Positions 1 through 64,000 of a stretch of DNA of 64,000 nucleotides are shown piece after piece (position 1 is the stretch's first letter; each line of letters begins with the position of its first letter). Position numbers and translations under genes: made by a program. The notes below the pieces were generated by a model. It was not told where the DNA came from. It worked only from the letters and a program-made list of their open reading frames with translations, and ran no database searches. The DNA is taken from positions 620,001-684,000 of the forward strand of contig JAEBUN010000007.1 in NCBI GenBank assembly GCA_023014365.1. Reading direction: 5' to 3'. Source of the stretch: Lepiota brunneoincarnata (taxonomy: Eukaryota; Basidiomycota; Agaricomycetes; Agaricales; Agaricaceae).

Positions 1-495
1 AAATCCGATGATGAGGTCTTTCTCACCAGTATTTGTGATGTACGCTTCTAGCGTGCAGTCTCTTCCATTGATGATGGTTCTGATTTTGATGTATTCATAG
101 ATCTTGCCATGTTGATTGTCAGTTCTGTCAACGTTGCTGAGGGGGATTGGTTGGTCCAGCCGTTTGGTTTGATAACCATGTCGTTCAACAACTTCGTGGG
201 AGATAAAGTTCCCTTGGGCTCCTGAATCTATCAGGGCGGTGATGGCCATGGGTTTTGATGTCCGTTCACTCCAAATCTTGATGGGTAGGTAGAGAGATTG
301 TTTATTCGGGGAGAGTCGTAGTTGTACAGAATTTATCGAGAAAGTGTCCTTCTGAGAGTGAGAATATATAGTGTCCTTCTGGGAACGAGCAGGGGCGCAT
401 CGGTCTGTGTTCCGTTTTAAAAATCCTGGAAGGGACGCATCTCCGGATCTTCGGCTAGTGCAGAGTGGAGTTTTTGTTGGAGTTCAGGGTCGAGG
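1..495 (-). CDS. Pol polyprotein N-terminus with retropepsin (partial)
   Basis: Minus-strand frame open from 495 to the window edge, overlapping the end of gag by 79 bases in the -1 frame. The active-site motif TALIDSGAQGNFIS is encoded at about 199-240, with the catalytic Asp at 226-228, matching the Asp-Ser/Thr-Gly signature of retroviral-type aspartic proteases that process Gag-Pol. About 70 residues downstream of it are present, ending in a DLIIG segment typical of the second half of the fold. There is no ATG of its own; expression would need -1 frameshifting from gag. The rest of Pol is outside the window. Confidence 0.75.
415..425 (-). promoter_or_regulatory. possible -1 frameshift site at the gag stop
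   Basis: On the minus strand gag ends GAT TTT TAA AAC, a run of five T followed by four A. A tRNA-Phe on TTT can re-pair with TTT one base upstream; reading then continues TTA AAA CGG into the pol frame, which is open here. The required shift is exactly -1. It is not a canonical X XXY YYZ heptamer, so this is an inference. Confidence 0.35.
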
Positions 496-2126
496 TCATT
501 GACCATTTGGCGCATCTGAGATGCAACTTCTGCAACGGCAAGGGAGTATTTGCGTTGTGGGGATTGCTGGGCGTTCTGGTTTGGGAATCCGGGACAAGTG
601 TTTTGTTGTCCTGGGAGGGGACGGTTGGGGTTTCGTGCGGGGCGAGGGGGGTTTGTACGCATTCCAGGGAAGTGTCTTGCTTGAGAGGGTTGAGGGCATT
701 TGCTAACCCAGTGGTCTTTTGCTCCGCATCGGAAGCATTCTTGATTCTGGTAAGCTTTAATTTGTTGTCCAGTGACAACAGCATCTATCTCCAAGGAGTC
801 TTGAAGTTCTTCTTCGGCATAGTCCGGTTGGGGAATTTCTGGGTAAGGATCTTCGAATCCTTCTTCTATTGCAGCATGGTCTACTTCCATGGCATGTGGG
901 TCTCGTGGGGTGAAACGTGGAGCGTTGCTCCTTTGGTAGAATTGTGCGTAGGGCACGTTGTGATTTGGACAGCTTGGTCCACGGTTGGGTTGGTATTGGT
1001 TTCTTTGGGGAAACATGTTTCTGGGGGTGCTATAGAGGGCATTGATTCGGTGGAAATTGTCGTCGAGCTTATTGGCTCGGGTGTACCAAGCGGCGATAGT
1101 TGTTGGGGGGTTTTCCGATTTGTCGATTTTCATGGCAATACGACGGTCAATTGCCTTGCGGTATAGATCAATCAATGTGCGATCTTCGTTTAGTCCTGAT
1201 TGGCAGATGAGTTCCTTGAACTGAGCGTTGAATTCAGTCATTGGTTTGCCTGTTTGGTGCAGGGTTTGAAGTTTGGTATGCGCGTACGCATGTTCATCTG
1301 CTGGGGTGAAGTTGGCCCTAAGTCGAGCAGTGAAGTTGTCCCATGACTCCATGGCTATGGGTTGCCCTTGTTGCGTTTGGGCATTTCTTTCATGGAGGTA
1401 TTGTCTGGCCCAGGCTCAGGCATCTCCTGATTGCATTGTCGAAAGGACAAATAGAGTCCTAGCGAGATCGGTGTTGTAAGTGGTCGCATTGGCGAGCACA
1501 TAAACTTCACATTGGAAGATCCAATCTTCAAATAGTTTTCTGGTTCCATCAAAAGCGATGGGTTTGAGGAGTCCTAACTCCTTTGGGGATTGTGCAGCAG
1601 CCATTATTTGTAGTTGTCCGGGTGGCAGCGGCGGTGGTGTGGGAGGTGCTGGTAGGGCTAAGGGTTGTTTGTCGGGTTCTGATTGGTTGTCGTCTGTTAT
1701 GTAGACGTCTGAATCGTTATCTATGGGGGTTTTTCCTCGGTTGAGTTTGACGAAGGCTTCGTGTCTTGAAAGGAGATTCTTTTCAGAACCTGTGAGTTCT
1801 CTTGGTTGTTGTACGGCTTGTTGGAGTCTGTTAAGTTCAAGTGGGGAAAGCTGGTTTGCAATGATATCGCGTTTTTCTTGTTCTTCACGTTGTCTTTGTT
1901 TTTCGGCTAATGCGGCTGAGAAGCTTGATGATGTTGTTGGGACTAGTTGGGTTGATGTTGATGCACGTGGGGTAGGTGAATCGAATGGGGATGGAGGATA
2001 GAATGGTGACGGTGTTTGAGTGGGTCGCGGTGTGGGGTTTCTTCTGGGGTCCGGGTTTTGTATACCTGGTCCTGAGATTCTGTTTCTTGATTTGGGAGGA
2101 GGGGGTGATGGGGATTCTTGGGCCAA
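417..2126 (-). pseudogene. Gypsy Gag (capsid/nucleocapsid) with one internal stop
   Basis: One frame runs from about 2126 to the TAA at 417-419, interrupted by a single TGA at 1416-1418 inside the capsid-like region. The N-terminal third is rich in Pro, Ser and Gln; the middle (about 1200-1600) resembles the retrotransposon Gag domain (GLLKPIAFDGTRKLFEDW and the Trp/Arg-rich stretch after it). Near the C-terminus is one CCHC zinc knuckle, CFRCGAKDHWVSKC, spacing C-X2-C-X4-H-X4-C, which binds RNA. No ATG heads the open frame: an in-frame TAG lies just upstream and the first Met codon is at 1602-1604; an ACG at 2142-2144 sits in a good initiation context. The stop could be one transition from CGA or TGG. 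Confidence 0.8.
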
Positions 2127-2569
2127 GAATTTCTTTGGTGGCGTGGTGGCGGGTGTCTAGCGATCAATTATCGCTAGAAGTATGAAAATTTGAAGGGTGG
2201 CGATGGATATTCCTGAGTACAGGTTCCACGATCTGACGACACAGCAGTGGCAGGGGCATGTGATCTGTTCAAGTTCTAGGTTGATGATTCTGTAGGCGAG
2301 GAGGGTGGTAGTTGTCGTGAAGACGAATATGAGGAGGTGAGCCAGGTCTGCTGGCAGGAGGGGAGTTGATAGGATCGTAGCAATGGCTACAGAGAACGTT
2401 GCAATTGGCGACACAGAGTACCTCAATGTGTTCAGTACGTCGGAAGAGTCAACAGAGTACCTCGACGCATTCAGTACATCGGCAGAGCAGAGGGTGAGCA
2501 GAGGATAAGCAGCAAGAGTATCTTAGTGTTTTGTTACCCGGGTTAGGGGTTTGCTCTTGAGTAGCATGG
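2127..2569 (-). other. Gypsy 5' leader, no gene seen
   Basis: Non-coding stretch between the 5' LTR and gag on the minus strand. It contains an imperfect direct repeat around 2425-2485 (GAGTACCTC..GCATTCAGTAC-like units, about 45 bases apart). No promoter or tRNA-complementary site could be fixed. Confidence 0.4.
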
Positions 2570-3616
2570 TGTTTGACACAGGATGTCTATACAGACTTGG
2601 TCCTGTCCTACTAGGCGTGACTTGGAGACGACGGAGCACTATAGTTCAGCCGGTTTAAGGGCAAAGAGGTATAGGAGGCAAGAACTGTATAACACTAAGA
2701 TAAGGATACAAGGGTATGGTACAGTATCCTTATATACTACTATGTGTGGCTGTGCTCCTACTATATATGTCTGGACCCAGGTAAGTGAGTCATATCCTTA
2801 TCTATCTAAGTATAGATTGTTCTGATAGTTCTTCTGATGGTTTCATGTCATATCCACACCAAACCTAGAGCTTAACCATTAGGCTTCGGCTTCTCGACTC
2901 CACGTGTGCTCCACACGACAACCCTATGCCCTCCGACTCGGCCCCGACTGGCTCCGACCGCAACCCTTTGCCCCAATCACGCGACCTACCTCTACACGTG
3001 CCACGATCACCTGACCCTCGGTGCTCCCATTGTCCAGTTCTCCATTCTCCGTCCGTAATCAGAATACGTTACCAGTCTCCATACCCGTACCGGTCTCCAT
3101 TCCATTTGAAATTATTCGTAATCCGCTTGTAACCATATGGGTCTCCGCTTCGCTCCGCACGTAGTCAGTACGAGTCATAATTCGTCGAGCTAGTAGTATA
3201 TATACTGTAGGCACTTGGCTTGTACTCCTCAGTCTGATAATCGAATCGAGTAGCGGACCAGTCCCCTGTTCCCTATCCTCCTCTCTCTCTGCCTTGCTCC
3301 GCTTCGGCCCCGACTTCCTGAAATACGGACTCGGACAGTAGGAGGGCACAGCACATAAGCTGAGGCCGCAAGTCCACTCTCCGCCCTGAAGTACTCCGCC
3401 TCGGTCCCGCCGTCTACGTACTGACGTCGTCCCGTCCCCCGGTTACCTTATACCAAGGATACCACCCCAACCCTCCGCTTCGGTTCCGACCCGCACCGGC
3501 TCTAACATTTCAGGATGACAGGTCTTCTATCTATTTATATTACTTGGGTGCTTCTGATAAGAGTTCCTTCTGGTGAGGCTTCTGATAAGGGGAATTTAAG
3601 GGGACTTCTGATAACA
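2570..3616 (-). repeat. Gypsy 5' LTR, interrupted by a solo LTR
   Basis: Boundaries are chosen from the terminal inverted tetranucleotides TGTT at 2570 and AACA at 3613-3616. Without the 662-bp solo LTR and one copy of its 5-bp duplication the LTR is about 380 bp. It carries repeated CTTCTGATA words on both sides of the insertion (2821-2840 and 3548-3612), which shows that both flanks belong together. The 3' LTR needed for confirmation is outside the window. Confidence 0.5.
2846..3507. repeat. solo LTR, family 1 (662 bp), copy 1
   Basis: Begins TGTCATATCC and ends CTCTAACA, flanked by a perfect 5-bp target duplication TTTCA (2841-2845 and 3508-3512). It is the reverse complement of the 661-bp solo LTR at 20578-21238. 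No internal coding sequence remains, so it is the product of LTR-LTR recombination. Contains a TATATATAC stretch near 3194. CpG-rich, suggesting a fairly recent insertion. Confidence 0.9.
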
Positions 3617-4395
3617 GTGGATCCCCACCTGTCCCAGGTCTCTGCCTGGCCCACAGCCAACCACATTGCACTTCCAGAGGTCCATAGACCCCTAGCATGG
3701 AGTTGTTTCAGCCCCAAGCCTGTGCCACACACCGTTGTGTGGAACACCCATTTGGGAATCAAACCCAGAGCATGCCCAGATGCAGTCCCACCCAGGAGTC
3801 TGCGGTGTGGACGGCAGACCTCCCCAATCAGCAACCCCTAAGGGAAGCTGTGGGTCACTACAGAACACCCAGCGCCCCACCCTTTGCCATTGACCCAAGA
3901 ACCTACTACCATGGACTAATGACCAGTACTTACCCGGGGTATGCCAGCAGCATGCCGGACCGGGCTTTCCCAATGTGGGGGGTTGCCTGGCCCCAATCGG
4001 GACATTCAACCTGTTTTTGTTATCTTCCCCTGCTTACCACGCCCTGTGCTTTCGCTCCCTTATCGGGCACAGCCGATCTAGTCTGATCAAGATCGATCCA
4101 GATCTGCCACTTTGGGCTCCAACAATCTCTCCCCCAGATTTACCCCAAATCGGTGATTGCAAGACACCAAATTGGGAACTGAGATCAAGGAGACCATTGA
4201 ATTTCCTTGGAGATAGTTTACCCACCCGAAGAACCAAGCACATGGTAGTATCCGATGACAACCGCGTGACCTCTCCCCACTTCACAGGTATGGAGGATGA
4301 GAGGGAATCGAACCCCCAACCTTTCCGGCAGCCATGCACAGCCACCTCTCCCCATCTTTAGTGATTGAAACCACTGGGCTAGGGGGGCCCTTCGG
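3617..4395 (-). repeat. SINE-like element, tRNA-headed, copy 1 (3' part missing)
   Basis: Inverted copy of 6173-~6950. On the minus strand it starts GGGCCCCCCTAGCCC and has an RNA polymerase III A-box-like TAGCCCAGTGG (4371-4381) and a B-box match GGTTCGATTCC (4304-4314), 56 bases apart. A body of about 640 bases follows, ending at 3617 where the Gypsy LTR interrupts it; the remainder must lie left of the window. The 5' end abuts a LINE-A fragment at 4396. Open frames across it carry no recognisable domain. Confidence 0.65.
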
Positions 4396-4664
4396 CGAAG
4401 GTGGTCCAAAGCACCCTTACACCTGGTGCCCCAGTAGTACCACAAGTGGAAGCCGTACGTAGCTATAGGAACCATGCATGACCGATACAGGAGGTGCTTC
4501 TGGTCTGGCAGAAGCCCCCAGACAGAGTTACCAAGCATTCCCATGGCCTTAACCGTGGAAATAGCCTTAGTAGAGTAAAAGCGAACATGCTCCTTGAACG
4601 TAAGGGCACGGTCAAAATAGAAACCCAAGTACCTCCAATAGGTCTTGGGCCGAAGGGGGTTAGC
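4396..4664 (-). pseudogene. LINE-A ORF2 fragment (RT thumb region)
   Basis: About 88 residues on the minus strand match the segment just after the catalytic core of LINE-A reverse transcriptase in the other copies (for example NPLRPKTYWRYLGFYFDRAL). It is cut off at the 5' side near 4664, as in 5'-truncated LINE insertions, and at the 3' side by the SINE-like head at 4395. The frame reads on into the SINE-like head, giving a chimeric 164-residue open frame (4218-4712) that I regard as accidental. Confidence 0.75.
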
Positions 4665-4864
4665 GCATCCCTTCTTGGAAGTCAACCACCACCAACTCAC
4701 TTGCACAGCCACAAGCCTACCCCTTCATTGTCCTATACAATGAGCTCTAGTGGTCTGATTTTACATCTTAGCTTCCTATGCGCATGCCTCCTAGGTCTAC
4801 TTGTTCCTCTTAGGGAGTGGGGGCTCCCCCGCCGGCGGATCCTTTGTCACCAGACCCCCTCACT

Positions 4865-7800
4865 ATGGCTATTGTCCACACCCAGGATGCCCCCCCCGGC
4901 TCCTCTCACCCTGGCTACAGCTCTGCATCACAGGCTGCTGCCCCTGCTCCAGCTGCTGAGGCCCCCGAAAGGCCTCGCGAGTCCGCTGTCTACCTGGATG
5001 ATGCCCTGGTGACTCCCCATCCCAAGTGCACCCACATGCCCAAGCTGTCCGCCTCCTTCAGGCAGGACCTCGACCTCAAATTGGTTTCCAGTTTGGCTAG
5101 GATGGCGGTCGACATCCCTGGCCCTGAGCTGTCCCCCGGCCCTGCTTTTGCTGCAGATGAGGAGGAGGATCCTGACTTTGTCCCCACCTTTCTCGCCCTC
5201 TCTCGCGGTACTGCGAATGTAGAGGGTGAGGCTGGGATTGTGGCAGACACACTTGACACGGTTGCCCTATGGCTGGAGAGAGCCAGGAGGGCCCCTTTTG
5301 CTGACGGCGGCAGGTCGGAGGTCGCCCGCTCCCTGGCCAGGCTCTTCCATGAGGTGGAGGAGTATGACTGGGATGATGTCCCCTTCACAGAGGGAGGGCG
5401 CACCCATAGGCTCCACGAGTGGGCCTCTGAGGTGTATGGTCCGTCCAGGCTGAGCACCCCTACCCCTGCACAAGGGAAGGGCAAACGGCCAAACTCTGCT
5501 GCGGTGGCTGCCCCTGTTGGGGTGGTGGGCAGTATGCATGCCCCCTCTCCTAGAACTTCTGTGGCTTCTATGGAGGTGGATGGCGCTCCACAGGCTGGTG
5601 GCTCTTGCCGCCCCCCTGTGGAGGGTAACCTCCTCCTGCCTCCCCCCCTGCCGGAGGATCTGGGGCATTTTCCTGCTGGGTATGTGCGGCCGGCGCCCAC
5701 TCAGCAATTCTTCAGGAACCTGGCCCATACGGGGTTGGGCAATCCTGTTCCAGTGGCTCGCAACCCTGGTGCGGGGCAGCGGCCATCTCATATCAGGGCA
5801 GTGCGGGCCGCCCTCGTTCCCCCGCTGTCGGCGGCAGACAGGGCTTGGTTGGCTGCGAGGCCACCCCCCGGTCCACCCCCTCCGCGTGTCAACCTGGCTA
5901 CTAAGCCATGCTCCCCGCCCTGCTCTTATGCAGCTGCAGCTGTTTCCTCTCTGTCGGGTCTTGTTGACCTGGTGCATGCTCTCCCGGGGCTGCCTTCCCA
6001 TAAGGTGGTCTCGTTTCATCGACAGGCGGCAGCCGCCCAGCAGCCACCCAAGGCTCCCAAGCCTAGGATGACTATGTCCGGACCTTCACGCAAGCAGGTC
6101 ATGCTCACCCTCGCAGGGGGTGGTCTCCCGGTTAATCTGGGCCCCGTCGTCTGTGCGGAGATTCATCGGGTGCAGGGCCCCCCTAGCCCAGTGGTTTCGA
6201 TCACTAAAGATGGGGAGAGGTGGCTGTGCATGGCTGCCGGAAAGGTTGGGGGTTTGATTCGCTCTTATCCTCCATACCTGTGAAGTGGGGAGAGGTTGCA
6301 CGGTTGTCATCGGATACTACCGTGTGCTCGGTTCTTTGGGTGGGTAAACTATCTCCAAGGAAATTTGATGGTCTCCTTGATCTCAGTTCCCGATTTGGTG
6401 TCTTGCAATCGCCGATTTGGGGTAAATCTGGGGGAGAGATTGTTGGAGCCCAAAGTGGCAGATCTGGATCGATCTTGATCAGACTAGATCGGCTGTGCCC
6501 GATAAGGGAGCAAAAGCACAGGGCGCGGTAAGCGGGGGAAGATAACAAAAACAGGTTGAATGTCCCGATTGGGGCCAGGCAACCCCCCACATTGGGAAAG
6601 CCCGGTCCGGCGTGCTGCTGGCATACCCCAAGTAAGTACTGGTTGTTAGTCCATGGTAGTAGGTTCTTGGGTCCGTGGCAAAGGGTGGGGCGCTGGGTGT
6701 TCTGTGGTGACCCACGGCTTCCCTTAGGGGTTGCTGATTGGGAAGGTCCACTGTCCACACTGCAGACTCCTGGGTGGGACCGCATCTGGGCATGCTCTAG
6801 GTTCGATCCCCAAATGGGTGTTCCACATGACGGTGTGTGGCACAGGTTTGGGGCCAAAACAACTCCACGCTAGGGGTCTATGGACCTCTGGAAGTGCAAC
6901 GTGGTTGGCTGTGGGCGAGGCAGAGACCTGGGACAGGTGGGGGGATCCGCGCCGGTTGGCACCAGCAAACCACCTGCCTGGGGACGGGAACCCCAGTAGC
7001 CAGGGCTCTATACGAGCTCCCTGGTGAAGCGCGGGCCGTAGCAGGCCAGGACAGTCTCCTGCGATCTGGCTAGAGGGCACTAAATCCTCTGTCGGTTCTC
7101 CTGGCTGACTAAGTCAGGTTAGAGTCTAAGTTGATTCCGGGGTCTGGTGCATTATCCAGTGCTTGCCTCGCAAGAGCGCAAAGCAATAAGGTCCTCCCTT
7201 ATGGGAGGGCCCTATATCTCGTACAGATACTCTGTAGCTTACGGCTTGGGTTGTACCGTAGTTAGTAGCTGCACGCAGCCTCCCTACGCGGCCCGCGTTA
7301 TAAATTGGAGATTTAAAAAAAAAAAAAAAAAAAAAAGAGATTCATCAGGTGGCCGCCACCGCTCTGGCTTCTGTGGGCTTGCTCGTTCGCGTTGAGCAGG
7401 TCCATGCAGCATTCTGTATGGTCTGAGTATTTTGTGTTGGCCACCAGGCCTCGCATTGTCAAGAACTCGCGCGCCGCTGACATGGTGACCATGTTCTTCA
7501 AGATCTGGGACTCTTAACAGGGTTCCAATGTGAAGACCGTCTCCTGACGCATCATCACTATTGACAGCACTCCGTGTAGGATTATTCCTGCAAAGGCCAA
7601 CCCCGGTGTCCCCCTCTGCCAGCGTTGCTGGAAGTGGGGGCACCCCTCTCTGGCCTGCCGGCGCGAGGCCATCCACTGCTCTCATTGCAGTGGTCCGCAC
7701 TCCCCGACTAACCATTGGGCGTTTGCGTCGTGTTGCAAGGGCCAGCCCAATCATAGACCGCCCATTGCCCCTACCCCCACCGACCATCCCTGCCCTCACG

Positions 7801-7955
7801 CCCCTGTCTGCGTGAATTGTGGCGGCGCTCATGCTGCTTCAGCTTCAGCCTGCCCATTCTGGGCTCACTGCTTTGATTGGGAGTGGATTGAGTGCCGGTA
7901 TGATTCTCCGGTAAGGGTTCGTTCCCCACTGCGTCAACCTTGCTTACCCCAATGA
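4865..7955 (+). pseudogene. LINE-A ORF1 (Gag-like, zinc knuckles), split by SINE-like insertion
   Basis: The first in-frame ATG is at 4865; an in-frame TAG at 4811 precludes an earlier start. The N-terminal ~430 residues (to 6172) are rich in Pro, Ala and acidic residues and match no enzyme family I know; this fits the nucleic-acid-binding ORF1 of Tad-like LINEs. The frame then runs into the SINE-like head, which encodes the last ~37 residues of the 473-residue open frame ending at 6283. After the insertion the gene resumes at 7337 with at least one frameshift (near 7412) and stops at 7516 and 7544. At 7611-7850 are three zinc knuckles: CQRCWKWGHPSLAC, a CSHC...H...H variant, and CVNCGGAH...C. 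The gene ends with TGA at 7953-7955. Confidence 0.7.
6173..7336 (+). repeat. SINE-like element, tRNA-headed with LINE-A tail, copy 2 (complete)
   Basis: Inserted in ORF1 and flanked by a 15-bp target duplication, GAGATTCATCGGGTG (6158-6172) and GAGATTCATCAGGTG (7337-7351), one mismatch. The head has an A-box-like TAGCCCAGTGG (6184-6194) and a degenerate B box GGTTTGATTCG (6251-6261). The last ~95 bases before the poly(A) (7214-7313) match the LINE-A 3' terminus, so it was probably mobilised by LINE-A. At about 1.16 kb it is long for a SINE; the ~950-base body has no convincing protein. Confidence 0.75.
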
Positions 7956-8131
7956 ATAGGGACCATCAGGAACCTAGGAGATTGATGGGTCTGGATTTTC
8001 CGGACCTGGGCTCATCTGCCAGGATCAACAAGGTGGCCTTGGCCATCTCTGCGGTCTTCTCTGAGGCGTGGCTTGCCCACTCCAAGGAGGTGTGTGTCGT
8101 CTCGCAGTCTAAGCCATGGTGGGACGACAAG

Positions 8132-8134
<3 letters not shown>
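7952..8134 (+). pseudogene. LINE-A ORF2 start joined to EN-RT linker
   Basis: The ATG at 7952 overlaps the ORF1 stop as ATGA, an arrangement that in other LINEs permits termination-reinitiation. After 11 codons the frame enters GLDFPDLGSSARIN, which in LINE-A copy 3 lies behind the endonuclease domain, so the endonuclease has been deleted. The frame runs into the poly(T) of the C element at 8135. The same 102 bases (8033-8134) recur at 9997-10098. Confidence 0.6.
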
Positions 8135-8165
<31 letters not shown>

Positions 8166-9996
8166 TCCAATATATAACGCAGGCCGTGTAGGGAGGCCAC
8201 ATGCAGCTACTAACTATGGTACAACCTGAGCCATAAGCTACAGGGTATCTGTACATCCAACACATGACCGCGGATGTGGGCATGCATTTCCCCATGCCCA
8301 GGACAAAGCTGCCCCAAACGAACAGAGGCGGGAAGACAGCTGCCACCCAGTGCGCGGCATGAGAACCAAACCAGGGCGTGGTCCCCCCCCTCCAGGGGTT
8401 AGGGGTCAATTCCCATGTAAATCCCTACACGCCGCCCGAAGGCAGCAGGGGAATAACCAACGCCCTGGTCCGGACCCAACCGGGCGCCAGGCAGAGCTAC
8501 TAGCCAATACCCCCCGGGGGGGGCCCAGCCCTCTCAGCAAATGCAAACGTGGTCAGGGACGCTTCAAGGAAAGCAATGAGAGCCTCAACCATAGCTGGGA
8601 CTCCCATCATGGAGTGCCTAGGGCAGCTCCGGAACACATGCTCACAAGTTTCCTCCTGAAACCCGCAGCAACAGGAATAATCTTCCTGTGGGAAAAAGCG
8701 CCTCCGATAGCTCCCTATCGGCACGTGGTTAAGAATAGCATGCATCATCTGGGCCATCAAAGACACCCATCCAAGGAGCCCCTTGCGGGCAAACTCCATG
8801 TGATCCCAACATGGCCCGCTTGGTGTAAGATGAATGCTGCGGCGCCTGTTACTCCCATGCCAGACTGAGCTTTACTTGCCATAGACACAGGTGGGGGCCT
8901 CCCCTATAGGTGGTGCGCCCGGGGGCATGGGTTGGCACACTAACAGCCTCCCTAATTGGTGTGGCACTAAAGCCAACGGGCCGGACTTACATGAGGCGGC
9001 GCAAAAACGCGGAACACCCCAAACCTGTTGCCCTCCCAACTAGGTAATCCCTGGGGTAGCAGGTTGGCACAAAAGGCCTTCCTAAAGGGTGTACAAGGCG
9101 GGCTAAACTCCGCCACTCAACTCACAGGCTCACGCTGGAACCACTGACATGGTAACAACTCAAACCGATAAACCTAGATCTTACCCGGGATCGATCAACA
9201 GCAGATCTTGATCTCTTGAGCCAGTTCACCATTCTCTGAACGAACCGCTACAGCCCAGTGGCTACCCGGGGCGCGACCCCTGGACCACCTTCCCGTTACC
9301 CAGCAGCTGGTTTGTGATCAAGATCCAGTTGCCCAGATCCACGATAAGCATGGATCCCCGTATAACTGTCTGGGCTTACTGTCTTGCAGGGGCCGCTACT
9401 GGGATGGAAGTTGCAGCATGAGAGCTGCCCCAGAGTTTGGGTGATCCCTACTAATGTCCTGCACCCGGCTGAGCTTTACTCACTTAGAATGCAGGAGGGG
9501 GGTGGCCTGTCCTCTTGGTCGGCTTGTTTTCACGGCTATACCCCCTCTTACCATCCCCTATCCTCTCGGTCCCTTGTGGGCATGCCCTTGTTTTCAAGTG
9601 GGAGACTCCCTACTCGTGAGGGGGTATTTGGGGGAAGCGCACTTGCTACAGGTTTCATGAGAGCTTGGCAAGGAGTGCGGTTGTCCCACTGCAAACCCAC
9701 CCAGGACATGCCCAGGGGGACTCCTAACCCATTTTGGCCAGCCAGGGATCCACTGACTCCAGCAGAGACTGCCTAGAATCACCAGCTCATTGGGCGGCCA
9801 GCATACCCAGCCATTAAGCACCTTTGCCAAGGGCGCACCCAACTCCCCAACAACCTCAGACAGCCCCAGGACGCTCCAGAAGGGTGAAGAGAGGTGGAAT
9901 AGTGTAGACAACCCACTAAAAATGGGACAGCTGCCTGTAGATTAGGAGTAGAAAATAATATAAGAGGGGGATGATGGTGATAAGAGGGAAAGGAGC
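8135..9996 (-). mobile_element. C element copy 1: unknown 5' body with LINE-A 3' end
   Basis: Minus-strand element with poly(T) 8135-8160 on the plus strand. Its 3' third (about 8161-8790) is the LINE-A 3' end: the last ~90 codons of ORF2 with the CCHC-like motif CCCGFQEETCEHVFRSC, then the 3' UTR. Its 5' ~1.2 kb (8800-9996) is unrelated to LINE-A, but is shared with 20179-21624 (-) and 25434-27324 (+). At least two copies have the same body-to-LINE junction, so this is a family and not a one-off rearrangement. A frame at 9594-9911 (minus) is similar in all three bodies (KVLNGWVCWPP...), function unknown. Confidence 0.7.
8500..8790 (-). pseudogene. LINE-A ORF2 C-terminus carried by C element copy 1
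   Basis: About 96 codons matching the end of LINE-A ORF2: an SLMAQMMHAILNH segment, then a cysteine/histidine motif (CCCGF...EHVFRSC) seen near the C-terminus of many RT-RNase H LINEs and thought to bind nucleic acid, then the stop. There is no RT or RNase H here, so this piece is passenger sequence of the C element and not an enzyme. Confidence 0.75.
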
Positions 9997-10955
9997 GTGG
10001 CCCTGGCTATCTCTGCAGTCTTCTCCGGGGCGTGGCTTGTCCACTCCAAGGAGATCTGCATTGTCTCGCAGTCTAAACCGTGGTGGGATGACAAGTGCTT
10101 GTGCACTTACGTGGTGTATTCTCGGTCTCAGGACCGGGAGGACGCTCGCACGTTTAAGCGGACCTGGAAGGCCGCCAAACCCAAGTTCTTTGATGAGCGT
10201 ATCGAGGAGATTGCTTCTACCAACAAGCACCCCTGGGACCTGATGGATTGGGTCAGGGCACATAAGTTGCCTCCCGGTGAGGCGATTCACTATCGCGATC
10301 GCCCCTGCAACACCCTCGAGGAGCTCTGGGAAGGGCTCCACAGCTCTTACAACGCTGCCAATGACTGCCCAGTCGATGTCGGGGTTCTTGATCAGATCGA
10401 TCCGCTCCCGCTGCAGGAGTGGCCGGTCTTCTCCGACTTAGAGATGCACAAGGCCTTGCGCACATGCTCCTCTTTGTCATCACCTGGTCCGGACCATGTC
10501 ATGTGGATGCACCTCAAGTCCATTCTGGCAGGCCCGACGGTTACCCGTCTGGTCTGTTGGATTGCTGATACCTGCATGGTGTGCAGGCATTGGCCTCGTC
10601 ACTTCAAGGAGAGCGTGTCAGTTATCATACCGAAGCCTGGCAAGCCCTCCTATGCCACTCCGAAGGCATTCAGACCGATCATCCTTCTTAACACTCTCGG
10701 TAAGCTTATTGAGAAAATGATTGCGTGCCGCTTGCAGTTTGAGGCTGTCAAGTTTGGCGTGTTCCATCCAAACCAGTTCAGTGGTGTGATCCAGCAGTCC
10801 ACCAAAGATGCTGGTGCCTACCTTGTGCACCTTGTCCTTGCTGGGTGGGCCCATGGGTTGAAGACAAGTGTTCTTGCCTTTGACATCGCACAATTCTTCC
10901 CATCCCTGAACTATGGGATGCTTCTCACGGTTCTGGCTCAGCAGGGGTTTTCCCC
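9997..10955 (+). pseudogene. LINE-A copy 1 ORF2, N-terminal half of reverse transcriptase
   Basis: Continuous frame of about 320 codons. It contains the basic linker after the endonuclease, the SSPGPD motif, RT motifs 1 and 2 (SVIIPKPGKPS, KAFRPIILLNTLGKLIEK) and motif A (VLAFDIAQFFPSLN) with the first catalytic Asp. It is cut at 10955 by the poly(T) of LINE-A copy 2, so the palm motif YVDD, the thumb and RNase H are absent. The frame itself has no stop, unlike most copies here. CpG content is high, suggesting youth. Confidence 0.85.
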
Positions 10956-11319
10956 TTTTTTTTTTTTTTTTTTTTTAAATCTCCAATTTATTATGCGGGC
11001 CATGTAGGGAGGCCGCGTGCAGCAATGTACTACAGTACAAATGACCGAGCCGTACACTACATGGTATCTGTACATACAACGCGTGACCACGGATGTGGGC
11101 ATGCGTTTCCCCATGCCCAGGACAAAGCCGCCCCGAATGAACGGAGGCGGGAAGATGGCTGCCACCCAGCGCATGGCGCGGGAACCAGACTGGAGTGAGG
11201 TCCCCCCCCTAATGGGGGTTAGGGGTCAATTCCCACATAAATCCCTACACACCACCTGAAGACAGTGGGGGAATAACCAACGCCCCGGCCCGGCCCCAAC
11301 CAGGCGCCAGGCAGAGCTA

Positions 11320-13857
11320 CTAGCCAATACCCCCCAGGGGGGGCCCGGCCCTCTCAGCGAACACAAATGCCATCGGGGATGCCTCGAGGAAAGTGTTAGG
11401 TTTTGTCCAGCTACACCTTATCTTATCTTATCTCCCCCCATCATCTCTTATCTTATCTTATCCACTCCCTTGATTAGATTATCTCCCTTTGTTCCCTTTT
11501 TGGTAATCTCTTTGTTCCCATTTTAGTAATACCTTTGTTCTTCTTTTGGTAACTCCTTTATCCCTCTTTTGGTAGTTGTCTTGTGTCCTGTACATATATA
11601 AGGAGGCTTCCTCCTCTCCAATCTAACAGGACATTCCCTCCTTTTGTGTCAGTGTCAGTGTCTGAGTCTCCTTCTTCTAATACTCTCTCCTCTATATCCT
11701 TTTATCATCCTCTATTCTCTCACTCTTTTTGTGTTTCCTACACTCCTTTATTCTCCTCCCTCAACAGAAAGCAATGAGAGCCTCGACCGTAGCTGGGACC
11801 CCTGCCATGGAGTGCCTGGGGCAGCTCCAGAACACATGCTCATGGGTCTCCTCCTGAAACTCGCAGCGACAGGAATAGTCTTTCTGTGGGAAAAAATGCC
11901 TCCGATAGCCCCCTATCGGTGCGTGGTTGAGTATAGCACACATCATCTGGGCCATCAGAGACACCGAATGAGTGTGCGGGATCCAGGCCCCACCGTGGAG
12001 ATACATGGGCCGCAGGGGATGGTCATCATCCCTGGCGAGCTGGAGGAAACCATGCCCACAATGGTCAGGATCCTGGAACAAATCGATCCAGCGGTCCTGA
12101 CACAACTGTACTTCCTCCTTGTGGAGGTAGTCGAGCGAGGCCTGGGGACAAGCCCCTACCCCAATGGGAGGCAACAACCGAGCAAAGTCGTGCACCTGAG
12201 TATGGAAAGGCCACTTCGTGCATAAAGGGACCTCCCAGAAATGGACCAAGTGGGCCAGACCCCTGGCAAACCACCCGGCTAGAAGGCGACAGACCACCAA
12301 GGAGTGACCCTGGGCAGAATGCACCGACGGGTCCACTGCCCACCTGGCCGAAGCCATTGAGTCAGTGAACAAGACGAGGCCAGCAGCGCCCTCGACAGAA
12401 ACTGCCTTGGACACTGCCAGCTGGATGGCAAAAAGCTCAGCCTCGGGAGCCGTAACCTTCCCCCCTGGAAGCCAGACTGCATGGATGCAGCCCAGCCCCT
12501 GGAAAACTTGGGCAGCCAAAACCACCTGGTGGACCTGGCGGGGCGGCAGACTTGCATCCGTCACTGCCACCAGAACCCCCGGATCAGCCTGCACCCGGGC
12601 CAAAACCCGGTCGAGGGCCACGACATGAGCCATAAGGGCATCTTCCACCCTCTGGTTGTATGAGTGGAAGTGGACCCAGTCCAGGTACACATCCAAGAGA
12701 TGGTGCCCCGGCCAAGCCTCCAGCGCAACCGCGTCGAAAGGCCTGGCGAGGGCGGCAAGATGCTGGTTAGCATCAACAACAGGCCCCTTCACCTTGATCA
12801 ACTCGCGGGGAGGGAGCCTGGCTATGGACTGGACATGAGACTGGAGATCACCACTGTAGCCCCAACCAAGGAGGGCACAAACGGGGTGACCCGGAGCAAG
12901 CGTGGCATACCGCAATTTGGCATGGTCACGGAGCTTCCGGAGATGAAGATGTATGGGGATCAGGCCTGCAATGGCCCCAACCCCCCCATTGGGTGACATC
13001 CTAAAGGCGCCAGTGATCCAGAGTGCAGCCCACCACTACATCCGGCAAAGGTGGTCCAAAGCACCCTTACACCTGGTGCCCCGGTAGTACCACAAGTGGA
13101 AGCCGTACGTGGCTATAGGAACCATGCACAACCAATATAGGAGGCGCTTCTGGTCTGGCAGAAGCCCCCAGACAGAGTTACCAAGCATTCCCATGGCCTT
13201 AACCGTGGAAATGGCCTTAGTAGAGTAAAAGCAAACATGCTCCTTGAACGTAAGGGCACGGTCAAAATAGAAACCCAAGTACCTCCAATAGGTCTTGGGC
13301 CGAAGGGGGTTAGCGCCAGTGTACGGGGGAAACCCCAAGTCCACTGGGGGGTTCTCACTGGAACGATCCCATGAGAAATGGAAGAGTTCGGACTTGTTGT
13401 GCTCCACGACCAGTGCAAACCAGGCAAAGCTGTCATGGACAACCTCGTAAGACTTGCGGAGCAGGACGCAGTTGGCATCCAGGTCCCAGGCTTGCACCAC
13501 GATGGTGCCATCGTCGACATAAGACAGGAGCGAGAGGCCCGGCTGAGGGAGCCTCCGCTCAATAATGTACATGGCGGGAGCCAAGTAGAGACTGGACAGG
13601 ACAGGTGAGAGGGTGGACCCCTGGCTTACCCCCACCTCCGCCCGGAATGGTTTAGACAGGAAGGAGTTCCAGGCATAGCTGGTAAACCTTCCCATGAGAT
13701 AAGAAGCGAAGAACCGGCCCACGCAAGGGGAGAACCCCTGCCAAGCCAGAACCGCGAGAAGCATCCCATGGTTCAGGGATGGGAAGAACTGTGCAATGTC
13801 AAAGGCAAGAACACTCATCTTCAACCCGTGGGCCCACCTGGCATGAACAAGGTGCAC
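11320..13857 (-). pseudogene. LINE-A ORF2: RT (from motif A), RNase H and C-terminal zinc motif
   Basis: The most complete 3' half of ORF2 in the window. RT motif A (AFDIAQFFPSLNHG), the VSQGSTLSP motif and YVDDG are all present, followed by the thumb, then RNase H with plausible catalytic Asp, Glu and Asp (VTDASL, APEAELFAI, LFTDSMA) and a final HDFAR segment, then a CCHC-like motif (CRCEFQEETHEHVFWSC). Interruptions are one TAG at 13036-13038, where other copies have Gln (CAG), and the solo LTR at 11394-11766. Reading resumes at 11393 to the stop at 11320-11322. The EN-RT-RNase H order is that of Tad and related LINE clades. Confidence 0.85.
11394..11766 (+). repeat. solo LTR, family 2 (373 bp)
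   Basis: TGTTAGG...CAACA flanked by a perfect 5-bp duplication GAAAG (11389-11393 and 11767-11771) inside LINE-A ORF2. A TATA-like CATATATAAGG near 11594 followed by pyrimidine-rich DNA suggests plus orientation. It has TCTTATCTTATC repeats at 11411-11460. The termini match those of the Copia LTR at 59197 (TGTTAGG...CAACA), so it may be Copia-derived. Confidence 0.88.
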
Positions 13858-16212
13858 GAGGTAGGCTGTGTTTGTTCCGCCCTCCTTCTTCCCTGGATCA
13901 GCCTCCTTGGGTTATGGCATATGTGCATAACTGGATGATGCGGCTCTGGCCCTCGCTTCGACATGATGTCATCGATCACCATGACATCATGGCCATCTCC
14001 ATGTTTCTGCATGGGGAGGCTGTGTACTTTCTCAACGTCTATTTGGACAATAGGCAGTCGGGCATCTGATACTTGGCAGATGCTGTCGACTCTCTCCCGC
14101 AGTGCGCCCTCATGTTAGGGGACTTTAACTGCCGCTTGCCACAGTGGGACCTGTGGGCCCCCCACAACCCTGCTGCTACTGCCTCCCTGCTGGAGACGGC
14201 GGACTTGTTGGGCTTGGACCTCTTGCTTCCTGAGAATCCCAGCCCCATGCATTTCCCCTTTGAGGAGGGGCTTGCTTCTACCGTGATCGACCTCGTGTTT
14301 GCGAGGGTGGCTGCGGGCCATCTACCGCTTCCCATGCGGTGTCCCAATCTGCAGGGTCAATCTGACCATTGCCCCCTTCAGATCACTGTCCCTCTGGAGG
14401 CCTTCGAGGAGGCTGTGCCCAGGTGATCGCTGAAGTGGGGCTTGGATGAGGAGGCTGAGTTCCTAGCTGAGGTCTCGACAGGGCTTATGGGTCTGGATTT
14501 TCCGGACCTGGGCTCATCTGCCAGGATCAACTAGGTGGCCTTGGCCATCTCGACGGTCTTCTCTGGGGCGTGGCTTGCCCACTCCAGGGAGGTATGTGTT
14601 GTCTCGTGGTCTAAGCTGTGGTGGGACAATGAGTGCTCGTGCACTTATGTGGTGTACTCTCGGTCTTGGGACTGGGAAGACGCTTGCACATTTAAGCGGG
14701 CCTGGAAGGCTGCCAAGCGCAGGTTCTTCAATGAGCGCATTGAGGAAATTGCTTCTACCAACAAGCGCCCCTGGGACCTGATGGATTGGGTCTGGGTGTG
14801 CAAGTTGCCTCCCTGCGAGGCAATCCGCTATCAGGATCATCCCTGCAATACTCTCAAGGAGCTCTGGGAAGGGCTCCACGGTTCTTACAATGCCACCAAC
14901 AACCGCCCAGTCGATGTCGGGATTCTTGATCAGATTGATCCGCTCCCACCATGGGAGTGGCCGGTCTTCTCCGACTTGGAAATGCACAAGGCTTTGCATG
15001 CGTGCTCCTCTTTGTCATCACCCGGTCCGGACCACATCACATGGACACACCTCAAGTCCGTTCTGGCAGGCCCAACAGTTACCCGTTTGGTCTGTCGGAT
15101 TGCTGATGCCTGCATGGAGTGCGGGCATTGGCCTCATCACTTCAAGGAGAGCGTGTCGGTTATCATACCAAAGCCTGGCAAGCCCTCTTATGCCACTCCA
15201 AAGGTGTTCAGACCAATTGTCCTTCTCAATACTCTTGGTAAACTTATCGAGAAAATGATCTTGTGCCGCTTGCAGTTCGAGGCTGTCAAGTTTGGCATGT
15301 TCCATCCAAACCAGTTTGGCGGTGTGATCCAGCGGTCCACCAAAGATGCTGGTGCCTACCTCGTGCCTCGTGCACCTAGTCCGTGCCAGGTGGGCCCATG
15401 GGTTGAAGACAAGTGTTCTCGCCTTCGACATCGCACAGTTCTTCCTGTCCCTGAATCATGGGATGCTCCTCGCAGTTCTGGCTCGGCAGGGGTTTTCCCC
15501 TTGCGTGGGCCAGTTCTTTGCTTCTTATCTCACAGGGAGGTTTACCAGCTATGCCTGGAACTCCTTCCTGTCTGAACCATTCCAGGTGGAGGTGGGGGTG
15601 GGCCAGGGGTCTGCCCTCTCACCCATTGTGTCTGGCCTCTACCTGGCTCCCGCCATGTACATCATCGAGCGGAGGCTCCCTCAGCCGGGCCTCTTGCTCT
15701 TGTCTTATGTTGACGATGGTACCATTGTGGCGCAGGTGTGGGACCTGGACACTAACTGCGTTCTGCTCTGCAGATCGTACAAGGTTGTCCATGACATCTT
15801 TACCCAGTTCGCGCTTGTCGTGGAGCACAACAAGTCCGAGCTCTTCCATTTCTCACGGGATCGTTCCAGTGAGAACCCCCCAGTGGACTTGGGGTTTCCC
15901 CCGTACACTGGCGCTAACCCCTTTTGGCCCAAGACCTATTGGAGGTACTTGGGTTTCTATTTCGACTGTGCCCTTATGTTCAAGGAGCATGTTTGCTTTT
16001 ACTCTACTAAGGCCATTTCCACGGTTAAGGCCATGGGAATGCTTGGTAACTCTGTCTGGGGGCTTCTGCCAGACCAGAAGCACCTCCTATATTGGTCGTG
16101 CGTGGTTCCTATAGCCATGTATGGCTTCCGCTTGTGGTACTACTGGGGTGCCAGGTGTAAGGGTGCTTTGGACCACCTTTGCTGGATGCAGTGGCGGGCT
16201 GCACTCTGGATC

Positions 16213-16712
16213 ACCGGCGCCTTTAGGATGTCACCCAATAGGGGGGTTGGGGCCATTGCAGGCCTGATCCCCATACATCTTCATCTCCGGAAGCTCTGTG
16301 ACCGTGCCAAATTGCGGTACACCACGCTTGCTCTGGGTCACCCTGTTTGTGCCCTCCTTGGTTGGGGCTACAGTGGTGATCTCCAGTCTCATGTCCAGTC
16401 CATAGCCAGGCTCCCTCCCCGCGAGTTGATCAAGGTGAAGGGGCCTGTTGTTGATGCTGATTACCGGTGCCTTTAGGACATTGCCCGATGGGGGAGTTGG
16501 GGCCATTGCAGGCCTGATCCCCATTCATCTTCATCTCCAGAAGCTTCATGACCACGCCAAGTTGCGGTACACCACACTTGCTCCAGGCCATCCCGTCCAT
16601 GCCCTCCTCGGCTGGGGCTACAGCGGTACTCTCTGGTCTCATGTCTGGTCCATAGCCAGGCTCCCTCCCTGCGAATTAATCAAGGTGAAGGGGCCTGTTG
16701 TTGACGCTAACC
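16213..16712 (+). repeat. 250-bp imperfect tandem duplication inside LINE-A ORF2
   Basis: 16213-16462 and 16463-16712 both encode the segment ITGAF...GVGAIAGLIPIHLHL...VKGPVVDA. The offset is 250 bases, not a multiple of three, so the frame changes. The two units differ at many positions, which suggests joining of two diverged LINE-A copies or an old duplication, not a fresh slippage event. Confidence 0.8.
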
Positions 16713-17338
16713 AGCGTCTTTCTGCCCTTGCCGGGCCCTTCGACACCGTTGCACCAGAGGCTTGGCCAGGGTGTTGTCTCTTGGATGTGTACCCAGGTTG
16801 GGTCCACTTCCACTTGTACGACTGGGGGGCGGAGGACGCCCTCATGGCCCATGTCGTGGCTCTTGACCGGGTTCTCACCCAGGTGCAGGCCGATCTGGGG
16901 GTCCTGGTGGCAGCAACGGATGTGAGTCTGCCGCCCCGCCGGGTCCACCAGGCGGTTTTGGCCACCCAAGTCTTCCAGGGGCTGGACTGCATCCATGCAG
17001 TCCGGCTCCTGGGGGGGAAGGTTATGGCTCCTGAGGCCGAGCTTTTTTCCATCCGGCTGGCGGTGTCCAAGGCAGTCTCTGTCAAGGGCGCTGTGGGCCT
17101 TGTTCTGTTTACCGACTCGGTGGCTTCAGTCAGATGGGCGGTGGACCCATTGGTGCATTCTGCCCAGGGTCATTCCTTGGTGGTCTGCCGCCTTCTTGCC
17201 AAGTGGTTTGCCAGGGGTCTGGCCTGCTCGGTTCACTTCTGGGAGGTCCCTTTGTGTGTGAGGTGGCCTTTCCATACTCAGGTGCACAACTTTGCTAGGT
17301 TGTTGCCTCCCGTTGGGGTAGGGGCTCGTCCCTGGGCC

Positions 17339-17753
17339 TTTTTTTTTTTTTTTTTTTAAATCTCCAATTTATAACACGGGCCACGTAGGGAGGCCGCATG
17401 CAGCTACTAACTACGGTACAACCCAAGCCGTAAGCTACAGGGTATCTATACATACAATGCGTGACCGCGGACGTGGGCATGCGTTTCCCCATGCCCAGGA
17501 CAAAGCCACCCCAAAAAACGGAGGCGGGAAGATGGCTGCTGCCTGGCGCGCAGCGCAGGCACCAGACCGGAGCGAGGTCCCCCCCCTAATGGGGGTTAGG
17601 GGTCAATTCCCACATAAATCCCTACATGCCACCCAAAGACGGCGGGGGAATAACCAATGTCCCAGCCCAGCCCCAACTGGGCGCCAGGCAGAGCTACTAG
17701 CCGATACCCCCCAGGGGGGGCCCGGCCCTCTCAGCAAATGTGAATGCCGTCAT
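17339..17753 (-). repeat. 5'-truncated LINE-A 3' tail insertion (415 bp)
   Basis: Poly(T) 17339-17357, then only 3' UTR and the last codons of LINE-A in minus orientation. The 12-bp target duplication is CGTCCCTGGGCC (17327-17338) and CGTCCCCGGGCC (17754-17765), with one mismatch. This is a typical product of target-primed reverse transcription that stopped early. Confidence 0.85.
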
Positions 17754-17776
17754 CGTCCCCGGGCCTCGCTTGACTA

Positions 17777-19382
17777 CAGTGACCCACAAAACCGTTCCAA
17801 TGTTTTGTACTTTTGACTTAAAGTAGTAATAGCTCAGTAAATAAAATAGCCATATTTGTGAATATATTTATAAACATAGCCAAATATGTCATATCTGACT
17901 CTGCAAAGTTGCGTCATGTAATACTTCCAAATTAGGCAATTATGAATTTTGTAATCATTTTAAGTCATTGGAACAGTTTTGTCAATGACATATTATACTA
18001 GGCTATCCTATTATTTCTAGTACTTAGAGTAGCCCCCCCTGGCTTTGAGTACAGCTGCTACTCTTCTAGGCATACTTTCAATTAACTTCTGACACTCAGA
18101 AGCTGGAATAGCATCCCACTCCTTTTCTACCCTCTGCCACAACTCCTCCATACCCTTGGGAGGAGATTCATACTCTCCCAACTTTCTCTTCACATATTCC
18201 CATAAGTGTTCAATGGGATTGAGGTCAGGTGACTGTGCTGGCCAGGTTAGGAGCCTAAAATGATTTTTTTGAAACCATTCTTTGGCCAGTGTACTCTTGT
18301 GTTTGGGGTCATTATCTTGCTGAAAGATAATATCTCAGGGTTTAAGCTTGTACCACCGGAGACTCTTCTTCAAATCTTCCTCCAAAATTTGCACAAACAA
18401 CTCTGCATCCATCCTTCCATCAATCCTCACTGCATAGCCTGGGCCATCCCACAGCATACAGCCCCAAACTATCACTGATCCTCCTCCATACTTCAGAGTT
18501 CCCTTGACCAATCTTTCACTAAGCCCCTCTCCCTTCTTTTTCCATCCCCACTTCCTCCCATCTGACCCCAAACAATTAATTTTGGTCTCATCAGACCATA
18601 CAACCAGCTTCCAGTCCTCCATAGTCCAATGCTGGTGTGTCAGAGCAAAATCCAGCCTAGCCCTCCTATGCTTGTCAGAGAGTAAAGGCTTTTTTTGCTT
18701 GACTACAGCCTTCATTCCTGCCTGTTTGAGATGCCTTGCTACAGTCTGTGAAGAGACTGATGTCCCAATGATGGGAGCAAGAGATTTGGCTATATCTACA
18801 GCAGTTTCAGCCTTGCCAGCAGAGATAAGATGGATAGCATGCCGAATATTAGTGGTAGAGAGTTTTGAAGGACGTCCTCCAAGTGATTTAGTAAGGCTGG
18901 AACAATTTTTAGAGGCTAGCCTGGATATGGTACTGTGCCCAACACCAGTAATTGCCTCAATTTTAGTATAGGAATGATGAGAATTTAGCAAAGAGAGGAT
19001 GGTTTGCTTTAGAGTAGAAGATAATGGCTTCATGGTAGGTAGGGGGGTTGAGAATGATGGGACATGGCTGTCAGCACATCTATTTATATGTCAAAGACAC
19101 GTGGTCACATGATCTTGTTGATTCACAATCAATGGAGTCATGTGATTGCTTGGATTAGTATTAAAAATTACTATTGACAAAACCGTTCCAATGACTTAAA
19201 ATGATTACAAAATTCATAATTGCCTCATTTAGAAGTATTATATAACGCGACTTTGCAGGGTCAGATATGACATATTTGGCTATGTTTATAAATATATTCA
19301 CAAATTTAGCTATTTTATTTACTGAGCTATTACTACTTTAAGTCAAAAGTACAAAACATTGGAACAGTTTTGTGGGTCACTG
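17777..19382 (-). mobile_element. Tc1/mariner-like transposon 1 (1606 bp)
   Basis: Flanked by TA target duplications (17775-17776, 19383-19384) inside LINE-A copy 3. The terminal inverted repeats are long, about 210 bp (17777-17988 and ~19171-19382), starting CAGTGACCCACAAAACC. Each repeat also carries an inverted copy of the outer motif at its inner end (CATTGGAACAGTTTTGT, ~17967). One transposase gene lies on the minus strand between the repeats. Confidence 0.92.
18017..19033 (-). pseudogene. Tc1-like transposase, one internal stop
   Basis: The ATG at 19031-19033 and stop at 18017-18019 give 338 codons in a single frame, the usual Tc1 length. The N-terminus has helix-turn-helix segments (SYTKIEAITGVGHSTISRL) for binding the terminal repeats. 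The catalytic triad is complete: Asp in VWSDETK, Asp in FQQDNDPKHK, and Glu in SPDLNPIEHLW 34 residues later (DD34E). The only defect seen is TGA at 18335-18337, in front of DIIFQQD, which a single C-to-T change of CGA would explain. The protein would cut and paste the element at TA dinucleotides. Confidence 0.9.
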
Positions 19383-20178
19383 TACCTCCACAAGGAGGAA
19401 GTACGGTCGTGTCAGGACCGCTGGATCGATGAGTTCCAGGATCCTGACCATTGCGGGCATGGTTTCCTCCAGCTCACCAGGGACAACAACCATCCCCTAC
19501 GGCCCACGTATCTCCACGGTGGGGCCTGGATCCTGCACGCTCACTCGGTGTCGCTTATGGCCCAGATGATGCGTGCCATTCTCAACCATGCACCGATAGG
19601 AAGCTATCAGAAGCGCTTCTTTCCACAGGAAGACTATTCCTGTTGCTGCGGGTTTCAGGAGGAAACTCGTGAGCATGTGTTCCGGAGTTGCCCTAGGCAC
19701 TCCATGGCAGGGGTCCCAGCTACGGTCGAGGCCCTCATTGCTTTCCTCGAGGCGTCCCCAACGGCGTTCGCGTTCGCTGAGAGGGCCGGGCCCCCCCTGG
19801 GGGGTATTGGCTAGTAGCTCTGCCTGGTGCCCAGTTGGGGCCGGGCTGGGACATTGGTTATTCCCCCGCCGTCTTCGGGCGGCATGTAGGGATTTACGTG
19901 GGAATTGACCCCTAACCCCCATTAGGGGGGGGACCTTGCTCCGGTCTGGTGCCCGCACTGCGCACTGGGCAGAAGCCGTCTTTCCGCCTCCGTTTTTCGG
20001 GGCGGCTTTGTCCTGGACATGGGGAAACGTATGCCCGCATCTGCAGTCATGCATTGTATGTATAGATACCCTGTAGCTTATGGCTCGGGTTGTACCATAG
20101 TTAGTAGCTGCACGTGGCCTCCCTATGTGGCCCGCGTTATAAATTGGAGATTTAAAAAAAAAAAAAAAAAAAAAAAAA

Positions 20179-21624
20179 GATCTTGATCTCTCAAGCCAGC
20201 TCACCATTCTCTGAATAAACCACTATGGCCCAGTGGCTACCCAGACCACCTTCCTGTTACCCAGCAGCTGGTTTGTGATCAAGATCTGGTTGCCCAGATC
20301 TGCAATAGGCACAGATCCCCATATAACTGTCTGGGCTTACTGTCTTGCAGGGGCTGCTACCAGGATGGAAGTCACAGTGTGGGAGCTGCCCCGGAGTTTG
20401 GGTGATCTTTACTAACATCCTGCACCCGGCTGAGCTTTACTCGCTTGGAATACAGGAGGGGAGTGGCCTGTCCTCTCGGTCAGCTTGTTTTCATAGCTAT
20501 GCCCCCTCTTACCATCCCCTATCCTCTTGGTCCCTTGTGGGCATGCTCTTGTTTTCAAGTGGGAGACTCCCTACTCATGTTAGAGCCAGTGCGGGTCGGG
20601 ACCAAAGCAGAGAGTCGGGGTGGTATCCTTGATATAAGGTAACCAGGGGACAGGGCGAAGTCAGTACATAGACTTCGGGACTAAGGCAGAGTACGTCAGG
20701 CGGGAAGTTGGACTTGCGGCCTCAGCATATGTGCTGTGCCCTCCTACTGTCCTAGTCCATATTTCAGGAAGTTGGGGCCGAAGCGGAGCGAGGCAGAAGA
20801 GAGGAGTGGATAGAGAACAGGGAGCTGGTCCGCTGCTCGATTTGATTATCAGACTGAGGAGTACAAGCCAAGTACCTACAGTATATATACTACTGGCCTT
20901 ACAAACTATGACTCATACTGATTACATGCAGAGCGAAGCGGAGACTGATATGGTTACAAACGGATTATGAACAGATTACGAATGGAATGGAAACCGGTAC
21001 AGGTATGGAGACCAATAACGTATCTTGACTATGGATGGGAAATGGAGACTGGAACTAGAGACACTGAGGGTCAGGTGACCACGGCATGTGTGGAGGTGGT
21101 CGCATGATTGGGGCAGTGGGTTGCGGTTGGAACAAGTCAGGGCCGAGTCGGAGGGCAGAGGGTTGTTGTGTGGAGCACATGTGGAATCGAGAAGCCGAAG
21201 TTTAAGTGATTAGACTCTGAGTTGGTATGGATATGACAACTCATGAGGGGGTATTTGGGGGAAGCGCACTCGCTACAGGTTTTGTGAGAGCTTGGCGAGG
21301 AGCACGGTTGTCCTACTGCAAACCCACCCAGGACATGCCCAGGGGGACTCCTAACCCATTTTGACCAGCCAGGGATCCACTGACCCCAGCAGAGACCACC
21401 CAGAATTGCTAGCTCATCAGGTGGCCAGCATACCCAGCCATTAAGCACCTTTGCCAAGGGCGCACCCAACTCCCTAACAACCCTAGACAGCCCCAGGATG
21501 CTCCAGAAGAGTGAAGAGAGGTGGAATGGTGTAAGCAACCCACTAAAAATGGGACGGCTGCTTGTAGATTAGGAGTAGAAAATAATATAAGAGGGGAATG
21601 ATGGTGGTAAGAGGGAAAGGAGCG
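20179..21624 (-). mobile_element. C element copy 2, 3'-truncated
   Basis: Minus-strand copy of the C-element body. Its left end abuts the poly(A) of LINE-A copy 3 at 20178, so the LINE-A-derived tail is missing. The right end AAAGGAGCG at ~21624 matches the head of copy 1 (~9996). It is interrupted by a solo LTR (20578-21238), which gives an empty-site comparison with copy 1 at 9631-9640. A frame at ~21244-21538 resembles the conserved reading frame of the other C bodies. Confidence 0.7.
20578..21238. repeat. solo LTR, family 1 (661 bp), copy 2
   Basis: TGTTAGAGCC...TATGACA with a perfect 5-bp duplication ACTCA (20573-20577 and 21239-21243). The unoccupied sequence CTACTCGTGAGGGG is present at 9630-9643 in the other C copy, confirming the boundaries. 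It is the inverted counterpart of 2846-3507. Confidence 0.92.
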
Positions 21625-21723
21625 GTTGTTAACAGCAGTCATTAACCACTCTCTGCCTTAACTTGGTGTATTCTCTCATTATCTCATTGAGTGTGATCTA
21701 CTAAGCTTTGCAAGGCCAACTGT
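21625..21723. other. short stretch of unidentified DNA
   Basis: About 100 bases between a C element and LINE-A copy 4 that match no other repeat I recognise in the window; no gene seen. It could be the original target sequence. Confidence 0.3.
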
Positions 21724-24246
21724 CTTGCACCTTGTTCGTGCCGGGTGGGCCCACGGGTTGAAGACGAGTGTTCTCGCCTTCAACATCGCACAGTTCTTCC
21801 CATCCCTGAACCATGGGATGCTTCTCACGGTTCTGGCTCGGCAGGGGTTCTCCCCTTGCATGGGCTGGTTCTTCACTTCTTATCTCACGGGGAGGTTTAC
21901 CAGCTATGCCTGGAACTCCTTCCTGTCTGAACCATTCCGGGCAGAGGTGGGGGTGGGCCAGGGGTCTGCCCTCTCACCTGTCCTGTCCGGCCTCTACTTG
22001 GCTCCCACCATGTACATTATTGAGCAGAGGCTCCCTCAGCCGGGCCTCTCGCTCCTGTCTTATGTCGACAATGGCACCATCGTGGCGCAAGCCTGGGACC
22101 TGGATGCCAACTGCGTCCTGCTTTGCAGGTCTTACAAGGTCATCCATGACACCTTTGCCCGGTTCGCACTGGTCGTGGAGCACAACAAGTCCGAACTCTT
22201 CCATTTCTCATGGGATTGTTCCGGTGAGAACCCCCCGGTGGACTTGGGGTTTCCCCCATACACTGGCGCTAACCCCCTTCGGCCCAAGACCTATTGGAGG
22301 TACTTGGGTTTCTATTTCGACCATGCCCTTATGTTCAAGGAGCATGTTTGCTTTTACTCTACTAAGGCCATTTCCATGGTTAAGGCCATGGGAATGCTTG
22401 GTAACTCTGTCCGGGGGCTTCTGCCAGACCAGAAGCGCCTCCTATATTGGTCGTGCGTGGTTCCTATAGCCACGTACAGCTTCCGCTTGTGGTACTACCA
22501 GGGCACCAGGTGTAAGAGTACTTTGGACCACCTTTGCCGGATGCAGCGGCGGGCTGCACTCTGGATCACCAGTGCCTTTAGGACATCACCCGATGGGGGG
22601 GTTGGGGCCATTGCAGGCCTGATCCCCATACATCTTCATCTCCAGAAGCTCCGTGACCGTGCCAAATTGTGGTATGCCACGCTTGCTCCAGGTCACCCCA
22701 TTCATGCCCTCCTTGGTTGGGGCTACAGTGGTGATCTCCAGTCTCATGTCTGGTCCATAGCCAGGCTCCCTCCCTGTGAGTTGATCAAGGTGAAGGGGCC
22801 TGTTGTTGATGCTAACCAGTGTCTTGCCGCCCTCGCCGGGCCTTTCGACGCCATTGCGCCGGAGGCTTGGCCGGGGCGCCATCTCTTGGATGTGTACCCG
22901 GACTGGATCCACTTCCACTCGTATGACCGGAGGGTGGAAGATGCTCTTACAGCTCATGTCGCGGCCCTCGACTGGGTTTTGGCCCGGGCGCAGGCTGATC
23001 CGGGGGTTCTGGTGGCAGCGACGGACACGAGTCTGCCACTCCGCCGGGTCCACCAGGTGGTTTCGGCCACCCAAGTTTTCCAGGGGCTGGGCTGCATTCA
23101 TGCGGTCCGGCTTCCGGGGGGGAGGGTTACAGCACCCGAGGCTGAGCTTTTTGCCATTCGGTTGGCGGTGTCCAAGGCAGTTTCTGTCGAGGGCGCCGCC
23201 GGTCTCGTCTTGTTCACTGACTTGATGGCCTTGGCCAGGCGGGCGGTAGACCCGTCGGTGCATTCCGCCCAGGGTCACTCCTTGGCTGTCTGCCGCCTTC
23301 TCGCCGAGTGGTTTGCCAGGGGTCCGGCCCGCTCGGTTCACTTCTGGGAGGTCCCTTCGTGTGCGAGGTGGCCTTTCCATACTCAGATGCACAACTTTGC
23401 TAGGTCATTGCCTCCTGTTGGGGTAGGGGTGCGTCCCCGGGCCTCGCTTGACTACCTCCGCAAGGAGGAAGTACGGTCATGTCAGGACCGCTGGATCAAT
23501 TCATTCCAGGATCCTGACCATCACGGGCATGGTTTTCTCCAGCTCACCAGGGACGACGATCGCCCCCTGCAGGCCCATGTATCTCCATGGTGGGGCCTGG
23601 ATCCTGCACACTCACTTGGTGTCTCTGATGGCCTGGATGATGTGTGCTATTCTTAACCACACGCTGATAGGGAGCTATCGCAGGTGTTTTTTCCCACAGG
23701 AGGGTTATTCCTGTCGCTGCGGGTTTCGGGAGGAAACTTGTGACCATGTGTTTCGGAGCTGCCCTAGGCACTCCATGGCGGGGGTCCCAGCTATGGTCGA
23801 GGCCCTCATTGCTTTCCTCAAGGCGTCCCTGACTGCATTCACGTTTTCTGGGAGGGCCGGGCCCCCCCTGGGGGGTATCGGCTAGTAGCTCTGCCTGGTG
23901 CCCAGTTGGGGCTGGACTGGGGCATTGGTTATTCCCCCGCTGTCTTCGGGCGGTGTGTAGGGATTTACGTGGGAATTGACCCCTAACCCCCACTTGGGGG
24001 GGGACCTCGCTCCGGTCTGGTTCCCGCGCTGTGTGCTGGGCGGCAGCTGTCCTCCTGCCTCCGTTCATTCGGGGTGGCTTTGTCCTGGGCATGGGGAAAT
24101 GCATGCCCACATCCGTGGTCACGCATTGTATGTACAGATACCCTGTAGCGTATGGCTTGGGTTGTACCGTAGTTAGTAGCTGCACGTGGCCTCCCTACGC
24201 GGCCCGTGTTATAAATTGGAGATTTAAAAAAAAAAAAAAAAAAAAA
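21724..24246 (+). mobile_element. LINE-A copy 4, 5'-truncated
   Basis: Starts just before RT motif A and runs through RNase H, the C-terminal zinc motif, the stop at 23885, the 3' UTR and poly(A) 24226-24246. The 3' UTR has the same CCCCCACTTGGGGGG arm pair (23986-24003). It then abuts LINE-B sequence at 24247. Confidence 0.85.
21725..23885 (+). pseudogene. LINE-A ORF2 from RT motif A to stop, one frameshift
   Basis: Long open frame 21725-23656, continuing after a one-base shift near 23570 in the frame that ends at 23885. RT motif A reads AFNIAQFF and the palm box reads YVDNG: both catalytic Asp positions that I can compare with other copies are Asn here, so the RT would be inactive. The thumb and RNase H (APEAELFAI, LFTDLMA) follow; the C-terminal motif CRCGFREETCDHVFRSC is intact. 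GAC-to-AAC changes fit the C:G-to-T:A bias of the window. Confidence 0.85.
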
Positions 24247-24249
24247 TAT

Positions 24250-25192
24250 GATTCTTGCAGTGCTCTCTTGGTTGGGGTTTGCACCTGAGTTGGTGCAGTT
24301 CTTCAGTTCCTACTTGGTTGGAAGGTCTACCACATACTTGTAGAACTCCTTCTGGTCCAATCCTAGGCAGGCAGATGTGGGCATTAGGCAGGGCTCTGCC
24401 TTGTCTCCAGTCCTGTCTGCTCTGTACCTGGCACCCCTTATCTACCTCTACTACCAGAGGACCCCTGGTCTTGGCATTGATATGTTTTTGTATGTTGACA
24501 ATGGGACCCTCATTGTCCAATCCAAGACCTGGGAGGACAATATTTCTGCTCTACAAGTGGCTTACTGCTGTGTGCATGGGCTCTTTGACTTTTTTAGCCT
24601 CACACTTGAGCATACCAAGTCTAAGATCTTCCACTTCTCTCATAACCTGAGAGATGTGAACCTGCCCATTGACTTGGGCTTTCAGCCTTACATAGGGGAC
24701 ACGCCTTAGAAGCCCAAGCTGTTTTAGCAGTACTTGGGTTTCTATTTTTATCATGCTTTCACTTTCTGCAAGCACGTCCATTACTACTCTACTAAAGTGT
24801 TCTCCATGGTTGACATGATGGGGATGCTTGGTAATTCAACCTGGGGGCTGCTTCCAGACCAGAAGCACCTCCTTTACCAGTCCTGCATGGTTCCTATAGC
24901 CACATATGGGTTCCAACTATGGTATCACAAGGGTTTCTGCAACAAGGGGATTCTCAAGATGTTTAACACCATACAGTGGCATGCTGCTAATTGGATCATA
25001 GGTAGATTCTGCATATCCCCAACTGGGGGGGTAGAGGACCTTGCAGGCCTTCTGCTCTTCCAGTTGCATCTCAAGAAGTTGGCATCCCATACAATATTCA
25101 GGGTTGCCACTCTTGCTGTAAATCATCTGTTGCAACCCTTGCTGGGCCATGAATTCAGGGAGAGCTCTCTAGAGCACTCTCAGTTTATTTCC
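24250..25192 (+). pseudogene. LINE-B copy 1 RT core fragment
   Basis: Encodes the RT from just behind motif A: GFAPELVQFFSSYL, a GQGS-like box changed to IRQGSALSP, and a palm box reading YVDNG in place of YVDD, followed by the thumb (YLGFYF, MGMLGNSTWGLLPDQK). Stops at about 24342 and 24708, with another at 24724, break it. The substituted Asp and the stops show it is dead. It continues after the LINE-A insertion at 30072. Confidence 0.8.
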
Positions 25193-25433
25193 TTTTTTTT
25201 TTTGTTTTTTTAAATTCTCCAATTTATTACACAGGCTGTGTAGGGAGGCTGTGTGCAACAACATACTACAGTACAAATGACCAAGCTGTACACTACAGGG
25301 TATCTGTACATACAATGCATGACCATGGATGTGGGCATGCGTTTCCCCATGCCCAGGACAAAGCTGCCCTGAACGAACAGAGGCGGGAAGACAGCTACCA
25401 CCTGGTGCACAGCATGAGAGCCAGACTGGGGCA

Positions 25434-27324
25434 CAGCACTTCTTTCCCTCTTACCACCATCATCTCCACTTTACATTATTTTCTACTCTTAATCTACAGG
25501 CGGCTGTCCCTTTCTTAGTGGGCTGTCTACACTATTCCTACTCTCTTCACCCTTCTGAAGTGTCCTGGGGCTGTTTGGTGTCGTTGAGGAGTCAGGTGCG
25601 CCCTTGGCAAAGGTGCTTAATGGCTGGGTATGCTGGCCACCTGATGAGCTGATGGTTCTGGACGGTCTCTGCTGGGGTCAGTGGATCCTTGGCTGGTCAA
25701 AACGGGTTAGGAGTCCCCCTGGGCACGTCCTGGGTGGGTTTGTAGTAGGACAACCACGCCCCTTGCCAAGCTCTCATGAAACCTGTAGTGAGTGCGCTTC
25801 CCCCAAATACCCCCTCATGAGTAGGAAGTTTCCTGCTTGAAAGTGAGGGCATGCCCACAAGGGACTGAGAGGATAGGGGACAGTAAGAGGGGGCATTGAG
25901 GTGAGAACAAGCCAACCAAGAGGACAGGCCACCCCCCTCCTGTATTCCAAGCAAGTAAAGCTTAGCTGGGTGCAGGATGTTAGTAGGGATTACCCATACT
26001 CCAGGGCAGCTCTCACGCTGCGACTTCCATCCTGGTAGTGGCCCCTGCAAGATGGTAAGCCCGGACAGTTATATAGGGATTCATGCTTATCACAGATCTG
26101 GGCAACCAGATCTCAATCACAAACTGGCTGCTGGGTAATGGGAAGGTGGTCCAGGGGTCACACCCTGGGTAGCCACTGGGCCATAGCAGTTCATTCAGAG
26201 AATGGCAAACCGGCTTGAGAGGTCAAGATCTGCTGTTGATTGATCCCAGGTAAGATTTGGGTTTATCAGTTTAAGTTGTTACCACATCAGTAGTTCTAGT
26301 GTGAGTTTGTGGGGTGAGTGGTGGAGTTTAGCCTACCTTGTACACTCTTTAGGAAGGCTTTGTGCCAACCTGCTATCCCAGGGATTACCTAGTTGGGAGA
26401 GCAACAGGTGTGGGGTGATCCACGTTTTTGCACTACCTTATGTAAGTCCGGCCCACTGGCTTTAGTGCCACACCAATTAGGGAGGCTGTTAGTGTGCCAA
26501 CCCATGCCTCCGGGCACACCACCTATAGGGGAGGCCCCTGCCTATGTCTATGGTGAGTAAAGCTCAGTCTGGCATGGGAGTAATGGGTGCTGTAGCACTC
26601 ATCTCACGCCAAGCGGACCATGTTGGGGTTACGCAGAGTTTGCCTGCAAGGAACTCCTTGGATGGGCAGTGGGGCCTGGATCCTGCATGCTCATTTGGTG
26701 TCCATTATGGTACGAATGATGCATGCTATTCTTAATCATGTGCCGATAGGGAGCTATCAGAGGCACTTTTTTCCGCAGGAGAATTACTTCTGTCACTGCG
26801 GGTTTTGGCAGGAGACCTGTGAGCATGTGTTCAGGAGTTGCCCTAGGCACTCCATGGCAGGGGTCCCGGCTATAGTTGAGGCCCTCATCGATTTCCTTGA
26901 GGTGTCACCTATGGCGTTCACATTCACTGAGAGGGCTGGGCCCCCCCCAGGGGGTATTGGCTAGTAGCTCTGCCTGGCACCTGGCTGGGACTGGGCTGAG
27001 GCATTGATTATTCCCCCACCATCTCCGGGTGGTATGTAGGGATTTATGTGGGAATTGACTCCTAACCCCCAATCAGGGGGGGGACCTCACCCTGGTCTGG
27101 CTCTCACGCCGTGCGCCAGGCAGTAGCTGTCTTCCTACCTTCATTCGTTTGGGGCAGCTTTGTCTTGGGCATGGGGAAATGCATGCCTGCATCTGTGATC
27201 ATGCGTTGTATGTACAGATACTCTGTAGTATATGGCTCGGTTGTTTGTACTGTAGTACATTGCTGCATGCGGCCTCCCTACATGGCCCATGTAATAAATT
27301 GGAGAATTAAAAAAAAAAAAAAAA
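25434..27324 (+). mobile_element. C element copy 3, full length
   Basis: Plus-strand C element with ~1.2 kb of specific body (to about 26660), then the LINE-A ORF2 C-terminus (stop near 26962), 3' UTR and poly(A) 27309-27324. Flanked by a 14-bp duplication GCCAGACTGGGGCA (25420-25433) and GCCAGACCAGGGCA (27325-27338), two mismatches, inside LINE-A copy 5. This shows that the whole chimera moved as one unit. Confidence 0.82.
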
Positions 27325-27477
27325 GCCAGACCAGGGCAAGATCCCCCCCTTTATTGGGGGTTAGGGGTCAATTTCCACGTAAATCCCTACATGCCACCCA
27401 GAGACGGTGGGGGAATAACCAATGCCCCAGCCCGGTTCCAGCCGGGCACCAGGCAGAGCTACTAGCTAATACCCCCT

Positions 27478-30058
27478 GGGGGGGGCCCAGCCCTCTCAGC
27501 AAATGTGAACACCATAGGTGATGCCTCAAGGAAATTGATGAGGGCCTCGACTGTAGCCAGAACCCCCACCATGGAGTGCCTAGGGCAACTCCTGAACACA
27601 TGCTCATGGGTCTCCTGCTGAAACCCGCAGCAACAGGAGTAATCCTCCTGTGGAAAGAAGTGCCTCCAATAGCTCCCTATTGGTGTGTGATTAAGAATAG
27701 CATGCATCATCCATACCATAACGGACACCAAATGAGCATGCAGAATCCAGGCCCCACCATGGAGATATGTAGGCTGCAGGGGATGATCGTCATCCCTAGC
27801 AAGCTGGAAGAAACCATGCTTGCAGTGGTCAGGATCCTGGAACAGATTGATCCAGTGATCCTGACAGTAGTGTACTTCCTCCTTCCAGAGGTAGTCAAGC
27901 GGGGCCCAGGAACATGCCCCTACCCCAATGGGAGGCAATGACTGTGCAAAGTTGTGCACCTGATAATGGAAAGGCTACTTTGTGTATGAAGGGACCTCCC
28001 AGAAGTGGACTGAGTGGGCCGGACCCCTGGCAAACCACTTGGTGAGGAGGCAACAAACCACCAGAGACTGGCCCTGAGCGGAATGCACTGACAGGTCCAC
28101 CACTTGCCTGGCTGAAGCCATCAAATCAGTGAACAAGACAAGACCAGCAGCGCCCCTGACAGAAACTGCCTTGGATACCACCAGCTGAATGGCAAAAAGC
28201 TCAGCTTTGGGAGCCATAACCTTCTCCCCCAGGAGCTAGACCACATGGACGCAGTCCAGGCCCCAGAACACTTGGGTGGCTGCAACTGCCTGGTGGACCC
28301 AGTGGGGCAGCAGACTCACATCCATCGCCACCACCAGAACCCCTGCATCAGCCTGCACCCGGGCAAGGACCCAGTCGAGAGCCGCAATATGGGCTGTGGG
28401 GGCATCCTCTGCTCCACAGTCATAAGAGTGGAAGTGGACCTATCCCAGGTACACGTCCAAAAGATGGCACCCCGGTCAGGCCTCTGGCACAACAGCATCA
28501 AAAGGCCCAGCAAGGGCAGCAAGATGCTGATTTGCATCAACAACAGGCCCCTTTACCTTGACCAACTTGTGGGGAGGGAGCCTGGCTATAGACTGGATGT
28601 GAGACCGGAGATCACTGCTGTAGCCCCAGCCAAGAAGGGTGCAAACAGGATGGCCTGGAGCAAGCATGCCATACCGCAACTCGGCATGGTCACAGAGCTT
28701 CCAGAGATGAAGATGAATGGGGATTAGGCCCACAATGGCCCCAACCCCCCCATCAGGCAATGTCCTAAAGGTGCCAGTGATCCAGAGTGCAGCCTGCCAC
28801 TGCATCTGGTGAAGGTGGTCCAGAGCACCCTTGCACCTAGCACCCCGGTAGTACCACAAATGGAAGCCATATGTGGCTATAGGAACCATGATGACCAATA
28901 AAGAAGGCGCTTCTGATCAAGCAGAAGTCCTTGGACGGAATTACCAAGCATCCCCATGGCCTTGACCATGGAAATAGCCTTGGTAGAGTAGAAGTGGATA
29001 TGCTCCTTAAACATAAGGGCATGATTGAAATAGAAGCCTAGGTACCTCCAATAGGTCTTGGGTCAAAGGGGAGTAGCACCAGTGAACAGGGAAAACCCCA
29101 AGTCCACTGGGGGGTTCTCACTGGAACAGTCCCATGAGAAATGGAAGAGCTTGGACTTGTTATGCTCTACAACAAGTGCAAACTGAGTGAAGGTGTCATA
29201 AACTACCTTGTATGATCTGTGGAGAAGGGCGCAATTGGCATCCAGGTCCCAGGCCTGCTGTTATGATTCATCCTTACTTTGACTTATGTACATACGACTT
29301 GGACTTATTACGCCAAAAGCCTTTAGTTGTAATATACTAAAGCATTATGAATATCTTTTTCTCTTTTACTTTGTTTCATTCCTATATTATGTAACCGTTT
29401 TTACTTTGATCTGTTACATAATATTTTCTCGATTTGTTATCATTTCTCATACTCTTAACTATTAATAGATAGCTATGTATAGATAGCTATACTTAGGTAG
29501 TTAAACATAGTTCTTCCAAGTTTCTTACTTCTTTTTAAGCTTCTTCTTAACTTCTTGTGCTTCTTCCTTACTTCTTTGATCATTGGGCTTCTTCCTTACT
29601 TCCTTGATCATGTATTAATAAGTACTTTGAACAATATATAAGACCTCTGGCAAACCAAGAGAAACCCTCAAGTTTCTACTTGGTTATCCGGTGGAGATTT
29701 ACCTATTTGCTTGATCTCTTAAGTTGTCATCTTCATAAGCTTTATTCTCTAAGTTAGTGAGGAATACCTTGAGAACTCACAAAGAGTCTTTCGAGTGATT
29801 GTTGACTTGGGTGAAGTTAACAATACGCTCAACGCCAGTCGCGCTTTCGAGCATGAAGACCGGCGTCACTATAACACCTGCGCCACAATGGTACCATTGT
29901 CAATGTAAGACAGGAGCGAGAGGCCTGGCTGAGGGAGCCCCTGCTCAATAATGTACATGGCTGGAGCCAGATAGAGGCCGGACAGGACGGGTGAGAGGGC
30001 AGACCCCTGGCCAACCCCCACCTCCACCCAGAACAGTTCAGCAGGAAGGAATTCCAGC
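27478..30058 (-). pseudogene. LINE-A copy 5 ORF2 remnant (RT palm to C-terminus)
   Basis: Minus-strand pieces in several frames: C-terminal zinc motif (CCCGFQQETHEHVFRSC, 27600-27660), RNase H remnants (KAELFAIQL, LFTDLMA, 27975-28217), thumb (GAIVGLIPIHLHL, 28476-28898), and RT palm near 29880-29920 after the solo LTR. Frameshifts and stops are frequent (for example near 28000, 28230 and 28890), so nothing is expressed. It is a useful old comparator for LINE-A copies 1-4. Confidence 0.75.
29259..29876 (+). repeat. solo LTR, family 3 (618 bp)
   Basis: TGTTAT...ATAACA (6-bp terminal inversion) flanked by a perfect 5-bp duplication CCTGC (29254-29258 and 29877-29881). AT-rich in the middle, with a TATATAAG at ~29634 supporting plus orientation, and a CpG-rich 3' end (CGCCAGTCGCGCTTTCG at 29833-29849). 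The surrounding LINE-A is CpG-poor, so this insertion is younger than its host repeat. Confidence 0.9.
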
Positions 30059-30071
30059 TTAGTCTATTTCC

Positions 30072-30619
30072 TCTCTTACTCTAGTGCTTCAGCCCAAGGT
30101 GAAGAGTGCTCTCATGGAGGTACAGAACATCCTTCTGCAGCTTACAGAGTTGTCCTCCCTGTTTGCAGATGAGAACAGGCCTGGTCTTCATCTTTTGGAC
30201 CACTTTTTGGAGTGGATCAAATTTATGCTTTACACTGTTGATCCAGAGGGGCATTCAAAGCAATAGTATCTTGACAGACTGCACTCTTCTATCCAGAGGG
30301 TGCAAGCTGATCTGTCATCTGTCTGCATAGTAGCTGGTGCCCACTGGCTATTTTGGCAGCTTGTATATTTACAGGTGGGTGCTTAGCCAGGGGGACCAGG
30401 TAGGCCATGGGGAGGGTTCTGCTTGTTGATGTGGAACTCCGCTCCATCTGGCTGGGAATAGGCATGGTCTTGGATCATACTGAAACTGACCATATCTTTA
30501 AATATACTAGCTCCACCCACAGAGCTGTTGATCCTTCTGTGCATGCTGGCCAGGCTCATTCCCTGGAGGTGTGCCAGTCTCTGGATCACTGGTTGTCTGC
30601 TAAGGCCCAGCAGACCACC
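30072..30619 (+). pseudogene. LINE-B copy 1, post-thumb and RNase H remnant
   Basis: Continuation of LINE-B copy 1. 30084-30266 encodes a segment (QNILLQLTELSSLF...) collinear with 55630-55800 in LINE-B copy 2; 30420-30600 holds the beginning of RNase H with a SIWLGIGMVLDHTE segment and SLEVCQSLD. Several stops and frameshifts. It is cut at 30619 by the T-rich tail of the opposite-strand LINE-B. Confidence 0.65.
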
Positions 30620-30935
30620 TTTTTTTTATTTTTTTTTATAATCATCAATTTATAATGTGGTGCCTGAATGCAGTCTGCATGCACTAGCTACATACAAGGC
30701 AACTAATACATGGTATAACTACCAGTAAAGGTAGGGAAAAAGGTCCTGCTGGCCTAAAAGGCTACACTCCATAAAGAAGGGCACATGAGTGAAGAATTCA
30801 CTGGCCCAACCCCAAAGGGGGGCAGGCCATGGCAGATGAGGGGTGGATAGGGCCTAGAGGTCCCCCCTCAAAGGGGGTTAGGGGTCAATTCCCCATAAAT
30901 CCCTACACTCTGCAGGCAAAGGCTTTAAGTGCAGG
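30620..30935 (-). repeat. LINE-B copy 2, 3' UTR and tail
   Basis: T-rich tail (30620-30638) then ATAATCATCAATTTATAATG, the complement of the LINE-B 3' end, and a UTR containing a CCCCCCTCAAAGGGGG arm pair (30864-30879) like that of LINE-A. The rest of this copy appears to continue at 54422, on the other side of the KDZ element. The join is inferred from orientation and order; no clean target duplication is visible. Confidence 0.6.
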
Positions 30936-30981
30936 TAGTTAACCTACAGTGTATTGAATGAGTGGGGCCAGCAAAGACATA

Positions 30982-33900
30982 CAGTCACTCACCACTCCTT
31001 TATACACTGAAACTTATTTTGCACACAGTGGGTACAAAGCTCAACGTATCCACTTCAAATTTTGTATATATGTAAATACACTTTGTCAAAATATAATTAC
31101 AGAATTACAGAATTTTTTGTCAAGTTTTGAATGCATAGTATCACTTCAAAATTTAAGCACAAAACAAGTCCTTTATACAGTGTGACGCCACATGACATTT
31201 GGTCACACTACCATCAAAACCCCTGTAAATCCTTCAGAAATATTTCAATTATCATCGTTGTTGCTCCCCTGATGCTTGTCATCACTGGAAAATGTATGAG
31301 TAATGTCAGAATTACTACTTGCAGCCTTTTCCTGAGGCTGGAAGAGGTTTTGAAAGCCACAATGCCTTGCAGATTGTGCAAGGGTAGATTTTGGGACTGG
31401 TTTTGGGAGTGGACCCAGTGGACCAGGATGGGGGAGGGGAGCCAAACCATTGTCCTTCCAATCCAACTTCCTTCCATACCTCCATATAAAGCTTGTAGTT
31501 CACTCTCTTCCAATTATTCTCCTTGATTCTCTTTGTCTCCTTTTCCTTCCACTCCTTTAACTTCTCTGAGTGATAAGCCCTAACTGTGTGCTTATTCTGC
31601 TTCTCCTCATCTTCCTGCTTCATCTCCTACTCTCTAGCCACAACTGCCTCAACAAACTCATCTCCAGTCAACAAACGAGGAACTCCACCCAAGAGTGCGC
31701 TGTGAGATGTCTTTGACTTGGCTTTCTTCTCCTTTGTGTGAAGTTGATTTTGCATGTGACCACAGTAGACATGCTGGAGGATGATGGCTGCCTGCTGGCC
31801 CTGTAGCTGGCCTTTGTGCTATGCTTCACATGATGCTGCATCCCATAATGCAGCCTGAAGAAGACTTTCCCATTCAGTTTGAGGTACAAACTGAAGAAGA
31901 TCAGTTCACTTCTTGACTGGTAACATAACAAATGGGTTGTACTCAGGGGGAGGAGTGTTGGAAGGAAGAGGGTCAGGAGCAAAGAGTGGATAGTTGATGT
32001 TGGTCGTGAGCCAAGCAAACATGTCAACAAGAGATTCAGGAACATCAAAGCTAACACCATGTTCATCCTCTGGGTCAGAATCATTGCTAACAAGTGGTAT
32101 AGAACTCTGAGCATCCACATTTTGCTTTTCAGCTAGCATTGTAATGGCGCTGGCAGTGTTGCAAATAGGAGTGCTGAATGGAAGGGGCATGGGTGCATTA
32201 CAAGAAGTTTCCAAGCTAGGCTGAAAGAGCTTGGAGTGAATAACTTGACGGTCAAGAGGAACAACCCCAGTTTTACAGAATGCAGTTTGGATATTCTCCC
32301 AAGTAAGAGCATGAATGTGAGCCTGACCATAGATAGATAGAAAATTTGACTTTGTAATCCTTTGGCCAGTATTTGCTTGGAACTTGTCATGCTCCTGCTG
32401 CCAGTAACACTTGAGAACACCAAAAATGGCAACATCGAGGCCCTGGTAGACATGCATGGAGTGTGATGGATAACAAAGGATGGAGATGTTGTGTTCCCAA
32501 GCATAGTTAAGGAAAGTGAAGGAATAGTGGGAATTGTGACCATCAAGCAGAATAACTTATTTGCGACCATTAGCCTGGGTTTGAGTGAATGTATCAAACT
32601 GCCCAAGCCACAAAGTACCCAGCTCTGAATCTGTCCACCCTTTCTTTGAGTAGCCAATACTAATGATAATTAAATCAGTAAAACTGTAATATTATGCAAA
32701 TAGAGTTAACTCACAATGCTGCAGCTGGGTTTTGCTGGTTCTAGTTGATATGGTAGCCATGACCCTTGAATATGACAGCAGGTACGATGCTGGTACTATT
32801 AGCACAAATAGTAACAATGATCATGATATTTTCACGACTACCATCACATTGCTGATATGGTGCTGGTTCACCCCTTTGTCTATAAACCTGCTCCCTTCCT
32901 CCTTCACCTGTCTATGGTCATATCAGTTAATTAACCAAAACTATTTGTGAGAGATATAATTTGTACCTGAATTCCTGTTTCATCAGCACCCCAAATACAA
33001 TCAGGGGAAACACCCTCAAGCTCTTTCTCCAGAAGATCAAACCAGAGGTGATGATTTGTTGGATTAACTGCCTTGGCTTGAACATTGTCAAGGGTCCTTG
33101 AGTATGTTAGCTTGAGTTGATCAGCATGGTGTTGAGCAAAGTGGCTGATCCAATTGGTACCAACACTATCCTCTGGAAAATCATCTCGCTGTGCATGGAC
33201 AATTGAATTAATGTGGTTCTCCAACCAGCCAGCTGTCAGTGGAAATCCTCAGTCAGTAGAATAGAGTGCAAATATAACCACTGCTATTTCTTCCTCATCA
33301 GTAAGCCACCATTTTGTAGTATTAAACTCCTGGATGCTCTGAATGCCTTTAGTATATTTCAGTATAATAATAACTGAATATACAAGTGAGCAATAATTAT
33401 CCTTTGCATGGTTTGCGACTGTGGCATGGTTAATCTTTACTTCCCTCCCTGTTGCAACTAGATGGGCAGCTGTAACCTCTTCTGCAATAACTCGATACCC
33501 CTTCCTGTGCTCTCCTGGCCCTAGATTTCTATCTTGCTCCATCAGATACATCTCAGCAGCTTTCTTCACCAGCATTTCCTTCTCCTCATTGAAAAGTCTC
33601 ATTTTCTCCTCTGAAATCCTGGATTTTGTGGCTTTGGAGGGCATTTTGAGTATGAGAGGCTTGTTTGACACTAGAGACAGTGTTGGGATGCTTGGGGGGG
33701 TTGATCTCAACAATGAGAGATGCTAGGGTATCCTATACAATATAAAATTAGATGACAGATTTGACTTATTAATAGATAAATTTGGAATATAAATAAAGCA
33801 CCCATATTTCGAGTTTTTGCAGTCATAAAATTGGTTTATATTGCTATTCTACTTGATACATTAGTTCTGCATCCGCCAGCAATACATATATACAGTCAGG

Positions 33901-34356
33901 CATCTTAGAGAGCAAAGGCAGGCTGGGGGCACTATGACAGACCCTGCAGGACAGGGATGTCACACTTTATGACAGCGATTGCCATCATCTTCCTCCTTAT
34001 TTCTAATTTTAGCAGTTTTTTGGAGTCTCATGCTCTTCCCCTCACCCAGACATAATATAACTGATATCACCAGATAGCCCTCATTCAGGGTGACACAATG
34101 ATGCCAAAATCATGTTGTAGAGTGGAGGATAGAATAAATAATGAGCAGATTACATATTTGTCATACTTTCCAATTTTGGAAATATGGTGATCTTAGATCG
34201 CTCCAACATATCAGCAGCAATTTTACATGTCAGACCTGGGCAGAACATTCCCAGGCATGTTCTAGAATTTTTTGAAGATTACTTGAAGCATATTTTAATA
34301 AGACAAAAGCCAGTGTATAAAGGAACGGTGGTGTATAAAGGAGTGGTGAGTGACTG
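30982..34356 (-). mobile_element. pogo/Fot-like transposon 1 (3375 bp)
   Basis: Inserted at TA in the left repeat of the KDZ element (TA at 30980-30981; the right copy reads TG at 34357-34358). The unoccupied sequence is visible in the right repeat near 54380-54400. Terminal inverted repeats are about 26 bp, beginning CAGTCACTCACCACTCC. One intron-containing transposase gene lies on the minus strand. Its nonsense codons show it is inactive. Confidence 0.88.
31315..33644 (-). pseudogene. pogo-like (DDE_1 superfamily) transposase 1, with introns
   Basis: Start ATG 33642-33644 (PSKATKSRISEEK). In order it has an N-terminal helix-turn-helix region, a CENP-B-like segment (HFAQHHADQLKLTYSRTLD), catalytic Asp in IWGADETGIQ, ENIMIIVTICANSTS, second Asp in VILLDGHNSHYS, then YPSHSMHVYQGLDVA and TGVVPLD. 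A charged, coiled-coil-like C-terminus runs to 31315. Introns are visible: one around 32880-32960 (behind ETGIQ, acceptor CCATAG) and one at about 32660-32710 (donor GTGAGT). Nonsense codons lie at 33249-33251, 32741-32743, 32557-32559, 31906-31908, 31819-31821 and 31627-31629; each could arise by C-to-T or G-to-A. Confidence 0.85.
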
Positions 34357-34914
34357 TGCATAAAACGAGTGAGTGGGGCCCAGCAGGCCTGCTGGGGGGG
34401 CCACCACACTATATAACTTTGCTCATGCATTTGGTAAGCACATTAAAGGGGCCTGTGTGATCCCAGGATCATGGGGGCATAGAATCCTGAGCTCAGGGGT
34501 GGGTTGTGGCAATTGCAGAGTGGTGGCATAGCATGGGACTAAATATGATTAATGTTACCATAAATTGAATGCTTACCAACAATTAAGTAATCATAGATAT
34601 TGACATGATGGAAGTGCTGAAAGGTATGAGGGGTGTAGGTGGCATAGGCAGCATGAGTGGCAAGCTCATTGCAGTGCTATAAAATGAATTAGCTTAATGG
34701 GATAAGGGAAGAGAGAGACTTGCAATCAATATGGCAAAGGCCAGCATGGAGAAGATGCATTGTGGTGGCAATGGAGGCAGTAATTTACACTCCCCCAGGT
34801 GTCCAAGTGAGTCCATGCAGATCCATGCATCTTTGTACAGACTGTGTACAGATCCATGCAAATCCGTGCAGATCCAGGCAGACTGAAATGAATTTGAGCC
34901 ACCAATAAAATACA

Positions 34915-34994
34915 TCCATTACTGGGATTTGAACCCAAGACCTTGATGAAATACAGGCAATAACAGTGATTATGACCACTATACCACAATTCCC
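34915..34994 (-). other. tRNA-like sequence (A and B boxes), probably not a working tRNA
   Basis: Minus strand: GGGAATTGTGGTATAGTGG... with A box TGGTATAGTGG (34976-34986) and B box GGTTCAAATCC (34925-34935), and a T-arm that can pair (TTGGG/CCCAG). The two ends do not form an acceptor stem, so it is a tRNA relic or a tRNA-derived repeat head inside the non-autonomous element. Confidence 0.4.
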
Positions 34995-35397
34995 TATCAA
35001 AATTTGATCACTAAGTCATACATTTACCACTTATGAACAGTGTAACTTACCTATTACCTATGTCATCAACTGCTGAAATACTGATTAGCTATATAAAAAA
35101 TATGTGGGATGGTGCCAATTTTAATGCAGATTCCAAATATATTACTCACATGACTCAGGGTAATTTAACTATTGAGAAAAATGCAAAGAACTCGAAAAAA
35201 TGTGGTGGATATAAGGAATACCATAAGAAAATTCTAAATAACTTGTGAAGGAGATGTTTGTAGCCTATGTAACTACCATATTCCTGGTTGGAATGAGATT
35301 CCGGATCCAATAGTATAATATTTCCTTTTTTTGGAAATTACATAAAATTCAAAAATGATGTCATTGGATTCACAATTTTATTCTGATCAAGAATATA

Positions 35398-38287
35398 CAG
35401 TGATCTGCTGTCATTTGGCACAGCAGATTGATTTTATTTTTTCCTGCTCGCATTTCGCCTCAGACCATAGAAAGAAATAGTCAAACATATACTAAATAGT
35501 GTTCTATGTAACATGGAGCCTTGTTAAAATGAACCATAGCATGAGAATTTGTGGAATTATTTTTTCTAAGACTTGAGGCCCAAAACAGCCAAAAACTGTC
35601 ATTTGGCACAGTGTGACAAAAGTGTGACACCTGCTTATCAAACTGCATCTTACCTATCGTGGTTATCCTCTGCTCCGTCTCCCTCACCAATTCCCATGTC
35701 CCACTCTACTAGAGCCTTGATTTCTGCTCTGGTGGGGCATTTTGGCTGCTTTGGGAGCTCCTTCTGTGGTACATTTTGCTTCAGGAGCTCCTCCCATTCC
35801 TTTTCATTGTCCCCTTTTGCCTTTTCCCACTGCAGTCTTGTTGCCTTCCATCGTACCTCAATGGCATCCTTCAGAGCTTGCTTCTGAGCCCTTTCATCTG
35901 CTTGTATCTTTTTCTCCCTCTCTTCCCGCTCCAGCCGCTCTGTCAACAACTCAATCTCCCTGGTAAATGATGGATCTATCAAGACCCTACCCTTCCCACT
36001 TGGAAACAAGAGTGTCCGGTCTTCCTTCTTCTTGTTCTCCTTTACATTTAAAGAATGGTTTTGCTGACACAGTGTAAGGTCCTGAATGACCATCTGGGCA
36101 TGATTTGCCTCAATGATTAGACCTCAAGCCTTGATCTGCTGTTGAGCACTCTTGAGGCTTGTCTCAAGCTCTGAGATGTGTTCAACGAGCTTGCTCCGAC
36201 CGAAATTACTGGCTCCAGGTGAGTTTCGAGTGTCGAGGAGACTCCAGTTGGGTTTAGGAAGATCGTGTGGATGCTCAATGATTGGATGAAGAATGGAATA
36301 GGAGGATTTAAATGGGCTATCCGAAACCAGGTATGATACTGAACTTGATGAGAGTGATTCTGACAGCATCCAAGCTTGTTTTCTAGGTGTAAAATCAGTC
36401 AGGCTTGCAGATCTGCATGCTGGAACTATTAGGTTTGGCCCTGGGGAGGTTATTGTTGATATCAAGGGGGGATTGCTGCAAAATACGGCCATCACTCACC
36501 GAATTGGTGATGGTTGCTGGACAGGAAAGGTTCCCTTTGTAGATTTTGGTATACTTGGTTGTATTTGTTGTTCAGAAATGATATTTGGATTGAAAGGATG
36601 AACACCCGTTGCCTTGAAAGCAGCTCGAATAGTATCTGGGGTGAATGCATACAAGTAAGCTGTCCCAAAAACACGAGTAAAGTCTGCCTTTGAAAGAGAA
36701 TTGTGGTTTTCCTTTTTGTATGAATTCAGTTCCTCCTTCCAAACTTCTTTCATCCGAGCAAAGCAGACCACATCCAACCCTTGAAGAGCATGGGTGCAGT
36801 GTGGTGGATATCCCAAGATCACGATGTTATTGTTGATGGCATAGTGTAGAAGTTCATGAGTGTAATGAGATTTATGGCCATCCAGAATGAGAATGCGAGT
36901 TGTCCCATTTGCCTTGTCTTTTGTTGGTGGATCAAAATGCAATTTAATCCAGTCAAGTGCAAGTTCACCATCTGTCCAACTGTTAGGTGAGTGTGCAATC
37001 CTTGGTAAAAATATTATATTAGTCACAGATCAAGATATTCCTATATTAATATTGACTTACGATGCATTCGCAACATTGTTTTGATTCCACTTTGCCATAA
37101 AATGTTTCCCCTTGAAAATTATCATAGGATGGAGAGCAGAACCATCTGCACAGATGGTCACCAGTACAGTAACATTTTCTCGGTTGGCCCCCCCCTGTTT
37201 ATGCTGTGTTTTTGTTCCCTGATGTCCCCATACCTGCTCCTTTCCTGAATGTGATCTTGTGAATCCACTTTCATCCATCCCATAGATATTCTCTGGCAAG
37301 ATTTGTTTATCAATTAAATTTGCCTTGATAAGTTCAAACCAGGCCTGTACAGCCTCTGGAGTGAGCGCACTTGCATGGACAGTATCTAGAGATTTACTCC
37401 AGTGAGTCTGGATGACGTCAGCATGACGATCCCTAAAACCATCAATCTAATGCTCTCCAAGTGGTTTGCATCTGTTTCCTTCAACTTCCTGCACAATCGC
37501 ATTGGCATAGTTCATGATTTGTTTCCCATTTAGGGGAAGCCCACAGTCAGCTGATTGAATAATAAAATCCACAAGAACTTGCTCCTTTGCAGGGCTGAGC
37601 CGCTGCAGTGAAGCAACATATTCTTCTTGAGTCCTCTCTCCATTTACATGCTGTGCGAGACTTCTGTATGGTACCTGGAATTTTTCTGCAAAAAAGCGAA
37701 GGCCTGGAGGCTTCTTTAATGTCTCCTTTTCTTGAATATATGCTGCTGCTGCATCATTAAGGTTCTGGTTCAGTTCTGCCTGAGCCTTCTTCTTTTTGTT
37801 GGCAATGGACTCTGCATGGAACACCATAGTACCAGTGCAAAAGATGAGTAACGAGAAGGAGATGGGAGGGATGTACAAATTTTTGAGTTTATGAGCATAC
37901 TTCCACCTGTGTTGAATGTCACACTCTCAAAAAGGCCATCTATCGCTAGCTCCTGAGCTTGCAGCCCTACCAAAATTGACCTACAGATAGCTTGAATGCA
38001 TATCTACAGAATGGGCCAAGACTTGCACAGAAATATGTGCTTTTTGTAGTTTGAGTGACATTTGATCTCGCCTCAAAAGTTGTTTGGGCATATTTTGAGA
38101 GACTTTTGGAGGGAATCATGGCATGCCTCCCTCAAATTTGCTTCAATCACCTTAGTTTTAGGTGAAACAGTAGACCTCTATGTAGTGTATTTATCATAAT
38201 TTTATCAGGATATTACGCTGAAGAGATGAGCACTAATCTTAGATTGTGCCAAATGACGGTGGTGTGCCAAATGACGGCAGATCACTG
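35398..38287 (-). mobile_element. pogo/Fot-like transposon 2 (2890 bp)
   Basis: Flanked by TA (35396-35397 and 38288-38289). Terminal inverted repeats start CAGTGATCTGC and contain GTCATTTGGCAC. The word TGTCATTTGGCAC recurs inside both ends (35597-35609; 38248-38276 twice in inverse form), making subterminal repeats. Transposase on the minus strand. It is nested in the 34778-38569 element, which is nested in the KDZ left repeat. Confidence 0.9.
35650..37827 (-). pseudogene. pogo-like (DDE_1 superfamily) transposase 2, with one intron
   Basis: ATG at 37825-37827. Order: basic N-terminus and psq-type helix-turn-helix (FFAEKFQVPYRSLAQHV), CENP-B-like domain (HADVIQTHWSKSLDTVHA), catalytic Asp in IYGMDESGF, ENVTVLVTICADGS, intron of 60 nt (37001-37060; donor GTAAGT, acceptor AAG), WTDGELALDW, second Asp in RILILDGHKSHY, YPPHCTHALQGLDVV, TGVHPFNP. 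A Ser-rich linker and a long charged helix (LLTERLEREEREKK) end at 35650. In-frame stops are TAG 37447, TGA 36496 and TGA 36124; otherwise the frame is kept, so three C:G-to-T:A changes may account for its loss. Confidence 0.87.
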
Positions 38288-38920
38288 TACTACTCACATG
38301 TTCTAAAAGAATTTCCTTCACAAGTTATTCACATTTTTCTGTGAATCATAAATTCAATTAACTCGGATCCCTGCAAACTGGATTTTACTCAGACTAGTCT
38401 GTATGGGTCTGCACAAATCTGTGCAAAATTTGCACAGATCCATGCAAAAAATGTAATGAATGTTAAGATTTTCTATGCAAAAGTCTATGTGGATCCATGC
38501 AGATCCATGTAAAAATCAGCATGGATCCATATGGACCACTTGGAATACATGGGGGAGTGTAAAGACCTCCAATGGAGGTGGCAAATGCCTTGCTGCAGAT
38601 GTGGATAAGCACATAGTCAACCTTTTATAATTTGTTAATGGCACAAATAATTATTGTAAATAGTTGGGAATGGTCTGAGGACATGTAGGCACCTACCTCC
38701 CTGCTGCAGCAGTGGCAAGTGGTAGCAGCAATATTTTAATTGTGCTACTTGCACTACAGCAAGACAAAGGGAAGGTAGGCATTGATATATGGCTTATAAT
38801 TTGTTAATGGCACAAATAATTATTGTAAATGATTGGGAATAGTCAGAGGACATGTGGATACCCTCTCCCTTGCCACAGCACTGGCAAGCAGCACTGGCAA
38901 TATTTTAACTGTGCTGCTCC

Positions 38921-39577
38921 CATCTCAATAGGTATGAGATGTAACAGCTGTGGTACATTTATGCATGCCAGGAAGGCATCAGATGCATTTAGATACTGAG
39001 TGGGGCACCTCAACCATCTTTGTCAAAAGTTGAGTGGTATTTCTGCACTACATATTAGTATGAAAAATATGATAGTCATTGAGCATATCTGGACTCATCA
39101 AAGGAATGTTCCCTTTGGCTCTTGTGCCAAGTCATGGTCATTTTCACCAGATATGGATATATTTTATTTCATAAGACATATGTTGTTACCAGGCCTCTTG
39201 ATGATTCTACAGACATCTATCTGAGTGGGATTATAGGTGTCATAGTCTTAAACAATACCCCAAAATATGACTGTACCTGAGATAATCCTCCCAATGTTAT
39301 TTGAAAAATGACATATGGAGAATATATGTTTATGTCAGAAATTGGATAAATAAATTCATTTTTTTTTGGAGAATTTGTGGTGCATAAACCACATTCCAAA
39401 CACTTGTGCCAGGACTTAGGCAGTATTCTATATGGTGTTACATATATTGGACATCCACTTTAACTAATTGGAAGCCCATGATTGCACCAAGACATGAACA
39501 AGTACAATTAGTGTTCATGAGCAACTCAACTTCAAGGCTTATCAATATCTGAGCAGTACTCAGTCAAAGTATGTCAA
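38921..39577. other. no gene seen; KDZ 3' flank
   Basis: AT-rich DNA between the left inverted repeat and the end of the KDZ transposase. Short open frames show no known motif. It may hold the 3' UTR of the transposase. Confidence 0.4.
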
Positions 39578-42500
39578 CTACTTGCTTATATCTTGTTCAA
39601 ATAGTTTTTCCTGTTCAATCCACACTGTCTGCAGATTCAGGAAGTACCTGACTGTCCATTGCATTTCATATTGAACCATGATAAATTCTTCCTCCCACCA
39701 GTGTTTCTGTGCCTGAGCATGAAGCCAATGTACCTGTTGAACTTGGGATGGCATGTCAGCATTCTGCTCTTGGGAATGACCAGGTTGTGTTTGGAAAATT
39801 ATGAACTTATATTCCTTCAGTGCATCAGGTGAAGAGTTATTGTCTCCAGCAAAATGAGATTGCCATATCCATGAAAGGTGGACTGCAGTTGATCCAGGCT
39901 CATTTGTGTTGAGTAGGGCCATGCTGCACTGTACATTGGTTCTGGTCAAAGGTGGAAACCAGGCCAACACCAAGGTGTCGGCACACAAATGAATCATTGC
40001 CACCTGGCATTTTGAATATACACAGCAATGAAATGCAATTCGATTATTGAGAGTAATGATGGCTATGTGGCTATGCAGTTGAATTGATTTGCAGCTGGCA
40101 ACATGTAGTATGTGTGAGTATTGAAACAATTTTTCAGCAATTGCAGTGCAAAGGCTTTCCAGATGTTGCAGGGCTTGGGATATATGCAAGGATAATTCCA
40201 ATGAGTATAGCTTTGTGTCAGGGGATTAAAAGGTGAATGGCATGCTAATTGGGTGCCTTTCAAGTGGGGGGACTGCATGCGCTGATAAGTCTAGTACAGT
40301 TGGGGTTGCCAGCTGTGCTGCAGTGATATCAGCCTTGTCATCCAAGGCATCAAATACATCCCAGAAATCATTGTCATTGGTGGCAAATATATTTGCTTGC
40401 CTTATACCCAGATGCCATTGCCTTGCCTCCAGCTTGGCAAACTCATCTGTCAGTGCCTGCTACAGTCATTTTGCAAGGTCCTCCTGTGCCAGGGTCAGTG
40501 GCCCTCAAAGGATAGCCTTAAGCTCAACCCTGTCATGTCTGTTAGCAGATATATTATCTCCAACATTAATCTGAGAAATACAAACTGGTGTTCTTCTGCA
40601 TCCATTGCTGACTGGATCCACTCCTCTGTTGGGGTGTGTTCTGCTGCTGGGCATAAAGTTACCTGGCCCCCATTGCCACCTTGTGCAGCCAGGATATCCA
40701 TTGCTTTTGGCAATGCCATTCAGCAGGCTTTGGCATGCATAATTGCCACTGTCCATTGCTCCATGTCATGATCATTTATACCTTTACTCAACAAACTGAA
40801 ATATTCTGTTGTGTCTTTAACCATTGCTTTTGCCTGGGTATATCATGCACATAATGCCATTGCTGTCCAACAGAGGTGTAAGGCATGCATGGTATCAGCA
40901 GACTGGCAAGATAGACTTACTAATGTTGAGCATTTTCTTGTGGTTTGAATCACTGGCATGATCATCAAGTGTCTTGGCACGGTTTGCTAAGGTTGCTGTA
41001 CAAACAGTTGGTGAAATGGAATTTAAGGATAACCATAAAGATTCTAGAATCTCACTGGCCACTCCACTGCTGCCAGGGATAAAGGATGGCGCATACTGGA
41101 AAAAGCACTCTTGTCTGTGGCCATGCACATGAAAGAGACCAATGGCTCAGTCAACAACCAGATCATGCGGCAGATAATGGCCAATCCTTTTCTGGAGATG
41201 TACTGAGTATTGGCAGGCAATGTCATAAATCAACATGGCACCTTGCTCCAGATTGAGGTGGGTTGTTGCCAAAGATTGCAAGAAGACCCAGTCTATATTC
41301 TTTTGCTGCTCTCCCTTGAACAAGTCAGCAATTGCATTTGGTGCAAAGCATCCATACCAAGCACAAGCTATAGCCCCTATCCTGGTAACATCACAGGCTT
41401 TGGATCCTGCCATTGCAAGTTCAATAGCACAAAAGTAGTTCTCACATGGTGCCTTCTGTGTTCAATGCATGAATAAATGTTTTTGAAGATATGGAAGTAG
41501 TGCCAGTAGACATACTGTGGACATCTTAACTGCATCTCTCAGGAAGCTATGATACCAAGCATGTGTGGAAAACATACCATCTCCTTCAGACAGCCAAATA
41601 TTGGAAGTGCCATGGTTTTGCCAAATGTGGTCTGCCTTGAAATTGCCATTGGCAATGAAGAAACACTGGTAAGCCCATTTCCCAAGTGGAATCAAAATGA
41701 CATGCAGGACAAAAAGCACTGATCTTGACCAACCTGTTTGAATCATCCTTCCAATCTGGAGGCAGATTAATACCAGGCTGGGGGCATGCTGGACAAAAAT
41801 TTACAAGTGACCCAGTACTTGTTGAATTTCCTTTCAATGAACTCTGCCTATACCCTGCCCACTTTCACTTTTTTAGCCAGTACCACAACCATGCCATTCA
41901 CAGCAGTTCCTGATACAAGTTTGGCACTTTTCCTGGTGCCATTGGGGTAGTAAGCCAGTGAAGCTTTTGGAAGTATTGATATGCTGAGGCTTTGCATTCC
42001 AAATTCTTGGGTCAAAAATTGTCAAGAACATCTATTGTGAACATGGTGTGGTATTATGTGAATGTTGCTGGTACTAGATGGCAATACATCAAATCAGCAA
42101 TAACCTCTTCTCTCCAATGGCAGGTGCAAGTCACCAAGGCAATACAGTGTATACCATTTGTGTGTACAAGCCACACATATTAATTGCTGAGGGCATTAGT
42201 CTGAGGGACAAAGTTCTATTCATTACCAGCTGATTCCTGCAGCTCTCTGGGAAACTCCCCTATATGTGTTTCATCTGTTCCCATTGTGACATTGTCTGAG
42301 CCCCATAACCCTTCATCAATGCTGGTGTCAGAATGGGTATTATTGAGTGGCAAAGTATTGCTGTCTGGTGTGGTATCATGAGCTGGTGTCCAACTCATGG
42401 ATGGGACAGCATTTCTGCCTGCCAGTCCCACACACAATGTATCTTGCTTGGCATGATCCTTCAGCTGCTGACAAACCTCGAGCATGTTGATCTGATGTTT

Positions 42501-42995
42501 CAGTATTAGACACAGGCCTCCTCCATCATTGTGTGGCACCATCATATATGTCCCAACCTCTCACATACTAGCTGAGGAAAAATAATGCCCAGTCCACTGC
42601 TCTAGCCTGTGCAGAAGAACACCAACATGGGAGTGCCTCATGCACATTCAGCAAAGCACCTTTCCTCCAAAACAATCTCAGCATTGCCAAATTGCCTGTC
42701 ACTCCTTGGCACAATTGGAACACTTGCCATTGCCAGGCAATGCTTTGTGTGCAAGCAGTGCTGCCAGTAGACCATTGGCATGGTTGACAAACTCTTCCAT
42801 CCAGTGTTGTTGTAGCTCATATCACCATTATCACAGCACAGAAAGCTACCATCCATTGTTACATGATCATTATCCCTCCTACATTTGGGACCCAGGTCAT
42901 CTGTTATTCCTTGTGTGGCTGTTTCAGCAGATGTTTCAGCAGAGAGTGGAACTTTATTTCCTTGCTAATCCTTTCCTGTTTGTTTTGGGCCTGAC
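39578..42995 (-). pseudogene. KDZ-family transposase
   Basis: A cysteine-rich N-terminal cluster is encoded at about 42600-42740 (KCSNC, then C.DCFGG, LC.MCMRHSH and LHRLEQWTGHYF). Next come FCPACPQPGINLPPDW (41780-41800), FIANGNFK and SEGDGMFSTHAWYH (41550-41670), GSKACDVTRIGAIACAWYG (41350-41410), LFKGEQQKNIDW, LIYDIACQYSV and, at the C-terminus, VHWLHAQAQKHWWEEE and QYEMQWTVRYFLN before the stop at 39578. This series matches the KDZ transposases of fungi, which carry an RNase H-fold DDE/DDD core. The gene is broken by many stops and shifts; in the zinc cluster alone four TGA codons stand where Arg is expected. It would mobilise the enclosing inverted-repeat element. Confidence 0.85.
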
Positions 42996-43300
42996 CCAGA
43001 CTGGAGTGGGACCTTAATTGTAGTCCCCACCAGTCCATGCAGTATCTCCATGGTTATTCCTTTGTATGCCCAAAATTCAGCCATTCCATCAGCAGCCTGA
43101 ATGTCCCATCCATCCTGTTTCCCTCACTTGCATTCCTCCGATGTTTTTTGAGGCACAACCAAGTAATCCATGGGATCTGAAGAAGGCAATCTTGTTGGTA
43201 TTAGGCAAAGGCAAGTGCACATGTGCTCAGCATGGCAGTAAAAATCAACTTTGGTCCCTTGTGGCCTTTGTTCTTACTGTACCTGATCACCATGCAGGCT

Positions 43301-44519
43301 GTCAAGAAAGCAAAGAAGCCTAGAGCCAACTGCCAATATCCCCCTGCAGAATAGGGAGTCATTGAAAAATACAAAGAGAATTACTGCAAACAAACAACAC
43401 TAGAACAGTGAGGGATTATTTTCAGATCACAAATTCTTTCTCATATCTTCAACTACTGGACACATAATGGAGAGATCCCCTTGGCAGAAGATGAGATGGA
43501 AAGGCATGTCAAGGTATGCAGTAATGGAATACTTTTCTGGTGAATGGTTCCAATGACAGTTGAACAGGCATTGGGGAAGTAGCTTGCAAACAATTGGTGT
43601 CCTTATGCCTCCAACAGAACAATAAAACCTAGGATCACAATGAACCAAAATCAAGCTGTCTGGAAGACACAGAAGGCTGCAGTTGAAGATGAGATGAAAG
43701 CAATCTTGAACATCAATGAACTCAGACTGGGATCAAAAGAATACTTCCAAACTCATACCAAGGTGGCCAAGCATGTGTATGAATGCATGGACAAATCAGA
43801 AAAGGGGGCAATCACAGCATATGTCACCTCATACAAGGCCAATGGCAATGAGCCTGAGATAAGAAGATAGTATGTACTAGAGATTACAGTTCAATGACCT
43901 CAACTTATGATTATCTAGGATTGCGACTGCACAAGCCAAATGGCATATGAAGGAATGGTCAAGGAAATGCTGGTTGCAGATGGGAGTTGTCACTATGACA
44001 TTTTTTGGATTTCTGGACACAGATGGACAGATAATGATCAGCATGTGAGTGGCCAACATTTGTCAGAAATTCTTTGCCTGATAAGAGGAACTGTGTCAGT
44101 TTTGATGAGATGGCAGTAACTATGGGTGTCACAGCAGAAAGATTTATGAAGGTGTACAAGGGGCCAGTGGAAAGAATGCAAAATGAGTTTGCATCATATG
44201 TTGGGGGACTGCATTGGCAGAAGGACCAGTTGCCACAGTTGCCAGGAAATGCAGCAATCTTTGCAATACCATCATTCAAACTGACTAGGAGTGAATTTCT
44301 CATTATATCATTAACAACTGTCACGATCAATGAATTGAAGAAGGATATGCTTGAGGAGATGGTGTGGACCTATCTCACAACCCACTACAGTATGGTTTTC
44401 ATCCCCTTCTCACATGCCAGAAAGCTCGTGGAGCCATGGAGAATTGGCTTCAGCACAGCAGGCACAGCATGTTCCATTCAAAATGCTGGAGAAATATCAG
44501 CCAAAGTTGGTACAACATA
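43301..44519 (+). pseudogene. unknown passenger gene of the KDZ element
   Basis: I do not recognise a named family. Plus-strand pieces join through GT-AG introns: 43301-43870 (EKYKENYC, HIFNYWTHNGEIP, AVWKTQKAAVEDEM), intron about 43873-43920 (donor GTATGT, acceptor TATCTAG), exon about 43921-44044 (ATAQAKWHMKEW, MTFFGFLDTDGQIM), a further probable intron, then 44080-44519 (CVSFDEMAVTMGV, VYKGPVERMQNEF). The protein is hydrophilic and Lys/Glu-rich with no membrane segment. Similar unknown proteins are, from memory, common in agaricomycete transposon-rich DNA. A stop at about 43351 and others make it a pseudogene. It is divergently placed to the transposase. Confidence 0.5.
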
Positions 44520-45400
44520 AATTTATCCCTCAGAATGTCAAGATATGTGACCCATGGAATATGCCAAAGCTTCAAATTCAGCGATTCTTGAACACATTAT
44601 TGCATGGCAAATGAATCATGGTGCCAAAAATGCATTCCATTTCCAAGCCTATCACTAAAATGGAGAATTTCATCTGGCAAACTATCCAGGGACAATAAAC
44701 TCATTAACACTTGATAATCGGAACATTGAGTCAAGGCAATATGGAAGGCACAATGCAGCAAAGTCTGATTTCCCTGGTCTATTAAGTGGCAATCAGACTT
44801 TACAGGAATCAGCAGCAGATGACAGCTAGCTTATTGTACCAGATTGGAATCGCTCCCTTGCATCAGTTGGGAACCAGCTGGCAGGAACCCTGGATTCCGG
44901 CATGGTCTTGATCAATCAGCCATCAATAAATATGTTGCTGGCAAATGGGTTCCCTCCAATAATTCCCTCAAATGGTCCAAATAGTGGTGACCCAACTTAT
45001 GCTGTGCCAAGGTTGCAGTCACAATGTACCCTCCCTGGGGTCACTCAAGGCCACCCAACAAGCAGCTTGCCAGGTTGCAGGTCCCATTCATTACTTGCCA
45101 TTGACCTGGCTTTGATGCCAGCCATTGACATTGACCTAGGTATGATCATCACAGTACATACCCAGAAGACCTACTAAAAACCCACCATCTCGATAGCCCC
45201 AACCCAGCAACAGCACTCCCAGCAACAACAACACAATAAGGGATGTAGTGGCAGGTTATATCAGTGGTAAAGTAACACCTTGCTAGTTGGCAGATGAGTG
45301 AGAGATGAAGCAATATAATTTGAAAGTCCAGTCCAAAAAAACATAAATGCCAAGAAAGATACACAATAATAGGTAATAAATACAATGTGATAGCTAAATC
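44520..45400. other. no clear gene
   Basis: Short plus-strand frames (44902-45177) rich in Pro and Ser follow the unknown gene and may be its degraded C-terminus. A TTATTGTGTTGTTG-like low-complexity stretch lies near 45220. Nothing else is recognisable. Confidence 0.3.
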
Positions 45401-45999
45401 TCAAGATCTAGCTTTTTGTTGTGCCCAGTCATCATTGCTGCCTGATGCCTTATGTTTCCTCACCTGGGGGGTATATACCCTTGTGTCCAATGATGGTACT
45501 GGTGAGCTGCTTAGGTGTGGACTGTGCCTCAAAGGCAGGAGGGATGCCGGGGAGTTGGCCAAATCAACATTGCTGTGTTCACAGTTGGCTTGTGACTGGG
45601 AGCAAGTCTGGGGATGGAAGGGAGTGAGAGTGCATGGCTCCAACAGTGTAGCTTGAGGGATAACAATGTCCTCCTGTGAATTTGCCAGGGTAGGAGCAAT
45701 TAATTGCAACCCTGGGGTAATGGCACTGGGTACAAGAGGGGGGAGTAAGGCATTGGCATGGGGTATTTGGCTGGCAAGGTGTAGATTGGGAAGGGCAGCA
45801 GTGGGTGACAATGGTGCAATGGCATTAGTTGGAGAAGGTGGGAGTGTTGGTGGAGGCAAATTTGGGGGAATGGCCAGTGTGGCTACTAGTGGTACTGGGG
45901 ATGATGACAAGGTGGTCAAAGGAGCTTGCTGGCAGCATTGGTGCAGCTGGCACAGTGCTGACAATGTTATGCAGCATGGCAGCACCCATGGCAGTAATA

Positions 46000-47590
46000 C
46001 AGTAGGTCAATAACTGTCCCAATGTTTTCACCACTTGGAAAGGTCAGCTAATAGTGGACCAAGGTGATTACGTACATACTTGGGAAAATAGCGAATGGTA
46101 ATATAGCATATTGAGATCCCGAATCCGTTTAAATCACGTGATTTGTCCGAGAGGTAATGGAGTAATTAATAATTTAAAATATTAACTCATTGGGACAGTT
46201 TTTTGACCCTCTATCATTTTCCTAATTGATACATTGTATAGCCTCCTTTTGCCTTGATAACTATCTTGAGCCTTCTGGTCATGCTTGCTATAGGTTTTTG
46301 ACACTTTTCTGCAGCAATCCTATCCCACTTTACCACCAACCTGTTCCATAATTCATGTATTCCCTCAGGTGGTTTCTCATATCCCTTCAACCAGTCCTTC
46401 AGGTATATCCAGAGGTGTTCAATGGAATTGGGGTCAGGGGATTGTGCAAGCTATAGTAGAATTTGCATATTGTCATCTTAAAACCACTCTATTGCCCTTT
46501 TAGACTTGTATTTTGGGTCATTGTCCTACTAGAATATCTACTCCTCCTCCTCTATTTCTAAAGTTTCAAAGTTATTTACCATCCCACACTCCAAAATCTC
46601 ATAGTACTGCTCTATATCTATGATCCTCTCAGCTTCTATTAGCATTCCTACTCCTTTCCACTGCATAGCCTGTCATACCATAATGTTACCACTGCATTCA
46701 TGCTTAACAGTAGGAATAATAGTTTTGTCTAAGAGTCCTTCCCCCTTATACATCTTCCCATATGACCCAAGCTTGTTGATTTTTGTTTCATCTGTCCATA
46801 ATATCCATTTTCAATCTTCCATAGTCCAATCCTTGTGCTCATGGGCAATTTGAAGTGAGCAATTCAGTGTTGCTTCTTAAGAAGAGGTCATTTGGTCCTA
46901 ATAGCAGACCAGAAATTGTTCTTCTTGAGCATATTTCAGATTGTTTGAAGTGTGACAGGAGTGGGGAGGATAGAGGAGATGAATTGGGTAGCTTGAACAG
47001 CATTGTCCAGCTTCCCAGTAGTGATCTAATAAATTATTGATTGTTTATTCTAAGAAGAAAGCATGGAGGGTTGTCCTCCTTTGTTGTTTTCCTTATCTTG
47101 ATCAACTTCTTTCTTGATCCACTCAATAGTACTATCACCTGGACTAGTCTGGACTGAGTTTATTACAGGGAATAGCCATTCTGAAGAAGAAAAATGACTT
47201 GAGAGTACTGGGTAGAAGATATAGCTTCTATAATGTAATAGTAAGAAGAAAGGGTGGTTGAAGTGATTTCAATATGATCATGTGATATAGAAGAGGTCAC
47301 ATAACAATTTGTGTTATCCCCACATTTGGTTTGGTATTGATTTGGCCTGTCCAAAACTAGATTTTAGGAAAATGACAGAGGGTCAAAAAATTGTCCCAAT
47401 GAGTTAATATTTTAAATGATTAATTAATCCATTACTTCTCGGACAAATCATGTGATTTTAACGGAGTCAGGATCTCAATATGCTATATTATCATTGTCTA
47501 TTTTCCCAAGTATTGACATAATCACCTTGGTCCACTATTAGCTGATCTTTCCAAATGGTGAAAACATTGGGACAGTTTTTTGACCCACTG
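46000..47590 (-). mobile_element. Tc1/mariner-like transposon 2 (1591 bp), decayed
   Basis: TA duplications at 45998-45999 and 47591-47592. Long terminal repeats of about 210 bp start CAGTGGGTCAAAAAACTGTC (right end) and CAGTAGGTCAATAACTGTCC (left end). Each has an inverted copy of the same motif at its inner boundary (CATTGGGACAGTTTTTTGAC at 46190 and its complement at 47371). The transposase between them is heavily mutated. Confidence 0.88.
46215..47100 (-). pseudogene. Tc1-like transposase 2 relic
   Basis: Minus-strand relic. The C-terminal VIKAKGGYTMYQ (near 46230-46260) parallels the terminal AVLKAKGGYSKY of Tc1-like 1. The second catalytic region survives as DNDPKYK near 46500-46530, directly preceded by two TAG codons where the family has Gln-Gln, and the third as a degraded NPNSIEHLW-like segment near 46410-46440. 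WWTDETKI-like sequence (46770-46800) marks the first Asp. Stops and shifts are too many for function. Confidence 0.75.
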
Positions 47591-48591
47591 TAGATGATGA
47601 TGCTGAGGGAACAACAAGCAAGGTGGGCATTGATCCTGGAAAGCTTTCGCCAGTAGTGGTCACCTCACTGGCACAGGATGTCAACATTTGGAGTTTGGCT
47701 TCAGATACTGCCAGTGGCAGTATGGCCAATGCAAGTGTCAATTCAGATGTTGGCCAAGGCAATGCCATGGTGGTAGGCTCATCTTGTGCCGACAAGATTG
47801 TCACATGGTTGCTGGTGAGATCAATGGGTGAAAGTGCCTGTGGTGGCAGGGTTGCCACATTCCTGGTATGATTGTCTTCCGCTGGCAATGTGCTTGATGG
47901 ACTAGCATCAGTATCCATCACTCTGGATCCATTTGAAACTGTAGCTGGTGAGCATGCAGGCTCAGTTGCACTCATCTGGCCACCAGTACCTGTTACTAAG
48001 GTTTCAACCTTTTGTGACAGGCATTTAACCAAGGTTTCCAAGTTCATGACTCAGCTCTCCAGATCCAGTATGAGTGCTGGTGTTCCAGCAACAATCCAGC
48101 TTTGGATCTCTTCAAGCTGAGTGCAGAACACATTCATGCTTTCTTCCATCTTGAAAATCCATGCAGCCTAGAATAGGGATTTCCCTTCAGTATGGCTAAA
48201 ATGTTTGACCAGCCACTGGTCAAAATAATCCAAGCATTCTTGGACCTAACCCATGGCTTGAACAGATGTTGTCAGGGCATGAAAATGAAGCACAGCACCA
48301 GAATAATAAAAGCTTACCCTCTTCATATCCCTTGTTATCCTCCAGCCCCCACTTGAAATTTGGCATCAGGTAGCCAATTGGTGGGCAATTGGCACCATCA
48401 CCTTGCATTGCTGTGGCTTCAGCTGGGGCTGGGGCACTTGCCTCGTTGATAGTCCTTGTTAGGGGAATGTAGGTGCACTGGAACCAAGTTGATATTTGGG
48501 TGCCAATTGCAATCAGCACATGTGCTACTTGAGTACAATAATGGTCTGTGCACAGACCAGGTAGCAAACACTACTTAGACTACCAGATATA

Positions 48592-50192
48592 CAGTGGCGT
48601 CCAAAAGTATTGCACCGTCACATGACCAACGGATCAACTCTCTCTTGTTCTTCGAGATCATTGTTGTTTCATCCATAAATTATATTGACAGAGAGCTAAG
48701 CATGTAGGGAATCGATATATAGTAGTAGAGAGACATAATATACAGAATTTAAATCAAAAAATGAGGAGGAGTGTGAAAAGGATGGTGCAATACTTTTGGA
48801 CATCACCTATTAAGAGATAAGATTAGAGCATTGTGGGATGAAAACAAAACCATTCACCTCGAAACAAGTTAGTACTTGGTGTTTCCACCTTGGGCCTTAA
48901 TTACTGCTTCAACACGATGAGGCATACTCTCAAAAAGGGTGTCCAAATTTTCTTGAGATATATTACCCCATTCCTCCTGAAGAGCAGCCCACATCTCATC
49001 CCGGTTGTGAGGAAGAGGGTCACGGGCATGCACAAGATGATCCAATTGGTCCCATGCATGCTCTATAATGTTCATATCAGGGCTTGAGGGTGGCCAGTCC
49101 AAGCGGCGAATTTTTTTCTTCTTGAAAAATTCCTCAGCAACTTTACTCCTGTGTTTCGGATTGTTATCCTGCTGGAAAATCGGTGCGCTTCGACCTGTGG
49201 ATCTCAGATTAAGATCCTTGAGAGTCCCTAGATAAGACTTTTCAAGGATCTTGACATAATCCGGACCACACATGATGCTGGATATCTGATGTAACCTCCC
49301 TACCCCCCGACTAGTGATGCACCCCCAAACCATAATATTCCCCCCCCTATGTTTGATGTTCTTCTTGGTAAATCGAGGGTCCAGGGCCTGTCCGGGCTTC
49401 ATCCAAGCATATTGATGGCCATCTGACTTGAAAAGGAGGAATTTAGATTCATCGGAGAAAATTACCTCCTTCCAGTCATCAACTGTCCAATCAGAATGCT
49501 GGCATGCCCATGCAAGTCGCTTCTTCTGATTGATTGGAGAAATGTAGGGACGGGGCCTCCTGACTTGGCATATCAATCCTTTCTCCTTTAGGGAGCGTGC
49601 TACTGTTTGGCATGACACACCTGGGAAGGTGGTTTTAGCCAATTCAGTTGCATTGGATACCTCCATTTGGGCAAGAAGCTGGGCCCCAACTCGCACTTGG
49701 TGCTCATCCAGCTTTCGAGGGCAACTGGATTTGGGCCTGACATAATATGGATCTTCAGTTTTGGAGAATCTGTCAAGTACACGGCCGACAGTAGAGTGAT
49801 GGATACTGATCCTTGACCCGATCTGTCTATGGGTCATCCCAGAAGACCGGAGTTCAACAATGCGAGCGACTTTAGATGGGGAAGTATAGACCATGGTGTA
49901 ATAAGGCTGAATGATGCAAAAAACTTGAGGTTTGTTCACTCTGGCTTCACCTATATAGCTTCAAAGGTGATTGAACTTAGATGTCCAAAAAAAATGCACC
50001 ATAGGTGTGGCACTAAAACATGAATTTTATTCCTAGAATACATTATACAGCAAAGTTTCATTGCCATGATGATTCCTTGTGTCCTGGAGCACGAAACAGC
50101 ATACTTTGTTTCACCTCAAGTGTTACATGAAATAGATAAGCAAGATCAAGAGATCAGGTCACATGATGGTGCGATACTTTTGGACGCCACTG
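48592..50192 (-). mobile_element. Tc1/mariner-like transposon 3 (1601 bp), apparently intact
   Basis: TA duplications at 48590-48591 and 50193-50194; terminal inverted repeats of about 36 bp beginning CAGTGGCGTCCAAAAGTAT with only a few mismatches. An inverted copy of the terminal motif lies ~200 bp inside each end (GGTGCAATACTTTTGGACAT near 48785; complement near 49985). The transposase frame is uninterrupted and CpGs are retained, in contrast to the surrounding KDZ sequence. It is the best candidate in the window for recent activity. Confidence 0.93.
48869..49894 (-). CDS. Tc1-like transposase, full length
   Basis: Uninterrupted 341-codon frame; ATG at 49892-49894, stop TAA at 48869-48871. 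An in-frame GTG 45 bases upstream is unlikely to be used in a eukaryote. The N-terminus has two helix-turn-helix units (SKVARIVELRSSGMTHRQI and SIHHSTVGRVLDRF) for repeat binding. The catalytic triad is Asp in IFSDESKF, Asp in IFQQDNNPKHR and Glu in SPDMNIIEHAW, with 34 residues between the last two (DD34E). MVWGCITSRGVG and the C-terminal AVIKAQGGNTKY are typical of Tc1. It would excise and insert the element at TA sites in the nucleus. No intron is needed. Confidence 0.95.
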   Translation of the reverse strand: MVYTSPSKVARIVELRSSGMTHRQIGSRISIHHSTVGRVLDRFSKTEDPYYVRPKSSCPRKLDEHQVRVGAQLLAQMEVSNATELAKTTFPGVSCQTVARSLKEKGLICQVRRPRPYISPINQKKRLAWACQHSDWTVDDWKEVIFSDESKFLLFKSDGHQYAWMKPGQALDPRFTKKNIKHRGGNIMVWGCITSRGVGRLHQISSIMCGPDYVKILEKSYLGTLKDLNLRSTGRSAPIFQQDNNPKHRSKVAEEFFKKKKIRRLDWPPSSPDMNIIEHAWDQLDHLVHARDPLPHNRDEMWAALQEEWGNISQENLDTLFESMPHRVEAVIKAQGGNTKY

Positions 50193-51818
50193 TAACATGT
50201 GCAAACAATATACAACAATATTAGAAATGTAATTGTACATGGGATTGGGCTCAGGGATGGGGGCAGCCAAAGGTTGAGATCAGGCTTGGGCATCAGGCAT
50301 CAGCTAGAGAGGTCAAGCCCAGACACCCAACCACAGACCCCTAGACATACCTTGTGTAAGGGGGTGCATACTAGTCCCCTTACAGTCCTGGCCTTACCTT
50401 TTGTATTGGCCCTTAATGCCTTTGCCACAGCTTTGGATAATGTGACCTTGGCAGCTTGCTGACTTGCTGCAGCCTTCACCTCATCCTCTGAGTTGTTCCA
50501 GATTAATTGGTCATCATCGTCGGTATTGATATCAACCCATTCTGTGCCCTTTTCCTCTTTGATCCCCCTTTGCTGTTTAAGTGGTTGCTGTGGCACAGAT
50601 GTTGATAATTGCATCTGAAAATTCCTGCACCTAGTGCCCATGTAATTTGTGCATTGGACCTTCTTGGCCTGCAATTACAACATGCACCCCCACTGGCATC
50701 AATTTGACATGGCACCTTGTTCACCACACATTGCTGGCATGTTGTGTCAAATAGCTGGCCAGTTGGCTGTGATATGTAACAGGGCCAGCTATCTTGTGGC
50801 ACTGCCAGTCTACATGGCTGCTTGCTTGATTGCCATGGGCCATCCATTTCCACATCTATAACTGCCTGGTGGTGCAGCACAGCCCTTCATTTGCCTTTGT
50901 CATGTGGTGGAAGGGGTGATGGTGATTCCGAAGGCTTGTACAAGTTGGATGTCAAGCTGCCTGTGTCAGCTGACAATACAGTTATTGGTGGTCTTGATAC
51001 TGCAGCTTGATGTACTTGGCCTGCTGCCAAAGTTTCCAGCATTTCCAATGTCAGCAACCTGACATGCCATCCTGACATTTCAGGAATTGCTCCTGTTGGT
51101 GCTCTGACCAGCTGCAAAGCACTTCATGTTTCCAGCACTTCACTCTGCTTGCTGGCTTCTTTGTACCCCATTTCCACACTTGCTGCTTTTTCCAGTACTG
51201 TTGGTCCTGGAAATGTTACTTCTTTCAGTCCTCCAACTTGTTCTGCCTGATTTTTTGCATATGTGGCTAAGTGAATCCTATCCACCACAGAAACAATGCA
51301 TTGGCACATACCACTTGGCCAGCACTCTTCTTTGCTGCCTTCTTGTCATATTTTGCAAGTACTTTTAGTTGATCCATAATAAAAGTTGGTTCATTGCCTT
51401 GTTGATGCCAGGCAACAATAAATTCAAGGAGGAATCAATGCTTCTTGAATATGGCATGAATTGCTGGCTCATCACTCTTCGTATGTACAAATGTGTTCTG
51501 CTGTATGCAGCTCACCAATTGATTGGCCATATCACAATTCAAGCATGAAATACATACCATTTCCTCCAGGTATGTTTCCATCATTTCCCTAACCCAGCTG
51601 TTATATAGGGCCTGCCAGACATTGCTCTCATACTTTTCTAAGGCCAAAGTGATTTCCTTCATGGTGGGTGCAGACATTAAACAGGGCTTTGATGATAAAT
51701 GTTTGATCACCCAATGTGTATGTTGTGACAGGCTGAGGAATATGCAAGGGAAGCAAAGCATCATTTGGATGCATGCAAAAAAATTCCCAATGCTGGACAT
51801 GTGATCAGTCAGGAACAC

Positions 51819-53499
51819 AATGCTTACTAATCACCCAACTTCCATAAAATTGCCTTATATTATACAGATATAGCCACAATTCCAACAATCTCTCTTGTTC
51901 TGTTTGAGGCTTCCTGCATTACTATCATTCATGAATCCTCTCCCACCTGTCAATACTGAACCAGTTCACACAGTATCACAATCAAAACATCTTGCAAACA
52001 ATAATATGCAAGATCTTGTGCCTGACTATATGAATAATACTACTAAGCTTGCTCACAAAAATGTTGAGATGCAACAACTATTTGGGCTTCAGGCCATTAA
52101 ACCAATGGTATGTCATTATTACATTCAGGACTGCTACATAGCATTGCAGTTCCATCACTACACTTGGATTGTGCCAATCACACAGCAATGCCTGCATTGC
52201 TGCCAATAATGCCTCTGCCCCTGCCAGCAATGCATCGGCACAAAGGAGAGCCACTGCTGCCAGCATCCACCAAATGGCTGAATGCTACCACACCCACACC
52301 ATCCCAGTAGCAACCCATCCCCACTGCCTGCACTCTGGGCTTCATCTAGCTGAATGTTTGTGTGTTAGCTGGTATCAAAAGAAGATCTGCCGCATGGACT
52401 AATTGGCCATGGCAACATAATGGCTCCTACCTTGCCAGTAAGCCACCTGTCCTTACTCAACTTCATCAGAACCTTGACTTGCCAGGTGTTGGTTTTTCCA
52501 GAGCCTCTCAGAGCATGAGCTCTTTGCCAGACATGCCAAAGTCAAAGCTCTCCAACAGCACCTCAGCCTGAGTTACAAGGATGCAGCACATCAGCTCTAC
52601 CACTCAGAAATGCAAAGACTTGGTGCCCAGGACCAAGCTTACAAGAGCTTACTCAGCTTATGCCAGGATGCTGATAAAGTTATTGAAGAAGACATCACAC
52701 AGAAGATCAAAAATATTGACAACAGGCAATAATACTATGTTGCTGCATTCCCCACTTCTGATGCTGAACTCTAGCCACATAATTACTTCTGTTATGTAAC
52801 CAAATTGTAATATAAATTCAGCACATTCCATGGCAATCTCACACTATGCATTAATCATACAACTGCTGCACTAACAATATGAGTGCTGCTCATTTCAGTT
52901 ACATCAAATTTACATTCCCTACATGTTTGATGTACACATCATTTGCTCAATGGGCACCCACCACAGTTCATTGGTGGTACAACATCCTGTGTGATAGACA
53001 GACACCAGCAGTCCAGAGATGGTCTGCCGATAATATGGGAGACTTTCACTCCATCCTGGGGTAATACAGCCAGCCTCAGCACAGCTCACATTGGTCACAA
53101 TGTATTGTTTCTATCCTCAAGTCATGGAGGCTGTATCTGGTATTCCTGCTGACCTTGCCAACTCATCTTCTGGCATGTGTATCATGTCCAGCATTTGATT
53201 TTTCAATATTTGTGGCATTCACCAATTTATCATACTTGTCACTTTGCCACATACACTCTACTATGGATGGATGGCTATACCTATGTTGTGCCACCCCACC
53301 CCTCCCAGATTGCTGCTTTCCACTCCCTGACCTGGGATTTCTAGTACCCATGATCCTGACCTCTCAGGACCTTTTTGACCATGGGATAAGACCCAGACAT
53401 GAAGATTTATGGTGAGCTAGCAGAGCCAGCAGGCCCACTGGCTCCCATTCACTTGATACAGTGTTTGCATTTGCTGGTCCCACTTGCTCAATACACTGT
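51819..53499. other. no gene recognised; KDZ interior
   Basis: Short plus-strand frames (51895-52209, 52581-52799, 52879-53415) show no known motif, and none is supported by good splice sites that I can follow. The stretch may contain decayed exons of another passenger gene. Near 53440-53515 an inner copy of the element-end motif appears (AATACACTGTAGGTTGACTA). Confidence 0.35.
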
Positions 53500-54421
53500 A
53501 GGTTGACTATGTGCATTCCCAACCATTTACAATAATTATTTGTGCCATTAACAAATTATAAGCCATATATCAATGCCTACCTTCCCTTTGGCTTGCTGTA
53601 GTGCAAGCAGCACAAGTAAAATATTGCCAGTGCTACTTACTGCTGCTGTGGCAAGGAGGCAGGTGCCTACATGCCCTCTGACCATTCCCAAATATTTACA
53701 ATGATTATCTGTGCCACTAATGAATTATAAGCTATATATCAATGCCTATCTTCCCTTTGGCTTGCTGTAGTGCAAGCAGCACAATTTAAATATTGCCAGT
53801 GCCACTTGCCACTGCTGTGGCAAGGGGGCAGGTACCCACATGCCCTCTGACCATTCATAACCATTTACAATGATTATTTGTGCCATTAACAAATTATAAA
53901 AGGTTGACTATGTGCTTACCCACATCTGCAGCAAGGCATTTGCCACCTCCATTGCCACCACAATGCATCTTCTCCATGCTGGCCTTTGCCTCCCTTTGCC
54001 ATATTGATTGCAAGTCTCTCTCTTTCCTTATCCCATTAAGCTGATTCATTTTATGGTGCTGCAATGAGCTTGCCACTCATGCTGCCTATGCCACCTACAC
54101 CCCTCATACCTTTTGGCACTTCCATCATGTCAATATCTATGATTACTTAATTGTTGGTAAGCATTCAATCCATGGCAACATTAATCATATTTAGTCCCAT
54201 GCCATGCTGCCACTCTGCAATTGCCACAACCCACCCCTGAGCTCAGGATTCTATGCCCCCATGATCCTGGGATCACACAGGCCCCTCTAATGTGCTTACC
54301 AAATGCATGAGCAAAGTTATATAGTGTGGTGGCCCCCCCAGCAGGCCTGCTAGGCCCCACTTGCTTGATACTATGTATGTCTTCACTAGCCCCACTCAAT
54401 TGATACACTATAGGTTGACTA
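53500..54421 (-). repeat. right long terminal inverted repeat of the KDZ element
   Basis: Uninterrupted inverted counterpart of 30936-38920. It contains two tandem units of about 165 bp, plus a partial third, each with TTTGGCTTGCTGTAGTGCAA (53590, 53755), and the block 53900-54420 that is split by insertions on the left side. It provides the empty-site sequence for pogo-like 1 and for the 9-bp-duplication element. Confidence 0.8.
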
Positions 54422-57400
54422 TGTGTATGAGTATGGGTTTCAAGCTGCAACCCACAAGGACAGGAGTGATCCTCCTGGGGATGGAATCTAGCATGGTACT
54501 CCCCTATAAGGGTGTGACTGAGTATAGTGCAGGCTGTCCAAGCTGTACCAGTAACAGACATCCAAGGTCCAATCTCCCAGAGCCAGGTACCTCCAGAGAG
54601 GTGCAAGGGTTGGAGAGGCTTTCTGAAGGAATCTAACAGGGGGAGGAAGTTCCTCCCTTGGTACAAGGGTGAGTGAAACATATTCACCCACTTGTCAATA
54701 CACCCTCTTGTGATCTCAGCCTGGAGAGAGTCAATAGTGGTTGCCAGGTAAATGCCCAATGACACACAGAGCTCCTTTGCCATTGCAATGGTGTTGGAAT
54801 GAAGTTCAGCCACAGAGCCCAAAGGCACCTGCCAGAAAGTGACAGTCCACTGGGCCTTGGCAGACAACCAGCAATCCAGAGACTGGCACACCTCCAGGGA
54901 ATGAGCCTGGCTGGCATACATAGAAGAATCAATGGCTTTGTGGGCAGAGCCCACAGAGCTGATGTAGATGAAGATGTGGTTGGTTTTAGTATGATCCAGA
55001 ACCATGCCCACTCCCAACCAGATGGAGTGGAGCTCCACATTAGCAAGCAGAACCCTTCCTGTAGCCTGCCTGACCAAATGCCCACCTGCAAACATGCAAG
55101 CTACCAAAACAGCCTGCAGCCTACTATTAGGGTGACCTAGGAGGCCTCAACAGCTCAGGGGGAGCTGAAGCAATACTGCAGGGGTATCCTAAGAGAATAG
55201 GATGAAGAAACCCCTGCAGGTGAAACTATGTATATGTATGACTTATATAATTAATATAAGTTGAATCGAATCTGGCTGTGGTGTCTGGGTGCTACACAAA
55301 GGACAAACATGGTTGAGACAAATGTGAGGAGTGAGGGTGGCTGTCTAAAGTCTACAGGAATAAAGGAAGGCAAGAGAAGATTAAGGAAAGCATGGAGAAT
55401 GAAGGAAAAGGTTCATCTGGTCAATGAGGGAATATCTGGGGCATTTTAACTGTGCTTGGGGCCTAAGCATTTGAAGGGAGGGATGTACAGTGTGTTGGGA
55501 GTATTGCTGGGGTGTTTGGAGTGTCCCCTTACACCTACCACATGGCAGCTGGTGGGCACCAGCCACTATGCAGACAGATGATGGATTGGACTGCACTCTC
55601 CAAATAGAAGAATGCAGCCCATTGAGATGCTATTGCTTTGAATCCCCCTCTAGATCAATGGTGTACAGCAGGAACTTGATCTGCTCTGAAAAGTGGTCCA
55701 AATGATGGAGACCAGGTCTGTTCTCATCCATGAATGGGGAGAACAACTCTGTAAGCTGTGGAAGGATGTTCTGTACTTCCATTAGGGTGCTCTTCACCCT
55801 GGGCCAAAGTGTCAGGGTGAGAGATGAAATAGAGTGAGGGTGCTCCAGAGAGCTCCCCCTAAACTCATGGTCCAGCAAGGGCCACAGTGGATGATTCACA
55901 GCAAGAGTGGCAACCCTGAATATTGTATAGGATGCCAACTTCTTGAGATGAAGCTGGAAGGGCAGAAGGCCCACCAGGGCCTCTGCCCCTCCAGTTGGGG
56001 ATGTGCAGAATGCACCTATGATCCAATTAGTGACATGCCACTGCATGATGTTAAACATCTTGAGGATCCTCTTGTTGTGGAAACCCTCATGACACCATAG
56101 GCGGAACCCATATGTAGCTATGTATAGGGACTATGCAGGACTGGTAAAGGAGGCACTTCTGGTCAGGAAGAAGCCCCCAGGTAGAATTACCAAGCATCTC
56201 CATTGTACCAACTGTGGAGAAAGCTTGAGTAGGATAGTAGTGGACATGCTTGTGAAATATAAGAGCACAGTCAAAATAGAAACCCAAGTACCACCAGAAT
56301 GCTTGAGCCTCAAAGGGGTATCCCCCATATAAGGTTGGAAGCCCAGGTCAATGGGCAGATTGGTGTCCCTTGGGTTATGAGAGAAGTGAAACACCTTAGA
56401 CTTGGTGTGCTCAAGTGTGAGGCCAAAAGAGTCAAAGAGCCCATGCACACAGCAGTAAGCCACCCACAAAGCAGAAACATTGTCTTCCCAGGTCTTGGAT
56501 TGGATAATGAGGGTCCCATCATCAACATACAAAAGCATGTCAATACCAAGGCTGGGGGTCCTCTGGTAGTAGAGGTAGACAAGGGGTGTCAGGTATAGAG
56601 CAGACAGGACTGGGGACAAGGTAGAGCCCTGCCCAATGCCCACATCTGCCTGCCTGGGATCAGACCAGAAGGAGTTCCACAAGTATGTGATAGACCTCCC
56701 AACCAAGTAGGAGCTGAAGAATTGCACCAACTCAGGTGCAAACCCCAACTGAGATAGTATTGCAAAAATCATATCATGATTCAGCAAAGGGAAGAACTGA
56801 GCAATGTTAAAGGCTACAATGCTCATTCACAAGCCCTTAGCCCACCCTGCATGCACAAGATGGGTAAGGATCAACCTGGTGTCCTTAGTGGACTTTTGGC
56901 AAATACTGCCTACCTGGTTGGGATGAAACACCCCCCACTTGACACAGTCAAACTGGAGGCAGTTGGAGATCATCTTCTCCATAAGCTTGGCCAGTGTGTT
57001 AAGCAGCACAATAGGCCTAAAAGCCTTGGGCATAGAATATGAGGGCTTCCCCAGTTTTGGTATGACCACTGAGTTAGACTCCTTGAAGTAGTCAGGCCAA
57101 TGCCCCACCACCAGGCAGGCATTTGTGAGATCAATGAACACATAGCAGGATGCACAGTCTACCACAATGTCCTTCAGGTACAACCATGTAATGTGGTCTG
57201 GCCTGGGAGCAGACCTCTTTGCACAAGAACACAGGGTGTCCTTGAGCTCTAAGGTTGAGAATAAATACCATGCCCACTCTGCCTAGGTCAGAAGGGGATC
57301 AAGAACAGGAGAACCTACAATGTGGCCAGAGGCTGCATTGTAGGTCCTGTGGAGGGCATCCTACAGGGATTCCATATTGTGACATAGCACACTATTGTGC

Positions 57401-58563
57401 TGGATTGCATCACACACAGGGAGCTTGTGCTGTTTAATTCAGGCTATAAGGTCCCAGGGGCACTTGTTTGCAGAAGCAATTTCCTCAATCTTCTCATCAA
57501 AGATCTTGCATTTGACAGCCTTGACAACCCATTGGAAATCAAACCATGTGGCCCCAGAAGGAGATGCCCAATATACCTGGATGGCCCTGGTACACTTGTC
57601 ATTCCACCATGGATTAGAGTGTCTCACAATGAACACCTCCTCAGAGAAGGTGTCCCAGGCCTGTAATATGATGAGAGCCACAACTGAGGCTGCAGACTCC
57701 ACCTCAGCAGGGGTGTCTATAGGCAGCTGGAGACCAGCCAACCCTTCACATATCTGGGCTATGAACTTGGACTCCTTGTCATTATCAGGCTTCAGAACTT
57801 GACAGATCACCCTGGTCATGAAATGAGTGACCAGAAGAACCAGAGTAAGAGGAGCATGGTACAAAGGACTGTGCTTCTCAAGATCAATCAGGGGCCTGAG
57901 ATCAAGATCTCAAGCCATCAGGAGGAAGACAAGATTGATCACTGATGGTGAAAGATTCAAATAGTGTGGGAAGTGAGTTGGGCCTGGAACCACTGGGGTA
58001 GCTAAATCAAGACCCAGATCCATCCCAACCTCCAACAGAGATTGGGCAATGTCCAGATGCAAGACCTGATTAAGATCCCAGCACTCTGAGTGACAATTGA
58101 AATTGCCTGCTATGTAGGTCATGGCAGGCAAAGTATCCACCACCTCCTGAAAAGCTAGAATAGTGGTGTGCCAGTTGTCAGAATAGACATTCATAAGGTT
58201 ATAAGTGTGTCCCCCCTGCCATATTGACATAATCATAATGTCATGATGGTTGACCAAATCCCTGTGAAGGGACAACTACAACAACTTCAGCCTTGAGTAG
58301 ACATACATCAGCACCTGTGGGGACAAATCACCTGGCTGAGGATTCCAGATGCACATCCACTCTGGATGGAGTGGAGCACCAACAACACCTTCTCTATCCC
58401 AAGAGACAGAGGAGGGAGCCTTACAAAGGTTGTGCCAGGGGGGTTCTTGCACAAACAAGATATCAAAGTCACTTTTATATAACTTGAGGAAAGTGTCCAA
58501 CAAAATGTAATTATGATTTACATTCTGAGAACATATACATAACTTGTTACAAAACCTGGGCAT
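54422..58563 (-). pseudogene. LINE-B copy 2 ORF2: EN-RT-RNase H
   Basis: ATG at 58561-58563. The endonuclease has ICSQNVNHNYILL, FVQEPPWHN, and IAGNFNCH where GDFN is expected. The linker has IVRHSNPWWNDKC; RT has SVVIPKLGKPS, KAFRPIVLLNTLAKLMEK, FNIAQFF (motif A Asp to Asn), GQGSTLSP and YVDDG. Then thumb, RNase H (54700-55100, SIWLGVGMVLDHTK) and CPCGLQLETHTH at the break with the KDZ element. In-frame stops are at 58276, 57910, 57439 (Trp in LINE-A), ~57345 (Trp in LINE-A) and 56827; a frameshift lies near 56300. A solo LTR interrupts 55125-55533. LINE-B is related to LINE-A throughout. Confidence 0.85.
55125..55533 (-). repeat. probable solo LTR, family 4 (409 bp)
   Basis: On the minus strand TGTAAGGGG...CCCTAATA, flanked by a 5-bp duplication CCTAC (plus strand 55120-55124 and 55534-55538), interrupting LINE-B between thumb and RNase H (compare the uninterrupted 30330-30370). 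The inner end reads TA where CA is expected, one transition away. No coding capacity. Confidence 0.7.
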
Positions 58564-58690
58564 TACTCCTGGTTTGAGTCAGTGCAACCTCAGGGGGCAG
58601 AAGGAAAACTGCATACCTCCTGATAATGTTTCTTGGCCAAGCCCTCTTCAAAGTGCTTGCACCAAAATAGGCATTTCTTGTCATGGGTGG
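58564..58690. other. LINE-B 5' side, no gene
   Basis: Short stretch upstream of the LINE-B ORF2 start, before LINE-A sequence begins. ORF1 of LINE-B is not present, so this copy is 5'-truncated close to the ORF2 start. Confidence 0.4.
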
Positions 58691-59196
58691 CATGGTCCCC
58701 CCCCTTATCAGGGGTTAAGGGTCAATTCCCATGTAAATCCCTACATGCTACCCAAGGGTAGCAGAGGAATAACCAAGGCCCAGACCTGGACCCAACCCAA
58801 TGCCAGGCAGAGCTACTAGCTGATACCCCCTGGGGGGGCCTGGCCCTCTCAGTGAATGCAAATGTGGTTGGGGATGCTTCAAGGAAAGCAATGAGGGCCT
58901 TGACCATAGCTAGGACCCCTGCCATGGAATGCCTAGGGCAATTCCTGAAAATATGCTCACAGGTCTCCACCCAAAACCTGCAGTGACAAGAATAGTCTTC
59001 TTGTGGGAAAAAATGCTGCCAGTAGCCTCCTATCAGTGCATGATTAAGAATAGCATATGTCATCCATGCCATAATGGACACAGAGTGAGCATGCAGGATC
59101 CAGGCACCACCATGGAGATACATGGGCTGCAGGGGATGGTTGTTGTCTCTGGCAAGCTGGAGGAAATCATGCCCATGATGGTCAGGGTCCTGAAAC
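58691..59196 (-). pseudogene. LINE-A copy 6, 3' UTR and ORF2 C-terminus
   Basis: Minus-strand fragment from within the 3' UTR (CCCCCCCCTTATCAGGGG at 58700-58717) through the ORF2 stop (58816-58818) into the C-terminal motif (CHCRFWVETCEHIFRNC) and the segment before it. Cut at 59196 by the Copia LTR. CpG-poor: positions that are CG in copies 1-4 are mostly TG or CA. Confidence 0.75.
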
Positions 59197-59730
59197 TGTT
59201 AGGAGTGCCCTGTGACATGCCAGGATTGTTGGAATTGGTGATTCCAGCAAACTGACAGAATGCTGACCACCAGAGTAGCTGACTGCCTCATGGTAGCCTC
59301 ACTGTAGTTACACTTACATATATACCTGTTGTTCTCAAGTAGTTACACTGTCTGTTTACCTCCCTTACCCCCACCATTGTCTCCCCTTGAATATATGCCA
59401 TCGTTGCTATACACCTTCTTGGGATGATTTCAACAAGGATGTGCTATGTGCACTTCTGTGGTAAGCAGTGTGCACTTGTCTCATTGTGCTCTGAACAGTC
59501 CCACTTATTTGTTGTTGTGTTTGTGGACTTGTAGATAGGCCTGGACACTTTTGGTAGCTAGTCATGTGATCTAGACATGGACTTGTGCCTGTGGACACTT
59601 TTGGGACTTCCAGTCTCTCACAGCTGTCTACAGCTTGTTCCTCTCATTTCTAGTTGTTCCCTTTGTGTAATACACTTGTTCATTTGCTGTTAGGATTCCT
59701 TATCAGTCCCCCAATGCTCCTGCTTCAACA
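59197..59730 (+). repeat. Copia 5' LTR (534 bp)
   Basis: TGTTAGG...TTCAACA, followed directly by the primer-binding site. Contains TACATATATACC (59309-59320), a possible TATA element. Its ends resemble the solo LTR at 11394-11766. Confidence 0.75.
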
Positions 59731-61379
59731 GGTTATGGGCCCCAAGCTATAACAGCTTCAAAACATGTTTTTACCCTTTCACTCATTTCTGCCTCTCCCA
59801 ATGGCTTCCAGCACTCCCCATTTTGACCAATTGAACACTTCCAACTACCCTACATGGTCTGGAGAGATGGAGGCATGGTTTCAGGCTTCTGGGCTATGGA
59901 GAGTGGTATCTGGTTCTATGCTAAGTCCCTCACTCTCATCTCCCCCCACAAGGAAGAACATCAGGCTAAGGATGCCTGGGGGGCTAAAGCAGATGAGGCA
60001 GATGGCTGGCTGCTTCTAATGGTGGAACCTGACCAGAGGATCTATTTCAATTCAATTCAGGATGATCCTATGAAGATGTGGAAGGCTCTGGAGCAAATAC
60101 ACCTCCAGAAGCATGCTGGGACACGTTTTAATGCATATGACAACTTATTCAACATCAGGAAGCAAGAGGATGAGTCCCTGCAGGCTCTGATGAATAGGGT
60201 AGATGAAAATACTCAAAAAATCACGAATCTCTGCCCCCCTGGCTTCACACTGGCCTAGCTGGATGAAGAACTGGCCTCCATGGCTCTCATCAAAGCCCTC
60301 CCTGCTGAAGAGTTCTCATCATTCACCTCTTCCCTCCTGCTCATAGACAAGCTTGACAAGGCTTCTGTGCACCAGGCTTTCATCACAGAGGATATTCAAC
60401 ATTGTAGATGTGCTGGGGACACTGCAGGCTCCTCCCAGGCACTGGCAATATGCCCTGCACCTACTCCTTCATCTGGAAAATGCGAATTTTGCAACAAGTC
60501 TGGCCACACACTGCTTAAGTGCTACTCCTTTTTGGATGCCCAGAAGGACACATGCAAAACCATGTCAAAATTGCACTCTAGATGGCCCAGGAACCATGCC
60601 AACAAGGCCCAGGATGTGTCACAGGACTCCATGCCCTCTCCTGCACTGGAAAATGTGCTCAGCACTGCAGAATTTGCTGGAAATGCAAGTATAACCTCTC
60701 CCACACCTTCCTAGCTCTCCTCTGATGTTGATTGGCTTGCAGCCTCCGGGACTACTTCTCATATGATCCCACATCATCACTGGATGCATTCCTATGCTCC
60801 CCTTCACATTCCTGTCCAGTTAGCTGATGATTCAGTCATTTACTCAGCTGGGGTGGGCTCTGTGGTGTTTCAGCCAGTTGTAGGGGGGAAAGTGACAAGT
60901 GCAGTGCAGTTCTCACAAGTTCTCCATGTTCCTCAGCTTCAGAGCAATCTCCTGTCTTGCCTCTACCTTACTAGGCATAAAGGCCTTAATACACACATCT
61001 TTGCCTTGTCTATAGACTTCCAGAGGGATAGGAAGACTCTGTGCTGTGCTAGGATCCATTCTAACAACACTGCTGTGCTTGAGGGAGTCACCATTGCTTC
61101 CCAACTCACTTCTGCAGCCTTTATCTCTCTCCCTCTTGACTTGTCACTCTGGCACAGAAGGCTCATCCACAAGAACTATGCTGATGTGAAGAAGATGATC
61201 TCCCAGCAATTGGTGACTGGTCTCACTCTCACCTCTCAGATGCCTCCTGATCCTGTTTGCAAACCTTGCTTGGCTAGCAAGATGCATGCTCCCTCATTTC
61301 CTTCCTTAACCAATCATACATGCATGCCACTTGATCTCATGCACTCAGATCTTCATAGACCACTCCCTGTACCTACCAA
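59197..61379 (+). mobile_element. Ty1/Copia-type LTR retrotransposon, 5' part
   Basis: 5' LTR 59197-59730, then a likely primer-binding site GGTTATGGGCCCC (59731-59743; a TTATGGGCCC core is, from memory, common in fungal Copia elements), Gag, protease and the start of integrase. At about 61379 it stops against a 5'-truncated LINE-A tail, so RT, RNase H and the 3' LTR are missing from the window. The left target duplication would be GAAAC (59192-59196); no partner is visible. Confidence 0.85.
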
Positions 61380-61381
61380 TT
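59801..61381 (+). pseudogene. Copia Gag-Pol (Gag, protease, integrase N-terminus)
   Basis: ATG 59801 (ASSTPHFDQLNTSNYPTW, a Copia Gag start). A frameshift near 59930 leads into one long frame with TAG stops at 60256-60258 and 60712-60714. It has a Gag UBN2-like middle (MWKALEQIHLQKHAGTRF), zinc knuckle CEFCNKSGHTLLKC at ~60480-60522, and protease motif DWLAASGTTSHMI at ~60728-60768, where the catalytic Asp expected before Ser-Gly is Ala. Next is the pre-integrase domain with LWHRRLIHKN and VCKPCLASKMH (integrase HHCC zinc finger, ~61150-61285). The frame ends at the LINE-A junction. Confidence 0.85.
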
Positions 61382-62008
61382 GACTCCTAACCCCCAATGG
61401 GGGGGGACCTTGGCTCAGGTCTGGTATTCATTCCATTTGCTGGGCAGCAGCTGTCCTCCTGTTTCTGTTCAATCATGTTGAAGTGCTGAGCCATCCAGCT
61501 CAATGTCCCTTCATTCTTTTCCTGGCTATTTCATATTGTCCATGGTCACCATAGGTATTTCATTATGGACTCTTTTATATTCCTGCTAGCAATGATGATC
61601 AAGCTACATTACTTAGTAAATAGTTGTACACATTCTTGTTGTATTTAGGCAGTGGTCCAAGCACCTGTGGATCCCAGTTTTTCTATACTGGGTCCCAGGT
61701 GCATACATACCCTTGACATATCTTTATGAGTGCTTACAGTTTTTCTATACTGGATCCCAGTGGTCCCAAATTTATATATATTGTGTCTTGAGCTATACAT
61801 CTGCATGAATACCCAATCATCAAATCAGGGTGGCTTTTTCCTGGGCATGGGATGATGCATGCCTGCATCTATGGTTACACATTGTATGTACATATACCCT
61901 GTAGTGTATGGCTCAGTCATTTGTACTGTAGTACATTGCTGCACTCAGCCTCCCTATGTGGCCCAAGTAATAAATTGGAGATTTAAAATAAATAAAAAAA
62001 TAAAAAAA
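61378..62008 (+). repeat. LINE-A copy 7, 5'-truncated 3' tail
   Basis: LINE-A 3' UTR from TTGACTCCTAACCCCC to an A-rich tail (61984-62008, with T interruptions), joined to truncated Copia sequence. A solo LTR (61476-61822) interrupts it. The 3'-terminal ~95 bases match the other LINE-A tails. Confidence 0.8.
61476..61822. repeat. solo LTR, family 5 (347 bp)
   Basis: TGTTGAAG...AATCATCA, flanked by a perfect 5-bp duplication AATCA (61471-61475 and 61823-61827). Contains two copies of CAGTTTTTCTATACTGG (61676 and 61737) and TATATATATTG near 61773. Confidence 0.88.
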
Positions 62009-62606
62009 GTAGGTATCTGGTTGGGTGGCAAAGGGTGGAGCACTGGGGCTTTGGGTTTACCCACAGCTTTCCCATAGGGGTTGTTGATTGGGGAGGTCCA
62101 CTGCCTGGACCCCAGAGTTCTAGGTGAGTCTGCATCTGAGCATGCCCTGGGGTTAGATCTCCTGTGGGTGTTCCACCCAAAGTGGGCAGTGCAGGCTTAG
62201 AGTACTGAAACAACTCCACACCACTGGTCCATAGACCTCTGGGAGTGCAATGTGGTTGGCTGTGGGTGAGACAGAGACCTGGGACAGGTAGGGATCTGCA
62301 CTGGTTGGCAACAGTGAACCACCTGCCCAGGAATGGGAAGCCCAGTAGCCAGGGCTCTATATGAATTTCCTAGTGGAGCATGAGCCATAGCAGGCTGGGA
62401 CAGTCTCCCACAACCCAGCTCAAGGGTACTAAATCCTCTATTGGTTCTTCTGGTTGATTAAGCCAGGTTAGAGTCTAAGTTGATTCTGGGGTCCAGTATA
62501 TCTGGTGCTTGCCTCACAAGAGTGCATAACAATAGGGTCCTCTCTCATGGGAGGGCCTTATACCTTGTAACTTGTTGATTATAAAAGAAACACAAAAAAC
62601 AAAGAC
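62009..62606 (+). repeat. SINE-like element copy 3 (5'-truncated)
   Basis: Matches the body of copy 2 from about 6655 to 7210 (for example GGCAAAGGGTGG, CATGCCCTGG, ACTAAATCCTCT). Its 3' end is different: in place of the LINE-A terminus it ends TTGTTGATTATAAAAGAAAC, which resembles the LINE-B terminus (TTGATGATTATAAAA on the complement of 30630-30650). CpGs of copy 2 are mostly TpG/CpA here, so it is older. Confidence 0.7.
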
Positions 62607-62860
62607 TTGGCATGCTCAAGTGTGAGGCTAAATAAGTCAAAGAGTTCATACATGCAGCAGTAAGCCACTTGTAGAGCAGACACATTGCCAGCCCATTCCT
62701 TGGACTAGACTATGAGGGTCCCATCATCAACATATGAGAGCATGTTGACACTAAGGCTGGGGGTCCACTGGTAATACAGATAGACAAAGGGTGCCAGGTA
62801 GAGGGTAGAGTGGATAGGGGATAAGGCTGGGCCCTGCTCAATGCCTACATCCACCTGCAA
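62607..62860 (-). pseudogene. LINE-B RT palm fragment
   Basis: Minus-strand fragment encoding the RT centre of LINE-B: a VDVGIEQGPALSP box, LYLAPFVYLYYQ, then LSYVDDGTLIV with both Asp retained, and LTLEHAKSL. One stop follows VDDGTLIV. It lies between two SINE-like copies in opposite orientation. Confidence 0.75.
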
Positions 62861-63240
62861 GGGAGGACCCTATTGCTTTGTACTCTTGCAAGGCAAGCAC
62901 TGGATGCACCAGACCCTGGAATCAACTTAGACTCTAATCTGGCTTAGTCAACCAGAAGAACCAACAGAGGATTTAGTACCTTCAAGCCAGATCATGGGAG
63001 ACTGTCCTGGCCTGCTACAGCTCATGCTCGACCAGAGAGTTCATATAGAGCCCTGGCTACTGGGCTTCCCATTCCCAGGTAGGTGGTTTGCTATTGCCAA
63101 CTGGCATAGATCCCCACCTGTCCCAAGTCTCTGCCTTGTCCACAGCCAACCATGTTGCGCTCCCAGAGGTCCATGGACCAGTGACATGGAGTTGTTTCAG
63201 TACCTTAAGCCTGCACCACCCACTTTGGATGGTGTTGCAC
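62861..63240 (-). repeat. SINE-like element copy 4, inverted
   Basis: Reverse complement of part of the body (corresponds to 62190-62560 of copy 3 and about 6830-7205 of copy 2), from GGGAGGACCCTATTGC to ~63240. No tail and no tRNA-like head. With copy 3 it makes an inverted pair with arms of roughly 370 bases around the LINE-B fragment. Confidence 0.7.
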
Positions 63241-64000
63241 TACAAAATCATTTCATTCGTGAAATCACTAGTTAATAAAGTAACTATGTAACTCTCCATT
63301 ACCAAATAATATCAGTATATGGCCATTGTCAGACACTGGGTATGAGAGATTAGAATACTATCTAAAATATGTGCAGGCAGACTCTCAGAAACCAAGCCAA
63401 GAATACCCAGACCAGTAAAAATGATGTTAACTAACTTATTAGTGATAAAGCTATGGAAGAACAACTCTGGTATGAATATATCCAGGCATTGTATCCAATA
63501 CTTTATTAACTAAGATATTAGTTAAGTTACTAATGACTGTAGAAAAAGACCTCTTTCTCTGTTCCTGTGCTAGAAAACAAACAAGTTATAATGCTTATGT
63601 CATTCAGATAAAGACCTAGTCATAGTAACAGGTTCCAGAATGAATCTGGATATAGAAATTATGATTAGCTAATGCCCTAGTGAGAATGTTCCCTTGGAAC
63701 TGCTCTGATGGTATTGAAATATAATGGATAGGATGGAGGTATCCAAGAGGGTACTCAGGGCCAAATGATCCTAGACAAAAGAAAAAAGATTGGAAATGAT
63801 GTACTAGAAAATGAAGATTTATAAGAATGGAACAAGTTAATTAATTCTCATGTTAGTTTACTCCCTAAAAACTTCAGAAACAAACCTTTCAAGCATAGAG
63901 GATGAGAACACAGGTATGGTAAATCCAAGAACAAGATAAAAACACATAGATAATAGTTAGTAAAGAAACTCACTAACCCAACCAGCTGTCGTTATAATTA
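63241..64000. other. AT-rich DNA without recognisable genes
   Basis: No open frame with a known motif. TTAACTAA-like words recur (63283, 63430, 63508-63535). It could be an LTR or leader of an element that continues to the right, but nothing in the window confirms this. Confidence 0.35.

What the first reader, a model, noticed from the sequence alone, without database searches (positions are those of the whole stretch)
30936..54421. A ~23.5-kb KDZ transposon with ~0.9-kb terminal inverted repeats and passenger genes
Seen: the sequence from 30936 inward, with later insertions removed, is the ordered reverse complement of 54421 inward, over about 850-900 bases. A KDZ transposase lies inside. 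Known: KDZ elements of basidiomycetes can be large and carry extra genes. Inference: the two or more unknown genes and the inverted repeats move as one unit. Such long repeats around a KDZ core are, to my knowledge, not routinely described, partly because nested insertions hide them.
Basis: partly seen in the sequence, partly recalled or inferred. Interest (0 to 1): 0.85.

Follow-up and report, generated by a model that had tools for sequence, protein, structure and literature searches.

The report
Nested KDZ transposon wreck in mushroom
The stretch is most likely not one intact jumping element but the decayed remains of two related mushroom transposons, one lodged inside the other; relatives elsewhere in the same genome show that this transposon family does have long inverted ends and carries extra genes of unknown function.

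Summary
The inverted arms are real: 30932 inward is collinear with the reverse complement of 54425 inward (to 53606) once two nested insertions are skipped. But 30932-54425 is probably not one 23.5-kb KDZ transposon. The KDZ core belongs to a second element. Its right end lies inside, at 53513, against the outer right arm's 169-bp repeats. Its left 3.4 kb, including the left end and about the last 40 transposase codons, is missing at a junction (39603/39609) that no other listed copy spans. The outer ends lack a target duplication; about 274 bp of the host repeat is missing instead. The outer arms hold no CpG, the KDZ core few, the youngest insert many.

Nine loci carry 403-537-bp inverted ends around a KDZ gene; six of the nine have perfect 7-bp target duplications. 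They end in CA...TG and carry conserved extra sequence with third-codon-position bias and no Pfam family over cut-off. Seven-bp duplications and CA...TG ends match published Kyakuja elements, which were described as lacking inverted repeats. So the family is a long-TIR variant of a known kind, present in the window only as a broken composite.

The parts
30620..30931 (+). left flank: part of a high-copy host repeat R
   Evidence: 40 other genome matches, all ending at 30924-30933; same strand as the right flank in 10 R copies, 233-274 bp apart
30932..30983 (+). outer element, left-type terminus CAGGTAG...
   Evidence: 88% to the left end of the C20 element, 83% to the outer and 81% to the inner right end
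30982..34356 (.). nested Tc1-like insertion 1 (DDE_3 remnant about 32595-32458)
   Evidence: CpG o/e 0.14
34372..34777 (+). outer left arm, second piece
   Evidence: 94% to 54361-53946
34778..38569 (-). nested insertion 2 with DDE_1 transposase (37176-36616), 9-bp duplication CAATGGAGG
   Evidence: CpG o/e 0.27
38570..38918 (+). outer left arm, third piece with 169-bp repeats
   Evidence: 87% to 53954-53606
38919..39603 (+). inner part of the outer left side
   Evidence: elsewhere in the palindromic copy C79 (84%, both arms) plus one 61-bp match on C49; zero CpG
39603..39609 (.). breakpoint: outer element to truncated KDZ element
   Evidence: no other of the 61 listed matches extends left of 39605; cuts the transposase C-terminus
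39609..42812 (-). KDZ transposase gene, 3'-truncated and with in-frame stops; CxC2 42185-41946, KDZ 41671-40943
42822..45904 (+). conserved passenger block i (coding evidence at 43205-43351, 43583-43867, 44038-44517)
45998..47592 (.). nested Tc1-like insertion with about 229-bp inverted repeats
   Evidence: a copy also lies at the KDZ gene of C9
47699..48444 (-). conserved passenger sequence (region of the C23 239-aa and 432-aa ORFs)
   Evidence: 72% to C23
48590..50194 (-). nested Tc1/mariner element with an open 363-aa frame
   Evidence: 21-bp inverted ends; 21 places 95-99% alike over its last ~195 bp; CpG o/e 0.44
50387..52813 (-). conserved passenger block ii (432-aa ORF with a cysteine cluster in C23)
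53155..53513 (+). right terminal repeat and right end of the inner KDZ element
   Evidence: 87% to C23 right end; same end motif in other copies with different flanks
53514..54425 (+). outer right arm: 169-bp repeats 53514-53899, then terminal part, right-type end ...TATGTG
54426..55122 (+). right flank: same host repeat R

Best explanation
Shown: 30932-54425 contains parts of two related KDZ-superfamily elements. An outer element, of which both ends survive, sits in one copy of a high-copy repeat. A KDZ-coding element of a family whose compact copies are 14-17 kb with inverted ends of up to 537 bp lies with its right end (53513) directly against the 169-bp repeats of the outer right arm, and its left 3.4 kb is gone. 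Inferred: the KDZ element inserted into the outer right arm, and a deletion or recombination then fused outer left-side sequence (39603) to the inside of its transposase gene (39609). The older layers are heavily CpG-depleted, and Tc1-like and DDE_1 elements landed later. Family members elsewhere probably move by cut-and-paste between CA...TG ends, giving 7-bp duplications and taking the passenger genes along; for the window copy, movement as a unit is not shown.
For: Position 53513 is the terminus in other copies with unrelated flanks. Nine loci have both arms around a KDZ gene, and 6 of 9 have perfect 7-bp duplications. The window lacks the left part that those copies have (1.5 kb compared; 3.4 kb to the end read in C20). 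About the last 40-45 residues of the transposase lie beyond the junction in the C23 arrangement. No other listed match spans the junctions. CpG count is 0 in the outer arms (1667 bp) and 0 in 38919-39603 (685 bp), against 24 in 9703 bp of the inner element and 34 in 1605 bp of Tc1. Both flanks lie on one strand of the same repeat, 233-274 bp apart in 10 copies.
Against: No empty site of the outer element without the inner one was found, so the order of the two insertions rests on the 169-bp repeat phase and the CpG layers. The CpG step is modest (about 5.8 expected at the inner rate, 0 seen; my arithmetic, not corrected for the lower GC of 38919-39603). The left mate of the inner element's duplication is lost, so its insertion cannot be proved by a duplication. 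Three of the nine family loci (C20, C41, C25) and C47 also lack a duplication. The leftmost 52 bp is nearly as like the inner as the outer right end. Junction searches scored capped candidate lists.
Confidence: 0.82

Rival explanations
1. One reading: one 23.5-kb KDZ transposon whose own termini are the 0.9-kb arms.
For: Arms are collinear and of matching left and right type; both flanks come from one repeat copy; arms 76-79% like the outer ones surround KDZ genes of a more distant subfamily, at C5 with a 7-bp duplication.
Against: Another right end at 53513 inside; transposase cut at 39609; no second copy of the composite listed; no target duplication; different CpG levels.
Confidence: 0.08
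2. A variant of the best explanation for how the fusion arose: two elements stood about 274 bp apart in one repeat copy, and one recombination between them removed the inner halves and the 274 bp together, giving a chimera with the left end of one and the right end of the other.
For: Explains in one step the missing 274 bp, the absent duplication and the 39603/39609 junction.
Against: Needs two insertions into one repeat copy; not distinguishable here from an end-adjacent deletion plus an internal deletion.
Confidence: 0.35
3. Composite transposition: the inner transposase acted on the outer left end and an outer right end, so that the chimera was made by aberrant transposition and can still be moved in trans.
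For: Inner-type and outer terminal ~110 bp are 70-77% alike and share the end motif; elements with such ends but no KDZ match have 7-bp duplications (C44, C35).
Against: No copy of the composite listed elsewhere; the target shows a loss, not a duplication.
Confidence: 0.1

Closest known systems
Kyakuja transposons (Kyakuja-1_LB, -2_LB; PMC12730594, abstract, outline and passages seen)
   Same: KDZ transposase, 7-bp target duplications, 5'-CA..TG-3' ends, mushroom host, extra gene cargo
   Different: Those are reported to have no terminal inverted repeats and to carry TET/JBP; here inverted repeats of up to 537 bp and no TET/JBP domain found in the stretches scanned
Cryptococcus KDZ1, KDZ2, KDZ3 (PMC12810828, passages seen)
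   Same: KDZ transposase with a CxC cysteine cluster, large size (about 9-11 kb), true inverted repeats
   Different: 139-241-bp repeats, CxC1, duplications of 8 bp (KDZ1) or 4-8 bp (KDZ2, KDZ3); here up to 537 bp, CxC2, 7 bp, 14-17 kb compact copies
Zisupton (8-bp duplications; from an introduction passage of PMC12730594)
   Same: Same KDZ superfamily
   Different: 8-bp duplications against 7 bp here
Pleurotus KDZ genes preceded by CxC2 (PMC7641404, passages seen)
   Same: CxC2 next to KDZ in intact copies
   Different: No ends or duplications described in the passages seen

Membership tests
KDZ superfamily | KDZ transposase domain PF18758 | tested here: met
   E 4.5e-30, 105.4 bits, cut-off 26.6
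KDZ superfamily | associated CxC cysteine cluster | tested here: met
   PF18803 CxC2, E 1.5e-14
Kyakuja | CA..TG ends | tested here: met
   window ends 30932/54425 and 9 of 9 family loci
Kyakuja | 7-bp target duplication | tested here: met
   for the family: 6 of 9 loci; 9 of 13 non-window elements with both ends read, 7 distinct sites; NOT met by the window copy
Kyakuja | no terminal inverted repeats (as described for two Laccaria families) | tested here: not met
   inverted arms of 403-537 bp
Kyakuja, TET-positive kind | TET/JBP gene inside | tested here: not met
   none in the window frames scanned (38900-53398 six frames; 30900-38950 minus frames only) or in the scanned parts of C23/C20; 18 Tet_JBP matches elsewhere in the genome, 16 over the cut-off
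Kyakuja | transposase groups with Kyakuja in a tree | not tested
   no named Kyakuja reference sequences at hand
30932-54425 as one mobile unit | flanking target duplication | tested here: not met
   TTAAGTG against TATGAGT; about 274 bp of target missing
30932-54425 as one mobile unit | further copies with the same junctions | tested here: not met
   none listed in G000 (capped candidate lists)

The most novel reading that the evidence does not exclude
The genome harbours a lineage of Kyakuja-type transposons that are true multi-gene machines: half-kilobase inverted ends and at least two conserved partner genes with no recognised domain (one with a cysteine cluster) that take part in transposition or in escaping methylation, as is proposed for TET/JBP in other Kyakuja, and that also mobilise 18-20-kb relatives lacking a detectable KDZ gene.
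Probability: 0.3. Interest if true: 0.6.

Novelty: new variant of a known kind. Interest (0 to 1): 0.42.

Why it matters
Complete structures of fungal KDZ elements are thinly described, and the two Kyakuja families characterised in the paper I saw were said to have no inverted repeats. A family with complete ends, 7-bp duplications and conserved unknown genes gives defined substrates and candidate partner genes. The window is also a clear case of nested same-superfamily ends that look like one giant transposon, a trap for annotators, and its CpG layers read as a relative clock.

Tried and rejected
Rejected: one intact 23.5-kb unit (see rivals). Rejected: outer arms as chance or as unrelated dispersed repeats; both edges lie on one strand of one repeat and are of matching left and right type. 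Rejected: passenger ORFs as TET/JBP; no such domain in the frames scanned. Rejected: the Tc1, DDE_1 and 45998-47592 ORFs as cargo; they are nested insertions. Tried without result: homologues of passenger ii and of a passenger i query, none at the cut-offs; Pfam on the passenger frames gave only hits below the curated cut-off. Structure prediction was not tried. Arms that I did not count among the nine pairs: C22, C31, C26, C28, C86 (two right ends), C15, C39, C9 (three places), C25:411 kb, C32 (three places), C1:3401 and 3953 kb, C46, C13, C84, C51 and the window. Before the flank count I dropped the window itself and six matches to the transposon end, and the window itself and one match of C11.
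Full report
Setting. The window is C69:620001-684000 of an unnamed 55.6-Mb, 95-contig genome. Its KDZ protein has 162 relatives at E <= 0.001, of which 120 were listed; the named ones are Agaricomycetes (Lactifluus, Amanita, Phlegmacium and others), many with the same CxC2 + KDZ layout. Several contigs look like second haplotypes: C2 and C23, C44 and C35, C47 and C57, and C20 and C26 share element sites or flanks.

Observation. Self-comparison confirms the ordered inverted arms: 30936-30983, 34372-34777 and 38570-38918 against 54421-54374, 54361-53946 and 53954-53606, above 200 shuffles. The gaps in the left arm are insertions: about 30982-34356 with ends CAGTCACTCACC..., and 34778-38569 with a 9-bp duplication and a DDE_1 domain. 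The exact outer ends are CAGGTAG... at 30932 and ...TATGTG at 54425.

The family. A search with the 537-bp end of the C20 copy gave 48 matches; 40 of 92 candidates were scored. Nine loci hold both arms facing each other with a KDZ gene between (KDZ positions): C23 (14,398 bp), C2 (15,028), C14 (15,513), C20 (15,595), C41 (16,375), C1 (16,701), C34 (20,113), C6 (28,370) and C25 (28,443). The right arms of C25 and C41 match over 403 and 408 bp, the other arms over the full length or nearly so. Left ends read CAGGTAGTCAACC and right ends CACATAGTCAACC (outside to inside). Perfect 7-bp duplications flank 6 of the 9: C23, C2 (same site as C23), C6, C14, C1 and C34; C20, C41 and C25 have none. Read by eye, the related elements C44 and C35 (one site, GACCAAT) and C5 (CAGGAGA; 41 kb) also have them and C47 has not. 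That makes 9 of 13 elements with both ends read, at 7 distinct sites. The arms of C23 are 95% alike over the 257 bp compared, those of C20 93% over 195 bp.

Passenger genes. Block i (window 42822-45904) is present, in part at C25, in 9 of the 9 loci, and block ii (50387-52813) in 8 of 9 in the list, where C25 did not appear (only 40 of 467 candidates were scored). Between window and C23, seven passenger ORFs were compared. The third codon position has the highest difference rate in all seven: clearly in the 432-aa ORF (0.197, 0.207, 0.303), the 239-aa ORF (0.217, 0.175, 0.361) and the 164-aa ORF (0.147, 0.105, 0.215), only marginally in 5220-5471 and 10188-10451; five of the seven show frame-shifting gaps. 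Of five ORFs across the KDZ gene, three show the third-position excess and two do not (their frame may not be the gene's). Of two control readings one had no third-position excess and the other a mixed pattern over only 122 bases. This is fair, not strong, evidence of coding. No Pfam family reached its cut-off in them and two protein searches found nothing.

Why the window is a composite. First, 53513 is the right end of the family: copies match up to it and then diverge into different flanks, while in the window it is followed by the 169-bp repeats of the outer right arm, whose unit runs on uninterrupted at the matching place of the left arm. Second, copies of the KDZ gene share at least 1.5 kb to the left of 39609, and in C20 their left end lies 3.4 kb away; the window has instead 38919-39603, found elsewhere in the palindromic element C79 and, as one 61-bp match, on C49. 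Third, full-length relatives place about the last 40-45 residues of the transposase beyond that junction, so the junction lies inside the gene. The window's KDZ domain also has two in-frame stop codons; one is shared by 9 of 10 copies compared and may lie in an intron, the other by 7 of 10, so most family copies looked at may be damaged as well, while the C46 domain is open. Fourth, no other listed match spans either junction (candidate lists capped in the first two). Fifth, CpG content is layered: 0 in the arms, in 38919-39603 and in the flanks; o/e 0.04-0.05 in the inner element; 0.14 in the first and third insertions; 0.27 in the DDE_1 insertion; 0.44 in Tc1. At the inner rate about 5.8 CpG would be expected in the 2352 bp of the outer layer (my arithmetic, not corrected for GC).

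The outer insertion. Right-flank copies begin at 54426-54428 (34 matches) and left-flank copies end at 30924-30933 (40 matches). In the two lists taken together (34 right, 39 left places) 12 pairs lie within 3 kb. Ten are on the same strand with a gap of 270-274 bp (nine) or 233 bp (one); two are on opposite strands. So both outer ends sit in one repeat copy from which about 274 bp is missing, and there is no 7-bp duplication. An end-adjacent deletion or recombination between two neighbouring elements would do this; I cannot tell which.

Outer family. Its closest arms (C20:41 kb and C26:201 kb, 90-98%; C21:520 kb, 84%; C44 and C35, 80%) have no KDZ match nearby (37 matches in all; a strongly decayed gene could be missed). 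More distant arms (76-79%) at C5 and C47/C57 do surround KDZ genes of another subfamily (about 68% in DNA). What the outer element once held is therefore open.

Literature. Passages and outline of PMC12730594 give Kyakuja 7-bp duplications and CA..TG ends but no inverted repeats. Passages of PMC12810828 give Cryptococcus KDZ1-3 with 139-241-bp repeats. Passages of PMC8290104 say that KDZ end motifs of Marasmius are in a supplement, which I did not see. Passages of PMC7641404 link CxC2 to KDZ, and of PMC12510652 report KDZ insertions at mating loci. The listings of searches showed no Kyakuja with half-kilobase repeats; the library holds only openly licensed papers, and I read no more than passages.

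Verdict.

Noticed in passing
genome C86:37401-54567: Two right-type arms of the family face outward about 17 kb apart, each next to passenger block ii sequence: a palindromic derivative with two right ends.
   Followed up: partly
L021/L023 (C79:1398.7-1401.2 kb): Palindromic element whose arms share the window's 38625-39603 sequence and end on one side in a family-type right terminus.
   Followed up: partly
C5:275496-316571: A 41-kb interval with matching element ends and a perfect 7-bp duplication CAGGAGA around a KDZ gene.
   Followed up: partly
window 34778-38569: Element with a DDE_1 (pogo-type, recalled) transposase but a 9-bp rather than a TA duplication.
   Followed up: no
window 48590-50194: Apparently young Tc1/mariner element with an open 363-aa transposase; 21 genome places are 95-99% alike over its last ~195 bp.
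   Followed up: partly
window 1-30000: Dense cluster of mutually inverted and direct repeats (e.g. 11767-13859 against 21723-23816, 90%), with higher GC and CpG than the window as a whole.
   Followed up: no
genome C23:642964 and C2:1204748: TET/JBP matches about 7.5 kb outside the family element at the same site on both contigs; 18 Tet_JBP matches in the genome, 16 over the cut-off.
   Followed up: no
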